From Sphingomonas hengshuiensis (GTDB taxonomy: Bacteria; Pseudomonadota; Alphaproteobacteria; Sphingomonadales; Sphingomonadaceae), in the NCBI RefSeq assembly GCF_000935025.1, contig NZ_CP010836.1:2976001-3040000 (forward strand): 64,000 bases of DNA, given 5' to 3'. Within the stretch, counting starts at the first letter, position 1, and every line of letters starts with the position of its first letter. The position numbers and the translations under genes were made by a program. Shown here in pieces: positions 1 through 64,000 of this stretch. A model generated the notes under the pieces. The model ran no database searches. It was not told the DNA's origin and saw only the letters and a list, made by a program, of their open reading frames with translations.

Positions 1-533
1 TCAACCTGGGCGGCGAAGCGTCGCAGCGCGGCATCTATGGCCATGTCCTGACGATTCCCGCCGAGGCGACGACGCCGGTCGACCGCACGCTGATTCCCAC
101 CGGCGAACTGCGCCCGGTGGCGGGCACGCCGTTCGATTTCCGCAAGCCCATGGTCGTCGGCGCGCGCATCCGCGATGGCCGCGATCCGCAGATCGTGTTC
201 GGTCAGGGCTATGATGAGAATTTCGTGATCGCCCGCGACGTCTCGGCGCAGCCGCGCCCCCACGCCCGAGTCGAGGACCCGGTGACCGGTCGCGTGATGG
301 AAATCCTGTCCAACCAGCCCGGCGTCCAGCTCTACACCGGCAATTTCCTCGACGGCACCGCGATCGGCCGGTCGGGCCTCGCCTATCGCCAAGGCGACGG
401 GATCGCGCTCGAGCCGCAGCTTTTCCCGGACACGCCGAACCAGCCCGCGTTCGGCTCCGCCCGGCTCAACCCGGGCCAGACCTATCGCAACATCATCGTA
501 TACCGCTTCTCGACTGCCCCGGCGTCGAACTGA
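1..533 (+). CDS. galM: Aldose 1-epimerase (galactose mutarotase), C-terminal part
   Basis: The gene is cut by the left edge; the frame is open from base 3 to the TGA at 531-533 (about 176 residues seen). It interconverts alpha and beta anomers of aldoses. The visible part has the family's C-terminal landmarks: NLGGEAS near the start, then [25 protein letters not shown] and GYDENFV, followed by the [11 protein letters not shown] strand where the family places its catalytic Glu region. It lies 22 bases before the xylonate dehydratase gene on the same strand, so a pentose-catabolic operon is likely. Signal peptide and start are outside the window. Confidence 0.93.
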
Positions 534-555
534 CACCAACCGACAAGGCCCCTTG

Positions 556-2358
556 ATGACCGACACCCCCCCGCTTCCCCGCGCGCTGCGCAGCCGCGCC
601 TGGTTCGACAATCCGGCGAACATCGACATGACAGCGCTGTATCTCGAGCGCTATCTGAACTTCGGGCTTAGCCTGGAGGAGCTGCGTTCGGGCAAGCCGA
701 TCATCGGCATCGCGCAAACGGGGTCGGACCTCAGCCCGTGCAACCGCCACCATCTGGTGCTGGCCGAGCGCGTGCGCGAGGGGATTCGCGAGGCGGGGGG
801 CATCGCGCTCGAATTCCCGGTCCACCCGATCCAGGAAACCGGCAAGCGCCCGACCGCAGGGCTCGATCGCAACCTCGCCTATCTGGGTCTGGTCGAGGCG
901 ATCTATGGCTATCCGCTCGACGGCGTCGTGCTGACGACCGGATGCGACAAGACCACGCCCGCGTTGCTGATGGCGGCGGCGACGGTCAATATCCCGGCGA
1001 TCGCACTGTCGGTGGGCCCGATGCTCAACGGCTGGCACAAGGGCGAGCGCACCGGGTCGGGGACGATCGTGTGGAAGGCGCGCCAGATGATGGCCGCGGG
1101 CGAGATCGACGCCGACGGCTTCATCAAGCTCGTCGCCTCGTCGGCGCCGTCGACCGGCTATTGCAACACGATGGGCACCGCGACGACGATGAACAGCCTG
1201 GCCGAGGCGCTGGGGATGATGCTGCCCGGATCGGCGGCGATCCCCGCGCCGTATCGCGATCGCCAGGAAGTCGCCTATCGCACGGGCCTCCGCATCGTCG
1301 AGATGGTCGCCGAGGACCTCAAACCCTCCGACATCCTAACGCGCGAGGCGTTCCTGAACGCCATCGTCGTCAATTCGGCGATCGGCGGATCGACCAACGC
1401 GCCGATCCATCTGGCCGCCATCGCGCGCCATATCGGCGCCGAGCTGGACCTCACCGACTGGCAGACGCACGGCCATGACGTGCCGCTGCTCGTCAACCTC
1501 CAACCTGCGGGCGAATATCTGGGCGAGGATTATTACCGCGCCGGCGGCGTCCCCGCCGTGGTGAACCAGCTCATGCGCCAGGGGCTGATCCACGAAGACG
1601 CGATGACCGTCAACGGGCGTACGATGGGCGACAATTGTCGCGACGCGACGATCGAGGACGACAAGGTGATCCGCGCGTTCGAGAACCCGCTGGTCGAACG
1701 CGCCGGCTTCATCGTGCTCAAGGGCAATTTGTTCGACGCCGCGATCATGAAGACCAGCGTGATCGGTCCCGAATTCCGCGACCGCTATCTCTCCAACCCC
1801 GACGATCCCGACGCCTTTGAAGGCCCCGCCGTCGTGTTCGACGGGCCGGAGGATTACCACCACCGCATCGACGATCCATCGCTCGGCATCACCGACCAGA
1901 CTTTGTTGTTTATGCGCGGCGCCGGCCCGATTGGCTATCCGGGCGCGGCAGAGGTCGTGAACATGCGGCCCCCCGCCTATCTGATCCGCGAAGGTATCCA
2001 CGCCCTGCCCTGCATCGGCGACGGGCGCCAGTCGGGCACGTCGGGCTCGCCCTCGATCCTCAACGCCTCTCCCGAGGCGGCGGCGAATGGCGGGCTGGCA
2101 CTGCTGCGCACCGGCGATCGCGTGCGGATCGATCTGGCGCGCGGCACCGCCGACGTGCTGATCTCCGACGAGGAACTGGCGGCGCGGCGACAGGCTCTGC
2201 TCGACGCGGGCGGCTATGCCTATCCGGCGTCACAGACGCCGTGGCAGGAAATCCAGCGCGCGCTGGTCGGCCAGATGAACACCGGCGCGATCCTCGAAGG
2301 GTCCGAGCGTTTCCAGCGCATCGCCCAGTCGATGGGGCTGCCGCGCGACAATCACTGA
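556..2358 (+). CDS. xylD: D-xylonate dehydratase (IlvD/Edd family)
   Basis: Dehydrates a sugar acid, most likely D-xylonate, to 2-keto-3-deoxy-xylonate in the oxidative (Weimberg/Dahms) xylose pathway. The 600-residue protein matches the IlvD/Edd fold and the Caulobacter XylD subgroup: RSRxWFDNP and DMTALYLER near the N-terminus, [16 protein letters not shown] with Fe-S ligand Cys62, [10 protein letters not shown] with the second Cys, GYCNTMGTA with the third, and the C-terminal [17 protein letters not shown]-arabonate dehydratase is the main alternative. I chose the ATG at 556; the in-frame TTG three bases earlier is less likely. The upstream mutarotase fits a pentose operon. Confidence 0.88.
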
Positions 2359-2366
2359 TCCGGTGC

Positions 2367-2382
2367 GGCCCGCGCTCGGGCC
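2367..2382 (+). terminator. Possible terminator stem after xylD
   Basis: A 6-bp perfect stem (GGCCCG 2367-2372, CGGGCC 2377-2382, loop CGCT) starts nine bases after the xylD stop. No T-run follows, so it is not a canonical intrinsic terminator; it may only protect the mRNA 3' end. Confidence 0.3.
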
Positions 2383-2431
2383 AAACCATTGGATATGTGT
2401 CGCTAAAGAAAAGCTGCTGTAAGGACCGGGT

Positions 2432-2476
2432 GTCGCGCCCCCATATCGGGCGCGACCAAGGGCGGACCCACCGCCC
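2432..2476 (+). promoter_or_regulatory. Two tandem hairpins in the leader of the MFS gene
   Basis: The first hairpin has a perfect 9-bp stem (GTCGCGCCC 2432-2440, GGGCGCGAC 2448-2456) with a 7-base loop. Three bases later a second has a perfect 6-bp stem (GGGCGG 2460-2465, CCGCCC 2471-2476) with loop ACCCA. The ribosome binding site GGGAG (2478-2482) follows at once. There is no T-run, so a structured leader controlling the transporter is as plausible as a terminator of the upstream operon. Confidence 0.45.
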
Positions 2477-2488
2477 CGGGAGCGCTGC

Positions 2489-3664
2489 ATGACGACGAAC
2501 CCCTCCCGCGCCACGCCCGCAATCGGCGCGGGACTGACCTTCGCGATGGCCGCAGCCGCCGGGATCGCGGTTGCGAATATCTACTATAATCAACCGATGC
2601 TCGCGCTGATGGAGCGCGACATGCCGGGGCCGCTGACTCCGCTCATCCCCACCGTGACGCAACTCGGCTATGCTGCGGGGCTGTTCCTGCTGGTGCCGCT
2701 GGGCGACCTGATCGAGCGCAAGCGGCTGATCCTGATCCAGTTCGCGCTGCTGGCGCTGGCGCTGGCCGCATCGGCGCTTGCGCCGGGGGTCGGACTCCTG
2801 CTCGTCGCGTCCTTGCTGCTCGGCATGGCATCGACCGTCGCGCAGCAGATCGTGCCCTTCGCCGCCCATCTCGCCAGTCCGGAGCGCCGCGGCGCGACGG
2901 TGGGGACGGTGATGGCGGGCGTGCTGGGCGGCATCCTGCTCAGCCGCACGCTGGCGGGGTTCGTCGCGACTCATGCCGGATGGCGGGCGATGTTCTGGGT
3001 CGCAGTGCCGCTGGCGCTCGCGGCGGGCTGCTGGATGGCAGCCCGCCTCCCGCGCAGCCACCCCGATTCAGAGCTGCGCTACGGCGCGCTGATGCGCTCG
3101 CTCGGCAGCCTGTGGAGCGAATTCGGCGCGCTCCGCCTCGCCGCGATCACCCAGGCGCTGCTGTTCGCCGCATTTACCGCCTTCTGGACGATCCTCGCCT
3201 TCCGGTTGCAGGACCGTTTCGGGTTGGGTGCGGACATTGCCGGGCTGTTCGGCATCGCGGGCGCCGTCGGCATCCTTGCCGCGCCGATCGCCGGCCGCTT
3301 TGCCGATCGCCGCGGACCGCATGGGGTGATTGTGTTGGGCGCCGCGCTGACCCTCGCCGCATGGGCGATGTTCGGGCTGTGGACCTCGATCGCCGGGCTG
3401 ATCGCCGGGGTGATCCTGCTCGACTTCGCGGTGCAGAGCGCGATCGTCTCCAACCAGCACATCGTCTTCGCGCTGCGCCCGGAAGCGCGGGCGCGGCTCA
3501 ACACGATCTTCATGGGTGCGATGTTCCTCGGCGGCGCCGGCGGCTCGGCGGCGGCTACCCAGGCATGGGGCGTGGCGGGTTGGAACGGCGTGGTGGCGCT
3601 GGGCGCGGGGCTGGGCGCGGCCGCCACCGCGCTCCAGCTTATCGGTGCCGCGCGGCGCCGCTGA
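2489..3664 (+). CDS. MFS transporter, DHA1-like efflux permease
   Basis: A 391-residue major facilitator protein with about 12 membrane helices. The N-terminus carries the NIYYNQPML motif seen in a subgroup of DHA1/arabinose-efflux-like permeases. The loop between helices 2 and 3 has the MFS signature as [10 protein letters not shown], and a second copy appears as [11 protein letters not shown] mid-protein. GGGAG at 2478-2482 with a six-base spacer supports the ATG at 2489. Substrate is not shown by the sequence; proximity to xylD could suggest a sugar or sugar acid, but drug or metabolite efflux is equally possible. Confidence 0.85.
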
Positions 3665-4106
3665 GCCGGGGCAGGCCAACCGCCAGCGCTATATTTCGTA
3701 CCTTGGCGCATCGTGAACCCATCGGCTCCAGTCTCCGGTGACAAGCCGGGCGCGGGCGCGCCCAGCTTCGTTGGAGCGGATGTAAACGACTGACTTTGAA
3801 AGACGTCTTCCTGTTGCTCTTGGGCATTTTTACGGGCTTGGGTTGGCAATGACCGTCACGCCGAAATCGGACGCTCGTGAAGCCCCGCAGTAGGTTGACT
3901 GTACTTCCCGCGATGCCTTTGCCTTACCTTCGGTGCCGATCGGGCGTCACGCGAACCTTCGTCGCCAGACTCTGCCGGCGGCGCCCCGCTGGCGGCCTCT
4001 CCGGCGTGCTGCTCCGATTAATTTCTCGCCGGCTGTCAGATTCCGCGCGGTTGCGCGTCGTCTTATCGAAACCTGACGAAATGCGCCGACGACCCGGGGG
4101 GAACCA
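3665..4106. other. Intergenic stretch without a convincing gene
   Basis: These 442 bases hold no open frame I can support on either strand. The only structure I see is a perfect 10-bp palindrome AAGACGTCTT at 3800-3809 beside an AT-richer patch (3781-3850). The last bases (GGGGGAACC before 4107) are the ribosome binding region of the next gene. Base composition is slightly less GC-rich than the genes around it. Confidence 0.6.
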
Positions 4107-5087
4107 GTGCGATTTTCGAGCAACTATCCACGATCGACGCCGCGTCTGGTGCGTCGATCGATCTTCTCCGCGCTTGCCGCGATCGCGACGTTGCTTGGCG
4201 GCGCGGCGGAAGCACGGCCCACGCCCGACAATAGCCGCCGCCTGGAGCTGGAGCGGCGCCTGGCCGGTCCCGATGGCGCGGTGATGGTCGTGGCCCATCG
4301 CGGCTGCTGGCAGAGGACGTCCGAAAACAGCATCGACGCGATCCGCGCCTGCATTGCGGGCGGCATCGACATGGTCGAGCTGGATGTTCGCCTCACCCGC
4401 GACAATGTGCTGGTGCTGATGCACGATGCCACGGTCGATCGGATGACCGATGGCAAGGGCAAGGTGTCCGATCTCGATTGGGCCCAGTTGCGCCGGCTCC
4501 GCCTGCGCGAAGGCAAGGGCGGCAGCACGGCGCTCACCGATCGCCGCATCCCGACCTTCGAGGAAGCATTGCGCGCGGCGAAGGATCGCATCCTCATCAA
4601 CCTCGATCCCAAGGCGCGCCTGTCGCCTGCGATGCTCGCCATGGTCGACAAGGCCGGTCGCCGCAGCCAGCTGCTGTTCAAGGCCGACGCGCCGGCGGAC
4701 CTGCTGCTGCGGGAAGGCCCCTGGCTGGGCGGCGTGCGCTTCCAGCCGATCCTCCGCCAGCCGCAGATCCAGGCCGACCCGGCGGCGGCCATCGCCGCTT
4801 ACGATCCGCTGCACCCGGTCAGCTATGAAATCGACGTCAAGGACCGTGCCTTTACGCCGCTGGTGGCGCCCGCGATCCATGCGCGGTGCGCCCGATATTG
4901 GGTGAACAGCCTGGCCGGTCGCGCCTATGGCGACAAGGCCGCGCTCGCCGATCCCGACAGCGTCTGGGGTCAGCTCGTCGCGCTCGGCGTCGATGCGATC
5001 CAGACCGACGAGCCGGTCGCGCTCAAGGCCTATCTGCAACGAACCCGCGCCGCCACGCACCGCTGCGAGTCCCGGCGAACGCCGTAG
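4107..5087 (+). CDS. Glycerophosphodiester phosphodiesterase family protein, exported
   Basis: Probably hydrolyses glycerophosphodiesters or related phosphodiesters in the periplasm. The 326-residue protein has an Arg-rich N-terminus and a hydrophobic stretch ending in GGAAEA, a likely signal peptide. The GDPD barrel follows with the catalytic set: VVAHRGCWQRTSENS (first His-Arg and the Glu), ELDVRLTRDNVLVLMHD (metal Glu/Asp and second His) and DRMTDGKG. The near-C-terminal GVDAIQTDEP is also typical. Start is GTG at 4107 behind GGGGGAA. It is followed by a TonB receptor and a second GDPD, so uptake and hydrolysis appear linked. Confidence 0.85.
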   Translation: MRFSSNYPRSTPRLVRRSIFSALAAIATLLGGAAEARPTPDNSRRLELERRLAGPDGAVMVVAHRGCWQRTSENSIDAIRACIAGGIDMVELDVRLTRDNVLVLMHDATVDRMTDGKGKVSDLDWAQLRRLRLREGKGGSTALTDRRIPTFEEALRAAKDRILINLDPKARLSPAMLAMVDKAGRRSQLLFKADAPADLLLREGPWLGGVRFQPILRQPQIQADPAAAIAAYDPLHPVSYEIDVKDRAFTPLVAPAIHARCARYWVNSLAGRAYGDKAALADPDSVWGQLVALGVDAIQTDEPVALKAYLQRTRAATHRCESRRTP

Positions 5088-5152
5088 CGCCCCGGCGCCC
5101 GCCCGCGCCTTCCCGATCGCTTCAAACCCTCATTTCCACCGACAGGACAGCT

Positions 5153-7912
5153 ATGCCCATGAAACATGCCCCCGCGCTCCGTTATGCCATCGCCAGCTCG
5201 GCACTGATCGCCGCGATGCTCGCGGCGCCCGCGCAAGCGCAGGACAGCGCGGTCGATTCCGCCAAGGCGCAGGACCAGGCCGAGCCCCGCACCGATGAGG
5301 GCGAGGAAACCGCCATCGTCGTGACCGGCTATCGCTCGTCCAACGCCGCCGCGATCGACGCCAAGCGCCGCGCCGTCGGCGTCACCGACTCGATCGCGCA
5401 GGACCAGGCAGGGCTGCTGCCCGACCTGACGATCGCGCAGGTTGCCCAGCGGATCCCCGGCCTCGCTTTGGTGCCCGACTTTGCCACCGCCGATGACCGC
5501 TCGCCCGACCTGGCCGAAAGCGTCATGATCCGCGGCATCGGCTCCAGCTACAATCTGGTCACCATCGACGGCCTGCCGCTCGCCACGACCGCCCGCGATA
5601 CGCGCGGCGCCCGCATCGAGCTGCTGCCGCCGTCGTTCGTCAGCCGGATCGATGCGGTGAAGACGATCACCGCCGATCTCGACCCGCATGCGCTCAGCGG
5701 CCAGCTCAACCTGATCACCGCCAGCGCGCTCACCACCGGCAAGACCAGCCTGATGGCGCGCGCGTCGATCGGCGACAATTCGACCGGCGGCGAGATGGAC
5801 GGCAAGAAGGGCAAGAACCTGCGCGCCGACGCCACGTTCAGCAGCGCCTTTGGCCAGAACCATGATTTCGGCGTGGTCGTGTCGGGCTCCTATGCCCGCT
5901 ACAATTCGACCAATTACGATCAGAAGCCGGGCGCCGTCGACACCAGCTATATCCTGTACGACAAGACCACGGGGAAGCCGCTCGCGAACTATAATAACCT
6001 GAGCAACACCAACGGCTTTTCGGCGGCGGCGCGCAACCAGATCTTCGCCTATTACGACACGGTAACCCGCGCGTCCGGCGTGACGAAGCTGGAATACAGC
6101 CCCAGCGCGGCGACCTATGCGTCGATCTACACCGGCTATTTCTTCCAGAAGGAAGACGAGATCCGCAACGAGTATCTCGCCACCGCCGACACCAGCGTAG
6201 CACCGACCAACCAGACCGCGACGTCGGGCACCTGGGCCAAGGGGCGCACGGCGCTTGGCTATTCGCATCAGCCGCAGAAGCGCGAGACGTTCGTCGTCTC
6301 GGGCATTCTCGACCAGGATCTGAGCGACAGCATCGTGATGCACCTGCGCGCATCGCATTCGCGCGCCCGGCTCAACACCATCCGCGATCGTTCCAAGTTC
6401 AACATGAGCAGCAACCTCGCCGCCGGTCGCTTCTCCTATGACCTGAGCGATGGCCGCCCGGTGCTGTCGTTCCCCGATCCCGCCTTCGGCAACGATCCCG
6501 CCAACTATGTCCAGAGCTATATCCAGCACATCACCCAGCGCGCGACGCAGGACCTGAGCTTCGTGAGCGCCAACCTGGCCTATAATTTCGGCCCCGAGGA
6601 TCGCGGTCTCGGCTTCAACCTCGGTGGCAGCTTCCAGAGCACCGACCAGACCTATGACGAGGGCCAGCAGAGCGGAAAGCTGCCCAACGTCAATGGCGTC
6701 GCCGTCAACATGGCTAGCTTCGTCAGCAAGACCCGGCTGCACACCACCGACCCGAAGGTCGATTATCTGCTGATCGACGATAGCGCCTATCGCGCAGCCT
6801 GGGCCGCCGCCGGCTACCCGAGCACCGACGACAACAGCAGCAACAACATCCAGTCCGATTACCAGCTAAACGAGAAGGTCGCCGCCGCCTTCGCCGAAGC
6901 CAATTACCGGACGGACAGCTTCAACGTGCGCGCCGGTTTGCGCTACGACTCCACCGTCAACAACATCGATCTGTTCGCGCTGGATGCAAATCGGCCCGCC
7001 ACGCCCAACAAGGGCGCGCAATACGTGCCGACCGCGCGCAAGGCGGACTATGCCTATCTGCTGCCCTCGGTCATCGCCAGCTACGATGTCGGGCACGGCG
7101 TGATCGTGCGCGCCGGATACAGCAAGACGATCGGCCGCCCGAACTTCTCTTATTATGCCATCGGTGAATCGATCGGCCTGCCCGACGACAGCGAAGACGC
7201 CACGATCAGCATCACCCGCGGCAATCCTGACCTGAAGCCGCGCACCTCGAACAATTTCGACGTGTCGTTCGAATGGTATCCAACGCGCGGCAGCATGGTT
7301 TCAATCGCCTTGTTCTACAAGGATATCAAGAACCTGATCTTCACGCAGAACATCACCGAAGCCGGCTACCAATATGACGGCCAGACCTACACGGCGCGGA
7401 TCACCACGCCGATGAACTCGCAGTCCGCGTCGCTCAAGGGTATCGAGGCCTCCGCCCGCCAGGATCTGGGCGACTGGACCAACGGCGTGCTGAGCAACTT
7501 CGTGCTCTCCGCGAACGGCACCTATATCACCGGCAAGCAGGACGTGCTGCGCGCCGACAAGACGTTGCGCAAGGTCGATGGCCTGGAGGGACAGCCCGAA
7601 TTCCTGGCCAACGCCACGGTTTCGTATGAGACGCCTGTCTTCGGCGCCTCGGTCGCCTATGGCTATGTCGGCGACTATCTGAAGTCGATCAACGAGAATG
7701 CCGAGATCTTCGACATCCACAGCAAGGATCGCGGCGAGTTCTCGGCGCAGGCGCGGGTGAAGCTGCTTGAGAATGTGACCTTCATCGTCGAGGGGCAGAA
7801 CCTCACCAAGACGAACATCGAATATTATCGCAAGATGCCGACCGGCAAGCTGCTCGCCGAACGCGCGCAGAAGGGCCGCGTGCTGTGGCTCGGAGTCAAC
7901 GCCCGGTTCTGA
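5153..7912 (+). CDS. TonB-dependent receptor flanked by GDPD genes
   Basis: Outer-membrane active transporter of 919 residues. I place the start at ATG 5153 (AGGACAG seven bases upstream), giving a signal peptide ending APAQAQ. The plug domain carries IVVTGYRSS (TonB-box region), IAQVAQRIPGLALV and MIRGIGSSYNLVTIDGLPLAT, the pattern of the Xanthomonas/Caulobacter TonB-receptor subfamily. The C-terminal beta-barrel ends in Phe (GVNARF), as outer-membrane proteins do. It lacks an STN signalling domain. Two GDPD enzymes encoded on either side suggest a phosphodiester ligand, an inference from context only. Confidence 0.9.
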   Translation: MPMKHAPALRYAIASSALIAAMLAAPAQAQDSAVDSAKAQDQAEPRTDEGEETAIVVTGYRSSNAAAIDAKRRAVGVTDSIAQDQAGLLPDLTIAQVAQRIPGLALVPDFATADDRSPDLAESVMIRGIGSSYNLVTIDGLPLATTARDTRGARIELLPPSFVSRIDAVKTITADLDPHALSGQLNLITASALTTGKTSLMARASIGDNSTGGEMDGKKGKNLRADATFSSAFGQNHDFGVVVSGSYARYNSTNYDQKPGAVDTSYILYDKTTGKPLANYNNLSNTNGFSAAARNQIFAYYDTVTRASGVTKLEYSPSAATYASIYTGYFFQKEDEIRNEYLATADTSVAPTNQTATSGTWAKGRTALGYSHQPQKRETFVVSGILDQDLSDSIVMHLRASHSRARLNTIRDRSKFNMSSNLAAGRFSYDLSDGRPVLSFPDPAFGNDPANYVQSYIQHITQRATQDLSFVSANLAYNFGPEDRGLGFNLGGSFQSTDQTYDEGQQSGKLPNVNGVAVNMASFVSKTRLHTTDPKVDYLLIDDSAYRAAWAAAGYPSTDDNSSNNIQSDYQLNEKVAAAFAEANYRTDSFNVRAGLRYDSTVNNIDLFALDANRPATPNKGAQYVPTARKADYAYLLPSVIASYDVGHGVIVRAGYSKTIGRPNFSYYAIGESIGLPDDSEDATISITRGNPDLKPRTSNNFDVSFEWYPTRGSMVSIALFYKDIKNLIFTQNITEAGYQYDGQTYTARITTPMNSQSASLKGIEASARQDLGDWTNGVLSNFVLSANGTYITGKQDVLRADKTLRKVDGLEGQPEFLANATVSYETPVFGASVAYGYVGDYLKSINENAEIFDIHSKDRGEFSAQARVKLLENVTFIVEGQNLTKTNIEYYRKMPTGKLLAERAQKGRVLWLGVNARF

Positions 7913-7925
7913 CCTCGCGCATCCT

Positions 7926-7961
7926 GGGGGAGCGGCGCCGCGCCCTCCCCCATGCCTTTTT
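7926..7961 (+). terminator. Rho-independent terminator after the TonB receptor
   Basis: GGGGGAG (7926-7932) pairs perfectly with CTCCCCC (7945-7951); the loop itself contains the palindrome GCGGCGCCGC. A run of five T (7957-7961) follows six bases later. It lies 14 bases after the stop. It may act as a partial terminator, since the next GDPD gene begins only 24 bases further on. Confidence 0.65.
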
Positions 7962-7985
7962 CCAGCGGATAGGAAGAGACACGCC

Positions 7986-8846
7986 ATGATCCTCAAATTG
8001 GTCCGGGCAGCCGGCGCGCTGGCACTCGCCTGTTCGGCCGTCCCGGCATCGGCCACCCCCGTTTGCGCTCCCACCCCGCGCATCGCCGCGCTGCAACGGG
8101 CCTGGGCCGACCCGCGCGGCCCGGTCCTGATCGCCTCGCATCGCGGCGGCCACCTCAAGGCGCCGGAGAATTCGCTGGCCGCTGTCGACGAAGCGGTGGC
8201 CGCAGGGGCCGATGTCGTCGAAGTGGACGTGCAGGTCAGCGCCGACGGCGTGCCCTTCCTCCTGCATGACCGTACGCTCGAGCGGACCACCAACGGCACC
8301 GGTCGCGCCGCCGAAAAGAGCTATGCCGAACTGCGCGCGCTGCGGCTGAAGGGGGGCGACACGCCGCCGCCGACCCTGCTCGAACTGCTGAGGCACAGCT
8401 GCGGGCGCGTGTTGGTCGATCTCGACATGAAGACCGACCAGTTTGCCCCGGTGGTCGCACTCGTCCAGGGCCTGGGCATGGTCGATCAGGTGATGCTGTT
8501 CGATGCCGACAGCAACCTGCTGCGTGCGGCACGGGCGATCGAACCGAAGCTGCAGGTGATGACCCGCCTCACGGCAAAGACCACGCTCGACGACATCAAC
8601 CAGGGCCTTGCACCGGTGCGGATCGTGCATGGCGATCCGGAATCGCTCAATCCTGCGGCACGCGATGCGATCCGGCAGATGCCGGCGCGAATCTGGGAAA
8701 ATGCGCTGGGAGAAGTCGATGCGCTGATGGCAGCGGGATCGCCCAAGGCTTGCCCGGCGCTCAAGGCGATGCAGGCGCTGGGTGTCAACGCGATCCAGAC
8801 CGACCGGCCTGCGCTGCTGCGCGTATATCTGCGCAAATGCGGTTGA
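7986..8846 (+). CDS. Glycerophosphodiester phosphodiesterase family protein, exported (second copy)
   Basis: A 286-residue GDPD-family enzyme with a signal peptide (hydrophobic LALACSAVPASA). Catalytic motifs are all present: IASHRGGHLKAPENS, VEVDVQVSADGVPFLLHD and ERTTNGTG; the C-terminus has GVNAIQTDRP. It is a diverged paralogue of the GDPD at 4107, from which the TonB receptor separates it. Ribosome site AGGAAGAG precedes ATG 7986. Substrate specificity is not readable from sequence; glycerophosphodiesters or other phosphodiesters are likely. Confidence 0.85.
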   Translation: MILKLVRAAGALALACSAVPASATPVCAPTPRIAALQRAWADPRGPVLIASHRGGHLKAPENSLAAVDEAVAAGADVVEVDVQVSADGVPFLLHDRTLERTTNGTGRAAEKSYAELRALRLKGGDTPPPTLLELLRHSCGRVLVDLDMKTDQFAPVVALVQGLGMVDQVMLFDADSNLLRAARAIEPKLQVMTRLTAKTTLDDINQGLAPVRIVHGDPESLNPAARDAIRQMPARIWENALGEVDALMAAGSPKACPALKAMQALGVNAIQTDRPALLRVYLRKCG

Positions 8847-8852
8847 ACCCCG

Positions 8853-11800
8853 CTACTGCCCAAAGCCCCAGTTGAGGCTCAGGCGCACCACACCCGGCAC
8901 CGAATAGCTGTCCTTCAGCCATTGCGTGCCGGGTCCGGTGATGCTGGTCAAACGGGCACGCGTGACATTGGCGAGATCGAGGATCGCACTGAAGTTCCCG
9001 CCGAAATGATAGCGCCCCTGGATGTCGAACTGGGTGCGTGGCGCCCAATAGACATCCTGCCAGGCGGTATCGGGCGCGATGCTGCGTAGCGCCTTGCCCG
9101 TCCGGTTCATCGCGGCGCGCACTTCGAAGCCGCCCCGATTGTAGAAGATCGCAAGGTTGCGGATTTCACCCGGCTGGCCAACGAGCCGGTCGAGCTTGCG
9201 GGTGGCGCCGCTCGTCATCGGCACCGTGACCGCGCCGTTGAGCAGCGTCCAGTTCGCGCTGAATCCAATGTCCTTCAGCAGTGGCGAGATCGCGCCCAGC
9301 GATCCCACCATCGCGCTCAGTTCGAGACCCGTGATATGCGCAGCGGTCGCGTTGGTGGGCCGGGTTACCGATGCGTTGCGATAATAGACGCCGTCATGGG
9401 CATATCCGCGCGTGGTCGCATCGAATATCTCGTCCTGGATCGCCTTGTGGAACAGTGCGCCAGAGAGCATCCCGTCGAGGCCGCGCGGAAGCGTCCATTC
9501 CATGCTGAGATCGAAATTGTCGGACAGGCGGGGGCGGATGTCAGGATTGCCGAGGCTGACCTTCACGCCCGGAGCATCGGGATCGCCCACCTCGCTGCCG
9601 GCGGCGAAGTTCACCACGGATCGCGGCGCATAGGCCTCATAGCTGGGCCGCCCGATCGTGCGGCTATATCCCGCGCGCGTTTTCAGCGCCTGCAGCGGCC
9701 GGAAATTGATCAGTATCGAGGGCAGCAATTGCGCATAATGCGAGCCCGTCGCGATGGTCGACCAGGTGTCGTCCACCGAGAGATAGCCAAGGGTCGAGGT
9801 TGCAGTGCGCTCAAGCCGAAACCCGCCCAGCAGTTCGATCGGACCGCGCAGAAACCGGGCCATCGTGTAGCTGCTCAACACGGCTTCGACATGGTCGAAA
9901 TCGTCCTGATGGTCGTTCTCAACGCCGTCGGTGATCGAGATGCTCGCCTGGTTCGCATCGAACATCTGCCATGCGCGCACCGGATCGATGACGATCAGCC
10001 GCAAGCGGTTCTGGTTGAACGGCAACCGCGCGTCGCTGACATAGCCCACGCCATCCAGCGTGAGATCGCGGTTGAGCGTTCCAAACGCCAGGCTCTGATA
10101 GGCATAGGCATAGGTGCTGCGCGTCCAGGCGACGCCCGCGGCCAGCCCCAACCCCTCGTCGCCGTCGGCCATATTGTGCCGCCAGTCGCCGCGCACGCCC
10201 GCGATCGCCGCTGTCGCCTGGCGTGCGCGCCGCCGCCAATAGTCCGCCGTATAGAGCGACAGGTCCTGATAGGCCTGCACAGGCACGTTGAAGCTGAACT
10301 GCAGCGGCGCGCTGTCATAGCCAAAGCCGAGCGCCGGTGTTCCGACGACATCGCCGATCCGATCCTGCCCCGCCGTGAACTTCACCATCTTGTAGCGCTC
10401 GCGCATCGTCGCCCGCGACAGGCCGACGCGCAGCGCGAGTTCATCGCGCGCGCTCGCCTGCCAGTTCGCATCGAGCTGGAGCACGCGCGTCTCGCTATGC
10501 GTCACGCCGGCGCGATACCCGACCTGAACCGAGGCGGTATCGAAACGGCCCGAAACGGGCGTCTGGTCCACCACGTGCGCCAGGTCCGGATCGATCGCGA
10601 TCTCATTGCGCGTATAGCCGTCGCGGAAGCGATAGTCCGCCACCATCGCCGACAGGCGCAGCGTGTCGAGATCGGCTTCCGCACGGATCGTGCCGCCGAG
10701 ATGGCGGCGATCGCTGCCATTGTACCAATATTTGTCCTGCCGCGGCACCGCGATGCCATTGCCGAGCGTGCCGTCGCGCACGGGGCGGCCCGCATCGTCG
10801 TAGAAGACGAGGAACGCGCTGTCGCTGGTGGCGTGGACGTTGCTGTTATTCTGGAGCCGCTGATAGTTTGCGGAAACCACAAGGCCAAACTGCCCGTCCG
10901 ATCCGAAGGTGCGGCTGGCCGTGGCGGTGGCATGGACGCCGAGCCGGCCCTGGGCCTGAACCCTGCCGCGTTCGCTGGGGGAAGCCAGCCCGGCCTCGAT
11001 CGACAGGAACGCGCGACCGCCATTGTCAAAGGCACTGCGCGTCTGGAGATCGATCGCCGCGCCGATTGCGTTGGGATCGAATTCGGGCGTGAAGGTCTTC
11101 ACCACGAGCAGGCGGCTGACAAGCGAGGTCGGCAGCAGGTCCAGCCGCACGCCGCGCTCCGCGCTGTTCGAGCCGGCATCGGGAATGCCGGTCGAGGCGA
11201 CCGGCAGGCCATTGATCGTGACGTTGTTATAGGCCTGGGTCAGCCCGCGGACGACCGGCGCGATCGGGACGTCGCGCGGGTGCTCGTTATCGGCGATCGG
11301 CACCACGGAAACGCCGGGGATGCGGCGCATCGCATCGACGACGGTGCTGTCGGGCAGGCGGCGCACCTCATCGCTGGATATCGCATCGACGACGTTGCGG
11401 GCGCGCCGCTTGATCGCGATCGCCCTGCGGTCGGCGATCCGCTGGCCGACTACGACCAGCGTGTCGGATGCGACGGCTTCCGCGGGCGCCGCGTGAACCT
11501 TCGCACCCGGTCGATCCGGGCGGTCACGCGCGCGCGACGGGGCTTTCATGACAGCGCCCAGCCTGAAGATCAGGATCGTCTCGTCGCGCCGCCGAAAGCC
11601 GAGGCCGGTGCCCTGCAGAAGCACTTCCAGCGCCCGGGTGGGCGACAGGCGCCCATGAACGCCGCGGGTGCGCAGTCCGCGAAGGACCGCCGGATCGGCG
11701 AGCACCTGCACGCCGCTCGCTTGCGAAAACTGCGTCAAGGCAGGCGCGAGCGGTCCGGCCGGGATCGCAAAGGTCGCGCGGCGCAGCGTGGACTCATCCG

Positions 11801-11870
11801 CACTGGCGGGAACTGCGGCCAGGATCGCTACTGCCGCCTCAAGGCAGCAGAAGGCCTTTGTCCGCATCAT
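8853..11870 (-). CDS. TonB-dependent receptor with STN signalling domain
   Basis: A FecA-type transducing outer-membrane receptor of 1005 residues. After the signal peptide (AVPASA) comes an STN (secretin/TonB N-terminal) domain, roughly residues 35-105, beginning FAIPAGPLAPALTQFSQASG and ending with LLQGTGLGFRRRDETI. The plug has VVGQRIADRRA, MRRIPGVSVV and VRGLTQAYNNVTINGLP; the barrel ends LSLNWGFGQ. The STN domain would contact the FecR protein encoded just upstream. The ligand is unknown. The 3' end meets the convergent GDPD gene with six bases between stops. Confidence 0.9.
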   Translation of the reverse strand: MMRTKAFCCLEAAVAILAAVPASADESTLRRATFAIPAGPLAPALTQFSQASGVQVLADPAVLRGLRTRGVHGRLSPTRALEVLLQGTGLGFRRRDETILIFRLGAVMKAPSRARDRPDRPGAKVHAAPAEAVASDTLVVVGQRIADRRAIAIKRRARNVVDAISSDEVRRLPDSTVVDAMRRIPGVSVVPIADNEHPRDVPIAPVVRGLTQAYNNVTINGLPVASTGIPDAGSNSAERGVRLDLLPTSLVSRLLVVKTFTPEFDPNAIGAAIDLQTRSAFDNGGRAFLSIEAGLASPSERGRVQAQGRLGVHATATASRTFGSDGQFGLVVSANYQRLQNNSNVHATSDSAFLVFYDDAGRPVRDGTLGNGIAVPRQDKYWYNGSDRRHLGGTIRAEADLDTLRLSAMVADYRFRDGYTRNEIAIDPDLAHVVDQTPVSGRFDTASVQVGYRAGVTHSETRVLQLDANWQASARDELALRVGLSRATMRERYKMVKFTAGQDRIGDVVGTPALGFGYDSAPLQFSFNVPVQAYQDLSLYTADYWRRRARQATAAIAGVRGDWRHNMADGDEGLGLAAGVAWTRSTYAYAYQSLAFGTLNRDLTLDGVGYVSDARLPFNQNRLRLIVIDPVRAWQMFDANQASISITDGVENDHQDDFDHVEAVLSSYTMARFLRGPIELLGGFRLERTATSTLGYLSVDDTWSTIATGSHYAQLLPSILINFRPLQALKTRAGYSRTIGRPSYEAYAPRSVVNFAAGSEVGDPDAPGVKVSLGNPDIRPRLSDNFDLSMEWTLPRGLDGMLSGALFHKAIQDEIFDATTRGYAHDGVYYRNASVTRPTNATAAHITGLELSAMVGSLGAISPLLKDIGFSANWTLLNGAVTVPMTSGATRKLDRLVGQPGEIRNLAIFYNRGGFEVRAAMNRTGKALRSIAPDTAWQDVYWAPRTQFDIQGRYHFGGNFSAILDLANVTRARLTSITGPGTQWLKDSYSVPGVVRLSLNWGFGQ

Positions 11871-11927
11871 CCCCCTAGAACCCGCCGCCGGCCCGTTGCC
11901 TGAAGATGCGGATCGGCACCACGACGG

Positions 11928-12881
11928 TCATGATCGCTCGAGGATATAGGCCTGCTCGGTCTGCCGGACCTTGAAGCCGTAGAGCACACCCAGATTCTCG
12001 AGCACCACGCCCGGCTGCGAAAGCCGGAACCGACCGGCGACGCGCTTCCGAAGCAACACCGGATCGGTGACGGTGATCGCCCGCCCGGTCCAGCGCTGGA
12101 GATGCGGCAGAACCTGCGCAAGCGGCATGTCGGCAACCTGCAGCCAGCCATCGCGCCAGTCCGAAGCCGAAGAACCGACGAACGCCATCGGCGTGGCGAT
12201 CCTGCCATCGGCCAGCACGGAACGGTGCGCAGCCGGAACCAGCACCGCCGAAGCATCGCCGTCGGTGCCAAACCGCACCAGCCCGCGCTCCACGGCCAGG
12301 TCGACGCTGTCGCCGTTGCGCGCGAGATCGAAACGCGTGCCGAGGACCGTCACCCGCCCCTGTCCGGCGGAGACGCGAAACGGACGGCCTTCGTCATGCT
12401 CGACGTCGAACAGCGCTTCGCCGGCCTCCAGCGCGACGTCGCGTCGCCCGTCGTCGATCTTCGCACGGATGCGGCTGGCGCCGTTCAGCACCACCCGCGA
12501 ACCGTCCGCCAGGGTGAAGCTGCGGACTTCCCCTGCCGCAGTCGCAAACTCCTGCGCCGGCGTCATCGCAGAGCGAAGCTGCGGCCAGGAAAACACTGCA
12601 ACCGCCGCGCACGCAGCGGCGGCCATCCCGATCGCGGCGCGGCGACCGTGCCGTGGCCAGTCGCGTTCCGGTGCCCGTGCCTGTCGCTCGTGCAGCAGCA
12701 GGCCCTGGGTGACGGCGTCATCCATGCACGTGGCCCATAACGCGTCGAACGTCGCGCGACGCCCCGGCGCGCCCGCCAGCCAATGGGCGAACGCGGTCGC
12801 GTCGACTACGCCGCTCATGTGGCGGGCGACCCACAGCGCCGCTTCCTCGTCTTCCTGATCCTGCAAATAATCCGCCGTCAT
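11928..12881 (-). CDS. FecR-family anti-sigma / sigma-regulator protein
   Basis: A 317-residue inner-membrane regulator that relays the signal from the STN receptor to the sigma factor. The cytosolic N-terminus (DUF4880-like, WVARHMSG...FAHWLAG) is followed by one membrane helix around residues 84-102 and the periplasmic FecR domain (EVRSFTLADGSRVVLNGASRI, VTVLGTRFDLAR). The C-terminal part (VAGRFRLSQPGVVLENL) is the secretin-like segment common in sphingomonad FecR. Its start overlaps the sigma-factor stop by four bases (ATGA), so the two are translationally coupled. Confidence 0.9.
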   Translation of the reverse strand: MTADYLQDQEDEEAALWVARHMSGVVDATAFAHWLAGAPGRRATFDALWATCMDDAVTQGLLLHERQARAPERDWPRHGRRAAIGMAAAACAAVAVFSWPQLRSAMTPAQEFATAAGEVRSFTLADGSRVVLNGASRIRAKIDDGRRDVALEAGEALFDVEHDEGRPFRVSAGQGRVTVLGTRFDLARNGDSVDLAVERGLVRFGTDGDASAVLVPAAHRSVLADGRIATPMAFVGSSASDWRDGWLQVADMPLAQVLPHLQRWTGRAITVTDPVLLRKRVAGRFRLSQPGVVLENLGVLYGFKVRQTEQAYILERS

Positions 12882-13381
12882 TGGGTCTGGCGCCCATCCA
12901 GCTCCGCCATGCCTCTGTGCAACGCGAGCACGGCGCGGGCCACATGGGTATCGACGGCAGCGGGACTGATCGCCAGAGCCGCACCCACTTCCTTGGCGGA
13001 CATACCGTGCAGACGCCGCATCATAAAGACCTGGCGGCGCTGCTCCGGCAGCCCGGCCAGGATCTCGGAGACTTGTTGCATCCGCTCACGCTGCAGCAAT
13101 ACCTGTTCCTGCGACGGCGCCTCTGCGGGGATGTCGGTCCCGTCCGGCAGCGCCTCTTCGGCCCTGCGCTTATGGAACCGCGTCTGATCCACGATCAGAT
13201 TATGGGCGATGGTGCGCAACATGCCCCCCAGATTGGCAACCGTGCCCGAGCGGTACTGGGCCAGCCGCACAAAGCTGTCCTGCACCACGTCCTCGCTGGC
13301 CGAATGGTCACCGAGGTGCCGATAGGCGAGGCGATACACCTCGCGGCGGAACAGCCGGTACATCGATTCGTCGAAGTTCAA
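12878..13381 (-). CDS. ECF sigma factor, FecI-like
   Basis: A 167-residue extracytoplasmic-function sigma-70 factor. Region 2 is visible as VYRLAYRHLGDHSASEDVVQDSFVRL and region 4 as LPEQRRQVFMMRRLHGMSAKEVGAALAIS followed by the helix-turn-helix PAAVDTHVARAV. It heads a sigma / FecR / STN-receptor operon, the standard cell-surface signalling arrangement, so its likely target is the receptor promoter. In FecI systems the inducer is often iron-siderophore, but in sphingomonads such triplets also serve polymers and other substrates. Confidence 0.9.
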   Translation of the reverse strand: MNFDESMYRLFRREVYRLAYRHLGDHSASEDVVQDSFVRLAQYRSGTVANLGGMLRTIAHNLIVDQTRFHKRRAEEALPDGTDIPAEAPSQEQVLLQRERMQQVSEILAGLPEQRRQVFMMRRLHGMSAKEVGAALAISPAAVDTHVARAVLALHRGMAELDGRQTQ

Positions 13382-13513
13382 AGGGCAGCTCCCAGGGTGC
13401 TGCGCTGTCGCCTATAGAGACGGCATTACAGCTTCATGGCAGCGTCCCCGCGCAGCGCCCGACCGGCATCGGCACCGATGTGCAAAAGGGGGCGTTCGCG
13501 CGCTCTGCGTCTG

Positions 13514-14404
13514 TTATGCCTCGGCGAAGCGATAGCGATAGGCGTCGCCGTCGCGCAGCACCTGCCCGGCCGACGTGCCACGGAAATGCGCGGGGAAGCA
13601 CATCGTGTCGCTGTCGGCGACCCGCTCGAGGACTGACTTGCGCACCGCGACCGCCGCGGCGGGATCGTCGTCGAACGCCAGCGGCAGACCGGGCCGCACG
13701 AGCTGGATCGGATGATGGATCACGTCGCCCCAGAAGATCGCCTCGGCCCCACCGGCGCGCGCATGGATCGTGCAGCAGCCGGGCGAATGGCCGAAAGCGG
13801 GTTCGAGCCAGATGCCGTCGCCGATCTCGAGCAGCGCCGCGGTCGGGCTTTCGACGTCGACAATGTCGGCCAGCCCCGCCTCAACCACCGGCAGCACCGA
13901 ATCGTCGAATGCCTCGCGGTGCGGCGGCACCATGTCCTGCGCCGCCCAATGCTCATAGTCGCGCTTGCCGAAAATGTAGCGGGCATTGGGAAAGCTCGGC
14001 ACCCAGCGACCGTTTTCCAGTCGGGTGTTCCAGCCGACATGATCGAAATGGAGATGCGTGCACATCACCATGTCGATGTCCTCGGGCGCCAGTCCGATCG
14101 CGGCGAGGTTCGATAGATAGGGCGTATCGAGCATATGCACGCTGGGCACTGAGCGCTGCTTGCAGTTGCCATTGCAGCTGTCGATCAGGACGTTGCGGCC
14201 ATTCAGCGTTACCACGAAGCTGTGCATGCTGAGCATGAGCGTCGAGCTGGCCGGATCGGCGGTCAGATCGGGATCGTGGTGCCAGCCCGCAAGCCGTGCA
14301 AGATCCGCACCTACGATCTGCGGAAAGATCATGGAAAGCGGCATGCCGTCTTCCATTTCCATTACCTTGCGGACACTGAGGCGACCTAGTTGCTGCGTTT
14401 GCAT
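13514..14404 (-). CDS. MBL-fold metallo-hydrolase
   Basis: A cytosolic metallo-beta-lactamase-fold hydrolase of 296 residues. The metal motif THLHFDH is preceded by the IDSCNGNCK strand and followed by EPAFGHSPGC (third-site His), WGDVIHH (Asp) and FPAHFRG (last His). Such enzymes in catabolic clusters act as lactonases or esterases on ring-fission or side-chain lactones; no substrate can be assigned here. I chose ATG 14404; a TTG ten codons upstream is the alternative. It diverges from a MarR regulator, and a TTGCCTAACAAT site sits just upstream. Confidence 0.78.
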   Translation of the reverse strand: MQTQQLGRLSVRKVMEMEDGMPLSMIFPQIVGADLARLAGWHHDPDLTADPASSTLMLSMHSFVVTLNGRNVLIDSCNGNCKQRSVPSVHMLDTPYLSNLAAIGLAPEDIDMVMCTHLHFDHVGWNTRLENGRWVPSFPNARYIFGKRDYEHWAAQDMVPPHREAFDDSVLPVVEAGLADIVDVESPTAALLEIGDGIWLEPAFGHSPGCCTIHARAGGAEAIFWGDVIHHPIQLVRPGLPLAFDDDPAAAVAVRKSVLERVADSDTMCFPAHFRGTSAGQVLRDGDAYRYRFAEA

Positions 14405-14423
14405 AAAATATCCGCTGATATGA

Positions 14424-14435
14424 TTGCCTAACAAT
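14424..14435. promoter_or_regulatory. Motif-B operator candidate (TTGCCTAACAAT)
   Basis: This 12-mer is identical, in reverse complement, to 58771-58782 upstream of the alcohol dehydrogenase gene. It sits inside a dyad GATTG-N5-CAATC (14422-14436), 20 bases before the MBL start, where a repressor would block transcription. The TTGT-N3-ACAA-like half-sites fit GntR/FCD operators. Confidence 0.45.
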
Positions 14436-14544
14436 CCTTGTTGATGCTTTGCTTGTCAACCGGAGTGCCCCGGTCAGCCAGGATGGTTGCCGAGCATTGC
14501 CGCCCGACCTAGCGTGCATCGCTCCCCTTCGGACGGACTGACCC

Positions 14545-15135
14545 TTGGCAAACCCTCCCCTCTCGCGCGTGAAGACGGCTCCGGCCAAACCGGAGGATCT
14601 GGCCTCCCTCGCGGAGGCGAGCCACCAGCAGCGGCTCGATGCCGCGGTGGAGACCCTGGTTGGCGAATGGGCGGGAGTGATCCCCGCGCTCGATCGCGAC
14701 GTGCGCGCGATCGCCGCGCGGATTGCGCGGATCGACGATCGGCTGCGCAATCGCACGGCTGCAATCCTCAAGGATGCCCGGCTATCGGACAATGAGTTCC
14801 GCCTGCTCGCCGGCCTGTTGCGCCGGGGTGGCGCGCATCGCGCGGCGCCGACCGAGCTTGCCGGTCGCTATGTCCCGGTGACCTCGGGCGGCTTCACCGG
14901 CCTGGCGCGTCGGCTCGAGCGGCGAGGGCTGATCCGCCGGATCGCGCATCCGAGCGACCAGCGATCGGTGTTGATCGAACTCACCGACGAGGGCCGCGCC
15001 TTGGCCGACGAAACGATGCGCCAGGTCGCCGACGTCGAACGCACGCTGATGGGATCGCTATCGTCCGCCGAGCTCCAGCGCGGCAACCGGTTCCTGCGAA
15101 CGCTGCTCCATTCCATCGAACGAGCGCTCGACTGA
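14545..15135 (+). CDS. MarR-family transcriptional regulator
   Basis: A 196-residue winged-helix regulator. The DNA-binding core is visible as LSDNEFRLLAGLLRRGG, LAGRYVPVTSGGFTGLARRLERRGLIRRI and HPSDQRSVLIELTDEGRAL, the wing motif of MarR proteins. The N-terminal 60 residues are less typical and may help dimerisation. Start is uncertain: TTG 14545 is the first possible codon after an in-frame stop, GTG 14569 the next; neither has a good ribosome site. MarR proteins in lignin-aromatic clusters commonly repress transport and O-demethylation genes; the large palindrome at 16810 is a candidate target. Confidence 0.82.
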   Translation: MANPPLSRVKTAPAKPEDLASLAEASHQQRLDAAVETLVGEWAGVIPALDRDVRAIAARIARIDDRLRNRTAAILKDARLSDNEFRLLAGLLRRGGAHRAAPTELAGRYVPVTSGGFTGLARRLERRGLIRRIAHPSDQRSVLIELTDEGRALADETMRQVADVERTLMGSLSSAELQRGNRFLRTLLHSIERALD

Positions 15136-15138
15136 GGC

Positions 15139-16761
15139 TCAGGCCGGGACGCGCTCCTGGACGGGGACGCAGTCGACCGCCACGTCGCCCTTCTCGTCTC
15201 GCTGCAGTCGGACGTGCTTGACCCAGGCGGGATCGCTCGCGGGGAAATCGGTGCGCCCGTGGCCGCTGCGGGTCTCCTCGCGCGCGAGCTTGGCGGTCGC
15301 CACCAGTTGCGCCGCAAGCGCCAGGTTGCGAACGTCCTCGGCTGCGAACAGGTCGCTCGTCTTGATATTGCTGGCCGCCTCGGCGCGGATCGCCTGCAGC
15401 TTCTCGATCGCATCCTCGAGTTGCTCGCGGTTTGAGACGACGCCTGCCTGGCGCCACATGATCGCCTGGATCGTCCCGACCATCTCCATCGGGTCGACAT
15501 CCCCGCCCGGCGCCGCGAGCCGCTCGCGCTCGGCGGCCACGGCGCTGGAATCGATCACCGCAAAGTCATGGGCGGTGGCGAAGGCGGCAGCGCTGCGCCC
15601 GGCGATACCGCCGAAGGTCTGGGTCTCCAGGAATCCGCAGCCCTGCATGCGATCCCCGCCGTGCACCCCACCCGAGGCCTCCCCCGCGGCATAGAGCCCC
15701 GCCACCGGCGTGGCGGCGTTCACATCGATCCGCGCGCCGCCCATCAGCCGTTGGAACATCAAGGTGATCGGCACGACCTGCCCGGCTTCATAGGTGCCCA
15801 CAGGCGCGCGCGAGCGGGCGATCTGCCCTTCCTCGACATGCCAGACGACCGGCCCGCGCCCCTCGAAATTCTCGGTATAGACCGCGCGCGCCATCATGTA
15901 GCGCGGCGCGCATTCGAGATTCTCGGGATCATATTTCTCCATGATCCGCTCGCCCAGCGCGTTCATATAGTGCGCGCCGAAGATCGGTCCCGCAGGTGGC
16001 GAATCGCGAAACTGGGCGAACTCCATGTCGATCAGCGGCGCGCCGGCATGGAATGCCAGTGCGTAGGAATCGCCCGTGGTGCGGGCATGATGCTCGACCA
16101 CTTCCTCGCAGAGGATCGAGTAGAGCCGGTTCACCCCGCCCGCCGCGAGCACGATCGACTTTGCGCGGATCACGAAGGCGTTACCTTGCGCATCCACGGC
16201 ATGCGCCCCCGCGACGCGATCGCCATCCAGCAACAGGCGCGTGACCATTACATATTCTCGCAGCTCGACACCGTCGTCGAGAATCGCCTGGCGCATCGGC
16301 AGGATGACATTGGCATGCACGCCCTTGCCATGCCCCTGCGCCATCAGCGTGCGGCGCACCGAATGGCCCGCGCGCTTCGAGAGGAACCAGCTGCCGTCGG
16401 CATTGCGGATGAATGCGACGCCGCGCCGCTCCATGTCCTCGGCGATGCCGCGGCCATGTTCGGCGCACTGGGCGACGAGATCGCGGTCGCAGATGCCGCC
16501 GCTGGCGTTCGCCCAATCCTCGATGAACAATTCGGGGCTGTCGGCGTCGTCGAGCAAAGGCACGCTGAAGCCGACCAGTGCGTGCGGGCTCGATCCGCTC
16601 TGCCCCACTTCGCCCTTGTCCACCAGCATGACGCGGGCGCCTGTGGCAACGGCTTCGAGCGCCGCGCGCGTCGCGGCTGAACCGCCGCCGATCACGAGTA
16701 TGTCCGTCGATACGTCCTGAGCCAATGCCGGTCTCCCCGATGGCGATCGGCGCGCCGCCAT
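15139..16761 (-). CDS. FAD-dependent oxidoreductase, fumarate reductase / succinate dehydrogenase flavoprotein type
   Basis: A 540-residue flavoprotein of the FrdA/SdhA/NadB/AprA superfamily. It has the N-terminal FAD motif DILVIGGGSAATRAALEA, VMLVDKGEVGQSGSS, the substrate-domain arginine region and the conserved LYAAGEASGGVHGGDRMQGCGF near residue 370. It probably oxidises or reduces a C-C bond next to carboxylates. No SdhB-type partner is adjacent, but a small ferredoxin gene is transcribed divergently. Its stop lies three bases from the stop of the MarR gene. ATG 16761 is used; an internal TTG at the LAQDV codon is possible. Confidence 0.8.
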   Translation of the reverse strand: MAARRSPSGRPALAQDVSTDILVIGGGSAATRAALEAVATGARVMLVDKGEVGQSGSSPHALVGFSVPLLDDADSPELFIEDWANASGGICDRDLVAQCAEHGRGIAEDMERRGVAFIRNADGSWFLSKRAGHSVRRTLMAQGHGKGVHANVILPMRQAILDDGVELREYVMVTRLLLDGDRVAGAHAVDAQGNAFVIRAKSIVLAAGGVNRLYSILCEEVVEHHARTTGDSYALAFHAGAPLIDMEFAQFRDSPPAGPIFGAHYMNALGERIMEKYDPENLECAPRYMMARAVYTENFEGRGPVVWHVEEGQIARSRAPVGTYEAGQVVPITLMFQRLMGGARIDVNAATPVAGLYAAGEASGGVHGGDRMQGCGFLETQTFGGIAGRSAAAFATAHDFAVIDSSAVAAERERLAAPGGDVDPMEMVGTIQAIMWRQAGVVSNREQLEDAIEKLQAIRAEAASNIKTSDLFAAEDVRNLALAAQLVATAKLAREETRSGHGRTDFPASDPAWVKHVRLQRDEKGDVAVDCVPVQERVPA

Positions 16762-16809
16762 CAGCCCGTCGATGCAAAGACCGCTACCTATGGTTGCGTT
16801 TCGCCAGCG

Positions 16810-16839
16810 TCAATATATCTTAGTGCTAAGGTATATTGA
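16810..16839. promoter_or_regulatory. 30-bp near-perfect palindrome between divergent flavoprotein and ferredoxin genes
   Basis: The outer arms TCAATATA (16810-16817) and TATATTGA (16832-16839) pair perfectly, as do the inner arms CTTAG and CTAAG; 26 of 30 positions are symmetric. TATATT elements lie on both strands and could serve as -10 boxes, so a bound dimer would block both promoters. The length and the symmetric TTAG/CTAA core resemble MarR-type operators, and a MarR gene lies two genes away. Confidence 0.6.
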
Positions 16840-16871
16840 ACGGGCAAGGCAAGCAGAATGCGTATATCGCA

Positions 16872-17156
16872 ATGACCCAAATGACCGATGGCAGCATCAT
16901 CGTCGAACTGGCGCGCTCGGGGCTGACGCTCACGGTGCCGCCGGGCGAATCGATCCTGGATGCGGTGCGCGCCGCGGGGATCGCTGCCACGTCGAACTGC
17001 GAACAGGGGACGTGCGGCGCCTGTGAAGTCACCGTGCTCGCCGGCGTTCCGGACCATTTCGACGCGGTGCTCTCGCCAAAGGATCGGGCGGCGGGGAAGA
17101 CGATGATGATATGCTGCTCGGGCGCGCTGAGCGAGCGCCTCGTCCTCGATCTTTAG
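16872..17156 (+). CDS. Stand-alone [2Fe-2S] ferredoxin resembling the C-terminal domain of VanB-type reductases
   Basis: A 94-residue plant-type ferredoxin. The cluster ligands are in SNCEQGTCGACEVTVLAG (C-x4-C-x2-C) and ICCSGA near the end; the ending SERLVLDL is that of phthalate/vanillate-type oxygenase reductases, in which this domain is fused behind FMN and NAD domains. Here those domains are missing, so the protein must receive electrons from a separate reductase, perhaps the one at 53695. It likely supplies the Rieske oxygenase encoded next. I start at ATG 16872; no strong ribosome site is visible. Confidence 0.85.
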   Translation: MTQMTDGSIIVELARSGLTLTVPPGESILDAVRAAGIAATSNCEQGTCGACEVTVLAGVPDHFDAVLSPKDRAAGKTMMICCSGALSERLVLDL

Positions 17157-17182
17157 GCCCGCGCGCGGCTTGCGCGAAAGAG

Positions 17183-17195
17183 GGCGTGACACGCC
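17183..17195. promoter_or_regulatory. 13-bp perfect dyad before the Rieske gene
   Basis: GGCGTG (17183-17188) and CACGCC (17190-17195) are perfect inverted arms around a single A. It lies 27 bases after the ferredoxin stop and about ten bases before the motif-A site; it could be an operator or part of a short hairpin. Confidence 0.3.
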
Positions 17196-17204
17196 AAATG
17201 CGTT

Positions 17205-17216
17205 TTGATATACAAT
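17205..17216. promoter_or_regulatory. Motif-A operator candidate upstream of the VanA-like gene
   Basis: TTGATATACAAT contains the recurring half-site TATACAAT. It lies about 83 bases before the TTG start I prefer for the Rieske gene, in the expected promoter area. Confidence 0.45.
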
Positions 17217-17298
17217 CGTGACTATCAATTTGCGCCGGGACGCGCTTGCATCGCGGGCCTTCCGCGCCGACAAGATTGGTTCGGATACGGAGTCTGAT

Positions 17299-18396
17299 TT
17301 GCTCTCGACCCTCAAAAATGCCTGGTATGCGGCAGCCTATTCGCACGAGATCAGTGACGCCCCGCTGGCGCGGACGCTGATCGAGCAAAAGATCGTGCTG
17401 TTCCGCGGCAGCGACGGCACGCTCGGCATGATCGCCAATCGCTGCCCGCACCGTTTCGCCTCGCTTTCCGCCGGACGGCAGATCGACGATACGCTCGAAT
17501 GTCCCTACCACGGCCTGCGCTTCAATCGGCAGGGTGAATGCGTGTTCAATCCGCATTCGAAGAACCATGGGCCGCTGCGCGCCGCCGATATCCGTTCCTG
17601 GCCGATAATGGAGCGGTACGGCATCGTCTGGTTCTGGCCCGGCGACCCCGCACGGGCCGATCCCACGGCGCTACCGACGATCGACTTTCTCGAAAAGCCC
17701 GATGAATATGCCGTGGTGCGCGGCATGCTGCATGTCCGCGGCCATTATGAGCTGGTGGTCGACAATCTTCTCGACCTGAGCCACGCCGCCTTCATCCACC
17801 CGCAGTTCAGCGGCGGGAACTATACCCCCGAGCAATTGCTCGCCGCAACCAAGCAGAAGCTCGAGCGCCGGGAGCGATCGATCGTCAACCATCGGCTTCG
17901 CAGCGGGCTTGGCCCTTCCTCGGCGCATGTCCGGCTTTTCGGCATGGACCCGAACGTACCCGTCAACACCGATACGACGATGACCTGGCACCCGCCGGCG
18001 ATGCTGGATTTTGCGGTCGGTAGCTGGGAAGTCGACAAGCCCTGGGAGACCGGGGTGCACATCCCGCAGCTCCACTTCATCACCCCCGAAACCGAATTCA
18101 CCTCGCACTATTTCTTCGTCAACGGCCGCAATCGCCGCCAGGACGAGCCCGAGATCGATCAGGCGATGCTCGACTTCTTCGACCTCGCCTTCGCCCGCCA
18201 GGACGAGCCGATGATCGAGATGGTTCAGGCCAATATGGGCGAGATCAGCGACATCAACGAACTTAACCCGATCCTGCTGCCGACCGATGCGGCGCCCGTC
18301 TCCGCACGCCGGATGCTCGCCGCGCTGATCGAGTCCGAACACGCCGCAAACGACGCGCCGGTTGCCTCTCTCGAAAAGGTCGTAGCGGCAATGTAA
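17299..18396 (+). CDS. Rieske non-haem iron oxygenase, VanA-type oxygenase component
   Basis: A 365-residue oxygenase of the vanillate O-demethylase/phthalate-type group. The Rieske [2Fe-2S] ligands are in RCPHRFAS and CPYHGLRF; the mononuclear iron region is NLLDLSHAAFIH. Likely reaction: O-demethylation or hydroxylation of an aromatic acid. I prefer TTG 17299 as start because GGAG (17289-17292) sits six bases ahead and LSTLKNAWYAAAYSHEI is the usual family N-terminus; GTG 17218 would add 27 unrelated residues and run into the operator. The ferredoxin gene precedes it. Confidence 0.88.
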   Translation: MLSTLKNAWYAAAYSHEISDAPLARTLIEQKIVLFRGSDGTLGMIANRCPHRFASLSAGRQIDDTLECPYHGLRFNRQGECVFNPHSKNHGPLRAADIRSWPIMERYGIVWFWPGDPARADPTALPTIDFLEKPDEYAVVRGMLHVRGHYELVVDNLLDLSHAAFIHPQFSGGNYTPEQLLAATKQKLERRERSIVNHRLRSGLGPSSAHVRLFGMDPNVPVNTDTTMTWHPPAMLDFAVGSWEVDKPWETGVHIPQLHFITPETEFTSHYFFVNGRNRRQDEPEIDQAMLDFFDLAFARQDEPMIEMVQANMGEISDINELNPILLPTDAAPVSARRMLAALIESEHAANDAPVASLEKVVAAM

Positions 18397-18426
18397 CGCG
18401 CGTTGACCTCATGGGATTGCTATAAT

Positions 18427-18440
18427 ATTGAGTATACAAT
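18427..18440. promoter_or_regulatory. Motif-A operator candidate upstream of the TAXI gene
   Basis: ATTG (18427-18430), AG, then TATACAAT (18433-18440). It directly follows TATAAT (18421-18426), so an operator touching a -10 element is plausible. The flank TATACAATCGCG recurs in variant form at 20209 and 45617. Confidence 0.5.
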
Positions 18441-18494
18441 CGCGACGAAGAAGCGCGGAGAGTTTGGCCGGATGGCCGCCGTGGGAGGTGTCGC

Positions 18495-19586
18495 GTGATC
18501 CGTAGGCTGTTGTTGGCACTGTGCCTGTCCGTCGCTGCAGCGGGGAGCGTTGCCGCCCAGCCTGCCTCGCCGCCACCCGCGCCGGGCGACGAGAGCCATT
18601 GGCAGGAAGTCGGCGCGACCGGCTTCGCCACCAAACGCCTCGTCCTCGCCTCGGCATGTGCCGAAGCCTGCCCCTGGGGGGAACTCGGCGAATTCGTCCG
18701 CGATGCGATGAAGCCCGCCGGCTATGAGATCATCCTGTGCCGCAACTGCAACCGGACTGAAGGCCCCCGCATCGTCGCCGAGGCGCGTTTCCCGCCGCCG
18801 CTTGTCGACGACGACCTGCGCCATGGCACCGTCAAGCGGATCAAGGCGCGGATCGATTTCGGGATCACCGAAGCGTCCATGATGAAATGGGCCTATGAGG
18901 GCAAGTTCATCTACGCCAAGGATGGCCCCTACCCCAATCTCCGGCTGATCGCCCGGATCGAGGATCCTACCTATCTGCTTGTCGCGGTAAAGCCGGGGCT
19001 GGGCATCACGAGCCTGGCCGAGATCCGCGAGCGCAGGCTGCCCGTCCGCATCCTGACCTGGATGCAGCCCAGCGAAGCGCCGGTGCTCGATTATTACGGG
19101 CTGGATCGCGAAAGCCTGAAAAGCTGGGGGGCGTCGATCGTCACGCCCAAGGACGTCACCGCGGAGACCCCGTTCGACGTGATCATCTCGAGCCTCGCCA
19201 GCCCTGCCAACAACCCGGAATCATCCTTCTGGACCAAGCTGACCGTCTATCACGATCTGGACTATCTCGAACTCCCCCAGGACCTTCGCGACCAGATGGT
19301 CGCCAAGGTCGACATGGTGCACACCGTCGCGCGCTGGGGAGTCCTGCCGGGTGTCGACCGCAACATCGCCAGCGTAGGCCGCTCGGGCGAAGTCGTCTTC
19401 GCGCGCGACGATATGCCCGACGACATGGCCTATGCCGCCGCCAAGGCGATCGACGAGAACCGCGGCGAGCTCAAATGGTTTGTCCGCCCCTATTCGATCG
19501 ATCCCAGGACCGTGGGCGACGGCAAGGGCGTGCCGCTCCATCCGGGCGCCGCACGCTATTATCGCGAGAAGGGATATATCAAGTGA
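18495..19586 (+). CDS. Periplasmic solute-binding protein of the TAXI/TRAP type
   Basis: A 363-residue exported protein: the signal peptide ends SVAAQ; the mature part has the two-lobed binding-protein look of TAXI-family receptors (LVLASACAEACPWGELGEFVRDAM, DFGITEASMMKWAYEG, YPNLRLIARI, LAEIRERRLPVRILTW, IDENRGELKWF). TAXI receptors normally deliver carboxylates to a TRAP permease, yet no TRAP membrane gene is near. GTG 18495 has GGGAGG six bases upstream. The stop overlaps the start of the next DoxX-like gene (TGATG), so the two products are probably made together. Confidence 0.65.
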   Translation: MIRRLLLALCLSVAAAGSVAAQPASPPPAPGDESHWQEVGATGFATKRLVLASACAEACPWGELGEFVRDAMKPAGYEIILCRNCNRTEGPRIVAEARFPPPLVDDDLRHGTVKRIKARIDFGITEASMMKWAYEGKFIYAKDGPYPNLRLIARIEDPTYLLVAVKPGLGITSLAEIRERRLPVRILTWMQPSEAPVLDYYGLDRESLKSWGASIVTPKDVTAETPFDVIISSLASPANNPESSFWTKLTVYHDLDYLELPQDLRDQMVAKVDMVHTVARWGVLPGVDRNIASVGRSGEVVFARDDMPDDMAYAAAKAIDENRGELKWFVRPYSIDPRTVGDGKGVPLHPGAARYYREKGYIK

Positions 19587-20209
19587 TGCACCGGCCCTTG
19601 TCGATCGCGTTCATCCTGCCGGCGGCTCTCGCCACCGCGATCGCCTTCTATCTGCTCGCCTTCGCCAATTTCGGCACCTTCATCTTCTTCGGCCTCCCGA
19701 TCCTGGTGGGCGTAGCGTCTGCGCTCGTGCTTTGGCGCATGGACCCCAGGCGTACCTCCGCCGACCACATCACCGATGCGCTGCGCATCTATTACGGACT
19801 ACACCTGATCTGGTCGTGCTACCGCTACTGGTTCACCGGTGGCCAGCCCGCGGTACCGCATCCGATCGGCGGCCCGTTCATAGACTCGCTGGTAGCGATG
19901 GGAATGTTCCCGGGCATCAAGACGCTGGAGGGACTGATCGGCATACTCCTGCTCGCCAACCGGTTCGTTCCGCTGGCGCTGGTGATGGAAGTGCCGACGA
20001 GCTTCACGATCTTCTATCTGAACGTCGTGATCGTCGGCGCGCCACGTCAGCTGCTGACCGGACCGCTGGAACTCGGCGTCAACTGCGCGCTGCTGCTCGC
20101 CTATTTCCGTTACTACCAGCCCTTCCTCGTGGCGCGCACCGTCGCCGCGCCCCCCCGGTTTCTGGCGCGCAGCCAGTTGGACGACCCGGCGCCTAGCCGC
20201 CCGCAATAA
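19586..20209 (+). CDS. DoxX-like integral membrane protein (copy A)
   Basis: A 207-residue protein with about five hydrophobic helices and short charged loops. Landmarks are FFGLPILVGVAS, LHLIWSCYRYW, GGPFIDSLVAMGMFPGIKTLEG, LLANRFVPLALVMEVPT and LTGPLELGVN. These recur almost word for word in the protein at 27856, and the NRFVPL core recurs in those at 24340, 33947 and 39488. The family function is not known; DoxX proteins are linked to thiosulfate:quinone chemistry and redox control, but that cannot be carried over here. Translation is coupled to the TAXI gene (TGATG at 19584-19588). Confidence 0.75.
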   Translation: MHRPLSIAFILPAALATAIAFYLLAFANFGTFIFFGLPILVGVASALVLWRMDPRRTSADHITDALRIYYGLHLIWSCYRYWFTGGQPAVPHPIGGPFIDSLVAMGMFPGIKTLEGLIGILLLANRFVPLALVMEVPTSFTIFYLNVVIVGAPRQLLTGPLELGVNCALLLAYFRYYQPFLVARTVAAPPRFLARSQLDDPAPSRPQ

Positions 20210-20267
20210 TATAATCGCGCAAATATCCCGGCGAACGATCGGGAAATGATCCAGCGGAAGGGAGACG

Positions 20268-21671
20268 ATGCAGAGTTCCGACACGGGCATGAGCCAAGGC
20301 GCCGCGCCGGCTTCGCGCGACCTGACCGACCTGATCGACCTATCGCCATGGAGCGGCTTCCAGAAAGCGATGCTGGCATGTTTCGCGCTGGTTTTCGCGG
20401 TCGACGGGCTCGCCAACCAGTCGCTTGGCATCGCGCTTCCTGCTTTGATCGCGGACTGGAGCACGTCGCGCGCGACCTTCGCGCCGGTGGCGGCGGCGAA
20501 CCTTGCCGGTGTCGCCTTCGGCTCGATCCTGGGCGGTCTGCTGGGGGATCGGATCGGACGGCGCTGGGCGCTGATCGGCGCAGTGCTCCTCTTCGGGCTG
20601 ATGACCGCAGCGTGCGCGCTGGTGCAGGACCCCACCCAGTTGATGGCCGTCCGCTTCATCGACGGCATCGGCATCGGCGCAGCCATTCCCAATGGCGCGG
20701 CGCTGATCTCCGAATTTACGCCCAGCCGGCGGCGCGGTCGCGCCATCGCGATCGGCATGGTCTTCATCCCGATCGGCGGCATCATCGCCGGGGGACTTGG
20801 GGCTTCGGTCTTGGAGGCGCTCGGCTGGCGGGCGATGTTCCTGGTTGCGGGATCGCTTCCGATCGCGCTGGCCGCGCTATTCCTGTTCGTACTCCCTGAA
20901 TCGCCAAGCTTCCTGCAGCGCGCCGGCAAGCATGACGAACTGGCGCGGCTGCTGGAGAAATGCCGGATCCGGCTCGAACCGAGCCAGCATTTCACGGCGC
21001 CGCGGGCGGCGAAGGGGATGATGGCGCCGCTTGGGCTTTTGCTGTCGGCCGACCTTCGGCACCGCACGCTGCTGTTGTGGGGCGGATTCTTCACCTGCCT
21101 CATGGCGTCCTACACGATCTTCAGCTGGGTCCCGACGATGCTCCATATGCTGGGGTTCGACCTGACCATGACCAGCCTTGGGATCACGGCGTTCCACGGC
21201 GGCGGCGTCATCGGCGCCTTGCTGAGCGGCATCGTGCTGGATCGCAAGGGATTCAGCACCACGCATATGGCACTTGCCGGCGGCGCTGCCGTGATCGCAG
21301 CAATCCTCGCCGGATTGCTGAGTCTCGACATTGTCGCGGTACTCGTCATCCTGCCGATGATGCTAATACTCGGCTTCTGCATCGCCGGGCTGCACAACAC
21401 GCTCTACACGCTGGCCGCCAACATCTACCCGACCGAAGCGCGCGCTACCGGCGTTGGTATAGCTTCGGCTACCGGCCGGCTCGGCGCAGTGCTGAGTTCG
21501 TTCACCGGCGTGATCTCGCTCGATCTGGGCGGGCCGCTGGCCTTTTTCGGCGTGGTCGCGGTGTTGCTGGCGCTGTGTGGCCTGTCGGGTGTCGCGGCCC
21601 GCGCCGGAGAACGCCGCAAAACCCTGGCGCATACATCCGCTGTTCCGTCGCATGCCGCCACCGGGAGCTGA
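20268..21671 (+). CDS. MFS aromatic-acid:H+ symporter (AAHS family), copy 1
   Basis: A 467-residue inner-membrane permease with 12 helices, of the PcaK/DdvK type. Markers are DGLANQSLGIALPAL in helix 1, GGLLGDRIGRRWALIG (MFS signature), RFIDGIGIGAAIPNGAALISEFTPSRRRG in helices 4-5 and YPTEARATGVGIASATGRLGA near helix 11. It should import a carboxylated aromatic. GGAAGGGAG precedes ATG 20268. The gene lies four bases before an esterase gene in the same direction, so esterase and importer are probably co-expressed. A paralogue is at 58892. Confidence 0.88.
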   Translation: MQSSDTGMSQGAAPASRDLTDLIDLSPWSGFQKAMLACFALVFAVDGLANQSLGIALPALIADWSTSRATFAPVAAANLAGVAFGSILGGLLGDRIGRRWALIGAVLLFGLMTAACALVQDPTQLMAVRFIDGIGIGAAIPNGAALISEFTPSRRRGRAIAIGMVFIPIGGIIAGGLGASVLEALGWRAMFLVAGSLPIALAALFLFVLPESPSFLQRAGKHDELARLLEKCRIRLEPSQHFTAPRAAKGMMAPLGLLLSADLRHRTLLLWGGFFTCLMASYTIFSWVPTMLHMLGFDLTMTSLGITAFHGGGVIGALLSGIVLDRKGFSTTHMALAGGAAVIAAILAGLLSLDIVAVLVILPMMLILGFCIAGLHNTLYTLAANIYPTEARATGVGIASATGRLGAVLSSFTGVISLDLGGPLAFFGVVAVLLALCGLSGVAARAGERRKTLAHTSAVPSHAATGS

Positions 21672-21675
21672 AGCC

Positions 21676-23160
21676 ATGACCCTTACCCACCACCTCCGCA
21701 CGGCGGGCGCATCGCTGATCGCGCTTGCCCTGCTCGCGTCCCCTGCGCTCGCGCAATCCCAGCCGACGGTACAGACTGAACAGGGCAAGATCCGCGGCAC
21801 CGCGGCGGACGGGGTCAAGCGCTTCTACGGTATTCCGTTCGCGACCGCTCCGGTTGGCGATCTGCGCTGGAAGGCGCCGATCGCAGCGCCCAGGTGGCAG
21901 CGCGAGCGCAGTGCCACTGCGTTCGGGCCCGCATGTTTCCAGGCATCGCCGCCCGATAGGCCCGCCATGCCAATGAGCGAGGACTGCCTGACGCTCAACG
22001 TCTGGGCGCCGGCGGAGGCCAAGGAACCGCTCCCGGTGATGGTCTGGATCCATGGCGGCGGCTATCTGGCCGGTGCGAACAGCGAACCGCAATTCGAAGG
22101 CAGCAATTTCGCGCGCCGCGGGGTCGTCCTCGTCACGATCAACTATCGCCTCGGCCCGCTCGGCTTCCTTGCCCATCCGGAACTGACCGAAGAGGCGTCG
22201 TACGGGGCATCGGGCAATTATGGCATCCTCGATCAGATCGCGGCGCTGAAATGGGTCCAGGCCAATATTGCGGCCTTCGGCGGCAATCCGGGCAATGTGA
22301 CGATTTTCGGCGAAAGCGCCGGTGCAGGCGCGGTTAACATCCTCCAGGCGTCGCCGCTCGCACGCGGCCTGTTCCATAAGGTCATCGGCGAGAGCACGTC
22401 GCAATTCGATCCCGACGGGGGGCTGGTAGGTCGCAAGGACATGCGCCAGGCCGAAGCGTATGGGAAAGCATTTGGTGAGAAACTGGGCGCGCCTTCGCTG
22501 GCCGCGCTCCGCGCGCTGTCGCCAGAGCAGATCTATTCGCAATTCACTTTCTTCTGGCCCACCGAGCTCGACGGCTATGTCCTGCCCGACCTGGTCTATC
22601 ATGTCTTCGCGCAGGGAAAGCAGAACGACGTTCCTACGCTGGTCGGCTCCAATTCCGACGAGGGCGGCACGATCAAAGTGCCCTGGGTAAAGCGCGACGA
22701 TACGAATGCGGCGACCTATGACAGGCTTTACGGCGGGCTGAGCGATCCGCTCCGCCAGTCCTCGACCGACGCCGTCCAATGGCAGATGCGCGTCTGGGCG
22801 CAGTTGCAGGCACGGACGGGCAAGCAGAAATCATGGCTCTACTGGTTCGATCAACCCTGGCCCGGTCGCAAGGCCGACGGCGCGTTCCACGGCAACGAGA
22901 TCGTCTACGTGTTCGGCACGCTGAATGCCGAGCAGCAGCCATGGGCCGATGAGGATCGGACGCTCTCGAACCTGATGACCGATTATTGGGTGAGCTTCGC
23001 GCGCGACGGCGACCCCAATGGCGCAGGGCTGCCGCAATGGCCGAACTACGATCCGGCCGCGCCACGTCTGATGCGGCTCGCACCCCGGCCCGGGGTGATC
23101 CCCACCCCTCGCGCCGAGGCCCAGGCCTTTCTCGACGCCTATTTCGAGGCCCGGCGCTAA
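21676..23160 (+). CDS. Exported type-B carboxylesterase
   Basis: A 494-residue alpha/beta hydrolase of the carboxylesterase B family with a signal peptide ending SPALAQ. It shows the oxyanion-hole motif VWIHGGGYLAG, the disulfide-type EDCLTLNVWAP, the nucleophile elbow TIFGESAGAGAV, and the acid-residue region GSNSDEGGTIKVP. Length is on the short side for the family. It would cleave esters of an aromatic acid in the periplasm before import by the adjacent symporter. The stop overlaps by four bases the stop of the convergent hydrolase gene. Confidence 0.88.
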   Translation: MTLTHHLRTAGASLIALALLASPALAQSQPTVQTEQGKIRGTAADGVKRFYGIPFATAPVGDLRWKAPIAAPRWQRERSATAFGPACFQASPPDRPAMPMSEDCLTLNVWAPAEAKEPLPVMVWIHGGGYLAGANSEPQFEGSNFARRGVVLVTINYRLGPLGFLAHPELTEEASYGASGNYGILDQIAALKWVQANIAAFGGNPGNVTIFGESAGAGAVNILQASPLARGLFHKVIGESTSQFDPDGGLVGRKDMRQAEAYGKAFGEKLGAPSLAALRALSPEQIYSQFTFFWPTELDGYVLPDLVYHVFAQGKQNDVPTLVGSNSDEGGTIKVPWVKRDDTNAATYDRLYGGLSDPLRQSSTDAVQWQMRVWAQLQARTGKQKSWLYWFDQPWPGRKADGAFHGNEIVYVFGTLNAEQQPWADEDRTLSNLMTDYWVSFARDGDPNGAGLPQWPNYDPAAPRLMRLAPRPGVIPTPRAEAQAFLDAYFEARR

Positions 23161-24317
23161 AGTCCGCGATCGGCCAGCCAGCCGGCGATCAGTTCGGCGA
23201 TCGCGTCGTTGTTGGTCTCGGTTGGAAAGCCATGGGTATTGCCGCTGATGCCGCGGTCGTCGAGCAACACCTCGTCTGCCGGAACGCCGGCCCATTTGAG
23301 GAACGCGGCGGTGCAATGGTCGTAGGCGGCGTGATAGGAAGCGCCTCCGGTCAGCACTATCACCGGGATCTTCGCGATGTTGACCAGCGTGCGCCGCGGG
23401 CCGGCGGGCAACCAGCAATCGGATCGGTCGGCGCGGCCGGAAGGCACGCTGCGGAGCGCACCGAAATCCTCCGTCTTCTCCACGGGGGGCGTGAACCGGA
23501 GCGGAGCATAGGTCAGGCCGAAGGGCCGCGCGACCGGGTCTCCAGGCGCGCCGAGCGGGGGCGTGTTGTAGAAGGGCGGGCCATTCGGCTCTGCCGCAAC
23601 GATCGCCTTGACCAAGCCCGGGCGCGCATCGGCAATCTGCCAGCCGGTCGTCCCCGCGCGCGAATGGGTCACCAGAATCGCGGGGCCGATGCGGTCGAGC
23701 AGGGCGGCGCCGGCCTCGCGGTCTATTGTGTCGACATAGGTGCTTAGCGCGACCGGATCGCGCGGTGCACCGAACGGCACTTCGATCGTCGAATGCCGGC
23801 CCCGCGCATTCTGTTCATAAGCAGGATCGCCCGCGCGGTTGACCCCGGGAAAGCGCGTGGCGGGCTTGGGCTTGGGTGGCGCCGCGATGGGGCCCCGGTC
23901 CGGCAACCGGCTTGGGGGCATCAGCTTGGGTCCGTCGACCGGTTCGTAATGCGGCGAACGGCCCAGTGTCGGCCGGTCGACGACATAGACTGCATAGCCC
24001 ATGCGCAGGAACAGAGTCGCCCATCCCTCGCGGCCATCGGGCGTGCTCCAGAAGCTCGCGCCGGTGGATGCGCCGCCGTGGAAGAAGATCAGCGGATAGG
24101 GATGCGTCTGCTTCGCCGGGATCTGATATTCGACATACATGGCATCGGCGACCACCATCCCGGTCGGTAGCGGGACCTCCCGGCCCCCGGCGTAGAAATT
24201 GCCCTGGCGCGCGATCACGAGCGGGGGCTTGGCCTCTTGCGCGAAGGCTGCAGGCAAGCCAGCCGCACACAGTGCAGCGGCGATCCCGGCGAGGCGGAAT
24301 GATGCACGGGGGGCCAT
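23157..24317 (-). CDS. Exported alpha/beta hydrolase
   Basis: A 386-residue protein with a clear signal peptide (AGIAAALCAAGLPAAFAQ). Core motifs are PLIFFHGGASTGASFW (oxyanion hole), LVTHSRAGTTGWQIA (nucleophile Ser in a HSRAG elbow) and GISGNTHGFPTETNN (His region). An insert between about residues 115 and 170 is rich in Pro and Lys. Likely an esterase on a bulky ester; no substrate is readable. It is last in a minus-strand set with the TonB receptor and the DoxX-like protein, so import and periplasmic hydrolysis appear linked. Confidence 0.78.
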   Translation of the reverse strand: MAPRASFRLAGIAAALCAAGLPAAFAQEAKPPLVIARQGNFYAGGREVPLPTGMVVADAMYVEYQIPAKQTHPYPLIFFHGGASTGASFWSTPDGREGWATLFLRMGYAVYVVDRPTLGRSPHYEPVDGPKLMPPSRLPDRGPIAAPPKPKPATRFPGVNRAGDPAYEQNARGRHSTIEVPFGAPRDPVALSTYVDTIDREAGAALLDRIGPAILVTHSRAGTTGWQIADARPGLVKAIVAAEPNGPPFYNTPPLGAPGDPVARPFGLTYAPLRFTPPVEKTEDFGALRSVPSGRADRSDCWLPAGPRRTLVNIAKIPVIVLTGGASYHAAYDHCTAAFLKWAGVPADEVLLDDRGISGNTHGFPTETNNDAIAELIAGWLADRGL

Positions 24318-24339
24318 TGGTTACTCCAAAAAGGCGCAA

Positions 24340-24858
24340 TCAGCGCCGCAATGCCAAGCTGAGATAGGTGATCGCAATCGCCGCGGCGAACCCGGCGATC
24401 GCCGCCAGAGCATGGCTCGGCACGGGCAGCCTTGCGTTGGCATGCACGGCAAGCATCGGACGATACCGCTCCAAATAGCCGAGCGACATGATTGCATTGA
24501 GCGCAATGATGATCACCGCCACGCCGACGCCGAAAGGCTTCCCATGTGATGCAGTGACGAAGGCGATCATCAGCGTGATCGGCCATGCCGCGACCACAGC
24601 CAGCGCGGCAAAGCGATTGGCGAGCAGCGCGACGCCGATCCCAACCTCAAGCGCCTTGACGACAGCCATCAGCCCGGCTGCGGCGATGGCGGGCACCAGG
24701 CCCGGCCCCGGCTGAATCGAACGATCGGGATAGAACTCAAACCAATAGTTCAGGCCGTGGAACAGGAACCAGCCGCCGTAGAGGAACTGGCACCCGTAAG
24801 CGAACCCGGTGAACGCCCGTAGGCGCTCACCGGTCTTCCCGTTTTCCGGAGGGGGCAT
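24340..24858 (-). CDS. DoxX-like integral membrane protein (copy C)
   Basis: A 172-residue protein with four to five helices: LYGGWFLFHGLNYWFEFYP, MAVVKALEVGIGVALLANRFAAL, ITLMIAFVTASHG and a C-terminal anchor AIAGFAAAIAITYLSLALRR. The order of motifs (FHGLNYW, then K.LE.G.ALLANR) matches the other DoxX-like proteins here, but this copy is the most diverged, with NRFAAL instead of NRFVPL. It sits nine bases after the TonB-receptor gene and 22 before the hydrolase gene. Confidence 0.75.
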   Translation of the reverse strand: MPPPENGKTGERLRAFTGFAYGCQFLYGGWFLFHGLNYWFEFYPDRSIQPGPGLVPAIAAAGLMAVVKALEVGIGVALLANRFAALAVVAAWPITLMIAFVTASHGKPFGVGVAVIIIALNAIMSLGYLERYRPMLAVHANARLPVPSHALAAIAGFAAAIAITYLSLALRR

Positions 24859-24867
24859 GTCAGTCGA

Positions 24868-27747
24868 TCAGAACTTTTTCGATAGCTGCAGCGACACGAA
24901 CCGTCCCAGCGAACTCGAATAGGACGAGTCGAAGCGGATCGGTCGGTCGCCGGCGTTCACCACCAGGGGGGGATCCTTGTCGAACAGGTTCAAAGCACTG
25001 AGCGAAATCCCCAACCCCTTGGTGAGCCAGCCGCTTTCACCTTCAAAGCGATAGCTCAGCGTAAGGTCGACCGTGGTGTTCGCGGCGATGTTCATATATT
25101 TGTCGGGCACCGCCGCGGGCAGATAGTCTCGGGTTATGGTGCGCTTGTTGACATAGTTGATGAACGCAGTGGCCGAGAAGCCGCCCTTGTCGATCCCCAG
25201 TTCGATCCTGCCAGAGAAGCGCGCGGGAAAGCCGAAGTTGTTCACCTGGTTGCGCGAAGGCGCAGCCGGAACCGGGGACGTGTTGTAGCTGAACACATAG
25301 TTCCCCATCGCCCCGAACCGATAGTTCGCCCAGCCGGTTTCCGCGAGATAGTTGATCGAAAGGTCAAGGCCGTCGGTCCGCACAACGCCGCTATTGTTTC
25401 GACGCGCATCGACGATCGCGATCACGGTGGTGGGATCGACGACGCCCAGCACCGGCAGCTGCGGATCCGCCGTCAAGGTGTTCCAATACGCAACGTACTG
25501 GGCGAGTGTCATTGTCGATTTCGTCGGGAAGTAGACCGGGTTGAAGACGATGAAATCGTCGTAAAAGCCCGAATTGAGCACGGCGCCGATCGGCGCGTTA
25601 TACGCCGCGACGTCCACCTTATCCTCGTAGAGGATGTTGTAATAGGTAAGCGAGAAATTGAGACCGGGGACCAGCTTCGAATCGGTCTCGATGCCGAGCG
25701 ACCAGGTGGTCGCCTTTTCGGGCTTCAGGTCGGGATTGCCGCCGATCGGATAGACATAGGTGAACGTGCCGTTGGCCGGGCTCAGCCCGACCGCTGAGCC
25801 GCTGTTCACCCGCGGCAGGAAGCCTGCGGTCGCATATTTATTGGCATCGACAAGGGTCGGTGCCCGGAACGAGGTACCATAGCTGCCCCGGAAACGCAGC
25901 CCCGGAACCGGCGAGTAATTGACGCCGAACTTGGGATTGGTGGTATCGCCAACGTCGCTATAATGGTCGTAGCGCACCGCTGCGCTGAACTCGAGCTGGT
26001 GGAGCCCGGCCACTGCGTTCGACGCGCCGAACAGCGGCACGAACAGCTCGGCATAGGCCGACTTTACTTCACGGCTGCTGCCGACGGGGATACCCGAAAA
26101 GACGCCCACATTGGCCGTACGCGTGTTCGAATATTGTCCGTTTCCGAACAGATAGTCATGATGGTATTCGCCGCCCACCGCGGCGCGGACGTCGCCGCCT
26201 CCGAGCGAGAAGAGGCTTCCGCCGATGTTGGCGGTCCCACCATAAAGTTCGAATTTCGAAATGGTTTGCGTGGTGGCGCGGAACTGCGCGAGCGTAGCCT
26301 CGGAATTGCAGTCGTGGCTGTTCCCGTCACAGAAGGGATTGAAGAAGGCGACGTCGGTCGGCTTGGCGACGCCTGCCACGGTGGTGCCGAGCACCCGGTT
26401 GAGGCCGTTGGTGTTGATCTGGTTGGTAACGCGGCTTTCGCCATAATTCTTGCTGTAATAGCCCGTGACATTGGCATTCCACGAACTGCCGAGATCCGCG
26501 TCAAACCCTCCCGCCAGCGACCATAACGCTTCCGATCCGGTGTTGATCGTCGGCCCCAGATCGTTGAGGAAATTGTAGGTTACCGTCACCGTCCCGTTCG
26601 TCGGGCAATCGAGCGTCGCGCTATCGTCCACGGCGGCAGGATTGCACGGACTGAACGGGTTGTTGCTGGGAACCGACAGCGTGGCATTCTGCGCCTGATC
26701 GCGGAAGACGTAGGAGCGTTTCGAGTAAAAGCCGTCAAGGTTGAAGGTGATGCTGTCGCCCAAAGCCTGGCGGAATGTAGCCGTTACCGAATGCCGCTCG
26801 CCGCTCGGCGCGGCATCGCTGCCGAGCCACTGGCTCTGCCGGTTCACCCCCGTCGTCAGATCGCCGAGCGTGACGCCCACGCCATTCTGACCGGCCGGGA
26901 TTCCATAGGCGGTCCCGCCGCTGCTAAGCTGGACGTTGCCCGGATTGGAGAAGGTCGGATTAAGACCGCCGCCAAAGGGCGACAGGTCGCTATTATACAA
27001 ATCGGGGCGGTCCCCTGCCTCAAGCGCGGTGCGCTTTTGATATTCATAGGCCACGAAAAAGCCGCCGCTCCCCCACGAACGTCCGAGGGCCGCCGAACCG
27101 ATATACTCCTCCACCGAATCGGCAATGCCGACGCGCGCCTGCACCTCCAGGATATTGGCCGGGCGCCGCAGGATATAGTTGACCACGCCGCCAACGGCAT
27201 CCGAACCATAGATCGCTGAGCCGCCGTCGGCGACGACTTCGATGCGCTCGAGCGCGATGCCGGGAATATTGTCAGCATCGAACAGTTGACCATTGGCACC
27301 CTGGGGGGCGACCCGGTGGTTGTTGACGAGGCTCAGCGTCGCTGCGGTACCCAGACCGCGTAGATTGACCGACTTCGCGAAAAAGGAGTTGAGCGACGTG
27401 TTCTGGATCTGCGAGCCGCCAGCCTGATCGTTCGAGCCGCCGAAATTCACGACCTGCGGCAGTTTGCGCAGCGCATCGTTGGTGGTGCTGACACCCAGCC
27501 GCTGGATGTCATCGCGGGTGATGGGAATGACCGCCGAGCCGACCGGCGCGACACCCTCGATCCGGGTGCCGGTCACGATGATCGCCTCTTCCTGGCTCAT
27601 GTCCGTGGATTGATCTGCCTGCGGCCCGCTCGCGCCGCTGTCCTGTGCGTGCGCGGCACCGCCGTGCAGCATGCACATAACGAGCAAAGATGCAGATACC
27701 ATCTTCGATGCGCGCGTGCCGATCGAATGTTTCGCTTTCATTATCAT
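24868..27747 (-). CDS. TonB-dependent receptor of the catabolic island
   Basis: Outer-membrane receptor of 959 residues, signal peptide ending GAAHAQ. The plug shows EEAIIVTGTRIEGV (TonB box and start), LRKLPQVVNFGG, SVNLRGLGTAATLSLVNNHRVAPQG and VVADGGSAIYGSDAVGGVVNYIL; the barrel ends VSLQLSKKF. This plug type is the expanded sphingomonad receptor class. No STN domain. GGAGGGAGA precedes ATG 27747. The downstream DoxX-like and hydrolase genes suggest uptake of an aromatic ester; receptors for lignin dimers such as DdvT in Sphingobium SYK-6 are a known parallel. Confidence 0.9.
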   Translation of the reverse strand: MIMKAKHSIGTRASKMVSASLLVMCMLHGGAAHAQDSGASGPQADQSTDMSQEEAIIVTGTRIEGVAPVGSAVIPITRDDIQRLGVSTTNDALRKLPQVVNFGGSNDQAGGSQIQNTSLNSFFAKSVNLRGLGTAATLSLVNNHRVAPQGANGQLFDADNIPGIALERIEVVADGGSAIYGSDAVGGVVNYILRRPANILEVQARVGIADSVEEYIGSAALGRSWGSGGFFVAYEYQKRTALEAGDRPDLYNSDLSPFGGGLNPTFSNPGNVQLSSGGTAYGIPAGQNGVGVTLGDLTTGVNRQSQWLGSDAAPSGERHSVTATFRQALGDSITFNLDGFYSKRSYVFRDQAQNATLSVPSNNPFSPCNPAAVDDSATLDCPTNGTVTVTYNFLNDLGPTINTGSEALWSLAGGFDADLGSSWNANVTGYYSKNYGESRVTNQINTNGLNRVLGTTVAGVAKPTDVAFFNPFCDGNSHDCNSEATLAQFRATTQTISKFELYGGTANIGGSLFSLGGGDVRAAVGGEYHHDYLFGNGQYSNTRTANVGVFSGIPVGSSREVKSAYAELFVPLFGASNAVAGLHQLEFSAAVRYDHYSDVGDTTNPKFGVNYSPVPGLRFRGSYGTSFRAPTLVDANKYATAGFLPRVNSGSAVGLSPANGTFTYVYPIGGNPDLKPEKATTWSLGIETDSKLVPGLNFSLTYYNILYEDKVDVAAYNAPIGAVLNSGFYDDFIVFNPVYFPTKSTMTLAQYVAYWNTLTADPQLPVLGVVDPTTVIAIVDARRNNSGVVRTDGLDLSINYLAETGWANYRFGAMGNYVFSYNTSPVPAAPSRNQVNNFGFPARFSGRIELGIDKGGFSATAFINYVNKRTITRDYLPAAVPDKYMNIAANTTVDLTLSYRFEGESGWLTKGLGISLSALNLFDKDPPLVVNAGDRPIRFDSSYSSSLGRFVSLQLSKKF

Positions 27748-27830
27748 TCTCCCTCCCAGTCCCCAGTCTTTCGCCAGGCTGCATCTGAAGCTTGATCACC
27801 GAGACGATGATGCCAGATTGCAATATGATT

Positions 27831-27838
27831 TTGTATAT
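27831..27838. promoter_or_regulatory. Motif-A half-site upstream of the TonB receptor
   Basis: TTGTATAT lies 84 bases before the receptor start; an 8-bp perfect palindrome ATTGCAAT (27817-27824) is adjacent. It is weaker than the other motif-A sites, since only one half matches well. Confidence 0.35.
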
Positions 27839-27855
27839 TATTTAAGATACCGTCG

Positions 27856-28476
27856 TCAATTGGGACCTTGGGGCGCACTCGAAATGCCGTTCGCGCGACG
27901 ATTCAGCCTGATCAGATGGTGGGGAGCAACCCGCGCCTGCCCCGCCAGCATCGGGCGATAGTGCTCAAAATACAGAAGCATAAGGGCGACGTTGACGCCC
28001 AGTTCCGGGGGACCGGTCAGGATGCCGCTCAGCCGCGCGGTGACGAAGGTATTGAGATAGAAGATCGTCACGGCGGTCGGAATTTCGACCACAAGTGCCA
28101 GTGGCACGAAACGATTTACGAGTAGCAGAACGCCGACAAAGCCCTCGATCGTCTTGATCGCCGGGAAAGCGTGCATTGCGACCAGCGACTCGACGAACGG
28201 ACCACCGACAGGATGATTGATGGCGGGCTGCAGGTCCGACATCCAGTAACGAAGGCACGACCATAACAGGTGTCCGCCCATATAGACGCGCAGCAGGTCG
28301 GCGGTCTGCTCGGCGGTGGAGTATCCGGGGTGACGTCGAGTGTTCCAGAATGCTGCCGCCACGCCCGCGATCATCGGCAAGCCGAAGAAGAGAAATGAGT
28401 CGAAGCTCAAAAGGTTGAAGGTCAGACCGGCCGCGATGATCGCTCCGCCAATGACGGTTTTCACAGTGGCACCCAT
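27856..28476 (-). CDS. DoxX-like integral membrane protein (copy B)
   Basis: A 206-residue protein with about five helices, close paralogue of copy A: FFGLPMIAGVAAAFW, GGHLLWSCLRYW, NHPVGGPFVESLVAMHAFPAIKTIEG, LLVNRFVPLALVVEIPTAVTIFYLN and LTGPPELGVNVALMLLYF. Start is ATG 28476, supported by GGGGAGAAGG. The ATG overlaps the stop of a truncated dehydrogenase frame (TGATG), the same junction type as copy A has with the TAXI gene. Function unknown. Confidence 0.78.
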   Translation of the reverse strand: MGATVKTVIGGAIIAAGLTFNLLSFDSFLFFGLPMIAGVAAAFWNTRRHPGYSTAEQTADLLRVYMGGHLLWSCLRYWMSDLQPAINHPVGGPFVESLVAMHAFPAIKTIEGFVGVLLLVNRFVPLALVVEIPTAVTIFYLNTFVTARLSGILTGPPELGVNVALMLLYFEHYRPMLAGQARVAPHHLIRLNRRANGISSAPQGPN

Positions 28477-28640
28477 CACCTTCTCCCCTTGACCTTCGGT
28501 ACAGTCATTGGCGCAGGCGGATTGTTGAGATCGCATCCGACGATCTTCGCGCCTTCGCGCGCGAAGGCGCGCGCTGCGGCGCGGCCCTGCCCCCCGGCGG
28601 TACCGGTGATCAGTGCGATCTTGCCCGCAAGTCTTGCCAT
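28476..28640 (-). pseudogene. Truncated short-chain dehydrogenase (N-terminal 40-50 residues only)
   Basis: From ATG 28640 the minus strand encodes 54 residues. The first 40 are a perfect SDR N-terminus: LAGKIALITGTAGGQGRAAA with the TGxxxGxG dinucleotide motif, then FAREGAKIVGCDLNN where the family places its cofactor-selecting Asp. After that the frame runs out as PPAPMTVPKVKGRR and stops, so about 200 residues, including the Tyr-x3-Lys site, are gone. GGGGAGGA upstream shows an intact ribosome site. It is probably a deletion remnant that now acts as a coupled leader for the DoxX-like gene. Confidence 0.7.
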
Positions 28641-28676
28641 CGATCCTCCCCGACCGGAGGCACGTCAACCGCCGCC

Positions 28677-28743
28677 TGGCTAAGCCAATCTGCTGAGCCC
28701 GACCATGCGAGTCAAGGAATGATATACTAGATTGGCTAACGAT
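28677..28743. promoter_or_regulatory. Dyad cluster with motif-B-like sites in front of the truncated SDR
   Basis: TGGCT-A-AGCCA (28677-28687) is a perfect 11-bp dyad. TAAGCCAATC (28681-28690) is inverted at 28730-28739 as GATTGGCTAA with one mismatch. ATTGGCTAACGAT (28731-28743) resembles motif B, and GATATAC (28721-28727) lies between. The spacing would allow looping or cooperative binding. Confidence 0.35.
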
Positions 28744-28748
28744 ACCGG

Positions 28749-30149
28749 CTACTGCGGCAAAAGCCGATCGAGCGGCATCCGGACATAGGAGATCTGGCCG
28801 ACTTTGCCGGATCGCCAGTCGGTCCATGCGCCATGCGCGGTCCCGCCCCCTGCGCCAACCGCACTGATGAAATCGCCGCGGACCGAATAGTCTTTGAGGT
28901 AGATTTCGGGCTCGAGCGAAGCCTGAGTCGATACCTGCACCGCCGCGCCGAACCTGCCGTCCTCACGGGCAGCGGCCATGAAGACGTGGTAGCTCCTGTC
29001 GGCCCGATAGCCGCGCCATAGCAGCACCAGCGTGCCGTCCTCGGCGTAGGCAATGGCCGGGCGCGAGGCACGCACCACGCCTGGCGGTGCGGCGGGCATG
29101 GTGGCCAGGCGCCAGTGCGCGCCGCCGTCGGCGGAGAGCCGCACGATCGGGGTTCCGCTCTCTTTCGTGACGTTCGCCAGCGCATAGGTGCCGTCCCTCA
29201 ACGGGTGCGCCGCGATCGGGGGATAATGGACGAGCCGATCAAAGCCGTCGGCTTCGGCAACGAGGTGGCGCGTGAAAGTCTCGCCGCCGTCATCGCTCGT
29301 CGCGAAGACAATGCAAAGGCATCTGGCCGCGGCGACGGGCACGGCATCGGCCAGATAGCTCACCGCGAGTTTACCGTGGGCGGAGACCATCGTGCCGTCC
29401 CAGCGCTGAGGCCAGCCTGCGCCGCCCCATGCGCGGATCGGCCCCCAGCTGGTGCCGCCGTCCGAAGATACGGTAAAGAAGCGCTGCGAGTGCGACTTCT
29501 CGCCCGGGGGTGCGGGAAAGCCACCCGAGACGGTGATAGCGCCGGTACGCGAATCGATCACGCCGCGCCCGCCGTCCCATGGCACCTTGGTCGCCTCGAC
29601 CGGGATCGCAGGGTCGAGGACGAAGCGCTCGCCATGGTCGCTCGCGATCAGTCCCTGCGTCGGTTTCCAGTTCCTGCCCCAGTCGAGCGAGATTCGCATC
29701 CCGACCTTGCCATAGGGATGGCTGCCCTCGGGGGCGCCCTGCGGCAGGACGCCTGCCAGCGTCGCGCCGATCATCAGTTCGCCTTTGGGGCCGATATCGA
29801 CATAAGGCGAATTGCAGACCGGGGTTTCGGGCGAACTCCAGTCGAGTTGCTGGTGGGTGAAACTCCGACCGCCGTCGATCGACAGCGAGAGATGGCATAT
29901 CAGCGAACGCTGCGTGTCCTGGTTCGCATCGGCCATAGAGATGTGACGCCAGACGATCGCCACGCGGTTCGGGTTGCGAATGTCGACTGCGATTTCGGGC
30001 ACCGCCGCGGAGAAGGCCGGATCCTCGCCACTCAGCATAATGTTGGTGAGCGGCAACGCCCGTTCCGCCGGGCGCGACACGCAGGAAGGCAGCGCGAGCG
30101 TGGCAACTCCGATTGTCAGGGCTTGTCCTAGTCCGGCCTTCCGCATCAT
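28749..30149 (-). CDS. Exported BNR/sialidase-fold beta-propeller protein
   Basis: A 466-residue secreted protein. The N-terminal hydrophobic stretch ends TLALPSC, possibly a lipobox although Pro at -2 is unusual. The rest carries several Asp-box repeats of the BNR type: SIDGGRSFTH, SLDWGRNWKP, SSDGGTSWGP, SDDGGETFTR and SADGGAHWRL, as in sialidases and related six-bladed propellers. I see no full set of sialidase catalytic residues, so a binding or scaffold role is as likely as hydrolysis. GGGAGAGGG precedes ATG 30149. It diverges from an esterase gene, sharing an operator-like palindrome. Confidence 0.72.
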   Translation of the reverse strand: MMRKAGLGQALTIGVATLALPSCVSRPAERALPLTNIMLSGEDPAFSAAVPEIAVDIRNPNRVAIVWRHISMADANQDTQRSLICHLSLSIDGGRSFTHQQLDWSSPETPVCNSPYVDIGPKGELMIGATLAGVLPQGAPEGSHPYGKVGMRISLDWGRNWKPTQGLIASDHGERFVLDPAIPVEATKVPWDGGRGVIDSRTGAITVSGGFPAPPGEKSHSQRFFTVSSDGGTSWGPIRAWGGAGWPQRWDGTMVSAHGKLAVSYLADAVPVAAARCLCIVFATSDDGGETFTRHLVAEADGFDRLVHYPPIAAHPLRDGTYALANVTKESGTPIVRLSADGGAHWRLATMPAAPPGVVRASRPAIAYAEDGTLVLLWRGYRADRSYHVFMAAAREDGRFGAAVQVSTQASLEPEIYLKDYSVRGDFISAVGAGGGTAHGAWTDWRSGKVGQISYVRMPLDRLLPQ

Positions 30150-30188
30150 CCCTCTCCCATCATAGGCGGAGACGCTTCGCAGCAATCG

Positions 30189-30202
30189 ATTGTATTTACA
30201 AT
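30189..30202. promoter_or_regulatory. Motif-A operator candidate between divergent BNR and esterase genes
   Basis: ATTGTA (30189-30194), TT, TACAAT (30197-30202): perfect 6-bp inverted arms around two T. It is followed at once by TTGCCTAAACA (30202-30212), close to motif B, so both site types abut here. Confidence 0.6.
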
Positions 30203-30271
30203 TGCCTAAACATATACATGAGGCAACGCCATTCTCGCGCTGCGAGGAGGGACAGCGAGAGGATCAAAACG

Positions 30272-31402
30272 ATGACGTCAAACCGCCGGGACGGCCGCAC
30301 CACGCTCGCGGGGGCAGCATTTGCCGCAGCACTCACGATGGTTTCCACCACGGCCTTCGCGCAGGCGGCGAGCGATCCGCCGGCACCGGCCGTTGTGATC
30401 GAGGACGATGGCACGGTGCGCGTGCCCCCGATCTCGGTCCCGGTCTCTCGCTTCCTGACGCCGCAGGGCAAGGCCTATCTGACCCGGCATCTCCAGAACA
30501 TGCAGGATCCCCGGTCCAAGATGCTGCCCGACGACGGTGTCCCGTTCTTCCTCAAACCCTATCTGGAGTCGGCCAGGGCACAGTTTGCGCTGGATCGCGC
30601 CGATATCGTCATCGCAGGCGTCAAGGGCCTTTCCTTCACGCCCAAGGGCGGCATCGCGTCCGGCAAGCGGGACAAGATCCTGATCAACCTGCACGGCGGC
30701 GGCTTCATGATGTGCTATCCCGCCTGCGGCGAGATGGAGTCGATGCCGATCGCCGCGCTGGGCGGCTATAAGGTGATCACGATTGATTATCGGCAGTCGC
30801 CGCAGCATCGCTTCCCGGCGGCAAGCGAAGATGTCGCGGCGGTCTATCGCGAGCTGCTCAAGACCTACAAGCCCGAGAATGTCGGCATTTATGGCTGTTC
30901 GGCGGGCGGGATGCTCGTGGGGATGGCGCTTGCCTGGTTTGACAAGGAAAAGCTCCCAATGCCCGGCGGGGCAGGCATTTTTTGCGCGGGGCTGACGCTG
31001 TCCGACGGTGCGGGGTTCGGCGGCGACGCCGATTTCGTCGTCGCGCCGATCGGCGAGGCCAACCTTCCCGCCGAACCGCCCCCGCCCTTGGGCAAGGGCC
31101 TGCCGCCGCTTCCCTATTTCGCAGGAGTCGACATCACCAACCCTCTGGCGGCGCCGGCCAACTCGCCTGCGCTGCTGGCGAAGTTCCCACCGACCCTGTT
31201 CATCACCGGCACGCGCGCATTCGAGCTGAGCTCGGCGGTCTATTCGCACGGGCAGCTGGTGAAGGCCGGCGCGAAATCGGATCTTCATGTCTGGGACGGG
31301 CTATTCCACGGCTTCTTCATGAACCCCGACGTCCCCGAATCGCGCGACGCGTTCAAGGTGATCGTCAACTTCTTCGACGCAAACCTGGGCGCCGCCAGGT
31401 AG
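30272..31402 (+). CDS. Exported alpha/beta-hydrolase-3 esterase (HSL type)
   Basis: A 376-residue hormone-sensitive-lipase-family esterase, signal peptide ending STTAFAQA. Motifs: INLHGGGFMMC (HGGG oxyanion hole), the proline-rich DYRQSPQHRFPAA that follows in this family, VGIYGCSAGGMLVG (nucleophile Ser) and LHVWDGLFHGFF (catalytic His). The start ATG 30272 follows AGAGGATC; earlier in-frame codons would break the signal peptide. Probably hydrolyses an aromatic ester in the periplasm. Its 3' end meets the convergent tannase gene three bases away. Confidence 0.86.
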   Translation: MTSNRRDGRTTLAGAAFAAALTMVSTTAFAQAASDPPAPAVVIEDDGTVRVPPISVPVSRFLTPQGKAYLTRHLQNMQDPRSKMLPDDGVPFFLKPYLESARAQFALDRADIVIAGVKGLSFTPKGGIASGKRDKILINLHGGGFMMCYPACGEMESMPIAALGGYKVITIDYRQSPQHRFPAASEDVAAVYRELLKTYKPENVGIYGCSAGGMLVGMALAWFDKEKLPMPGGAGIFCAGLTLSDGAGFGGDADFVVAPIGEANLPAEPPPPLGKGLPPLPYFAGVDITNPLAAPANSPALLAKFPPTLFITGTRAFELSSAVYSHGQLVKAGAKSDLHVWDGLFHGFFMNPDVPESRDAFKVIVNFFDANLGAAR

Positions 31403-31405
31403 CGG

Positions 31406-33070
31406 TCACGACGTCGGCGGTTCGCCGCCGACGATCGTTGCACCGACCCAGTCGTAGCGATCGTTCGGCGCCTCTTTCGGCCGGACCGGGCGGAAACTGT
31501 CCGCCGCGTTGATGTCGCCCTTGCCCTTGTAGCGGGCCTGGACGGGATAGGGGTAGACCGGGCGGTTGCGGATCGTGCCGTCGTCCAGGATTGCCGTGCC
31601 GACGATCGCATCTGGGGCGGTGCCGCGCTCGACCCAGTTGATCATCTGGCCGAGCAGGTCGTGCTGATAGGCGACGGTGCCACCCGAGCAATGGTAAACA
31701 CCGGGAAGCATGTAGACGCGCAGGAACGGATCGGTGCCCGCGAATCCGCCCATCGTATCGCGGACGCGCTGATAATAATCGGGGAGCAGGTAAGAGCCGC
31801 CGGCATTGTCGGCCTCGCCCTGCCACATCAGCAGTTTGCCGCCCTTTGCCTTGAATGCCGACAGGTCGGGGTTGTTGGCATTGTAGTAGCCGCCGGCCTT
31901 GAGCAGGTCTTTCACTGCGGCGGCGTCAGGCTTCCAGTTTGTCCAGTCGAAACTCTGGTGTGAATTGCCGCCATAGATCATGAACTTGATCTGGTTGGCC
32001 GCCAGCGCATAGCCGCGCGACAGAAAACTTCCGGGCCCGGTCCACAGCAATTCGGAGCCATAGGGCTCGCCACCGAGGAACAGCGAGCGCCCCTGCGCGT
32101 CGACTGCGCCGCGATAGAGCTTTCGCATAACATCGGCCTGTCGCGCGGTGATGCAGCCCTGGGTCGTGCCCGGCTTGCATATCAGTTTGGCGGGATCGAA
32201 GTTGCAGACGCGGGGATTGTCGATCTGGCCGTCCTCGAGGCCGTCGAGCCCGTCGCACGCGTTCATCACTGCCTTGTGGAGCAAGGCGGTCGATTCGTCG
32301 GTGAGGACGGGATTGCCTGCCGCGTCCTGCGCGACTTGCGATTCGTGGATGATGCGGGTGACGCCGGCGGTGATCCATAGCGCCGGTGCGCCAGCGACGA
32401 TCCCGTCGAAGTCGTCGGGGTAGCGCTGCGCCTCCATCATCGCCTCGCGCCCGCCGTTCGAGCAGCCGATGAAATAGGAATGATCGGGCTTGCGGCCATA
32501 ATAGGTCGCGAGGATCTGCTTGGAGACGACAGCCGTCACGTGCGCGGCGCGATAGGCGAAATCCTCGCGCAGCTGAGGGGCATAGGCGGCCCACAATGTG
32601 TCCATCGGTTCGGGGCCGACATGCCCCGAATTGTTGAAACTCACCGCGAACGCGCCGCCGAACGCCTGGGCATTGTTGCAGCGGGGCGAGACGCTGTCAT
32701 AGATCACGCCGCACGCGCCGCCGCATCCGCCCTGCAGATAGCGACCGGTATAGGTCTGCGTTGGCAGATAGAGCTCGAACTGGATCTGCGGCGCGATCAT
32801 GCCCTTGACGCGGCAATATTCGACCGTGCCCTTCTTCTCCAGCACCGCAGAGGATATCCGCGACGGCGCGCCCTCTACCGACAGCAGATCCTGCCCGGGC
32901 AGATCGGCGCACGCCATTGCCGCGGGAATTGCGGCCCGCTCGGGAAGCGGGGCATAGGCGACCGGGGGAAGCTTCGCTTCCTGCGGCTGCGCGACGCTGG
33001 CAATCGGTCCAGCGGACAGCGCAGCGAGCATCGCGAGCGCCGTAACGACCAGCGTTGGCTTCGATACCAT
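31406..33070 (-). CDS. Exported tannase / feruloyl esterase family protein
   Basis: A 554-residue secreted esterase of the tannase/feruloyl-esterase family, which cleaves galloyl, feruloyl or related aromatic esters. The diagnostic CS-D-HC arrangement is visible: IGCSNGGREAMM gives the Cys-Ser nucleophile pair, and MLPGVYHCSGG gives the His-Cys pair that forms the bridging disulfide; IVAGAPALW and GKLLMWQGEAD lie between. Signal peptide ends IASVAQ; GGGAGAAAG precedes ATG 33070. It is the last gene of a minus-strand operon headed by a Rieske oxygenase, which links ester cleavage to ring oxidation. Confidence 0.88.
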   Translation of the reverse strand: MVSKPTLVVTALAMLAALSAGPIASVAQPQEAKLPPVAYAPLPERAAIPAAMACADLPGQDLLSVEGAPSRISSAVLEKKGTVEYCRVKGMIAPQIQFELYLPTQTYTGRYLQGGCGGACGVIYDSVSPRCNNAQAFGGAFAVSFNNSGHVGPEPMDTLWAAYAPQLREDFAYRAAHVTAVVSKQILATYYGRKPDHSYFIGCSNGGREAMMEAQRYPDDFDGIVAGAPALWITAGVTRIIHESQVAQDAAGNPVLTDESTALLHKAVMNACDGLDGLEDGQIDNPRVCNFDPAKLICKPGTTQGCITARQADVMRKLYRGAVDAQGRSLFLGGEPYGSELLWTGPGSFLSRGYALAANQIKFMIYGGNSHQSFDWTNWKPDAAAVKDLLKAGGYYNANNPDLSAFKAKGGKLLMWQGEADNAGGSYLLPDYYQRVRDTMGGFAGTDPFLRVYMLPGVYHCSGGTVAYQHDLLGQMINWVERGTAPDAIVGTAILDDGTIRNRPVYPYPVQARYKGKGDINAADSFRPVRPKEAPNDRYDWVGATIVGGEPPTS

Positions 33071-33092
33071 GTCGTTCTTTCTCCCTTGTCGC

Positions 33093-33914
33093 TTAGCGAT
33101 TGCGGCAATCGCGATCGGCGAAGAATTGGAAGGTCTCGGCCAGATAATGCGTCCAGGCGTCGCCATGGGTCCCTTCCGGGATGACTTGCAGCCGCGCATC
33201 GATGCCCGCCGCCTTGGCGCGATTGGCGAGACCCTCGCTATCGGCGATCTTGGCGAGCGTGTCGCGGCCGCCATGCACCAGCAGCATTCCGGAGAGCCGC
33301 TTCAGCCTTTCGACCGGATAGTCGGGCCAGGGTGGCCCACCGCTCGCCGATACCGCGCACCAGCGCTGCGGCTGGGTACGGGCAAGGTGCAAAACGCCCG
33401 TCATCCCCATCGAATTGCCCATCAGATAGATGCGCCGCGAGTCGATGGCATAGTCGCGCGTCGCGCGATCGATCACGTTCAGCACGTCGGCCTCGGCGAG
33501 CGCGGATTCGGCTTGGGGAGTCGTATCCAGCGGCTTGCCGCTCCGGCTGAGCGAGGACGGCAGCGGCAGGTTCGCGCCATAGTCGGCCATGCCGTTATAG
33601 CCGCTCGGCGAGACGACCACGAAGCCATGCCGCTCCGCTTCGCGCTGGAGCTTGCCCGCAGCCTCTTCGAACGGCTGGTCCGCCGTGGCCGCATAGCCGT
33701 GCAGCACTACGACCAGCGGCATCCTCGCACGCGGGCTCCAGGCCGAGGGTAGATAGACACGATAGGGGATCTGCTTTCCGCCCGCCTGCGGCATGGCGTA
33801 GCTAAGCGACCGATCGCCGGTTGCCGGGCTGTGCGGCGTGGTCGCGCAGCCGGCCAGTGCCAGCAATGCCGAAGCGAACAAGCCTGCATGTCTCAACCTG
33901 GCACCGCCGACCAT
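33093..33914 (-). CDS. Lipoprotein esterase, PHB-depolymerase/LpqC-like
   Basis: A 273-residue alpha/beta hydrolase with lipobox LALAGC near residue 23, so it is likely lipid-anchored. Motifs: PLVVVLHGYAATADQ (oxyanion hole), RIYLMGNSMGMTGVLHLA (nucleophile Ser), VHGGRDTLAKI (acid region) and IPEGTHGDAW (His). This is the arrangement of the polyhydroxybutyrate-depolymerase/feruloyl-esterase subgroup. It lies between the DoxX-like gene (32 bases upstream) and the tannase gene (22 bases downstream), within the Rieske-headed operon. Confidence 0.8.
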   Translation of the reverse strand: MVGGARLRHAGLFASALLALAGCATTPHSPATGDRSLSYAMPQAGGKQIPYRVYLPSAWSPRARMPLVVVLHGYAATADQPFEEAAGKLQREAERHGFVVVSPSGYNGMADYGANLPLPSSLSRSGKPLDTTPQAESALAEADVLNVIDRATRDYAIDSRRIYLMGNSMGMTGVLHLARTQPQRWCAVSASGGPPWPDYPVERLKRLSGMLLVHGGRDTLAKIADSEGLANRAKAAGIDARLQVIPEGTHGDAWTHYLAETFQFFADRDCRNR

Positions 33915-33946
33915 GCGTCATCCTCTCAAGGGTGTTTCCGCCACGC

Positions 33947-34597
33947 TCAACCGAGCCGGATCATGCTGACGAACAGATACAGATTGTAGATTTGCAGCAG
34001 CACCGCGAACCCACCGAATAGGATCAGCGCGCGGCCGGGGCGGAACCCGGCCGGCCGGGCGAGGGGATGCTCGGGCAGCAATCCCGGCTCGGCGGGCTGG
34101 CCGCCCCATTGCGGGGAGGCGCGCCAAGCGAAAGCCGGCCGGTAGTAATCGCGGTAACAGAGCATCAGCCACAGATGCGGGAGAAGCACGCAGAGCCCGC
34201 CGACGATCATGTCGGCAACCGCCGCCAACAGTGCGGGCGTGTCCTGCGTGCCCCCGAGCCAGCGAGCAATATCGTCGAGAATCAGTGCGTCGAGCATGAA
34301 GGTGATGAACGCCACCGGCAGCGTCGCGGCCAGCAACAGCGGAACGGCCCGGTTGGCCAGCAGCGAAACGCCGAAGGCAATCTCCATGATCTTTGCCGCC
34401 TGGAAGAACCAGCCGGTGTTGATCATCTCGACGACGAGCATGTGCTTGATCCGCAGGTCTGCGGGCATTCCGACATGCGGCAGCATTGGAATGAAGCCGA
34501 AGAACCAGTTGAGCCCACTGAGCAAATAAAAGACGCCGAGCACGATCCGGGCCGCAAGCACCAATCGATCGAACAGGGTCCCGCTCGCGGACGTCAT
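33947..34597 (-). CDS. DoxX-like integral membrane protein (copy D)
   Basis: A 216-residue membrane protein with about five helices: LGVFYLLSGLNWFFGFIP, FFQAAKIMEIAFGVSLLANRAVPLLLA, VADMIVGGLCVLLPHLWLM and a C-terminal helix. SGLNWFFGFIP and the K.ME..FG..LLANR.VPL block match the other copies. The start ATG 34597 overlaps the stop of the flavin-reductase gene by four bases (ATGA). It is the fourth gene of the Rieske-headed operon. Function unknown. Confidence 0.75.
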   Translation of the reverse strand: MTSASGTLFDRLVLAARIVLGVFYLLSGLNWFFGFIPMLPHVGMPADLRIKHMLVVEMINTGWFFQAAKIMEIAFGVSLLANRAVPLLLAATLPVAFITFMLDALILDDIARWLGGTQDTPALLAAVADMIVGGLCVLLPHLWLMLCYRDYYRPAFAWRASPQWGGQPAEPGLLPEHPLARPAGFRPGRALILFGGFAVLLQIYNLYLFVSMIRLG

Positions 34598-35100
34598 GCC
34601 GGTTCCTGACGCGCCGGGCCGTCGGCGCCGACCCGCGCGAACCGGCCCAGGTGGAATAGCAATGGATCGTGATCGCACGCCTCGAAAGAGATCACGCGAC
34701 CGAGGAAGATCACGTGATCGCCACCCTCGAAGCGGTTCTCTACCCGGCATTCGAGATGCGCGAGGCAATCGTCGAACAGTGGCGCACCGCCCAGGCCCTC
34801 CCGCGTCACGATTCCGGCAAATTTGTCATCACCACGCACGGCGAAGCGCTTGGCGAGATCCTCCTGATGCGCGCCCAGGATATGGACGGCAAAGGTTTCG
34901 CACGCGGCAAATGCCCGCATCGAGCCCGCAGTCCGCGCCAGCGACCAGAGGATCAGCGGCGGATCGAGCGACACCGAATTATAGCTGTTTGCGGTTACGC
35001 CATATTTGCGCCCCTCGGCGTCGACCGTAGTGATCACGGTGACTCCGGTGGCAAAGCGCCCCAGCGCTTTCCTGAGTTCGGCGGGTTCGATTACGCTCAC
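34594..35100 (-). CDS. Flavin reductase (HpaC-like)
   Basis: A 168-residue flavin:NAD(P)H oxidoreductase of the flavin-reductase-like fold. The pattern LRKALGRFATGVTVITTVD, YGVTANSYNSVSLDPPLILWSL, FAVHILGAHQEDLAKRFA is typical of reductase partners of two-component monooxygenases. The obvious oxygenase partner is the acyl-CoA-dehydrogenase-fold protein at 38219. Within its own operon it sits between the YciI gene (20 bases upstream) and the DoxX-like gene. Confidence 0.85.
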   Translation of the reverse strand: MSVIEPAELRKALGRFATGVTVITTVDAEGRKYGVTANSYNSVSLDPPLILWSLARTAGSMRAFAACETFAVHILGAHQEDLAKRFAVRGDDKFAGIVTREGLGGAPLFDDCLAHLECRVENRFEGGDHVIFLGRVISFEACDHDPLLFHLGRFARVGADGPARQEPA

Positions 35101-35120
35101 AAGAGGCTTTCGATTGAGGG

Positions 35121-35408
35121 CTAGGCCGGCTTGTGCATCGCGGCGATGCGATAACGGCGGACCGATACGAGTTCGAACACGCCGGCCGCGACATAGGGAT
35201 CGGCCGAGGCGATCTCGCCGGCGCCTGCCTCATCATCCGCCTGCACGATCACGACGCTGCCGATCGGTCGCTCTTCAGCGTCGAGCAACGGCCCGGCGAG
35301 CGCCATGTCTGCGCCGAGGCGCTTGCGATAGGCGATATGTTCGCCACGCAAGGCGTCGCGCGCGGCGGCGTTGCCCAGGTCGCGATACTCGACAAGGAAA
35401 TGCACCAT
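35121..35408 (-). CDS. YciI-family small protein
   Basis: A 95-residue YciI-like protein: MVHFLVEYRD, then the family's His/Asp region around RGEHIAYRKRLGADMALAGPLLD and GSVVIVQADD, with DPYVAAGVFELVSVRRY at the end. Related proteins include a dehalogenase domain and muconolactone-isomerase-like folds, so it might help an isomerisation or ring-fission step. The start lies two bases after the Rieske stop, so it is co-translated with the oxygenase. Confidence 0.78.
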   Translation of the reverse strand: MVHFLVEYRDLGNAAARDALRGEHIAYRKRLGADMALAGPLLDAEERPIGSVVIVQADDEAGAGEIASADPYVAAGVFELVSVRRYRIAAMHKPA

Positions 35409-35410
35409 GC

Positions 35411-36676
35411 TCAGGCGGCCGCGCCGACGGGCTGGAGGTTTTCCGCCAGCGGCTGGAGTTCCTGCCATTTGCGCTCGGGCTCGAAGAAGAAGGTCTCGGC
35501 GGTGATCTGGGTCCAGTCGAACGCGCCCTGATCGGCCTGGGGGACTTCGCCGGTCTCGATCATATGCCGCACGGTCTTGAGCATCATCCGGCGAAAGGCG
35601 ACGACGGCCATGTCCGAACGGCCAAGATGCTCCTTGGTGCGGTCCACCATCCGGCCCATCGTCTCGCTCACCGCATGGTCCTGCAGGGCCACGCCCGAAA
35701 TGCCGGACATGTTGGCCGTGCGCATCATGTCGCGATCCTGATTGTACCAAACGCTCATTCCGTTGGTCTTGAAGAAATTCTCGTCATGGGGCGTGTTGGC
35801 CTCCGCCATGCGGTGCGCGCGATCGATCGTCTGACCGGGATCGTAAAAGAACTGGATGTGCCACGTGCTGTAATCGTCGCGCGGCACGAAGGCGTTGACC
35901 AGGCGCCGGTTGCGGCGGAATTCGGGCGCCTTGGGCCCATCGGGCGGGATGAAGGTGTAGAAGGGCATCGGGACCTGGGTCATGCGCCCGTTCTTGAGGT
36001 TCTCGTCGGCGTTGCGCACTGCGCAGTAGCGCATGCCATAGCGGGTAAACTCGACCTCGAGCTTGGGGCGCAGGTCCTTCTCGTGCGGCCATTTCGCCGG
36101 ATGCTCCCAGGCGCTTTCCTTGTGCAAGATGCCTGCGTGCGAGGAATCGACCGCGCCTTCGAGCGCCTGCGAATAATTGCATTCGTAGATGACCTTGAAC
36201 GCCTCGCAGCTCCCCTCCGGCATATCGAACCAGGGAAAATGCGGGAATTCGGGCTCGCGTTCGGCAGGCCCCATATAGGTCCATACCATACCGCCGGCGA
36301 CGCGCGTGGGATAGGCCTTGACCTTCATCGCCTTGGCCAGCTTCGAATTTTCCGGCTCGGCGGGGGTATCGAGGCACTGGCCGGTCACGTCGAACTTCCA
36401 GCCGTGGAACAGGCAACGCAGCCCGCACTCGCCGTTGACGCCCAGCGCGAGCGACGTGCCGCGATGCGGGCAATGTTCGTCGAGCAACCCGATCCGGCCC
36501 TGGCTGTCCATGAAGGCAACCAGATCCTCGCCCAGCAGGCGGATGCGCACCGGCTTCCCGTCCGCGACCAATTCCTGGGTCAGCAGCGCCGGCATCCAGA
36601 ACCGCCGCATCAAATTGCCCATCGGGGTGTCGGGGCCGATGCGGCAAAGCAGTTCGTTATCATCGTGAGAGAGCAT
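35411..36676 (-). CDS. Rieske oxygenase large subunit, phthalate-dioxygenase / LigXa-like
   Basis: A 421-residue aromatic-ring or O-demethylating oxygenase. The Rieske centre is EHCPHRGTSLALG and CLFHGWKFD; the mononuclear iron motif is ALEGAVDSSHAGILH. Overall it resembles phthalate 4,5-dioxygenase and the biphenyl-type O-demethylase oxygenase LigXa of Sphingobium SYK-6. The electron partners would be the ferredoxin and reductase at 53375-54951. Start at ATG 36676. It heads a six-gene minus-strand operon. Next to LigZ- and LigY-like genes, O-demethylation of a biaryl acid is my favoured role; ring dioxygenation is the alternative. Confidence 0.85.
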   Translation of the reverse strand: MLSHDDNELLCRIGPDTPMGNLMRRFWMPALLTQELVADGKPVRIRLLGEDLVAFMDSQGRIGLLDEHCPHRGTSLALGVNGECGLRCLFHGWKFDVTGQCLDTPAEPENSKLAKAMKVKAYPTRVAGGMVWTYMGPAEREPEFPHFPWFDMPEGSCEAFKVIYECNYSQALEGAVDSSHAGILHKESAWEHPAKWPHEKDLRPKLEVEFTRYGMRYCAVRNADENLKNGRMTQVPMPFYTFIPPDGPKAPEFRRNRRLVNAFVPRDDYSTWHIQFFYDPGQTIDRAHRMAEANTPHDENFFKTNGMSVWYNQDRDMMRTANMSGISGVALQDHAVSETMGRMVDRTKEHLGRSDMAVVAFRRMMLKTVRHMIETGEVPQADQGAFDWTQITAETFFFEPERKWQELQPLAENLQPVGAAA

Positions 36677-36690
36677 TGACGCACCCGGGT

Positions 36691-36702
36691 TTGTTAGACA
36701 AT
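36691..36702. promoter_or_regulatory. Motif-B operator candidate (TTGTTAGACAAT)
   Basis: TTGT-TAG-ACAA is a perfect 4-bp dyad with three-base spacer, the layout of FadR/GntR operators, and differs at one base from the 12-mers at 14424 and 58771. An AT-rich stretch (TTATATTAT, 36706-36714) beside it could hold -10 elements for the Rieske operon or the small plus-strand gene. Confidence 0.5.
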
Positions 36703-36764
36703 AAGTTATATTATCCTGCCGTGACGCGAAAGTCACTAGCTATCGTGCCCTCGGAGAAGCTGTT

Positions 36765-37058
36765 TTGGATCTCGACGACGTCCTGCCCGTGGAGAATTTT
36801 TCCGATCTGACGATCCAGTTGCTGTCGGAGCGGCTCCTGCGCTCGCGTTCGCCCGAACAGTTCATCTATCGCGAAAGCGAAATGGACGAGCTTTGGCGGT
36901 TGCTCGACATCGCGATTCGCTCGGGCGATCCCGACGGACTTCGCGACGAGGCAAGGCTGCGGCAGATGCGCGAGATCGTTCACCGCGCGCACGATCTGGT
37001 CGGGATGGACGGCAAGCCGCAAGAGGCGGCCGCGGTGCTTCGCGAAGCGCTGGTCTGA
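36765..37058 (+). CDS. Small protein of unknown function, 97 residues
   Basis: I do not recognise it. The product is acidic and mostly helical by appearance, without Cys, membrane segment or signal peptide: it begins MDLDDVLPVENFSDL, has a repeated Leu/Arg pattern (LLSERLLRSRSPEQF, MDELWRLLDIA) and ends QEAAAVLREALV. Start TTG 36765 has GGAG eight bases ahead. It diverges from the Rieske operon and converges on the LigZ-like gene, so it may be an accessory or assembly factor for one of them; that is inference. Confidence 0.55.
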   Translation: MDLDDVLPVENFSDLTIQLLSERLLRSRSPEQFIYRESEMDELWRLLDIAIRSGDPDGLRDEARLRQMREIVHRAHDLVGMDGKPQEAAAVLREALV

Positions 37059-37070
37059 AACGCCCCCTCC

Positions 37071-38063
37071 TCAACGCCAATAGACGAAGCCCATCGCATT
37101 GCCCGTGCCGGCTTCGCTGCGATAACAGGGCACGTAATCGAGGACATGCGGCTCCAGCCCCCGTTGAGCCATCGCGCTTGCCACGGGCATCCAGTTCTTC
37201 ATTTCCGACGTGCCGTCGCGGAACGTTTTCTCGCCCAGCGCCAGCGCGGGCTCGAAATCGCGATTTCGGATTGCATCGAGGAAAGTGCGATCGACGCTCT
37301 CGTCGATCACGAAATGGGTCAGCCCACCGCTGGCGATCAGCGCAACGCGCTTGTCGCTATCCCATCCCCGGATCGCTTCGAGCAGCGATCCGCCGAGCTT
37401 GTAGCAGCGGCGCGCGCTGGGCTGGTTGGGGGGATAGAAGGTATTGATTGTCACCATCACGCTGGGGCACGGTCGATCGCGCATGATGCGGCGATAGACG
37501 AAGCCCCAGGCGTGCGGAGTCTCGCTGCGCGGCATCTGGGCGAGCGCGGCGACATCGAATTCGTCCGTCATCGCCTGACGGATGATAGCCAGTGCGAGGT
37601 CCGGGCACCCCGGATAGTCTGCGCCGCCGGCGGGGATGTACCCCTTGAGCGAGGCTTCGATCCCCGGAGGTAATTCCTTGAGCCGTTCGGGGCCGAATTC
37701 ATAATTGGTGATGGTATCGCCATAATGGACCGCGAAGGCGGGATTGAGCGCGGGGCGATAAATCTCGTTCTGGTCGTTGCCGACGACCACCGCGACATCG
37801 ATCCGGGCTTCCTCGAACAAGTCCGCCAGCCGCTCGATATTGGCCTGGCACCGCGCCTGCCGCTCGTCCCACACCGCCTTGACCGTCTGTTCGGCGAGGC
37901 CTTCACCCGCGCGTGCGGCGACCAGTTCGTCGAACGACCAGGTTCCCCCCTTCCACGCGTGGCAATTGGCCTTGTCGGCGGGAACGCGCACGCCCCAGGT
38001 CTCGGTTTTGGTCACCAGCATCGGTCCGTGGCTGGTTCCGATACCCAATACGATCTCGGCCAT
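37071..38063 (-). CDS. ligZ: LigB-family extradiol ring-cleavage dioxygenase, LigZ-like
   Basis: A 330-residue type-II extradiol dioxygenase using Fe(II). The first iron ligand is in GIGTSHGPML near the N-terminus; VVGNDQNEIY, SVMVTINTFYPPNQP and VALIASGGLTHFVID hold the remaining ligand and catalytic regions. The N-terminus (MAEIVLGIGTSHGPM) and the end (CYRSEAGTGNAMGFVYWR) fit the subgroup of LigZ, which opens the ring of O-demethylated biphenyl acids. No separate alpha subunit (LigA) is seen, as for LigZ. Start ATG 38063; a motif-A site separates it from the divergent monooxygenase gene. Confidence 0.78.
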   Translation of the reverse strand: MAEIVLGIGTSHGPMLVTKTETWGVRVPADKANCHAWKGGTWSFDELVAARAGEGLAEQTVKAVWDERQARCQANIERLADLFEEARIDVAVVVGNDQNEIYRPALNPAFAVHYGDTITNYEFGPERLKELPPGIEASLKGYIPAGGADYPGCPDLALAIIRQAMTDEFDVAALAQMPRSETPHAWGFVYRRIMRDRPCPSVMVTINTFYPPNQPSARRCYKLGGSLLEAIRGWDSDKRVALIASGGLTHFVIDESVDRTFLDAIRNRDFEPALALGEKTFRDGTSEMKNWMPVASAMAQRGLEPHVLDYVPCYRSEAGTGNAMGFVYWR

Positions 38064-38150
38064 GATGCGTGAAACTCCCTGTTGCCTGAGGCTTACGCCG
38101 CATGCCGACCGCAGCGGCACTTGATGCGTCACCCATTATCGGCTACCTTA

Positions 38151-38163
38151 ATTGTATACCAAT
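38151..38163. promoter_or_regulatory. Motif-A operator (ATTGTATACCAAT)
   Basis: The 13-mer is the exact reverse complement of ATTGGTATACAAT at 58866-58878. ATTG and CAAT form the outer arms around GTATAC. It is placed between the divergent LigZ-like and monooxygenase genes. Confidence 0.65.
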
Positions 38164-38218
38164 CCTGTTTGGGCTAGTCAAACCCGGCAGGGAGTCGCCT
38201 CACGAGAAGGGATTTGAG

Positions 38219-39454
38219 ATGGCAAGCAAGGCCGATACGATGGATGGCACGCTCGACGTTCAGGCTGACTGGCCGGTCGTGGAGACGAGCGCCGACGCAT
38301 TGGCGAAAGTGCGTGCGCTGCTGCCCGAGATCGGCGCGAGCGACGCCAAGTTCGAGCAGGACCGGCGCGTTTCCGACGCCGTGGTCGAATCGATGCGCGC
38401 GAGCGGGTTGTTCGGGCTGGTGATGCCCCGCAATCTGGGCGGTTCAGAGCGCGGTTTCGCGGATCTCGTCCGGGTGACTGCCGAGATTGGCGCGGTTTCG
38501 GGCTCGGCTGCCTGGGTCTATGGCGTGCTCGCCGGGCATAGCTGGCTAATAAACCTGTTCCCCGAGGAAGCGCAGCGCGACGTGATGCGCGATCCGACGA
38601 CGTTGATCGCGACGGTGTTCCGGCTGGCCGGCGAAGTCGTCGAAGAAGGGGACGGCTATCGGCTAAGCGGGGGGCTCGGCCGCTTCTGCTCGGGTATCGA
38701 TTATGCGACCTGGGTGATCATCGGCAACGCCGTCAAGCGCGCCGACGGCAGCGTCGAGCCGCGCTTTTTCGTGGTGCCCAAATCGGACATTCAGGTGCTC
38801 GACGATTGGCACACGATGGGCATGCGCGCGACCGGGAGCCGCTCGATCAAGATCGACGACGCCTTCATTCCAGCGTATCGCAGCTGTTCGCTCGCCGACA
38901 TGCTCCGTGGGTCGACCCCGGGCGCGCGCGTCCATGACGGTGCGATCTACCGGATGCCCTTCTCCAGCGTCGCGCCTTTCTCGATCGTCGGTGCGCCGCT
39001 CGGCATGGCCAAGGGCATGGTCCAGCGCTTCGCGCAGGAACTGGGCGGCAAGCTGGCCGGCGCCGATCCGCTCGACATCGCGGAGCAATCCGCGACGCTC
39101 GCGCGCATCGCCGAAGCCTCGGCCGAGATCGACGCGGCGCTCGCGCTGGTGATTTCCGATGCCGAGATGATCGATCGCGCCACCGATCCGCGCGAGATTA
39201 CTCCGCTGCTCAGCGCGCAGATATCGCGCGACTGGGCCTGGGCGGTCCAGCGCGCCCGCCACGCCGCGAACCGCATCTTCGAGGCGTCAGGCGGGACCGC
39301 GATCTACGACGGCCAGGCGATGCAGCAGATGTTCCGCGACTTGAATTCCGGCGCGCAGCATTTCGCCTTCACCTGGGATCGCGCGATGACCGGCTATGGA
39401 CGCGCCGCAGCGGGGCTAAAGGCTGGCGATTTCACCCTTCCCAAGCGCAAGTGA
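38219..39454 (+). CDS. Flavin-dependent monooxygenase, acyl-CoA dehydrogenase fold (HsaA-like)
   Basis: A 411-residue group D flavin monooxygenase, oxygenase component of a two-component system. It has the acyl-CoA-dehydrogenase layout: helical N-terminal part with MRASGLFGLVMPRNLGGSERGF, the mid-domain SGGLGRFCSGIDYATW and WHTMGMRATGSRSIKIDD, and the C-terminal bundle with FEASGGTAIYDGQAMQQMFRDL. Relatives hydroxylate phenols or sulfur compounds with FMNH2 or FADH2 supplied by a reductase, here likely the protein at 34594. GAGAAGGG precedes ATG 38219. It heads a plus-strand set with DoxX-like E, a small membrane protein and an amidohydrolase. Confidence 0.82.
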   Translation: MASKADTMDGTLDVQADWPVVETSADALAKVRALLPEIGASDAKFEQDRRVSDAVVESMRASGLFGLVMPRNLGGSERGFADLVRVTAEIGAVSGSAAWVYGVLAGHSWLINLFPEEAQRDVMRDPTTLIATVFRLAGEVVEEGDGYRLSGGLGRFCSGIDYATWVIIGNAVKRADGSVEPRFFVVPKSDIQVLDDWHTMGMRATGSRSIKIDDAFIPAYRSCSLADMLRGSTPGARVHDGAIYRMPFSSVAPFSIVGAPLGMAKGMVQRFAQELGGKLAGADPLDIAEQSATLARIAEASAEIDAALALVISDAEMIDRATDPREITPLLSAQISRDWAWAVQRARHAANRIFEASGGTAIYDGQAMQQMFRDLNSGAQHFAFTWDRAMTGYGRAAAGLKAGDFTLPKRK

Positions 39455-39487
39455 AGCGAGTCAGTCTTACGGGATAGGGGAAAGGTG

Positions 39488-39937
39488 ATGTGGCGCGCGA
39501 TCGAGAAATATGGAGTGATCTTCTGCCGCTTCTATCTGGGCGGATTCAACTTAATTTCGGGTCTCAACTACTTCATTCTGTTCTGGCCCCAGCCGAAGAT
39601 CGCCGACACCGCAGGCAATGCGTTCGTGCTCGCGTCGATGGAGCTCAACCTTTTCACGATCGCCAAGTTTATCGAGATATTCGGCGGCGCCTGCCTGGTA
39701 TTCAATCGCTTCGTTCCGCTCGGGCTGGTGGTGCTGATGCCGGTGACGCTCAACATCTTCCTGGTCAACGTGCCCTGGTCGCCTTTTCCGCACATCCAGA
39801 TGTCGGTCGCGCGCAATCTGGCGATGCACCTGGTCCTGCTCGCGGCCTATGCCAACTATTTCTATCCGATGCTCAGATTCCGCTCGGCGCCGCAGCCGGT
39901 CTGGCGCGACCCGGCACGGATCATACGGTCTCTCTGA
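39488..39937 (+). CDS. DoxX-like integral membrane protein (copy E)
   Basis: A 149-residue protein with four helices, the shortest copy: FYLGGFNLISGLNYFILFWP, FTIAKFIEIFGGACLVFNRFVPLGLVVLMPVTLNIFLVN and a last helix AMHLVLLAAYANYFYP. SGLNYF, the KF.E.FGG..L..NRFVPL block and the YANYFYPML ending match the other copies. GGGGAAAGG precedes ATG 39488. It follows the monooxygenase gene by 33 bases. Function unknown. Confidence 0.75.
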   Translation: MWRAIEKYGVIFCRFYLGGFNLISGLNYFILFWPQPKIADTAGNAFVLASMELNLFTIAKFIEIFGGACLVFNRFVPLGLVVLMPVTLNIFLVNVPWSPFPHIQMSVARNLAMHLVLLAAYANYFYPMLRFRSAPQPVWRDPARIIRSL

Positions 39938-39952
39938 CGAGAAAGGCAGAAT

Positions 39953-40156
39953 ATGCCCACTTTCGCTTTCGCCCTGGACGGCAAAGCCGATCTGATGAGC
40001 CTCAATCCGCTCGAGATGACCAATTTCGAGATGATGGGCGCGATTTTCGGCATTGGCGGCGTGCTCCTTGCACTGCTGCTGCGGCACCACGCGGCGAAGC
40101 GCCAACTCCCCCATGTCTTCACCGCCACCGAGACCGAAGAGGATTCGATCCTCTAG
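39953..40156 (+). CDS. Small single-helix membrane protein, 67 residues
   Basis: No family recognised. About 27 polar residues precede one helix (MMGAIFGIGGVLLALLLRHH), followed by a charged tail KRQLPHVFTATETEEDSIL. GAAAGG lies six bases before ATG 39953. It is packed between the DoxX-like gene (15 bases) and the amidohydrolase gene (10 bases), so it is part of the operon and may be a small partner of the DoxX-like protein. Confidence 0.6.
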   Translation: MPTFAFALDGKADLMSLNPLEMTNFEMMGAIFGIGGVLLALLLRHHAAKRQLPHVFTATETEEDSIL

Positions 40157-40166
40157 AAGGAAATCC

Positions 40167-40973
40167 ATGCCCCCGATCGACGCGCACTGCCACGCCTCGC
40201 CGCTCTGGTACGAACCGGTCGAGGTCCTGCTGTTCCAGATGGACCGGGGCGGCGTCGAAAAGGCCGTCCTTACCCAGTTGCTCGGCCAGTTCCACAACGA
40301 CTATCAGCAGGAGTGCGTCAAGCGCTTCCCGACTCGGCTCGCCAGTGTCGGCGCCGTCGATCCGCAAGCCCTGGATGCGCCGCAACAGGTACGGAAATGG
40401 GCAGGCCGCGGCATGGTGGGCCTGCGCCTGCGCCCCGATGCGCGCAGCCCCGCCGGAGATCCGTTCGCGATCTGGCGCGCTGCTGCCGACGCCGGTCTCG
40501 CGATCAGTTGCGCGGGACCCACGGCGCTGTTTCTGTCGGAGGGCTTTGCCGAGCTGGCCGCAGCATTTCCGCACATGCCGTTCATCCTCGAACATCTTGG
40601 CGGCTGGGTGCGGCCCGATTGCGATCGGAGCGACGCCAGCTGGCAAGCCATTCTGGCGCTTGCCCGCCTCGCCAATGTCAGCATGAAGATCGCCGCGCTG
40701 GGCCAGCTCGCCCCGCGCCCGATCAGTCAGCGACTGCCTGAGGCGCCCCCAATTCTCGATGATGCCGAGGGCGCGCGACTGATTCAGGCACTCGACGCCT
40801 TCGGTGCCGCACGGTTGCTCTGGGGGAGCGACTTTCCCGTGGTTTCTTCGCGCGAGGGCTATGGAAACGCACTGGCCTGGACGCGCGCATTGTTCGCCGA
40901 TCGGCCCCCGGCCGAGGCGGACGCGATATTCCGTGGCAATGCCCAGCGGATTTTCTTCGGAGATCGGCCTTGA
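40167..40973 (+). CDS. Amidohydrolase-2 family protein (LigI/LigW group)
   Basis: A 268-residue TIM-barrel metal enzyme. The metal set is visible: IDAHCHASP (His7, His9), FILEHLGGWV, and LLWGSDFPVVSS (Asp). This family includes 2-pyrone-4,6-dicarboxylate hydrolase (LigI) and aromatic decarboxylases such as LigW. AAGGAAA precedes ATG 40167. In a LigZ/LigY-type setting a decarboxylase or lactone hydrolase is expected, but the sequence does not decide between them. Confidence 0.78.
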   Translation: MPPIDAHCHASPLWYEPVEVLLFQMDRGGVEKAVLTQLLGQFHNDYQQECVKRFPTRLASVGAVDPQALDAPQQVRKWAGRGMVGLRLRPDARSPAGDPFAIWRAAADAGLAISCAGPTALFLSEGFAELAAAFPHMPFILEHLGGWVRPDCDRSDASWQAILALARLANVSMKIAALGQLAPRPISQRLPEAPPILDDAEGARLIQALDAFGAARLLWGSDFPVVSSREGYGNALAWTRALFADRPPAEADAIFRGNAQRIFFGDRP

Positions 40974-40986
40974 ACCCATTTTGAAT

Positions 40987-41030
40987 ATTGCTATACAAAA
41001 CGGTATATCATTGTGACGGGATTGTATCAT
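40987..41030. promoter_or_regulatory. Cluster of motif-A sites overlapping a start codon
   Basis: Three related elements follow one another: ATTGCTATACAA (40987-40998), GGTATATCATTG (41002-41013) and ATTGTATCAT (41021-41030). The last covers the ATG of the next gene (41029), so a bound regulator could block both transcription and ribosome access. Confidence 0.5.
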
Positions 41031-42198
41031 GGCCTATGACGCTGCGGAGACGATCATCTGCGTTTCAGCCAACGGCAAATCGGACTCATCGAGCGAAAAG
41101 GCGGCGCTACGCATGCTGATCGCGACCGCAGACGGCCTGCTCGACTTCCGCCGCGCGGCGCCGACAGGCGAATGGGTACGGCAGGAAAAAATGCTGCTCG
41201 AAGGGCAACATGTGAGCTCCCTGGTCTACGACGACCCAACCGGACTCCTATTTGCTTGCCTGCATTTCGAAGGTGGGCTGCTGGTCAGCGCCGATCGTGG
41301 CGAGACTTGGGAAGCGCGCAACAAGGGCCTGCAATCCGGCCATGCCTATTCGCTGCTCGTCCAGCATGTCGGCGACCAGACAATCCTCAACCTCGGCACC
41401 GAGCCGGTGATGTTCTATCGCAGCTTCGATCTCGGCAAGAGCTGGACGGCCTATCCCAAATGCATCGCCGTGGAGGGTACCGAACATTGGTTCTTCCCTC
41501 GCTCCGCGCCGCACATCAAGCATATCGCCGCGCACCCGGCGCGGCCCGACCGGATCTACATCTGCGTCGAGCAGGGCGATCTGCTGCGCAGCGATGACGG
41601 CGGTGAGAATTGGACCTCCATCTGCTCGATGGAGCGCGAGGACGACAAGTTCCGCCGCGACCAGCACCGTGTCACCTTCTACCGCGACAATCCCGACGAG
41701 ATATTCCTCACCACGGGGATCGGCGTCTATCATTCGACCGATGGGGGCGACAATTGGGAGCGGCTGACCGACACCTCGCACCCATGCGCCTATCCCGACC
41801 CCTTCTTCGTCCATCCCGACAAGGAGGAATTGTTCATGGTCGGCGCGGGCATGAACCCAAATCCCAATTGGGGCGCGGCGGGGACCGCCTATCCCAAGTT
41901 CATGCACAGCCTGGATCACGGCAGGAATTGGGAGCCGGTGATGAACGGCATGCCCGATCCCATCGCCGGCAACCTTGAAGTGGCCGCGATGCACGTCTCC
42001 GCCGAGGGCGGCGTCGAACTCTATACCGGCTCCTCGTGCGGCGAGCTTTTCATGAGCACGGACGGCGCGCAAAGCTGGACGCGGGTGGGGGACAAGCTGC
42101 CGGCAATGTCGAAGGGGCCGCATTTTCGCCACTTCCTGCCGCCGGAGGAACGCATCGCCTATGAGGAGAAGCTCAAGGCGATGAACGCCTTCGCGTGA
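41029..42198 (+). CDS. Cytosolic BNR/sortilin-like beta-propeller protein
   Basis: A 389-residue protein without signal peptide, made of Asp-box repeats: VSADRGETWEA, SFDLGKSWTA, SDDGGENWTS, STDGGDNWER, SLDHGRNWEP and STDGAQSWTR. This is a VPS10/BNR-type propeller of at least six blades. There is no sialidase Arg triad that I can point to. Related intracellular propellers occur in aromatic clusters without known function; a lactonase or isomerase role is possible. It is preceded by a dense operator cluster and followed by an amidohydrolase gene. Confidence 0.72.
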   Translation: MAYDAAETIICVSANGKSDSSSEKAALRMLIATADGLLDFRRAAPTGEWVRQEKMLLEGQHVSSLVYDDPTGLLFACLHFEGGLLVSADRGETWEARNKGLQSGHAYSLLVQHVGDQTILNLGTEPVMFYRSFDLGKSWTAYPKCIAVEGTEHWFFPRSAPHIKHIAAHPARPDRIYICVEQGDLLRSDDGGENWTSICSMEREDDKFRRDQHRVTFYRDNPDEIFLTTGIGVYHSTDGGDNWERLTDTSHPCAYPDPFFVHPDKEELFMVGAGMNPNPNWGAAGTAYPKFMHSLDHGRNWEPVMNGMPDPIAGNLEVAAMHVSAEGGVELYTGSSCGELFMSTDGAQSWTRVGDKLPAMSKGPHFRHFLPPEERIAYEEKLKAMNAFA

Positions 42199-42268
42199 GC
42201 CGGTGGAATGGGGGGGCCGCTTCCGGCCCGAGATTGATTCCCGGGCGGGTTGGGATTTGGGCGTCGTG

Positions 42269-43108
42269 ATGATCGATTCCCACGCGCATCTGATCAGCGA
42301 CGATAACGTCGCCTATCCACGGGTCGGGGCAGACTGCACGGCGAGCTGCATCATGACCGTCGAGCAGTTGCTGTCCGAGATGGACGCAACCGGCGTCGAT
42401 CGAGCGGTGCTTGTGCAGCGCGGCTCGGTCTATGGGTTCGACAGCGCCTACGTCTGTGACAGCGCGGCTCGATATCCGAAGCGGCTGGCCGCGGTCTGCT
42501 CGATCGATGGATCGCGATCGGATGGCGCAGAGATGGTTCGCTATTGGGTGAAGGACCGCGGCGCCGCCGGCATCCGGCTGATGGAGCTCGTCCGAGGCGA
42601 GGACGCGGGCTGGCTCGGCTCGACCGAACCGGGCGGTGCCTGGCGGGAGGCCGCCGAACGCGACGTGCCGGTCTGCGTCCATTTCTTTCCCTGGAATCGG
42701 TTGGAAGGGCTGGCCCGGCTACGGTCGATCCTCGCCGACATCCCGGGCCTGAAGGTGGTGATCGATCATTTCGGCGCAATGCAGAGCGACGCCGGACCGC
42801 CGCATCATGGCGTCGATGCGGCGCTGGAGCGGCTCGCTGACTTCGCGGGCGTCAACGTCAAGTTCACGACGATCCCGCTCGGCAAGCTGGCGGAGGCCGG
42901 CATCGACGCAGGCCCGGTCCTGCGCCGGGTGATGGACCTGTTTGGGGCCGAGCGGATGATGTGGGGATCCGATATCGCCCAGTCCCCGGGCAGCTATGCC
43001 CATATGACCGAGCTGGCCCGCAAGGCGGTGCGCGAACTGGCCAGCGCGGACCAGGAGGCGATTCTGAGCGGCACCGCCCGTCGCATCTACGGCGCCCGCT
43101 GGGCCTGA
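42269..43108 (+). CDS. Amidohydrolase-2 family protein, second copy
   Basis: A 279-residue TIM-barrel enzyme: MIDSHAHLI gives metal residues His5 and His7; VPVCVHFFPWN, KVVIDHFGAM (His) and MMWGSDIAQS (Asp) complete the set. It is only distantly similar to the protein at 40167. I start at ATG 42269 because the metal motif then sits at the N-terminus; GTG 42203 would add 22 residues without family character. Likely lactone hydrolase or decarboxylase in the ring-fission route. Confidence 0.76.
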   Translation: MIDSHAHLISDDNVAYPRVGADCTASCIMTVEQLLSEMDATGVDRAVLVQRGSVYGFDSAYVCDSAARYPKRLAAVCSIDGSRSDGAEMVRYWVKDRGAAGIRLMELVRGEDAGWLGSTEPGGAWREAAERDVPVCVHFFPWNRLEGLARLRSILADIPGLKVVIDHFGAMQSDAGPPHHGVDAALERLADFAGVNVKFTTIPLGKLAEAGIDAGPVLRRVMDLFGAERMMWGSDIAQSPGSYAHMTELARKAVRELASADQEAILSGTARRIYGARWA

Positions 43109-43115
43109 GCCCAGC
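43098..43115 (+). terminator. Stem-loop across the stop codon of the amidohydrolase gene
   Basis: GCTGGGC (43098-43104) pairs perfectly with GCCCAGC (43109-43115), loop CTGA holding most of the stop. A weak T-rich stretch (GGGTTTCTCAGTTT) follows. It lies between convergent genes. Confidence 0.45.
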
Positions 43116-43123
43116 CGGGTTTC

Positions 43124-43780
43124 TCAGTTTCGCCGCGTCTGAAGCTGGTGGTATCTGAAGTGCCTGCGCGCTTCGTCGAGCCGCATTCCGGTCCGGCAGG
43201 CTTCGCGGATCGATTCCTCCGCAGCATGGATTTCCTCGGCGGCGCCGAGCACCGCTTCCTCATGCGCCTGCGGGATCACGATCACTCCGTCCGGATCGCC
43301 GCGCAGGATATCTCCGGGGGCCACTCGCGCGCCGCCGATATTCACCGCGCAGCCAGTCTGCTCGACCTGTACGCGATCCTTGCCCGTGCGCATCCAATGG
43401 CCGACGCTGAACACCGGATAGCCCAGGCTGCGGCACAGATGCACGTCGCGGCTGATCCCATCGATCACGGTCCCCGCCAGGCCGCGGCGATGCGCGATCT
43501 CTGTCAGGATATCGCCCCAGATCGTCGCGTCGGTGCGCCCGCCATTGTCGATCACGACGACATGCCCGGGCGGCACATCATCGATATAGTCGCCCACCGT
43601 CCCCGGCGGCGTCGACGCCGGGCCGCACAGCATCGTAAACGCCCTGCCCGCCATGCGGAAATCGGGGTCGCGCCCGGCGATCGCATAGCATTGGCCGACG
43701 ATGCCCAGCCGGTCGAGCGCGTCGCTCAGCGTGGCGGTGTCCAGCGCGCCCGCGCGCGATACGTTGCGGTCGTCCGTCAT
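43124..43780 (-). CDS. RraA-family aldolase (HMG/CHA aldolase type), copy 1
   Basis: A 218-residue class-II aldolase-like protein of the RraA/LigK fold, which cleaves 4-hydroxy-4-methyl-2-oxoglutarate or 4-carboxy-4-hydroxy-2-oxoadipate to pyruvate plus pyruvate or oxaloacetate. Landmarks are TLSDALDRLGIVG, DIDDVPPGHVVVIDNGGRTDATIWGDILTEIAHRRGLAGTVIDGISRD; the Arg-Asp (SRD) is the substrate/metal pair, and GDPDGVIVIPQ follows. The start ATG 43780 overlaps the stop of copy 2 by one base (TGATG). Acts in the cytosol at the last step of ring fission. Confidence 0.83.
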   Translation of the reverse strand: MTDDRNVSRAGALDTATLSDALDRLGIVGQCYAIAGRDPDFRMAGRAFTMLCGPASTPPGTVGDYIDDVPPGHVVVIDNGGRTDATIWGDILTEIAHRRGLAGTVIDGISRDVHLCRSLGYPVFSVGHWMRTGKDRVQVEQTGCAVNIGGARVAPGDILRGDPDGVIVIPQAHEEAVLGAAEEIHAAEESIREACRTGMRLDEARRHFRYHQLQTRRN

Positions 43781-44448
43781 CAGTCCTCGCGTTTCAGCAT
43801 ATATTCGTAATTGGCGCCCAGCACGGCGCTGGCCAGTTCGTCGGACTCGAGCCTGCGGACCATCTCCGCTTCGCGCCGGGCGATCTCCTCGGCCGCTGCC
43901 AGCACGCGTTCGATATCGGCGGGTGCCACGAACACCGCCGCGCTCGAATCGCAGACCACATAAAAGCCCGGATGCACCGTGAAGGCGCCGACACCGATCG
44001 GCACGTCGGTGGCATCTTCGTACACGCGGGCACGGGCGGTTCGCGCCGTGTAGCCGCGCGAGAAGACCGGGAAGTTGATCTCGCAGGCCTCGTCGATGTC
44101 GCGCACCGGGCCTTCGGCGATGACCCCGGCGACGCCCTTCTGCTTGGCCCCGCGCGAGAGGATCCCACCCCAGCAACCGGCATCGATCCCGGTCGATTGC
44201 TCGACGACGATCACCTCGCCCGGCGCGCAGGCATCGATCGCCGCAGCGCCGAGATGAACCGGCGGGCGGCCTGCCGGCGGGCTTCCCGCCTTCAGTTTGA
44301 CGGTATGCACCCGCCCGGCGATGCGCCGCCCCGGCATTGCCGAGCGTAGGCCGGTGACGCAGCCCGGCAGCCCGAGCTTGTCGAGCGCATCCGAGACTGC
44401 GCAGGCATCGAGACGTTCGAGCCGGGCGACGAAGGGATCGCTGCTCAT
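43780..44448 (-). CDS. RraA-family aldolase, copy 2
   Basis: A 222-residue RraA-fold protein: AVSDALDKLGLPG, APGEVIVVEQSTGIDAGCWGGILSRGAKQKGVAGVIAEGPVRDIDEA with the Arg-Asp pair, then NFPVFSRG. It is clearly diverged from copy 1 (the region after RD and the C-terminus differ), so the two may take different substrates or form a mixed oligomer; RraA proteins are usually trimers or hexamers. Start and stop overlap both neighbours (ATGA with the LigY-like gene, TGATG with copy 1). Confidence 0.82.
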   Translation of the reverse strand: MSSDPFVARLERLDACAVSDALDKLGLPGCVTGLRSAMPGRRIAGRVHTVKLKAGSPPAGRPPVHLGAAAIDACAPGEVIVVEQSTGIDAGCWGGILSRGAKQKGVAGVIAEGPVRDIDEACEINFPVFSRGYTARTARARVYEDATDVPIGVGAFTVHPGFYVVCDSSAAVFVAPADIERVLAAAEEIARREAEMVRRLESDELASAVLGANYEYMLKRED

Positions 44449-45464
44449 AGCGGCCCCTGCCCCGGCAGCGTGCCGAGATTGAACACCTTCCTGGCATTGC
44501 CTTCGAAGATCGCGGTCTTGTCGGCATCGCTCAGCCAGTCAAAGCCCTGGATGAAGGGCGCGATGTGATCGAAGGTATGGCCGGTATCCGGATTCATCGC
44601 CGAGCCGACGCCCGGACATTCGGCGCCGAACAGGCAGCGATCGGCGCCGACGGTCTTGATCAGCAGCCGCAGCGCTTCCTCCGAATAAAGCACGGTGTCG
44701 AAATAGAGATTGCGCATCGAATCGAGGAACTCGAATCCCCGCCGAGCCGCCGACGAGCGGAACCGGCCGATATGATAGGGGATCGCACCGCCGCCATGAC
44801 TGACCACGATCTTGAGGCTGGGAAAATGCTTGAACACGTCCGATTCCAGCAAGCCGTAGACTGCGATCGTCTCTTCAAGCAGGAAATTGAGGGTGTAAGG
44901 CGCGCGCCGCGAACGCGACCCCGCCGAATGGATGTGCGCCGGCACGTCCAGTTCGCACAGTTTCTCGTATAGCGGATACCAATAACGATCGCCCATCGGC
45001 GGCGGCTCGGTCCCCGAATTCTCATAGGGATCGGGATTGAGCAGGCAGCCCTTGAAACCCATGCGCACGCAACGCTCCAGCTCAGGCAGCACGTCGGCGA
45101 TCGGATCGCCCGCGACCTGCGGCAGGCCCGCGATCGGCGCAAAGCGGTCCGGCAATAGCTGGGCTTGCCGCGCGATGATGTTGTTGGTCTCTTCGGTGAA
45201 CCAATGAACCAGATTGCCCGGCTTTTCCGAGTGCATCATCTGGAACGGCCGGGGGCTGAGCAGCTGGTACTTGGTCCCGACCCGGTCGAGCATATCGAGA
45301 TGGCCGCACGGCGCCATCTCCTTCTTGTTGGTATAGGCTAGGATTTCGGCGTCGCTAAGCTCGGGGAAACGGCGTCCGTGCTCGCCCCGATGCGAGAGCA
45401 ACAGCGACTTGTAGACCCACAATTCCGCCGGCGCGCTCACATGTCCGTGACAATCTATAATCAT
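44445..45464 (-). CDS. ligY: Amidohydrolase-superfamily hydrolase, LigY/LigJ-like
   Basis: A 339-residue TIM-barrel metal hydrolase. IIDCHGHVSAP supplies the first two His; VVSHGGGAIPYHIGRF and RCLFGAECPG complete the site. LISPRPFQMM-like text (LLSPRPFQMMHSEKPG), FKGCLLNPDPYENSG and DRYWYPLYEKLCELDVPAHIH resemble LigY, the C-C hydrolase acting after LigZ in biphenyl-acid breakdown, and more loosely the oxalomesaconate hydratase LigJ. It leads a three-gene minus-strand operon with two aldolases. GGAGAGG lies nine bases before the ATG. Confidence 0.75.
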   Translation of the reverse strand: MIIDCHGHVSAPAELWVYKSLLLSHRGEHGRRFPELSDAEILAYTNKKEMAPCGHLDMLDRVGTKYQLLSPRPFQMMHSEKPGNLVHWFTEETNNIIARQAQLLPDRFAPIAGLPQVAGDPIADVLPELERCVRMGFKGCLLNPDPYENSGTEPPPMGDRYWYPLYEKLCELDVPAHIHSAGSRSRRAPYTLNFLLEETIAVYGLLESDVFKHFPSLKIVVSHGGGAIPYHIGRFRSSAARRGFEFLDSMRNLYFDTVLYSEEALRLLIKTVGADRCLFGAECPGVGSAMNPDTGHTFDHIAPFIQGFDWLSDADKTAIFEGNARKVFNLGTLPGQGPL

Positions 45465-45505
45465 GCTCGTCGACCTCTCCTCGCAGGCTGGCTGCCACGA
45501 TCGTA

Positions 45506-45519
45506 ATACAATTTTGTAT
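45506..45519. promoter_or_regulatory. Motif-A operator candidate upstream of the LigY-like operon
   Basis: ATACAA (45506-45511) and TTGTAT (45514-45519) form perfect 6-bp arms around TT. The arms are in everted order relative to the other sites, so it might be read as two outward half-sites. It is 41 bases before the LigY-like start. Confidence 0.5.
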
Positions 45520-45616
45520 AATCATCCACCGTTGCGGGTCAAGCCGAGCATCGCCAGGCACCGTAGCTTCGCCGTTCCTCGGCCAGTTGCCGAAAGTTTT
45601 GAAGATTTTGTGGCTA

Positions 45617-45622
45617 TATAAT
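45617..45622 (+). promoter_or_regulatory. Possible -10 box of the GntR gene
   Basis: TATAAT followed by CGCGG lies 86 bases before the GntR start; the string TATANAATCGCG recurs at 18433 and, partly, at 20211. No well-spaced -35 is visible. Confidence 0.3.
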
Positions 45623-45707
45623 CGCGGCGGCATAAGTTAGCGACGCGAAGCCGCAGCGTGCGTCGGTCGTGGCGCGCGGCAACCGAATGGGGACCAAGGG
45701 TAGAATA

Positions 45708-46373
45708 ATGTTAGAGACTGCCAAGAACGGCATTGGTGTGCCGGCCAAGATCGCAAACGAGTTGCGATCACTGGTGGCGCGCGGCACGCTTGCTCCCGGA
45801 ATGCGCCTCGGCCAGAAGGAGTTGGCAGAACAATTCAGTGCCAGCCGGGTCCCGGTGCGCGAGGCATTGAAGCTACTCTGCTCCGAAGGGATCATCGAAC
45901 ATGATCCAAACCGTGGCTTTTTCGTAACGCGGCTGTCCGGAGACGAGGCCGAGCAATTGTTCACCCTTCGCCATCTGGTCGAGGATGAACTGCTGCGCAC
46001 GGTGGAATGGCCGAATGAAGAGCAGTTGGAAGAGCTCGCCCGCCGGGCGCAGGAGCTGGAGGATTTGCTCAACCGCGGCGACCGATCGAGCTGGTGGGAC
46101 CGGCACGGCGAATTCCACAAGATGATCTTCGACCTTTCGCCCAAGAAGACGATCGTGCGCGAAGCGATGCGACTATGGGCGCTGACCGACCGCTATCGCG
46201 CACTGCTGCCGCTCCCGCGCGGCGACAGCCAGGAGCGCAAGGTCCTGAGCAAGCATGAGTTCCTGACGGTCCTGCGCGAACAGGATACCGAGAAGCTGCT
46301 CGCCGTCCGCCGGCTTCGCCGCGAGGCATTCGAGCGGCTGCTGTTGGAAACGCTCGAGGCCCGCGGGCTCTAG
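45708..46373 (+). CDS. GntR-family regulator with FCD domain, copy 1
   Basis: A 221-residue transcription regulator. The winged helix is seen in LRSLVARGTLAPGMRLGQKELAEQFSASRVPVREALKLLCSEGIIEH and the wing NRGFFV; the all-helical FCD effector domain follows, with the metal-site text DRHGEFHKMIFDLS intact. Start ATG 45708 is favoured by AAGGG seven bases upstream; ATG 45687 and GTG 45669 are alternatives. It is the best candidate reader of motif A, since it sits in the centre of the sites. The stop overlaps the convergent GMC gene by four bases. Confidence 0.88.
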   Translation: MLETAKNGIGVPAKIANELRSLVARGTLAPGMRLGQKELAEQFSASRVPVREALKLLCSEGIIEHDPNRGFFVTRLSGDEAEQLFTLRHLVEDELLRTVEWPNEEQLEELARRAQELEDLLNRGDRSSWWDRHGEFHKMIFDLSPKKTIVREAMRLWALTDRYRALLPLPRGDSQERKVLSKHEFLTVLREQDTEKLLAVRRLRREAFERLLLETLEARGL

Positions 46374-47965
46374 CTCGGCGGCGTCCGGCCGAGGATGAGG
46401 TCGGACGCCTTTTCCGCAATCATCATCACCGGCGCGTTGGTGTTGCCCCCCACGACACGGGGCATCACCGATGCGTCCACCACGCGCAGCGCCTCGAGTC
46501 CGTAAACGCGCAGGTCCGGATCGACGACGGCGCCGATCGCGCAGGTGCTGGAGGCGTGGTGCGCCAGGATGCTGGTGCTGCGGATATAGGCGTCGATTTC
46601 GGCCTCGTCCTCCACGCCGCCGGGCATCAGTTCCTTGCCGACCAGACTGCCGAGCGGCTCGGTGCGGAAGAAGGCGCGCATCTGGCAGATCGCGGCGCGC
46701 ATCGTCGCCAGGTCGCGCGGGTCGTCATACATGCCGATGCGGATCTCGGGCGGCGCCGCCGGATCAGCCGATCGCAGGCGCACCGAACCGCGGCTGCGCG
46801 GGCGAAGCAGGACGCAGAACGCCGTCATCGCATGGCCGGCGCCCTTGCGAATGCCGGGAAACCAGACCCGCGCATCCAGCCGGGTCGGATAGAGGTTCGC
46901 CTTGATATCCGGGCGGGCCAGTTTCGCTTCGGTACGCATGAAGCCAAATGCAGTGACGGGCAGTTGCGTCGCGCGTGCCGCCATTCCCAGCATGTAGCGC
47001 GTCACGTTCCCGGCGAGCCGGTCGAAGCGCAGATTGGCTTCGAAGCCGATCGGCCGGACCAGTTCGTAGCCGACGCCCGTCAGCGGATGCTCTTGCAGAT
47101 TACGGCCGACCGGCAGATCGGCAACGACGTCCAGTCCCAGCCCGGCCAGCGCTTCGGCAGGGCCAACCCCGCTGAGCATCAGCAGCTTGGGGGAGTTGTA
47201 CGCGCCCGCCGACAGGATCACTTCGCGCTCCGCCCGGATGATCCGGCTTCGCCCGCGCTTGACGATCTCGACGCCCACCGCGCGCCGGCCCTCCAGAACG
47301 ATGCGCGTCACGGTCGCATTGGTGCGCACCTGCAGGTTGGGGCGGTTGGTGGCGGGGCGAAGATATTGCGTTGCGGCACTGGCGCGCCTGCCGTTGGCCA
47401 CCGTCACCTCGGGCGGCGAGAACCCCTCGCCCGCATGCACGCCATGCTGATCGTTGCTGACGACATGGCCCAAGTTGCGCGCGGTCTCCATCGTCGCGTC
47501 GAACAGGGGTCCGGCGGCGTCGACCGGGGTGACGGTCAGCGGCCCATCGCCGCCGTGCCATTCGCTCGCGCCGCGCCAATTCCCCTCGGACCGCCGGAAA
47601 TAGGGAAGCACATCGCTCCAGCCCCAGCCGGTTGCGCCCAGCGATTCCCATTCGTCATAGTCGAGCGGGTGACCGCGCGAATAGACCATGCCGTTGATCG
47701 ACGACGTACCGCCCAGGCATTTGCCGCGGGGGAGCCACAGCTTGCGACCGCCCAGCTCATGCTCGGGCTCGCTCCAGTAATTCCACGACAGCCGCTCGAC
47801 ATACTGGAGCTTCATGAAGGCGAACGGCATTCGCAGGAACGGGTGGCGATCCTGACCTCCTGCTTCGATCAGCAGCACCGAATTTGCAGGGTCCTCGGAC
47901 AGCCGATTGGCTAGCACGCAGCCGGCCGACCCTGCGCCGACGATGATGAAATCCGCCCTGTCCAC
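46370..47965 (-). CDS. GMC-family FAD oxidoreductase (alcohol/choline dehydrogenase type)
   Basis: A 531-residue glucose-methanol-choline oxidoreductase that oxidises alcohols. The FAD motif DFIIVGAGSAGCVLANRLSE opens the protein, followed by the GMC signature PRGKCLGGTSSINGMVYSRG, the second signature GAYNSPKLLMLSGVGPAE, and the catalytic C-terminal HHASSTC (His) with the GGNTNAPVMMIAEKASDLI ending. It diverges from an aldehyde dehydrogenase gene over a tandem motif-A site, so a two-step oxidation of a side-chain alcohol to a carboxylate is plausible. Cytosolic, no signal peptide. Confidence 0.88.
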   Translation of the reverse strand: MDRADFIIVGAGSAGCVLANRLSEDPANSVLLIEAGGQDRHPFLRMPFAFMKLQYVERLSWNYWSEPEHELGGRKLWLPRGKCLGGTSSINGMVYSRGHPLDYDEWESLGATGWGWSDVLPYFRRSEGNWRGASEWHGGDGPLTVTPVDAAGPLFDATMETARNLGHVVSNDQHGVHAGEGFSPPEVTVANGRRASAATQYLRPATNRPNLQVRTNATVTRIVLEGRRAVGVEIVKRGRSRIIRAEREVILSAGAYNSPKLLMLSGVGPAEALAGLGLDVVADLPVGRNLQEHPLTGVGYELVRPIGFEANLRFDRLAGNVTRYMLGMAARATQLPVTAFGFMRTEAKLARPDIKANLYPTRLDARVWFPGIRKGAGHAMTAFCVLLRPRSRGSVRLRSADPAAPPEIRIGMYDDPRDLATMRAAICQMRAFFRTEPLGSLVGKELMPGGVEDEAEIDAYIRSTSILAHHASSTCAIGAVVDPDLRVYGLEALRVVDASVMPRVVGGNTNAPVMMIAEKASDLILGRTPPS

Positions 47966-47989
47966 GCGTTCCTGCGCCTCACTGCCGCG

Positions 47990-48015
47990 ATTGTATTACA
48001 TCATTGTATTACAAT
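47990..48015. promoter_or_regulatory. Tandem motif-A operator
   Basis: ATTGTATTACA occurs twice, at 47990-48000 and 48003-48013, as direct repeats 13 bases apart. The second copy extends to ATTGTA-T-TACAAT, a perfect 6-bp dyad (48003-48015). It lies between the divergent GMC and aldehyde dehydrogenase genes. Confidence 0.65.
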
Positions 48016-48050
48016 CTTGGCTCATGCAAGCTTGGCGCGAGGAGAGCGCA

Positions 48051-49466
48051 GTGAACGCGGATCGATTCCATATCGCCGGCCGATGGGTCGAACCCCTCGG
48101 CACGGAGCGCATCGCGGTGTACAACCCCGCCGACCTCACGGTCCTCGGCCATGCCGTGATGGCCAATGAAGCCGACGCGGATCGCGCAGTGGCGGCTGCC
48201 CGCACCGCCTTCGCAAAGTGGCAAGGCAGCAGCCGGGAGGAAAGGATCGCGCTGATCCGCCGCATGCGCGCCGCCTTCGAGCAACTCGCACCCGAGTTGG
48301 AGCGCCATCTGGTGCGCGAGATCGGCATCACGACGATGGTCGCGCAGGGCCAGACACGCATGACACTGTCGCATTTCGACGGGATGCTCGAGGTGCTGCC
48401 CGGATATGCCTTCAGCCAGGCGATCGGCGACGGCGTCGAGCTTGTCCGCGAGCCGATCGGAGTCGTGGCCGCGATCACAAGCTGGAACGCGCCGGTCAGC
48501 CAGATGCTGTGCAAGGCCGTGCCCGCAATCGCCGCGGGCTGCGCCGTGGTCATCAAGCCCAGCGAACAGGCGCCCTTGTGCGCGATGCTGCTCGCCGAGG
48601 CGATGGCGCGCGCCGACATTCCCCCCGGGTTGCTGAATATCCTCAACGGGCGCGGGCATGATTGCGGGCGGCGGCTGGCCGAGCATCCCGATGTCGATAT
48701 GGTTTCCTTCACCGGATCGGTCGCCGGCGGCGGCGCGATGGCCGCGGCTGCGGCGCCGACGATCAAGCGCGTCCATCAGGAACTTGGCGGCAAATCGCCC
48801 AACATCCTGCTGCCCGACGCCGATTTCGCCGAGGCCGTGCCCAAGGGCGTGCTGATCTGCATGATGGCCGCGGGCCAGGCCTGTGCCGCGCCGACGCGAA
48901 TGATCGTGCCCGAAGATCGCTTCGAGCACGTCGCCGCGCTCGCGGTCGCGGCGGCGCAGAAGCTCGCGGTCGGCCCGCCCGACCAGCCCGGCATCGCCTT
49001 CGGCCCTCTCGCCAACGAAGCGCAATTCCGCCGCGTCAATGCGATCCTCGAAAAGGCGATAGCCGACGGACAGCCATTGCTCGCCGGCGGCCCGGGACGG
49101 CCCAGCCATCTCGCGACGGGCTATTACATCGCACCGACCATCTTCGGCCCGGTCTCGCCCGACGCCGGCATCGCGCGCGACGAGATTTTCGGCCCCGTGC
49201 TGTGCATCCTTACCTATCGCGACATGGACGAGGCGATCCGCATCGCCAACGCGACCGAATACGGCCTGTCCGCCTATATCGAATCCGCCGATCCGGCGGC
49301 GGCGCGGCGCATCGCCGGGGCGCTGCGGGCGGGATATGTCAACATCAACTATCCGCCGTGGAGCGCCGCCGCGCCCTTTGGCGGGTTCAAACGCTCGGGC
49401 AATGGCAAGCAGTACGGAGTCTGGGGATTCGAGGAATTCCTCGAGACCAAGGCGATCGTCGGATGA
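48051..49466 (+). CDS. NAD(P)-dependent aldehyde dehydrogenase
   Basis: A 471-residue ALDH oxidising an aldehyde to a carboxylate in the cytosol. Motifs: ITSWNAPVSQMLCKAVPAIAAGCAVVIKPSEQAP (cofactor site), FTGSVAGGG, HQELGGKSPN (general-base Glu), AAGQACAAPTR (nucleophile Cys) and EIFGPVLCILTY. Start GTG 48051 has GGAG six bases ahead. The stop overlaps the start of the next MFS gene (ATGA). With the divergent GMC oxidase it can form an alcohol-to-acid pair. Confidence 0.9.
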   Translation: MNADRFHIAGRWVEPLGTERIAVYNPADLTVLGHAVMANEADADRAVAAARTAFAKWQGSSREERIALIRRMRAAFEQLAPELERHLVREIGITTMVAQGQTRMTLSHFDGMLEVLPGYAFSQAIGDGVELVREPIGVVAAITSWNAPVSQMLCKAVPAIAAGCAVVIKPSEQAPLCAMLLAEAMARADIPPGLLNILNGRGHDCGRRLAEHPDVDMVSFTGSVAGGGAMAAAAAPTIKRVHQELGGKSPNILLPDADFAEAVPKGVLICMMAAGQACAAPTRMIVPEDRFEHVAALAVAAAQKLAVGPPDQPGIAFGPLANEAQFRRVNAILEKAIADGQPLLAGGPGRPSHLATGYYIAPTIFGPVSPDAGIARDEIFGPVLCILTYRDMDEAIRIANATEYGLSAYIESADPAAARRIAGALRAGYVNINYPPWSAAAPFGGFKRSGNGKQYGVWGFEEFLETKAIVG

Positions 49467-50728
49467 GCGACACGAACGCCAAGCCCGACGCGCGCGCGAT
49501 CGTTTCCTTGCTCGTCCTTTCGGCAATCGTCGGGCTCAACACGGTCGATCGCAACATGTTCGGCCTGCTGCTGCCGCAGATCAAGCAGGACATCGCAATA
49601 TCGGACGCCGCGCTCGGCTTCCTGATCGGTCCCGCCTTCATGATCGTCTATTCGGTCGCGGGGCTGCCGATCGCCTGGCTCGCCGATCGCAGCAACCGCC
49701 GCAACATCGTCGTCGCCGGGCTGGCGTTGTGGAGCGGCGTGACCATGCTCACCGGCTTCGCGCAGACGCTGGCGCACCTGTTGGTCGCGCGGATCGCGCT
49801 GGGGGTCGCCGAGGCCAGCAACATGGCGCCCACTTCCGCGATCATCGGCGACCTGTTCCGCGGCGGATATCGCGTTATCGCGATGGCGGTGTTCGCTGCG
49901 GGCGGACCGATCGCGATCATGGTCTTCTTTCCGCTGATCGGTGCCGTCGCGGCGAAGGGCGAATGGCGCAGCGCCTATTTCATGATGGGTGCGATCGGGA
50001 TCGGGGTGGCGCTGGCTGCGCTGCTGGTGGTCCGCGAAGCACCGCGCGAGGTGCCCGCCGCCGATCTGCCGGAATTGATCCCTGCCGGCCTGTTCGCGGT
50101 GGCATTCCGCATGCTGCGATCTCCTTCTTTCGGGCTGTTGTGCGCCGCCGGCACGATGATCAGCATCAGCCTGGGCGCGATGACCGCCTGGCTGCCGAGC
50201 TTCATGCAGCGCGTCCATGGACTGGATCCCCGGGGCACCGGGCTGTTGCTCGGTATGTACCGCGGCGGCTTCGGCGTCGTCGCGACGCTCGCCGCCGGGC
50301 TGATCGTCACGCTGCTGATGCGGCGCGACCAGCGCTGGCTGGCGTGGTCGCCGATGCTGCTGACCCTGGGGCTGATCCCGGCGCAACTGCTGCTGCTGCT
50401 CGCCGACGGGCCGACCGGATGGCACATCGGGCTGGCGCTCGATTCGATCCTGATGAGCGCGATCACGCCCTGCCTGCTCGCGCTCCTCGTCACCCTGCTC
50501 GACTCGCGCGTTCGTGCAACGGGGGCGGCGCTGTATCTGCTGATCTTCAATCTGGTCGGGCAGAGTATCGGGCCGCTCGCGGTCGGAACGCTCAACGACG
50601 GGGTCTTCGTGGCTTCGGGAAGCCACGCCATCCGCACTTCGATGCTGATCGCGCCCGCCGCGCTGGCAGTCGGGGCCGGCTTGCTTGCGGCGCTGTCGGT
50701 TCGCCAGTCCAGAGAGCTAGCGCATTAG
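49463..50728 (+). CDS. MFS transporter, spinster-like
   Basis: A 421-residue 12-helix permease of the spinster-like/ACS-type MFS group: VGLNTVDRNMFGLLLPQI in helix 1, GFLIGPAFMIVYSVAGLPIAWLADRSNRRNIV around the first signature loop, and ALGVAEASNMAPTSAIIGDLF in helices 4-5. Substrate unknown; the four-base overlap with the aldehyde dehydrogenase gene suggests a metabolite of that route. The 3' end overlaps the convergent MFS gene by 12 bases. Confidence 0.86.
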   Translation: MSDTNAKPDARAIVSLLVLSAIVGLNTVDRNMFGLLLPQIKQDIAISDAALGFLIGPAFMIVYSVAGLPIAWLADRSNRRNIVVAGLALWSGVTMLTGFAQTLAHLLVARIALGVAEASNMAPTSAIIGDLFRGGYRVIAMAVFAAGGPIAIMVFFPLIGAVAAKGEWRSAYFMMGAIGIGVALAALLVVREAPREVPAADLPELIPAGLFAVAFRMLRSPSFGLLCAAGTMISISLGAMTAWLPSFMQRVHGLDPRGTGLLLGMYRGGFGVVATLAAGLIVTLLMRRDQRWLAWSPMLLTLGLIPAQLLLLLADGPTGWHIGLALDSILMSAITPCLLALLVTLLDSRVRATGAALYLLIFNLVGQSIGPLAVGTLNDGVFVASGSHAIRTSMLIAPAALAVGAGLLAALSVRQSRELAH

Positions 50729-52135
50729 ATCGTCGCCATCGCCCCGCCGCAGCGCGAGGAAGCTGGCCGCAGAGAGCAGCAGGACCGCCGAAAGCGCGAG
50801 GATCGGCAGCGGAAAACTGGCACCGGTCAGGCCGGTTGTCGCGCTGGCATAGCCCAGCAGGATCGCGGCGACGCTGATCCCGATCGCCATCGCAAGGCGC
50901 TGGACCACCGCCGCGATCGAATTGGCGCCGCCGAGCTTGTCCTCTGCAAGGCCGGAAAAGGTCAGCGCGCCGAGCGTCGAAAGCTGGATGGCGTGGAGCA
51001 TGCCGAACAGGAACAGGAACGCGCCCAGCAGCCAGAGCGACGCATCGCCCTCGAACGCGAGCAGGCCGACCAGCAACGCTCCCATCGCCACGCTGTTGGC
51101 GACGAGCAATCGCCGTATGCCGAGATGCCTGAGCAAGGGATCGATGCCCAGGCGCAGAGCGATCTGCCCAACGGCAAGCGTCGCCATCAGATAGCCTGTA
51201 GCGACCGCGGATGCGCCCAGAGCGAGCTGAAAATAAAGCGGGAAGAGAAACAGCGTTGCGCCCAGCACGACCCGCGATAGCGCTCCCCCCAGAACCGCCA
51301 CCGCGAAAGCACGATGGCGCAGCAGCCGCAGATCGAGGATCGGATCGGCGCGGCGCGCGTGCCAGCCATAGGCCAGGCAGGCGGCGACGCCGATGCCGAG
51401 GCCCAGCATGGCGGTGCGGCCGAACGCGCTTTCGGCGGCGACGACTTCGAGGCTGGCGAGGATCGCGACGAGCGCCACCGCGACGAGGACGAACCCCCAG
51501 CCGTCGAACCGGATCGGCGCGCCGGGCGCAAAGCGCTTGAGAAAGCGGATCGCCATCGCCACGCCCAGCACGCCCAGCGGCAGATTGATGAAAAATATCC
51601 AGCGCCAGTCAAAATAGGTCGTGATCATGCCACCGATCACCGGCCCCAGCATCGGCCCGAGCAGCCCTGGGATGATCATATAGCTCATCGCGCGGACGAG
51701 CTGGTTGCGCGGGAAGCTGCGCGCCAGGATCAGCCTGCCGACCGGAGCCATCATCGCCCCGCCCATCCCCTGCAGGAACCGCCCGACGATCAATTGCGTA
51801 AGGTCGGCGCTGACTCCGCACACGAGCGAGCCGAGGATGAACATCAGGATCGACGCGATGAACACGCGTTTGGCCTCGAAGCGATCGGCCAGCCAGCCGC
51901 TCGCCGCGAGCCAGATCGAGACGCTGATCAGATAGGCAGTGAGCGCGACGCTGGTCTCGTGCGGCGTGACATGGAGCGCTTCGGCGATTTGGGGCAGCGA
52001 CGTCGCGATGATGGTCGCGTCGAGGCCCTCCATGAAGAAGCAGGCGCCGACCGTCAGCGGGATCGCGCGCGATGCGGCCAGGGCCGATGGCGCCACCGTC
52101 TCAGGCGCGCGCGCAGGATCGTCGCGGAAATCCAT
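50717..52135 (-). CDS. MFS transporter, DHA2 (EmrB/QacA) family
   Basis: A 472-residue permease with about 14 helices of the drug:H+ antiporter-2 family: [22 protein letters not shown] in helix 1, [34 protein letters not shown] (motif C-type glycines) and the [16 protein letters not shown] text diagnostic for EmrB-like proteins. No membrane-fusion partner (EmrA) is adjacent. It may export a toxic intermediate such as a phenol. It diverges from the formaldehyde-dehydrogenase operon across a motif-A site. Confidence 0.88.
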
Positions 52136-52163
52136 AGGCGGCTATCGTGATATCCCTATCGAC

Positions 52164-52188
52164 ATTGTATATTCTTCGGTATACCAAT
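52164..52188. promoter_or_regulatory. Motif-A operator upstream of the formaldehyde dehydrogenase operon
   Basis: ATTGTATAT (52164-52172) faces GGTATACCAAT (52178-52188); the latter holds a perfect 8-bp palindrome GGTATACC. Two half-sites of opposite orientation are thus separated by about one helical turn, between divergent genes. Confidence 0.6.
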
Positions 52189-52197
52189 TTTCGGGTG

Positions 52198-52219
52198 TCG
52201 AGAAGCTGCTTCTTCTCGA
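52198..52219 (+). promoter_or_regulatory. Hairpin in the leader of the formaldehyde dehydrogenase gene
   Basis: TCGAGAAG (52198-52205) pairs perfectly with CTTCTCGA (52212-52219) around a six-base loop. It lies 37 bases before the GTG start, downstream of the motif-A site, and so is likely within the 5' untranslated mRNA. Confidence 0.4.
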
Positions 52220-52256
52220 AGACGTCGTCGATGATCGCGAGAGTTGGGAGAAGGAT

Positions 52257-53369
52257 GTGAAGACACGCGCCGCAGTGGCTTTCGAAGCGAAGAAGCCGCT
52301 GGAGATCGTCGAGCTGGACCTCGAAGGGCCCAACGCCGGTGAAGTGCTGGTCGAGATCATGGCGACCGGCATCTGCCACACCGACGCCTATACGCTCGAC
52401 GGGCTCGACAGCGAGGGGCTGTTCCCCTCGGTGCTGGGGCATGAAGGCGCGGGCATCGTGCGCGAAGTCGGCGCGGGGGTGACCAGCGTGGCGCCGGGCG
52501 ACCATGTCATCCCGCTCTACACCCCCGAATGCCGCCAGTGTAAGTCGTGCCTCAGCGGCAAGACCAACCTGTGCACCGCGATCCGCGCGACGCAGGGCAA
52601 GGGGCTGATGCCCGACGGCACCACGCGTTTCAGCTACAAGGGGCAGCCGATCTTCCATTATATGGGCTGCTCGACTTTCTCGAACTTCACCGTGCTCCCC
52701 GAGATCGCCGTCGCGAAGATCCGCGAGGACGCGCCGTTCAAGACGAGCTGCTATATCGGCTGCGGCGTCACCACCGGGGTGGGCGCAGTGGTCAACACCG
52801 CGAAGGTCCAGGTCGGCGACAATATCGTCGTGTTCGGGCTGGGCGGCATCGGCCTCAACGTGCTCCAGGGTGCGCGGCTGGCGGGCGCGAACCGGATCAT
52901 CGGCGTCGACATCAACCCTGACCGCGAGGAATGGGGCCGCCGCTTCGGGATGACCGATTTCGTCGACGGCCGCGGCAAGTCGCGCGAGCAGACGATCGCC
53001 GAAATCCTGGCGCTCACCGATGGCGGCGCCGACTTCACCTTCGACTGCACCGGCAATACCGAAGTGATGCGTACCGCGCTGGAGGCCTGCCATCGCGGCT
53101 GGGGCACCAGCATCGTGATCGGCGTCGCCGAAGCGGGCAAGGAAATCAGCACCCGCCCGTTCCAGCTCGTCACCGGGCGCAACTGGCGCGGCACCGCGTT
53201 CGGCGGCGCCAAGGGCCGCACCGATGTGCCGAAGATCGTCGACTGGTACATGAACGGCAAGATCGAGATCGATCCGATGATCACCCATGTCCTCACGCTG
53301 GAGGAGATCAACAAGGGCTTCGACCTGATGCATGCGGGCGAGAGCATCCGCAGCGTCGTGGTGTATTGA
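52257..53369 (+). CDS. frmA: S-(hydroxymethyl)glutathione dehydrogenase (class III alcohol dehydrogenase)
   Basis: A 370-residue zinc enzyme oxidising the formaldehyde-glutathione adduct to S-formylglutathione with NAD. Catalytic zinc: [10 protein letters not shown] (Cys40) and GHEGAG; structural zinc: [16 protein letters not shown]; cofactor: [32 protein letters not shown] and [17 protein letters not shown] are class-III markers. Start GTG 52257 has GGGAG six bases ahead. It leads an operon with ferredoxin, ferredoxin reductase and aldolase genes. That fits removal of formaldehyde made by an O-demethylase. Confidence 0.92.
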
Positions 53370-53374
53370 GCGCG

Positions 53375-53692
53375 ATGGCCGAGATCCGCATCACCACCCG
53401 CGACGGCGTGGAACGTCCGGTCGCGATGACGCCCGGCTATTCGCTGATGGAAGCGATCCGCGACGCGGGCATCGACGAACTGATGGCGCTGTGCGGCGGC
53501 TCCTGCTCGTGCGCGACGTGCCATGTCTTCATCGATCCCGAATTCGCCGACCGGCTTCCGCCGATCAGCGAGGACGAGGACGATCTGCTCGACAGCTCGG
53601 ACCATCGCGGACCGACATCGCGCCTCTCGTGCCAGATCCCGCTGTCCGACGCGCTCGACGGCCTCGCCGCGACGATCGCGCCCGAGGACTGA
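53375..53692 (+). CDS. [2Fe-2S] ferredoxin, adrenodoxin type
   Basis: A 105-residue vertebrate-type ferredoxin. Cluster ligands are in [14 protein letters not shown] (C-x5-C-x2-C) and [39 protein letters not shown] is the usual C-terminal text. It carries electrons from the reductase encoded two bases downstream to an oxygenase, most likely the Rieske protein at 35411, comparable to the ferredoxin LigXc. Start ATG 53375 is five bases after the dehydrogenase stop. Confidence 0.9.
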
Positions 53693-53694
53693 GC

Positions 53695-54951
53695 ATGGCG
53701 GAGCACGCAGCAGATCATGACGTAATCATCGTCGGCACCGGCCATGGCGGCGCGCAGGCGGCGATCGCGCTACGCCAGCACGGGTTCGAAGGCGCGATCC
53801 TGATGCTCGGGCGCGACAGCGTTCCGCCCTATGAACGCCCTCCCCTGTCCAAGGACTATCTCGCGCGCGAAAAGGCGTTCGAGCGCATCCAGATCCGACC
53901 TGCTGCCTTCTGGACCGACAAGCGCATCGCGCTGCGGCTCGATGCCACCGTAACCGCAGTCGATCCGGCGGGGCACCGGGTGACGCTGGCGGGGGGCGAC
54001 AGCCTTTCCTACGGCAAGCTGATCTGGGCGGCTGGGGGCGATCCGCGGCGGCTGACGTGCGCCGGGGGCGACCTCGCCGGAGTCCACAGCGTCCGCGACA
54101 AAGCCGATGTCGACCGGATGATGGCCGAGTTGGATGCCGGCGCCAAGACGGTCGTCGTGATCGGCGGCGGTTATGTCGGGCTCGAGGCGGCGGCGGTGCT
54201 GACCAAGCTCGGCTGTACCGTCACGCTGATCGAAGCGCTCGATCGGGTGCTCGCGCGGGTGGCGGGCAAGGCGCTTTCCGCCTTTTACGAAGCCGAACAT
54301 CGCGCGCATGGCGTGACCGTGCGCACCGGCTGCGCGGTCGATTGCATCACCGGCGACGGCGTCAGGGCGAACGGCGTCCGGCTGTCCGACGGAACGGTCC
54401 TGCCGGCCGACATGGTCGTCGTCGGGATCGGCATTGTCCCGGCGGTCGCGCCACTGACCGCAGCGGGCGCCGCGGGCACCAATGGCGTCGACGTCGACGC
54501 CTTCTGCCGCACGTCGCTGCCCGACATCCATGCGATCGGCGATTGCGCCGCGCATGCCAACGCCTTTGCCGGCGGCGCGGTCATCCGGCTGGAGAGCGTC
54601 CAGAACGCCAACGACATGGCATCGATCGCCGCGGCATCGATCTGCGGCGATCCGCTGCGCTATCATGCCCTGCCCTGGTTCTGGTCGAACCAATACGACC
54701 TCAAGCTGCAGACCGCAGGCCTGAGCCTGGACTATGACGCCACCGTGCTGCGCGGCGATCCCGCGACGCGCAGCTTTTCGGTCGTCTATCTTCGCGAGGG
54801 GCGGGTGATCGCGCTCGACTGCGTCAATGCGGTCAAGGATTACGTTCAGGGCCGCAAGATGGTCGAGGCCGGCAGCGTGGTCGATCCGGCGCTGCTTGCC
54901 GACACCGCGCGTCCGCTGAAGGCGCTCCTGCAGATGGAGTTACCGGCATGA
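53695..54951 (+). CDS. Ferredoxin reductase, FAD/NAD-dependent
   Basis: A 418-residue flavoprotein of the putidaredoxin/rubredoxin-reductase type. FAD motif [33 protein letters not shown] (FAD contact typical of this class), NAD motif [22 protein letters not shown] and the second FAD motif [12 protein letters not shown] are in the usual order; the C-terminal interface domain with [15 protein letters not shown] is present. It would feed the adrenodoxin-type ferredoxin encoded just before it and possibly the detached ferredoxin at 16872. Its stop overlaps the aldolase start (ATGA). Confidence 0.9.
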
Positions 54952-55604
54952 CCGATCCGAAATCCGGCATCCTCGACAATAGCGAGCGCGTTGCGCCCGA
55001 GATCGTGGCGCGGGCGCAGGGCCTTCCCACGGCCACCGTGCACGAGGCCGGCGGCAAGATCGGCGTCATGCCCTATGCGATCAAGCCGGTGCATGCGCAC
55101 TTCCGCGTGTGCGGACCCGCGCTGACCGTGCAAGGCCCGCCCGGCGACAATCTGTGGCTCCATTATGCGATCTATGCCGCCCAGCCGGGAGACGTCATCG
55201 TCGCGCATTGTTCGGGCAAGTTCGATCATGGCTATTGGGGCGAAGTCATGTCGACTGCGGCAAAGGCGCGCGGGCTGGGCGGACTCGTCCTTGATGGGTG
55301 CGTGCGCGATCTCGATCTGCTCGGCGACGTCGGGTTTCCGATCTTCGCGCGCGGGCTTTGCATCCGCGGCACGGGCAAGGACCGCGAGGCGACCGGCTGG
55401 ATCAATGCGCCGGTGGCGTTCGAGGACCTGACCGTCCGCCCCGGCGATCTCGTCATCGGCGATGCCGATGGCGTCGTCATCGTCCCCCGCGAGCGCGTCG
55501 GCGAGGTTGTTGCCGCGAGCCATCAGCGCGACCGCGACGAGATCGAGATCTGCCGGCGCCTGGAACAAGGCGAGACCACGCTCGATATCTATTCGCTGGG
55601 CTGA
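54948..55604 (+). CDS. RraA-family aldolase, copy 3 (LigK-like)
   Basis: A 218-residue RraA/LigK-type aldolase: [13 protein letters not shown] at the start, [48 protein letters not shown] with the Arg-Asp pair, then [12 protein letters not shown] and [14 protein letters not shown]. This copy is closest in pattern to 4-carboxy-4-hydroxy-2-oxoadipate aldolases. It ends an operon that also removes formaldehyde, so carbon from both the ring and the methoxy group is processed together. A 13-bp palindrome (55602-55614) spans its stop and that of the convergent gene. Confidence 0.84.
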
Positions 55605-55611
55605 GCCGGGC

Positions 55612-56925
55612 TCAATCCCGAACCAGTCCCGTCGCGACATCCTCCAGCGATCGTCCGCGCGTCTCCACCATCAGGAAGATCGTGAAGAGCAGCTGGAGCA
55701 CCATGAAGGCAGCGAAGAAGCCGAAGATATAGGCGGGCGCGACGCTGGTGAGCAGCGACGGCATGACGAGGGTCAGGATCGCCGCGAGCACCCAATGCGT
55801 GCCGGTCCCCAGCGCCTGCCCCGTCGCGCGCGCGGCAGTGGGGAATATCTCCGAGATATAGACCCAGATCACCGCGCCCTGGCCGATCGCATGCGCGGCG
55901 ATGAAGGCGAAGATGCAATAGGGGACCAGCGCATAACGCTGCGCCGCAAAGCCATAGGCGACCATCGTCAGCGAGACGATATAGCCGATCGAGCCGATCA
56001 GCATCAGCCGGCGTCGTCCGGCATGGTCGATCAGCGACATGCCGATCAGCGTGAAGATCAAATTGACCACGCCGACCCCAACCGTCGCCATCAGCGAGGT
56101 ATTCGCCCCGCCGCCGGTGAGGTCGAAGATCCGCGGTGCGAAATAGATGATCGCGTTGATCCCCGACAACTGGTTGAAAAACGCCAGCAGCACCGCGAGC
56201 CGGATCGGGCGCCGCAACCTGCCGTCGAAGAATCGGCCAAGCGGCATGCCCTTGTCCGCTGCGGGGTCGATCGTCGCCTTCACCTCGTCGATGCTGGCGC
56301 CCGCAAGCGCGAGGATACGGGCCGCCTGCGCCTCGTCGCCGCGGTGCAGCAGCAGCCAGCGCGGGCTTTCGGGGACGAGGAACATCGCAAGGAGGAACAC
56401 GATCGACGGGACCGCCACGGTGCCCAGCATGAAGCGCCAATCGTCGGGCCCGCTGCCCGCGATCAGCATATTGGAGATGTAGGCGACCAGGATTCCGGTC
56501 ACGATCATCGTCTGGAACAGCACGCCAAGCCGCCCGCGCCACGCCGGCGGCGCGATCTCGGCGATATAGGCGGGTGCCGCGATCGTCGAGGCGCCGACGC
56601 CGAGCCCGCCGAGGAAGCGGAAGAAGATGAACGACCAGGGGTCCCAGGCAACCGCCGATCCGATCGCCGAGACAACATAGAGCGCACCGATCGCAATGAG
56701 CGTCGGCTTGCGCCCGAAGCGGTCGCTCGGGATATTGCCGAACAGCGCCCCGATCACCGTCCCCCACAGCGCCGAGGATATGGCGAGGCCGTGGAGCGCA
56801 TCGCCCATGCGCCACACGCGCTGGATTGCCTGTTCGGCGCCTGAGATGACCGCGGTGTCGAACCCGAACAAGAGCCCTGCCATCGCCGCGATAAAGGCCC
56901 AAAGCCGGATGGATCGATTGGGCAT
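55612..56925 (-). CDS. MFS transporter, sugar-porter family
   Basis: A 437-residue 12-helix permease of the sugar porter family: AGLLFGFDTAVISGAEQAI in helix 1, GNIPSDRFGRKPTLI, RFLGGLGVGASTIAAPAYIAEIAPPAWRGRL, VPESPRWLLLHRG after helix 6, and NQLSGINAIIYFAPRIF in helix 7. Related proteins take up hexoses, inositol, quinate or aromatic acids. GAGGGG precedes ATG 56925. It is last in a minus-strand set behind an alcohol dehydrogenase and a GntR gene, which suggests import of the dehydrogenase substrate. Confidence 0.86.
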   Translation of the reverse strand: MPNRSIRLWAFIAAMAGLLFGFDTAVISGAEQAIQRVWRMGDALHGLAISSALWGTVIGALFGNIPSDRFGRKPTLIAIGALYVVSAIGSAVAWDPWSFIFFRFLGGLGVGASTIAAPAYIAEIAPPAWRGRLGVLFQTMIVTGILVAYISNMLIAGSGPDDWRFMLGTVAVPSIVFLLAMFLVPESPRWLLLHRGDEAQAARILALAGASIDEVKATIDPAADKGMPLGRFFDGRLRRPIRLAVLLAFFNQLSGINAIIYFAPRIFDLTGGGANTSLMATVGVGVVNLIFTLIGMSLIDHAGRRRLMLIGSIGYIVSLTMVAYGFAAQRYALVPYCIFAFIAAHAIGQGAVIWVYISEIFPTAARATGQALGTGTHWVLAAILTLVMPSLLTSVAPAYIFGFFAAFMVLQLLFTIFLMVETRGRSLEDVATGLVRD

Positions 56926-56945
56926 GGCACCCCTCGACGCGGGCA

Positions 56946-57581
56946 TTATTCGAAGACCTTTTCGAGCGCCGATTCGATTTCCGCGCGCCCGGCGAGATAG
57001 CCGGAGAGCAGCGCCTTGCGGTCCCGCGCCGCCAGCGCATCGATCAATTTTCGCTCGGGGCTTTCGGCCATGGTCCTCGGCATCAGCGCGCGATAGCGAT
57101 CGGTAAGCCGCCAAAGGCGCATGGCTTCTCGCAGCAACAGCTTCTCGGGCGAGAGATCGAACAAGGCGTAGCGCAATTGTTCCAGCGAGGATGCCCAGCG
57201 CTGGAATTCCTTGCCCTGATCGATCGCGTCCACGGCATCGAATTGCGCGCGGAACGCCGCAAGCTGGGTGTCGTCGGGCCATTCGGCGGTCTGCAGCAAT
57301 TCGGATTCGAGCCAGCTTCGCAGCTTGTAGAGCTGGCGCGCTTCCTCGATCTCGAGCGGGGAGACGAAATAGCCGCGATTCCGGTCGTGGCGCAGAAAGC
57401 CCTCGGTGGCGAGCAGCTTGAGCGCCTCGCGAATGGGCACCTTGCTGCGACCGAACCGCTCCGCGAGCTGGGTCTGGCCCAGATGTTCTCCCGGGAGCAG
57501 GCTGCCGCGCACGATCATCGCGCGCAAATTGTCCGCCACCTGGTTCGGCAGCGCACTGTCGTTGGCGTCGTCGTTAGGCAA
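56946..57581 (-). CDS. GntR-family regulator with FCD domain, copy 2
   Basis: A 211-residue paralogue of the regulator at 45708; both share RGxLxPGxxLGQxxLAExFxxSxVPxREALKLLxxEG and LFDLSPxKxxxREAMRLWxLTDRYRAL-like text. The winged helix is complete, but where copy 1 has the metal-binding FH, this copy reads SLEQLRYALFDLS, so the usual FCD metal His is missing. Start is TTG 57581 with GGGAG nine bases ahead; its first codons lie within a motif-B-like string (GTTAGGCAA). Likely controls the dehydrogenase and transporter around it. Confidence 0.86.
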   Translation of the reverse strand: MPNDDANDSALPNQVADNLRAMIVRGSLLPGEHLGQTQLAERFGRSKVPIREALKLLATEGFLRHDRNRGYFVSPLEIEEARQLYKLRSWLESELLQTAEWPDDTQLAAFRAQFDAVDAIDQGKEFQRWASSLEQLRYALFDLSPEKLLLREAMRLWRLTDRYRALMPRTMAESPERKLIDALAARDRKALLSGYLAGRAEIESALEKVFE

Positions 57582-57602
57582 ACTCGCAATCTCCCGTTAG
57601 AG

Positions 57603-58709
57603 TCATCCTGCCCTGCCCGGACTGACCGTTACGTGGATCGCACCCTCGATACCACGCCCTGCCGTGGCCAGGATCGCGTCATGAACCCGGTCCAGACCAA
57701 AATCGTGGCTGCAAAGCTTGTCAATCGGCCATGTCCCGGCCGCGATGATGTCGAGCGCGGTCTGCACCGCGCGATAACTGTGTCCGCGCGGCGCCCGTAC
57801 CGTCAGATAGCGCTTCTTGATCTCGTTGATCGGGACCGACGCGCCCAGGCCGTTCAGGCTCAGCCAGGCACCCTTGGCCGACAGCGAAATTGCCAGTTCG
57901 GCGATGCTGCCGTCAGGGTCGCCCGTCGTATCGACAACGACATCGACGCCCATGCCCCCGGTCGCGGCCATGACGATTGCCGTCAGGTCTTCCTGCAGCG
58001 CGTCGACTGCAATGTCCGCGCCGAGAGCGAGCGACAGATCGAGTCGGGCTCGGTCGCGGGTCAGCCCGACGAGGATCACCGTGCGCGCGCCAGCGGCTTT
58101 TGCAGCCAGCGCGCAGCTCAGCCCCTGTTGCCCGGGTCCGAACACGAGCACGGTCTTGCCCAGCCCCGCGCCGCCATCGAGCACCGCCCATTGCACGCCG
58201 TTGCCCAGCGGCACCGCCATGGTCGCCTGGCGCGCGTCCATCGCCGCCGGGATTTTGTGGATCACCGCGTTGGGAGCGAGATACATATGTTCGGCGAACC
58301 CGCCCCACAAATGCGGCGCGATCTCGGCGTTGCAGGTGCCGTAGCGCAACGTGTTGAAGCGGTCCTTCACATTGAAGAAATCGGCCTCCATGCATAGCCG
58401 GTAGTCGCCCTGTCGGCACCAGTCGCAATGCCAGCACGGCAGATATTCGTGCAACGCGATGCGGTCGCCCGGCCTGAGCCCCCAACGCTTCGCGGCGCCG
58501 GCGCCGAGCGCTTCGATTGTGCCGACATTCTCATGCCCCATCACGCAAGGTGCAGTGTTCTCGCGGCGATACATTTCGGGGTCGCTGCCGCCGACGCCCG
58601 ACGATTCGATCCGCAGGATGCCGTCATCGTCACCGAGGCGGGGCATCGGAAACTCCCGGATCTCGGTTTTTTCGATGCCGGTTTTCACCGCTGCGCGAAC
58701 CGCCGTCAT
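57603..58709 (-). CDS. Zinc-type medium-chain dehydrogenase lacking the catalytic-zinc Cys
   Basis: A 368-residue MDR-family dehydrogenase. GHENVGTIEALG and the structural-zinc block CWHCDWCRQGDYRLC are present, and the cofactor motif is FGPGQQGLSCALAAKAAGA. The usual catalytic motif GICGxD reads GVGGSDPEMY, so the first zinc ligand is Gly. The enzyme may bind zinc differently, be a zinc-free reductase, or be inactive. The remaining protein is full length. It heads the set with GntR copy 2 and the sugar-porter MFS; a motif-B site lies upstream. Confidence 0.84.
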   Translation of the reverse strand: MTAVRAAVKTGIEKTEIREFPMPRLGDDDGILRIESSGVGGSDPEMYRRENTAPCVMGHENVGTIEALGAGAAKRWGLRPGDRIALHEYLPCWHCDWCRQGDYRLCMEADFFNVKDRFNTLRYGTCNAEIAPHLWGGFAEHMYLAPNAVIHKIPAAMDARQATMAVPLGNGVQWAVLDGGAGLGKTVLVFGPGQQGLSCALAAKAAGARTVILVGLTRDRARLDLSLALGADIAVDALQEDLTAIVMAATGGMGVDVVVDTTGDPDGSIAELAISLSAKGAWLSLNGLGASVPINEIKKRYLTVRAPRGHSYRAVQTALDIIAAGTWPIDKLCSHDFGLDRVHDAILATAGRGIEGAIHVTVSPGRAG

Positions 58710-58770
58710 TTACCCGTTCCTCCCCGAATGCCCTTCGGCGTCCCTTTCACCATGGCGTATCACAGCCATT

Positions 58771-58782
58771 ATTGTTAGGCAA
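58771..58782. promoter_or_regulatory. Motif-B operator candidate (ATTGTTAGGCAA)
   Basis: This 12-mer is identical to 14424-14435 in reverse complement. It is 61 bases before the dehydrogenase start, in the spacer shared with the aromatic-acid symporter gene, which also holds a motif-A site. Confidence 0.5.
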
Positions 58783-58865
58783 AAAGAGATAATCATTTTC
58801 CGGGGGCGGGGTTTTTAGCGCCGCGGGTTGCAGTGACGCCTCGCCTCCTCAGCGCGATTGACTAA

Positions 58866-58878
58866 ATTGGTATACAAT
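58866..58878. promoter_or_regulatory. Motif-A operator (ATTGGTATACAAT)
   Basis: Exact reverse complement of 38151-38163. It ends 13 bases before the ATG of the symporter gene, so binding would block transcription start or elongation. Another GCATACGATAT string follows directly. Confidence 0.65.
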
Positions 58879-58891
58879 ATAGGCATACGAT

Positions 58892-60259
58892 ATGACCGAT
58901 ATTTTGCGCGCCGCCACGACCGATGCCCCGGGAATCGACGTGAAGGAGATGATCGATCGGGGCGCCTGGACGCCGTATCAAAAGCTGGTGCTCGCGCTGA
59001 TCGCGCTGGCCTATGTAACCGACGGGGTGGCCAATCAATCGCTCGGGCTCGCAATCCCCGCGCTGATGCGCGACTGGGGATTGGGACGCGGGGCCTTCGC
59101 CCCGATTGCAGCGGTTGGACTGGTCGGGCTGACGATCGGCGCACTCGTCGGCGGCGTGCTGGGCGATCGCTTCGGCCGCCGCTGGACGATGATCGCGAGC
59201 ACGGCCTTTTTCGGCCTGGCCACCATGGCGCAGGCATGGGTGACCAACCCCACCGAATTGCTCGTCCTGCGCTTCATCGACGGCATCGGCATCGGCGCGA
59301 TGATTCCCAACGGCGCGGCGATGATCGTCGAGTTCACCCCGGCCCGCAAACGCGCCTTCGCGCTGTCGATCGGCATGGCGTTCATCGCCGCCGGAGCGAT
59401 GGTCTCGGGCCTGATCGGTAACCTCGTCGTCGAACCCTATGGCTGGGAGGGGATATTCCTGGCGCTCGGCGGGATCGGAGTCGCGGTATCATTGTTGCTG
59501 CTCGTGCTGCTTCCGGAATCGCCGATTTTTCTGGTGGTTTCCGGCGCCGGGCGCGCGCGCATCCGCGCCGCCGCGCTGCGCTGCGGAGTCGAGATTGGCG
59601 ATGCTCCGCTGGTTGCCGTCGGCCCGCCGGCCGGTCCGAAGCGAATGCCGCTGTCGACTCTGTTCGCGCCCGCTGTCGCGTCGAGCACGGTCTTCTTGTG
59701 GATCGCCTTCTTCTTCTGCCTGCTGGCCAATTATGCGATGTTCAGCTGGGTGCCGGCGATGCTCGCCAGCCTGGGCTTCGCGCTATCGCTTACCGGGCTG
59801 GGGATGACCTTCCTGTCGCTCGGCGGGATCCTCGGCGGGATCGGCTGCGGCTGGCTGATTGCCCGCTATGGCTCGCGGCTGGTCGTTCTGATCCTGGCGG
59901 GCGGCGGTGTCGCCGCCTCGCTCGCGCTCGGCACCTATACCGGCAGCGTGGCGAGCGGCGCGCGCGCGGACCTCAGCGTGGTTCTCGCGTTGCTGTTCGT
60001 GATCGGCATCTTCGCGTCGGGCCTGCTCAACGGCCTCTATACCTTCTCCGCTTTCATCTATCCCGATCATGCCCGCAGCACCGGGGTCGGCGCCGCCGCC
60101 GCGGCGGGCCGGATCGGCGCCATCGCCAGTTCCTTTGCCGGCGTATTCGCCCTGTCGGCGGGCGGCGCATCGGGCTATTTCCAGCTCATCGCCGGGTCGC
60201 TGGCCATTTCGCTCGTCATGGTGGCGTTGATCAAGCGCCAGATCGCGCGGGATGCCTGA
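58892..60259 (+). CDS. MFS aromatic-acid:H+ symporter (AAHS family), copy 2
   Basis: A 455-residue 12-helix permease and paralogue of the one at 20268; shared text includes DGVANQSLGLAIPAL, GGVLGDRFGRRWTMI, RFIDGIGIGAMIPNGAAMIVEFTPARKR and NGLYTFSAFIYPDHARSTGVGAAAAAGRIGA. Imports a carboxylated aromatic with protons. Only a weak ribosome site is visible before ATG 58892, and the motif-A operator is almost adjacent, so this gene seems tightly controlled. Having two AAHS genes suggests two related aromatic acids. Confidence 0.88.
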   Translation: MTDILRAATTDAPGIDVKEMIDRGAWTPYQKLVLALIALAYVTDGVANQSLGLAIPALMRDWGLGRGAFAPIAAVGLVGLTIGALVGGVLGDRFGRRWTMIASTAFFGLATMAQAWVTNPTELLVLRFIDGIGIGAMIPNGAAMIVEFTPARKRAFALSIGMAFIAAGAMVSGLIGNLVVEPYGWEGIFLALGGIGVAVSLLLLVLLPESPIFLVVSGAGRARIRAAALRCGVEIGDAPLVAVGPPAGPKRMPLSTLFAPAVASSTVFLWIAFFFCLLANYAMFSWVPAMLASLGFALSLTGLGMTFLSLGGILGGIGCGWLIARYGSRLVVLILAGGGVAASLALGTYTGSVASGARADLSVVLALLFVIGIFASGLLNGLYTFSAFIYPDHARSTGVGAAAAAGRIGAIASSFAGVFALSAGGASGYFQLIAGSLAISLVMVALIKRQIARDA

Positions 60260-60312
60260 GCCTGCGCCTGGTTGCGCGCGACAGCGGCACGGCACCGGGG
60301 TAAGTGTTGGCG

Positions 60313-61203
60313 ATGCAGTTCCGATTCCTGGAATATTTCATAGCGCTCGCTGAGGAGCGGCATTTCGCACGTGCCGCCAAGCGCTGCAATGTAACCCAGC
60401 CCACCTTATCGGCGGGCATCGTGGCGTTGGAGAGTCTGCTCGGGAAGCGACTTGCACTGCGCGACCGCCGCTTCATCGACCTCACTCCGGAAGGCTATGC
60501 CATCCTTCCCCATGTGCGCGCGCTGATCGCCGGCCATGACGAACTGCGCCACTCGATCGATGCCGGCGGCTCCTTGCGCGGCGAGCTTCGCCTTGGCGTG
60601 ATTCCCGCCGCGATGCCCCAGATCGGGGGGCTGATCGGCGCGCTCCACGCGAGCCACCCCGAGCTCCGCGTCGCGGTGCGCCAGCTCACCTCTGCGGCGA
60701 TCGTGGAGGGGATCGGCAATTTCGAGCTCGATGCCGGCCTGACCTATCTCGAAACCGAATCCCGCGCCGGCATCCAGTCCGTGGCGCTGTTCGAAGAATG
60801 CTATCGCTTCGCCACGCATGTCGAAGGGCGATTCGGTGCGCGCCAAAGCGTGACGCTGGCCGAGGTCGTCTCGGAGCCGCTCTGCCTTCTCCATCACGGC
60901 ATGCAGAACCGCCGGATCCTCGACGGTCATCTGGCGCGGGCAGAGCTTGCCGCCGCCCCCGTCGCCACCAGCGATTCCTATCTCGCGCTGCTGTCCATGG
61001 TTGCCTCGGGCGGCCTGTCCAGCGTCATGACCACCAGCCATGCCGGGTTTGTCGGGCCGGATCTCAAGGTTCGGCTTATCGAGATCAGCGACTTGCCACA
61101 GTCCAACGGCGTTGCGCTGATCGTCACCGATCGCGGCCCCGTATCGCCCTTCGCACGGGCCGCGCTTGCCGCCGCCCGTGCGCTGCAGAGCAACCTTCCC
61201 TGA
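60313..61203 (+). CDS. LysR-family regulator, likely of the formate dehydrogenase genes
   Basis: A 296-residue LysR-type regulator: helix-turn-helix MQFRFLEYFIALAEERHFARAAKRCNVTQPTLSAGIVALESLLGKRL at the N-terminus and a substrate-binding domain behind (GELRLGVIPAAMPQIGGL; LLSMVASGGLSSVMTTSHAG). I start at ATG 60313; GTG 60304 would add three residues. It directly precedes fdsG in the same direction, and two LysR-type boxes lie between, so it probably activates the fds operon, as FdsR does in other bacteria. Confidence 0.87.
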   Translation: MQFRFLEYFIALAEERHFARAAKRCNVTQPTLSAGIVALESLLGKRLALRDRRFIDLTPEGYAILPHVRALIAGHDELRHSIDAGGSLRGELRLGVIPAAMPQIGGLIGALHASHPELRVAVRQLTSAAIVEGIGNFELDAGLTYLETESRAGIQSVALFEECYRFATHVEGRFGARQSVTLAEVVSEPLCLLHHGMQNRRILDGHLARAELAAAPVATSDSYLALLSMVASGGLSSVMTTSHAGFVGPDLKVRLIEISDLPQSNGVALIVTDRGPVSPFARAALAAARALQSNLP

Positions 61204-61237
61204 TAGAGCGCTTCTATCACTGATCAGCGCTACTGAT
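61203..61237. promoter_or_regulatory. Two LysR-type T-N11-A boxes, 20 bp apart
   Basis: Box 1 is ATAGA-N5-TCTAT (61203-61217), box 2 is ATCAG-N5-CTGAT (61223-61237). Both are perfect 5-bp dyads with the T-N11-A pattern of LysR operators, and their centres are exactly 20 bases (two helical turns) apart. They fill the short gap between the LysR stop and fdsG. Confidence 0.65.
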
Positions 61238-61271
61238 TTGAATTTCACGTCGATCCGCGCACAGTCGCATT

Positions 61272-61697
61272 GTGGAGACGGGCAGCGACATCGCGGAAAT
61301 TGTGGGTGCACATGCGGACTGCGAAGGACCGCTCTTGCCGATATTGCACGACGTCCAGGCCCGCTTCGGCTGGGTTTCGGAAGCGTCGATTGCGCAGATC
61401 GCGGCCGCGCTCAACCTCAGCCGTGCGGAAGTTTCCGGCGTGGTCAGCTTCTATCACGATTTTCGCCGAACCCCCGATCCGCGCCCCGTGATCCGGCTTT
61501 GCCGCGCCGAATCGTGCCAGGCGCGCGGCAGCGAACCGCTTGCCGCCGCGGCGGCAACGCTTGCCGGCGAACGCATCCGCATCGAGGCCGTCTATTGTCT
61601 CGGGCTCTGTTCGGCAGGGCCCGCCGCGATGATTGGCGGCGACGTCCACGCCCGGCTCGATTCCGAGCGAATTGCCGCGCTGATGGCGGTGCTCTGA
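61272..61697 (+). CDS. fdsG: NAD-dependent formate dehydrogenase gamma subunit (NuoE-like)
   Basis: A 141-residue thioredoxin-fold [2Fe-2S] subunit of soluble molybdenum formate dehydrogenase. Cluster ligands are in RLCRAESCQARG and VYCLGLCSAGPAA (C-x4-C and C-x3-C, the NuoE/HoxE pattern). ILHDVQARFGWVSEASIAQIA and VSGVVSFYHDF are family text. Start is GTG 61272 with only a weak ribosome site. It begins the fdsGBA cluster; FdsG with FdsB transfers electrons to NAD. Confidence 0.9.
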   Translation: METGSDIAEIVGAHADCEGPLLPILHDVQARFGWVSEASIAQIAAALNLSRAEVSGVVSFYHDFRRTPDPRPVIRLCRAESCQARGSEPLAAAAATLAGERIRIEAVYCLGLCSAGPAAMIGGDVHARLDSERIAALMAVL

Positions 61698-61698
61698 G

Positions 61699-63168
61699 AT
61701 GCAGGTGCGGATCTCCGACGACGCGCTCGCCATTGCTTGCGGCGCGGACCGCGTGGCGCAGCGCTTCACCGAACTGGGCCATGCGGTCGTCCGCACGTCG
61801 AGCTGGGGGATGCACTGGCTCGAGCCGTTGGTCGAACTGGATGGCATTGGCTATGGTCCGGTCGGCCCCGGCGACGTCGACGCCATTATGGCCGGGACTG
61901 CGGACCATCTCCGCATCGGTGCGATCGCGGACCATCCCTTCCTCGCCAGCCAGACCCGCCTGACCTTCGCGCGCGCCGGCAGAACGCGCCCGCTCAGCCT
62001 CGAAGATTATGCCGATACCGGCGGCTGGCTTGGCCTGCATACCGCCCGCGAGATCGGCGGCGAGGCGATCGTCGACATGCTCAAGGCATCGGGCCTGCGC
62101 GGTCGCGGCGGCGCGGGGTTCCCGGCCGGCATCAAATGGGACACGGTCCGCCTCGCGCGGGGACATCGCAAATACATCGTCTGCAACGCCGACGAGGGCG
62201 ATAGCGGCACCTTCGCCGATCGCATGTTGATGGAGGGCGACCCCTTCTGCCTGATCGAAGGCATGGCGATCGCCGGCCTGGCCGTCGGCGCGGGCAAGGG
62301 CTTCGTCTATATCCGTTCCGAATATCCGCATGCCATCGCCAAGATGCGTGCGGCAGCGCTGCTCGCGGCGCCGTTGATCGCACCGTTCGAGATCGAGATC
62401 CGCGTCGGCGCCGGCGCCTATGTCTGCGGCGAGGAAACCTCGCTGCTCAACAGCCTGGAGGGCAAGCGCGGCGAAGTCCGCGCCAAGCCGCCGCTACCGG
62501 CGATCGAGGGGCTGTTCGGCTGCCCCACCGTGGTCAACAACGTGCTGACCCTTGCCGCCGTGCCCTTTGTGCTTGCCGAAGGCGCGCAGGCCTATGCGGA
62601 GTATGGCATGGGCCGCTCGCGCGGCACGATGCCGATCCAGCTTGCCGGGAACATCCGCTACGGCGGATTATACGAGACCGCGTTCGGCGTGACGCTGGGC
62701 CAGTTGGTCAACGACATCGGCGGCGGCACGGCGAGCGGGCGTCCGGTGCGCGCGGTGCAGGTCGGCGGGCCGCTCGGCGCCTATTTCCCGCCCGCATTGT
62801 TCGACACCCCATTCGACTATGAGGCATTCACTGCGGTCGACGGTCTGATCGGCCATGGCGGCATCACCGTGTTCGACGACAGCGTCGACATGGCGGCGCA
62901 GGCGCGCTTCGCGTTCGAATTCTGCGCCATCGAAAGCTGCGGCAAATGCACGCCCTGCCGGATCGGCGCGGTGCGCGGCAAGGAGACGATCGACAAGCTC
63001 ATCTCGGGCGATTCGGTGGCTTCCAATCTGGCCCTCGTCTCGGACCTTTGCGAGACGATGAAATTCGGCTCGCTCTGCGCGCTCGGCGGGTTCACGCCCT
63101 ATCCGGTGATGAGCGCGATCACCCATTTCCCCGAAGATTTCGGGCCCGAGCGGCAGGCGGCGGAATGA
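61699..63168 (+). CDS. fdsB: NAD-dependent formate dehydrogenase beta subunit (NuoF-like)
   Basis: A 489-residue diaphorase subunit carrying FMN, the NADH site and a 4Fe-4S cluster. SGLRGRGGAGFPAGIKWD and GAGAYVCGEETSLLNSLEG are the flavin/NADH motifs; ESCGKCTPCRIG with the later LCALGG Cys forms the cluster. The N-terminal 100 residues are the extra domain of FdsB. It starts one base after the fdsG stop. Works in the cytosol with FdsA to oxidise formate to CO2, forming NADH. Confidence 0.92.
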   Translation: MQVRISDDALAIACGADRVAQRFTELGHAVVRTSSWGMHWLEPLVELDGIGYGPVGPGDVDAIMAGTADHLRIGAIADHPFLASQTRLTFARAGRTRPLSLEDYADTGGWLGLHTAREIGGEAIVDMLKASGLRGRGGAGFPAGIKWDTVRLARGHRKYIVCNADEGDSGTFADRMLMEGDPFCLIEGMAIAGLAVGAGKGFVYIRSEYPHAIAKMRAAALLAAPLIAPFEIEIRVGAGAYVCGEETSLLNSLEGKRGEVRAKPPLPAIEGLFGCPTVVNNVLTLAAVPFVLAEGAQAYAEYGMGRSRGTMPIQLAGNIRYGGLYETAFGVTLGQLVNDIGGGTASGRPVRAVQVGGPLGAYFPPALFDTPFDYEAFTAVDGLIGHGGITVFDDSVDMAAQARFAFEFCAIESCGKCTPCRIGAVRGKETIDKLISGDSVASNLALVSDLCETMKFGSLCALGGFTPYPVMSAITHFPEDFGPERQAAE

Positions 63169-63228
63169 TCCGGCGGCCGCCCTTCAGCCGCGATACCGAT
63201 CGCGACGGGCCAGTCTTGGAGCAGCATC

Positions 63229-64000
63229 ATGGGATATGAACCCCAGCCCGATTTCGGTACGCCGAGATCATATGAATCGACCGACGTCACGCTGACCATC
63301 GACGGGCGCGAAATCAGCGTGCCGGCGGGCACGACGATCCTGCGCGCCGCCGCCGAAATGGGGACGTCGATCCCCAAATTGTGCGCCACCGACACCCTCA
63401 AGCAGTTCGGGTCGTGCCGCCTTTGCCTCGTCGAGATCGACGGCCGTCGCGGCACGCCCGCCAGCTGCACGACCCCCGTCACGCCCGGCATGGTCGTCCA
63501 CACCCAGACGCCGACGCTGCACAAGCTGCGCAAGGGCGTGATGGAACTCTATATCTCCGATCACCCGCTCGATTGCCTGACCTGCGCCGCCAATGGCGAT
63601 TGCGAGCTGCAGGACCAGGCCGGCGCAGTGGGCTTGCGCGACGTGCGCTACGGCTATGAGGGCGAGAACCATCTCGGCCAGGCCAAGGACCTGTCGAACC
63701 CCTATTTCGACTTCGATCCTTCCAAATGCATCGTCTGCTCGCGTTGCGTGCGCGCCTGCGACGAAGTCCAGGGCACCTTCGCGCTCACCATCGACGGCAG
63801 CGGCTTCGCGTCGAAAGTCTCGGCGAGCCTGCCGAGCGACGATTTTCTCTCTTCCGAATGCGTATCCTGCGGCGCGTGTGTTGCCGCCTGCCCCACCGCG
63901 ACGCTGCAAGAGCGCGAGGTCGTCCGCGTCGGTACGCCCGATCGCTCGGTCGTCACCACCTGCGCCTATTGCGGCGTCGGCTGCACCTTCCGCGCCGAGA
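63229..64000 (+). CDS. fdsA: NAD-dependent formate dehydrogenase alpha subunit, N-terminal part (cut by window end)
   Basis: Open from ATG 63229 (GGAG seven bases ahead) to the right edge, 257 residues visible. Order of domains: a [2Fe-2S] ferredoxin domain (GSCRLCLVEIDG and ASCTTPV), a NuoG-type His-Cys cluster (DHPLDCLTCAANGDCELQ), two 4Fe-4S motifs (CIVCSRCVRACDE; CVSCGACVAACPT) and the start of the molybdopterin domain with its own cluster (CAYCGVGCTF). The catalytic Cys or Sec and molybdenum site are beyond the window. It follows fdsB by 60 bases. Confidence 0.93.
   Translation, partial: MGYEPQPDFGTPRSYESTDVTLTIDGREISVPAGTTILRAAAEMGTSIPKLCATDTLKQFGSCRLCLVEIDGRRGTPASCTTPVTPGMVVHTQTPTLHKLRKGVMELYISDHPLDCLTCAANGDCELQDQAGAVGLRDVRYGYEGENHLGQAKDLSNPYFDFDPSKCIVCSRCVRACDEVQGTFALTIDGSGFASKVSASLPSDDFLSSECVSCGACVAACPTATLQEREVVRVGTPDRSVVTTCAYCGVGCTFRAE

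Follow-up and report, generated by a model that had tools for sequence, protein, structure and literature searches.

Gene content of the window and its relation to SYK-6

Does the LigX/LigZ/LigY/RraA-type gene set of Sphingomonas hengshuiensis encode the DDVA route, the standard example of biphenyl-lignin catabolism, or does it serve a different compound? The window, the whole stretch of 64,000 nucleotides that was analysed, carries genes of these types that resemble the bacterial route for a two-ring lignin fragment, and every gene class named in an earlier note on this DNA was recovered in it with Pfam and NCBIfam profiles and PDB matches. The SYK-6 genome (G144, recognised by a 100% LigY match) contains two LigY clusters, the DDVA cluster and a second one at 2.09-2.11 Mb (L112, G144:C1:2089000-2108900), for which no description was found in the open-licence literature of PubMed Central. 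The DDVA catabolic cluster is given in PMC6874591 and in Table 1 of PMC12997858 with the genes ligXa, ligZ, ligY, ddvK, ddvR and ddvT.

The Rieske oxygenase LigXa2 (35,411-36,676, reverse strand) has a LigXa_C domain (130 bits, cut-off 27), a domain that also occurs in enzymes of other specificity. The earlier note had counted this gene within the interval 36,677-55,604; the gene is present, but it ends at 36,676, just outside. Its anticipated separate partners are a [2Fe-2S] ferredoxin (53,375-53,692, forward; Fer2 30.8 bits, cut-off 21) with a LigXc-like role and a ferredoxin reductase (53,695-54,951, forward; Pyr_redox_2 and Reductase_C) with a LigXd-like role. Both share one operon with a class III alcohol dehydrogenase, a glutathione-dependent formaldehyde dehydrogenase (52,257-53,369, forward; TIGR02818 599 bits, cut-off 544), an arrangement that fits O-demethylation. 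LigXa2 is 72% identical to the Rieske protein of the second SYK-6 cluster and 32% to SYK-6 LigXa, and in the Rieske tree it lies in a clade of 12 rows (support 100/100) separate from the LigXa clade, so that it is not an orthologue of the SYK-6 LigXa O-demethylase. Since LigXa2 is closer to PDB entry 7fhr (292 bits), titled putative phthalate 4,5-dioxygenase, than to SYK-6 LigXa (164 bits), it may hydroxylate rather than demethylate.

LigZ2 (37,071-38,063, reverse) is the expected LigB-family class III extradiol dioxygenase (LigB 55.8 bits, cut-off 26.3); it is 63% identical to LigZ of the second SYK-6 cluster and 46%, over 336 full-length columns, to the DDVA LigZ. It retains His12 and the Glu of a C-terminal GTSE motif in alignment with LigB, and with these residues and its full-length similarity it belongs to the LigZ family. 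LigY2 (44,445-45,464, reverse), predicted to be a meta-cleavage-product hydrolase, matches SYK-6 LigY (PDB 5vn5) with 508 bits over residues 1-330, and its match to another amidohydrolase, 4-oxalomesaconate hydratase (6dxq), is weaker with 221 bits; this strong full-length match places it in the LigY family. It is 78% identical to LigY of the second SYK-6 cluster and 65% to the DDVA LigY. In the LigY tree it falls into a type II clade of 26 rows (100/100), and the SYK-6 DDVA LigY into a clade of 8 rows (95/84); LigY and LigXa trees agree. The comparisons with LigXa, LigZ and LigY that had been proposed thus group all three enzymes with the second SYK-6 cluster, as do the LigY and Rieske trees for their two enzymes, and support the view that the window set belongs to a pathway of LigX/LigZ/LigY/RraA type that is related to the DDVA route but differs from it. 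A plain SYK-6 DDVA cluster was rejected on the two trees, the gene counts of the loci and the identities to both SYK-6 clusters.

The three RraA-type genes are likewise present. RraA3 (54,948-55,604, forward) is a putative CHA/HMG aldolase with 194 bits to PRK09262 (cut-off 179), though its 178.8 bits to TIGR02798 are under the cut-off of 304.5. RraA1 (43,124-43,780, reverse) and RraA2 (43,780-44,448, reverse), both PF03737, are under the cut-off of every NCBIfam model listed and do not score as HMG/CHA aldolases (LigK/ProA); both keep the R-D motif. This RraA2-RraA1 pair is common to both cluster types and lies next to LigY in both. RraA1 shares 90% and RraA2 80% of its residues with the counterpart in the SYK-6 DDVA cluster, and both are closer to this cluster than to the SYK-6 type II cluster, which indicates a mosaic cluster and suggests that the same C6 dienoate is formed. 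Table 2 of PMC12673573 enters the enzyme of the hydration step as not identified in SYK-6, and the pair provides candidates for this hydratase step, each protein as a possible half.

Genes that accompany the type II set

Twenty-two type II loci were compared with 8 type I (DDVA-type) and 58 other LigY loci (66 others together). LigXa2 was found in only 12 of the type II stretches and LigZ2 in 11. Type II brings in six further genes, found in none of the 8 DDVA-type and 58 other LigY loci, for an HsaA-like hydroxylase, a pair of short amidohydrolases, a beta-propeller, an alcohol dehydrogenase and a protein of 97 aa.

The HsaA-like flavin-dependent monooxygenase (38,219-39,454, forward; 15/22 type II, 0/66 others) matches PDB 3-HSA hydroxylase with an E value of 1e-50, and its 265 bits stay below the HsaA equivalog cut-off of 450. 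Together with a flavin reductase (34,594-35,100, reverse; PF01613 146 bits, cut-off 27), its likely partner, it accounts for the two-component monooxygenase noted earlier; flavin reductases at 31-36% identity occur in nine of the 22 loci. Downstream in the HsaA operon, the translation of 39,485-39,937 (forward) gives a small membrane protein without a Pfam match, presumably DoxX-like, present in 7/22 type II loci and 0/66 others. A YciI-like gene (35,121-35,408, reverse; PF03795 56 bits) lies directly 3' of the Rieske gene on the same strand and has relatives at 49-68% in five of the type II, 0/8 type I and 0/58 other loci.

Two further amidohydrolases had been assigned to the LigI/LigW group. 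Both belong to PF04909, and the LigI likeness holds for AH2, but neither resembles LigW. AH (40,167-40,973, forward; Pfam 101 bits; 15/22 type II, 0/66 others) is weak against the L-fuconolactonase model (30.6 bits, cut-off 400) and has one weak solved relative, PDB 4dlf (E 0.0066). The lactonase-like AH2 (42,203-43,108, forward; Pfam 116 bits; 18/22, 0/66) reaches 45.5 bits with the same model, far under the cut-off of 400, and its nearest solved protein is 2ffi, a putative 2-pyrone-4,6-dicarboxylate hydrolase (38.6 bits).

The BNR beta-propeller (41,029-42,198, forward; profile match) was found in 13/22 type II loci and in none of the 66 others. Four His residues (His61, His105, His162 and His213) and three Glu residues (Glu125, Glu181 and Glu317) are nearly invariant; in successive repeats each His falls on the start of a strand or close to it. 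Only this four-His pattern resembles carotenoid/lignostilbene cleavage dioxygenases; no title of such an enzyme appeared among the 50 matches listed by Foldseek or by VIA-align. The closest solved protein, 3b7f, has a title without a function and, in an alignment read by eye, keeps His79, His105, Asp211 and His213 but has no His61, His162, Glu125 or Glu181. The 97-aa protein (36,765-37,058, forward) lies next to LigXa2 and shares its 12 type II loci; it has no Pfam match, and a search of 5.8 billion proteins gave it 108 relatives at E <= 0.001. It is predicted to form four helices (pLDDT 89.8), and no solved structure matched the model at E <= 0.001, the best being engineered cytochrome b562 bundles (0.17).

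A GntR/FCD regulator (45,669-46,373, forward; profile match), divergent from LigY2, was found in 19/22 type II, 0/8 type I and 4/58 other loci, and a Zn-dependent alcohol dehydrogenase (57,603-58,709, reverse; profile match) at 66-86% identity in 16/22 type II loci and 0/66 others. The GMC oxidase that had been named is encoded at 46,370-47,965 (reverse; profile match); it occurs in six type II loci, all of the window's own sub-clade, and in one of the 58 other loci (L018). An aldehyde dehydrogenase (47,907-49,466, forward; profile match) also has relatives in 6/22 type II loci, at 65-72%.

The five esterases and two beta-propellers of the earlier note all lie in the window, but the esterases and one propeller are left of the interval 36,677-55,604. 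The esterase/hydrolase genes start at 21,577, 23,157, 30,113, 31,406 and 33,093 (profile matches, with 23,157 at 24.7 bits just under its cut-off of 25.8) and occur in 1, 0, 0, 1 and 0 of the 22 type II loci. The second BNR protein (28,749; two models, both below their cut-offs) was found in none of the 22. The esterases and this propeller were therefore rejected as pathway members. Among the extra genes once taken as pathway parts, the monooxygenase and the propeller at 41,029 are conserved, the esterases and the other propeller are not, and the GMC oxidase accompanies only six of the 22 type II loci.

Distribution of type II clusters

In the second SYK-6 cluster 14 window genes, among them LysR, have counterparts (35-82% identity); the cluster holds GntR, HsaA-like, propeller, LigY2, LigZ2, RraA2, RraA1 and RraA3, and also flavin reductase, YciI, LigXa2, AH and the 97-aa protein (partial match). 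In contrast to the window, AH2, ADH, GMC and ALDH are unmatched in the 2089000-2108900 stretch, and DUF2218 and SnoaL-like genes are present in addition. In seven Cupriavidus/Paraburkholderia loci the type II set is compact. Among 397 Sphingomonadaceae genomes the propeller was found at 385 bits or more in all 8 type II genomes and in 1 of 389 others, G102, which has no type II LigY; scores in these nine genomes ranged from 385 to 647 bits. A phylum-wide sample of 398 genomes held LigY at E <= 1e-90 in the own genome alone, too sparse for a co-occurrence test, and 6 other propeller matches (141-157 bits). One type II host, Novosphingobium sp. MD-1, appears in a literature listing as a microcystin degrader.

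In two loci (L132 and L134) third amidohydrolases adjoin AH2 and are 51-53% identical to SYK-6 LigW, the reference being identified by 752 bits to 4icm; L009 and L011 have shorter LigW matches (37-44%) at their ends. The own genome has LigW2 (600 bits to 4inf) and also encodes a LigB-family protein with a strong score of 266 bits. In L131 a presumably VanB-like reductase with a Fer2 domain at its end stands with the LigXa-like gene, and a similar one occurs in the seven Burkholderiales loci (in L012, which was checked, all models were below cut-off). A plasmid-borne type II set was rejected: among the 20 listed of 35 matching plasmid records only one exceeded 60% (66.6%), and its position and replicon length are the same as those of the type I LigY of G134.

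Proposed pathway and competing explanations

The explanation that follows starts from observed features: genes identified by homology and orthologous to the second cluster of SYK-6, with their conservation and joint occurrence. We infer every reaction, the reaction order and the substrate. On these sequence comparisons we lean, with modest confidence, towards a biaryl pathway of 'type II' that runs alongside the DDVA route of SYK-6, its most likely substrate being some 5,5'-linked biphenyl and not DDVA itself. In the window's sub-clade, GMC oxidase and aldehyde dehydrogenase would first oxidise a side-chain alcohol to the acid. LigXa2, fed by ferredoxin and reductase, would take off an O-methyl group, and the formaldehyde would pass to the class III ADH. 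The HsaA-like enzyme with the flavin reductase may then hydroxylate beside the phenol to complete a catechol, the position of this step being a guess. LigZ2 would cleave the catechol ring beside the biaryl bond, and hydrolysis of the product by LigY2 would release an aryl carboxylate together with 4-carboxy-2-hydroxypenta-2,4-dienoate (CHPD). CHPD would be hydrated by RraA2 and RraA1 and split by RraA3 to yield pyruvate, and a LigW-type enzyme would decarboxylate the aryl acid for protocatechuate 4,5-cleavage. AH, AH2 and the propeller may act on intermediates, perhaps a lactone. Several observations weigh against this pathway: the closeness of LigXa2 to 7fhr, the mosaic origin seen in RraA1 and RraA2, the presence of LigXa2 and LigZ2 in only about half of the type II loci, the genes unmatched in the second SYK-6 cluster, and the propeller of G102 without a type II LigY. 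A bolder version, tentative and on balance doubtful, makes type II an undescribed second class of bacterial pathway for 5,5'-biaryls, also in SYK-6, in which Rieske oxygenase, HsaA-type hydroxylase and BNR-type propeller act together, the propeller being a new metalloenzyme or lactonase and RraA2-RraA1 the CHPD hydratase.

It is unlikely, though the strongest of the competing explanations, that type II is a second route for DDVA itself with a different Rieske demethylase and accessory genes. Such a route would suit the identities of LigY2 (65%) and LigZ2 (46%) to LigY and LigZ, the nearly same RraA1 and RraA2, and an own genome whose remaining genes match SYK-6 LigXa at no more than 57 bits and which yet has LigW2. 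However, SYK-6 retains both sets, the Rieske protein is only 32% identical to LigXa, and loss of ligXa in SYK-6 reportedly abolishes DDVA demethylation. Furthermore, HsaA, AH, AH2 and the propeller are in 0/8 type I loci, which suggests that DDVA can be degraded without them.

If LigXa2 were instead a phthalate-dioxygenase-like hydroxylase, the substrate would be an aryl dicarboxylate or other acyl-aryl compound, with LigZ2 and LigY2 retargeted. The 7fhr match and the Fer2-ending reductases of L131 and the Burkholderiales loci speak for this, but the formaldehyde dehydrogenase in the ferredoxin operon, the LigW-type decarboxylases next to type II genes and the DDVA-type RraA pair make it improbable. 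We give least credence to a biaryl from plant esters (ellagitannin-derived hexahydroxydiphenate or ester-linked diferulate), on which tannase and esterases would act first and AH and AH2 as lactonases. A tannase-family gene (31,406-33,274), four other esterase/hydrolase genes and a TonB receptor do adjoin the LigXa2 operon, and AH2 is lactonase-like. Nevertheless, each esterase or tannase gene occurs in at most one of the 22 type II loci, and hexahydroxydiphenate would, by our reasoning, not be expected to yield CHPD, whereas the window has the RraA pair of the DDVA pathway; given this pair, ellagic acid is disfavoured as substrate.

Comparison with known routes and implications

The window and the SYK-6 DDVA cluster have in common a Rieske enzyme with separate ferredoxin and reductase, a LigZ-type dioxygenase, a LigY-type hydrolase and the RraA2-RraA1 pair. 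Apart from its distant Rieske protein, the window differs by the added HsaA-like monooxygenase, flavin reductase, AH, AH2, propeller, 97-aa protein, YciI and ADH, and by a GntR in place of the MarR-type DdvR. The HsaAB/HsaC/HsaD steroid route, with flavin hydroxylase, extradiol dioxygenase and C-C hydrolase, follows the same logic of enzyme order and has its like in the window's HsaA-like enzyme, but that enzyme scores under the HsaA cut-off, and HsaC and HsaD belong to other families than LigZ2 and LigY2. In the mhqPOD route of Paenibacillus sp. B2, as outlined in PMC12673573, demethylation, extradiol cleavage, C-C hydrolysis, hydration and aldolase steps make up the same chemistry as proposed for type II, but Table 2 of that paper gives demethylase, dioxygenase and decarboxylase as unrelated to the SYK-6 ones.

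Metagenome surveys such as PMC10269927 count the DDVA route by ligX, ligY and ligW annotations, and such calls would be ambiguous if a second pathway with LigY- and LigZ-like enzymes has another substrate. A type II set lies in the reference lignin degrader SYK-6 itself, where it is open to direct genetic test. If the type II reading is true, some proteins annotated as 'OH-DDVA meta-cleavage compound hydrolase' would be part of another pathway.

Gene identities in the window

Comparisons with Pfam, NCBIfam and the PDB recovered every gene class that the earlier note had named for this part of the Sphingomonas hengshuiensis genome (G000:C1:2976001-3040000; genome size 5.23 Mb). The strongest single result is that for LigY2 (44445-45464, minus strand), which over residues 1-330 scored 508 bits with PDB entry 5vn5, the OH-DDVA (DDVA, 5,5'-dehydrodivanillate) meta-cleavage compound hydrolase, the next-best family being 4-oxalomesaconate hydratase with 221 bits. 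A flavin reductase gene (34594-35100, minus strand), candidate for the second component of the two-component monooxygenase, lies on the same strand directly behind the YciI-like gene and the Rieske gene LigXa2 (35411-36676, minus strand). Genes for a glutathione-dependent formaldehyde dehydrogenase (52257-53369), a ferredoxin (53375-53692), a ferredoxin reductase (53695-54951) and RraA3 (54948) stand in a row. In sequence comparison LigXa2 resembles 7fhr (a putative phthalate 4,5-dioxygenase by name) more closely than it does LigXa, and an assignment to O-demethylation therefore rests on the gene row with the formaldehyde dehydrogenase. In the four LigZ/LigZ2 sequences aligned (window, 37071-38063, minus strand; L110; L112; L012), Gln (GNDQ) is found where the one LigB sequence, from L001, has His (NDH), which we take to be an iron ligand. 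A 97-residue protein (36765-37058) with the motif IYRE.E.D..WR has 108 relatives; it gave no Pfam match, and its helical model had no informative fold match.

A VanA-type Rieske oxygenase (17218-18396, plus strand; VanA_C, 143 bits), followed downstream by an NMT1-like binding protein and an MFS gene, forms a second demethylase-like operon within the window. Also, four small membrane proteins (24340-24858, about 27856-28480 and about 33947-34640, minus strand; 39485-39937, plus strand) each adjoin a different catabolic operon; presumably they are DoxX-like, and none of the four matched Pfam.

Two LigY clusters in SYK-6

A search of 397 Sphingomonadaceae genomes with the LigY sequence of SYK-6 found a 100% match in G144, which we take to be SYK-6 itself. 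Neighbouring this match are a TonB receptor (28% identical to that of the window), an MFS gene (116.6 bits for its best model, under the cut-off), LigZ, two RraA genes, a LigXa-type Rieske gene, a MarR regulator and LigW, which scored 752 bits with 4icm. This gene set agrees with the DDVA cluster in PMC6874591 and with the locus tags in PMC12997858 (Table 1). A second LigY, 61% identical, occurs in the same genome at 2098877, surrounded by GntR, HsaA-like, propeller, LigZ2, RraA2, RraA1, RraA3, flavin reductase, YciI, LigXa2, AH and LysR genes and a partial match to the 97-residue protein. The window proteins are closer to this second cluster than to the DDVA cluster for the Rieske oxygenase (72% versus 32%), LigZ (63% versus 46%) and LigY (78% versus 65%), whereas RraA1 (90% versus 82%) and RraA2 (80% versus 53%) are nearer to the DDVA cluster. 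No description of the second cluster was found in searches of the open-licence literature. We named the two kinds of cluster type I (DDVA) and type II, the latter being that of the window.

The second SYK-6 cluster also contains DUF2218 and SnoaL-like genes (L112:14820-15724), of which no window counterpart was noticed. Members of the MetE catalytic-domain family were encountered repeatedly, both in the SYK-6 DDVA region and among type II loci; the two tested (L111:5131-6294 and L135:7030-8154) carry PF01717, and look-alikes in L134, L132 and L006 were judged by their protein starts.

Phylogeny, distribution and gene content of the two types

In a LigY tree of 92 sequences, the window falls inside a 26-member clade (support 100/100) that also holds the second SYK-6 LigY and sequences from Novosphingobium, Marinicaulis, Cupriavidus and Paraburkholderia, while the SYK-6 DDVA LigY belongs to a separate eight-member clade (95/84). 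Similarly, in a Rieske tree of 29 sequences the window, the second SYK-6 copy and Burkholderiales fall together in a 12-member clade (100/100), and SYK-6 LigXa lies in a six-member clade (100/100); long branches meet, so that the joining of these groups to each other or to other sequences is unsure. One of the six, from L024, is not at a type I LigY, and LigXa and LigY types are thus not matched everywhere. A metagenome-assembled genome titled Klebsiella pneumoniae (CAMDML010000061.1, L039) also has a LigY-LigZ-RraA set, which groups with those of gammaproteobacterial metagenome-assembled genomes, and this label looks wrong.

LigY matches at E <= 1e-60 were obtained in 30 of the 397 genomes. 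Eight carry type II (60-65% to SYK-6 LigY; G000, G117, G138, G144, G195, G270, G300 and G380), eight carry type I (69-100%), both types being present in G144, and a further 15 contain only relatives of 38-48% identity; G270 and G391 were typed by identity alone, outside the LigY tree. The propeller profile reached at least 385 bits in nine genomes, namely the eight of type II and G102; G017 gave a match of 142 bits only, and G144 was the sole type I genome with a propeller. The hypergeometric probability of eight shared between sets of eight and nine among 397 genomes is 6e-16, a value that ignores genome relatedness. G391, of the same genus as G144, has a DDVA LigY of 99% identity and lacks a second LigY match at E <= 1e-60, indicating that type II was gained or lost within the genus.

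Seventy-nine loci were fetched by LigY, plus 15 further stretches, and gene content was compared across LigY loci of type II (22), type I (8) and other kinds (58). Matches were accepted at E <= 1e-8 with at least 40% of the query covered, and each place was assigned to its best query. Repeat loci already included (L120-L123) and L124 were omitted, and L018 was counted as other because its LigY piece lies outside the clade, though both its gene neighbourhood and the sister piece L068 resemble type II. Found in type II loci and in none of the type I or other loci were HsaA-like (38219-39454, plus strand; 15 of 22), AH (40167-40973, plus strand; 15), the propeller (41029-42198, plus strand; 13), AH2 (42203-43108, plus strand; 18), the 97-residue protein (12, the same loci as LigXa2), ADH (57603-58709, minus strand; 16) and YciI (5), but loci are unequal in length (three type II under 15 kb; 18 of the 58 others under 12 kb), so that absences are not proof. 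GntR occurred in 19 type II, no type I and four other loci. RraA1 (43124; 22, 7 and 25 loci, respectively) and RraA2 (43780; 22, 7 and 31) form a pair common to both types. GMC and ALDH were each present in 6 of 22 type II loci, and the window esterase genes at 21577, 23157, 30113, 31406 and 33093 in 1, 0, 0, 1 and 0.

In seven Burkholderiales loci (L010, L012-L016 and L072) the order AH2-ADH-AH-LigXa2-97-residue protein-HsaA-propeller is followed by a divergent LigY2-LigZ2-RraA2-RraA1-RraA3 block, with a reductase gene between the two; its L012 copy matched several ferredoxin-type reductase models below cut-off. L131 (G270:C138) combines a Fer2-domain reductase, propeller, HsaA-like and LigXa-like genes with a 73% LigZ and no LigY, and in L133 (G195) propeller, HsaA-like, AH2-like and LigXa-like genes recur. 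From these groupings, propeller, HsaA and Rieske genes seem to move together as one unit. The propeller of L130 (G102) has other genes around it, and no HsaA match was obtained there.

Predicted roles of the RraA pair and possible fate of the aryl acid

For 4-carboxy-2-hydroxypenta-2,4-dienoate (CHPD), the SYK-6 hydratase is "not identified" according to PMC12673573. RraA2-RraA1 adjoin LigY in both pathway types and score under every curated NCBIfam aldolase cut-off listed, and RraA3 scores over the PRK09262 cut-off and under that of TIGR02798. We infer from this that the pair may carry out CHPD hydration, with RraA3 as the probable aldolase. RraA1 and RraA2 could also be aldolases, since the alignment shows that all three proteins keep the R-D motif, which we take to be that of these aldolases.

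Two LigW-like genes lie outside the window in its own genome, and the one tested reached 600 bits with a 5-carboxyvanillate decarboxylase structure. L132 and L134 each have, next to AH2, a third amidohydrolase that is 51-53% identical to SYK-6 LigW, and L009 and L011 end in LigW-like pieces (37-44%). These neighbours suggest that decarboxylation of the aryl acid product of LigY2 would proceed in the same way as that of 5-carboxyvanillate.
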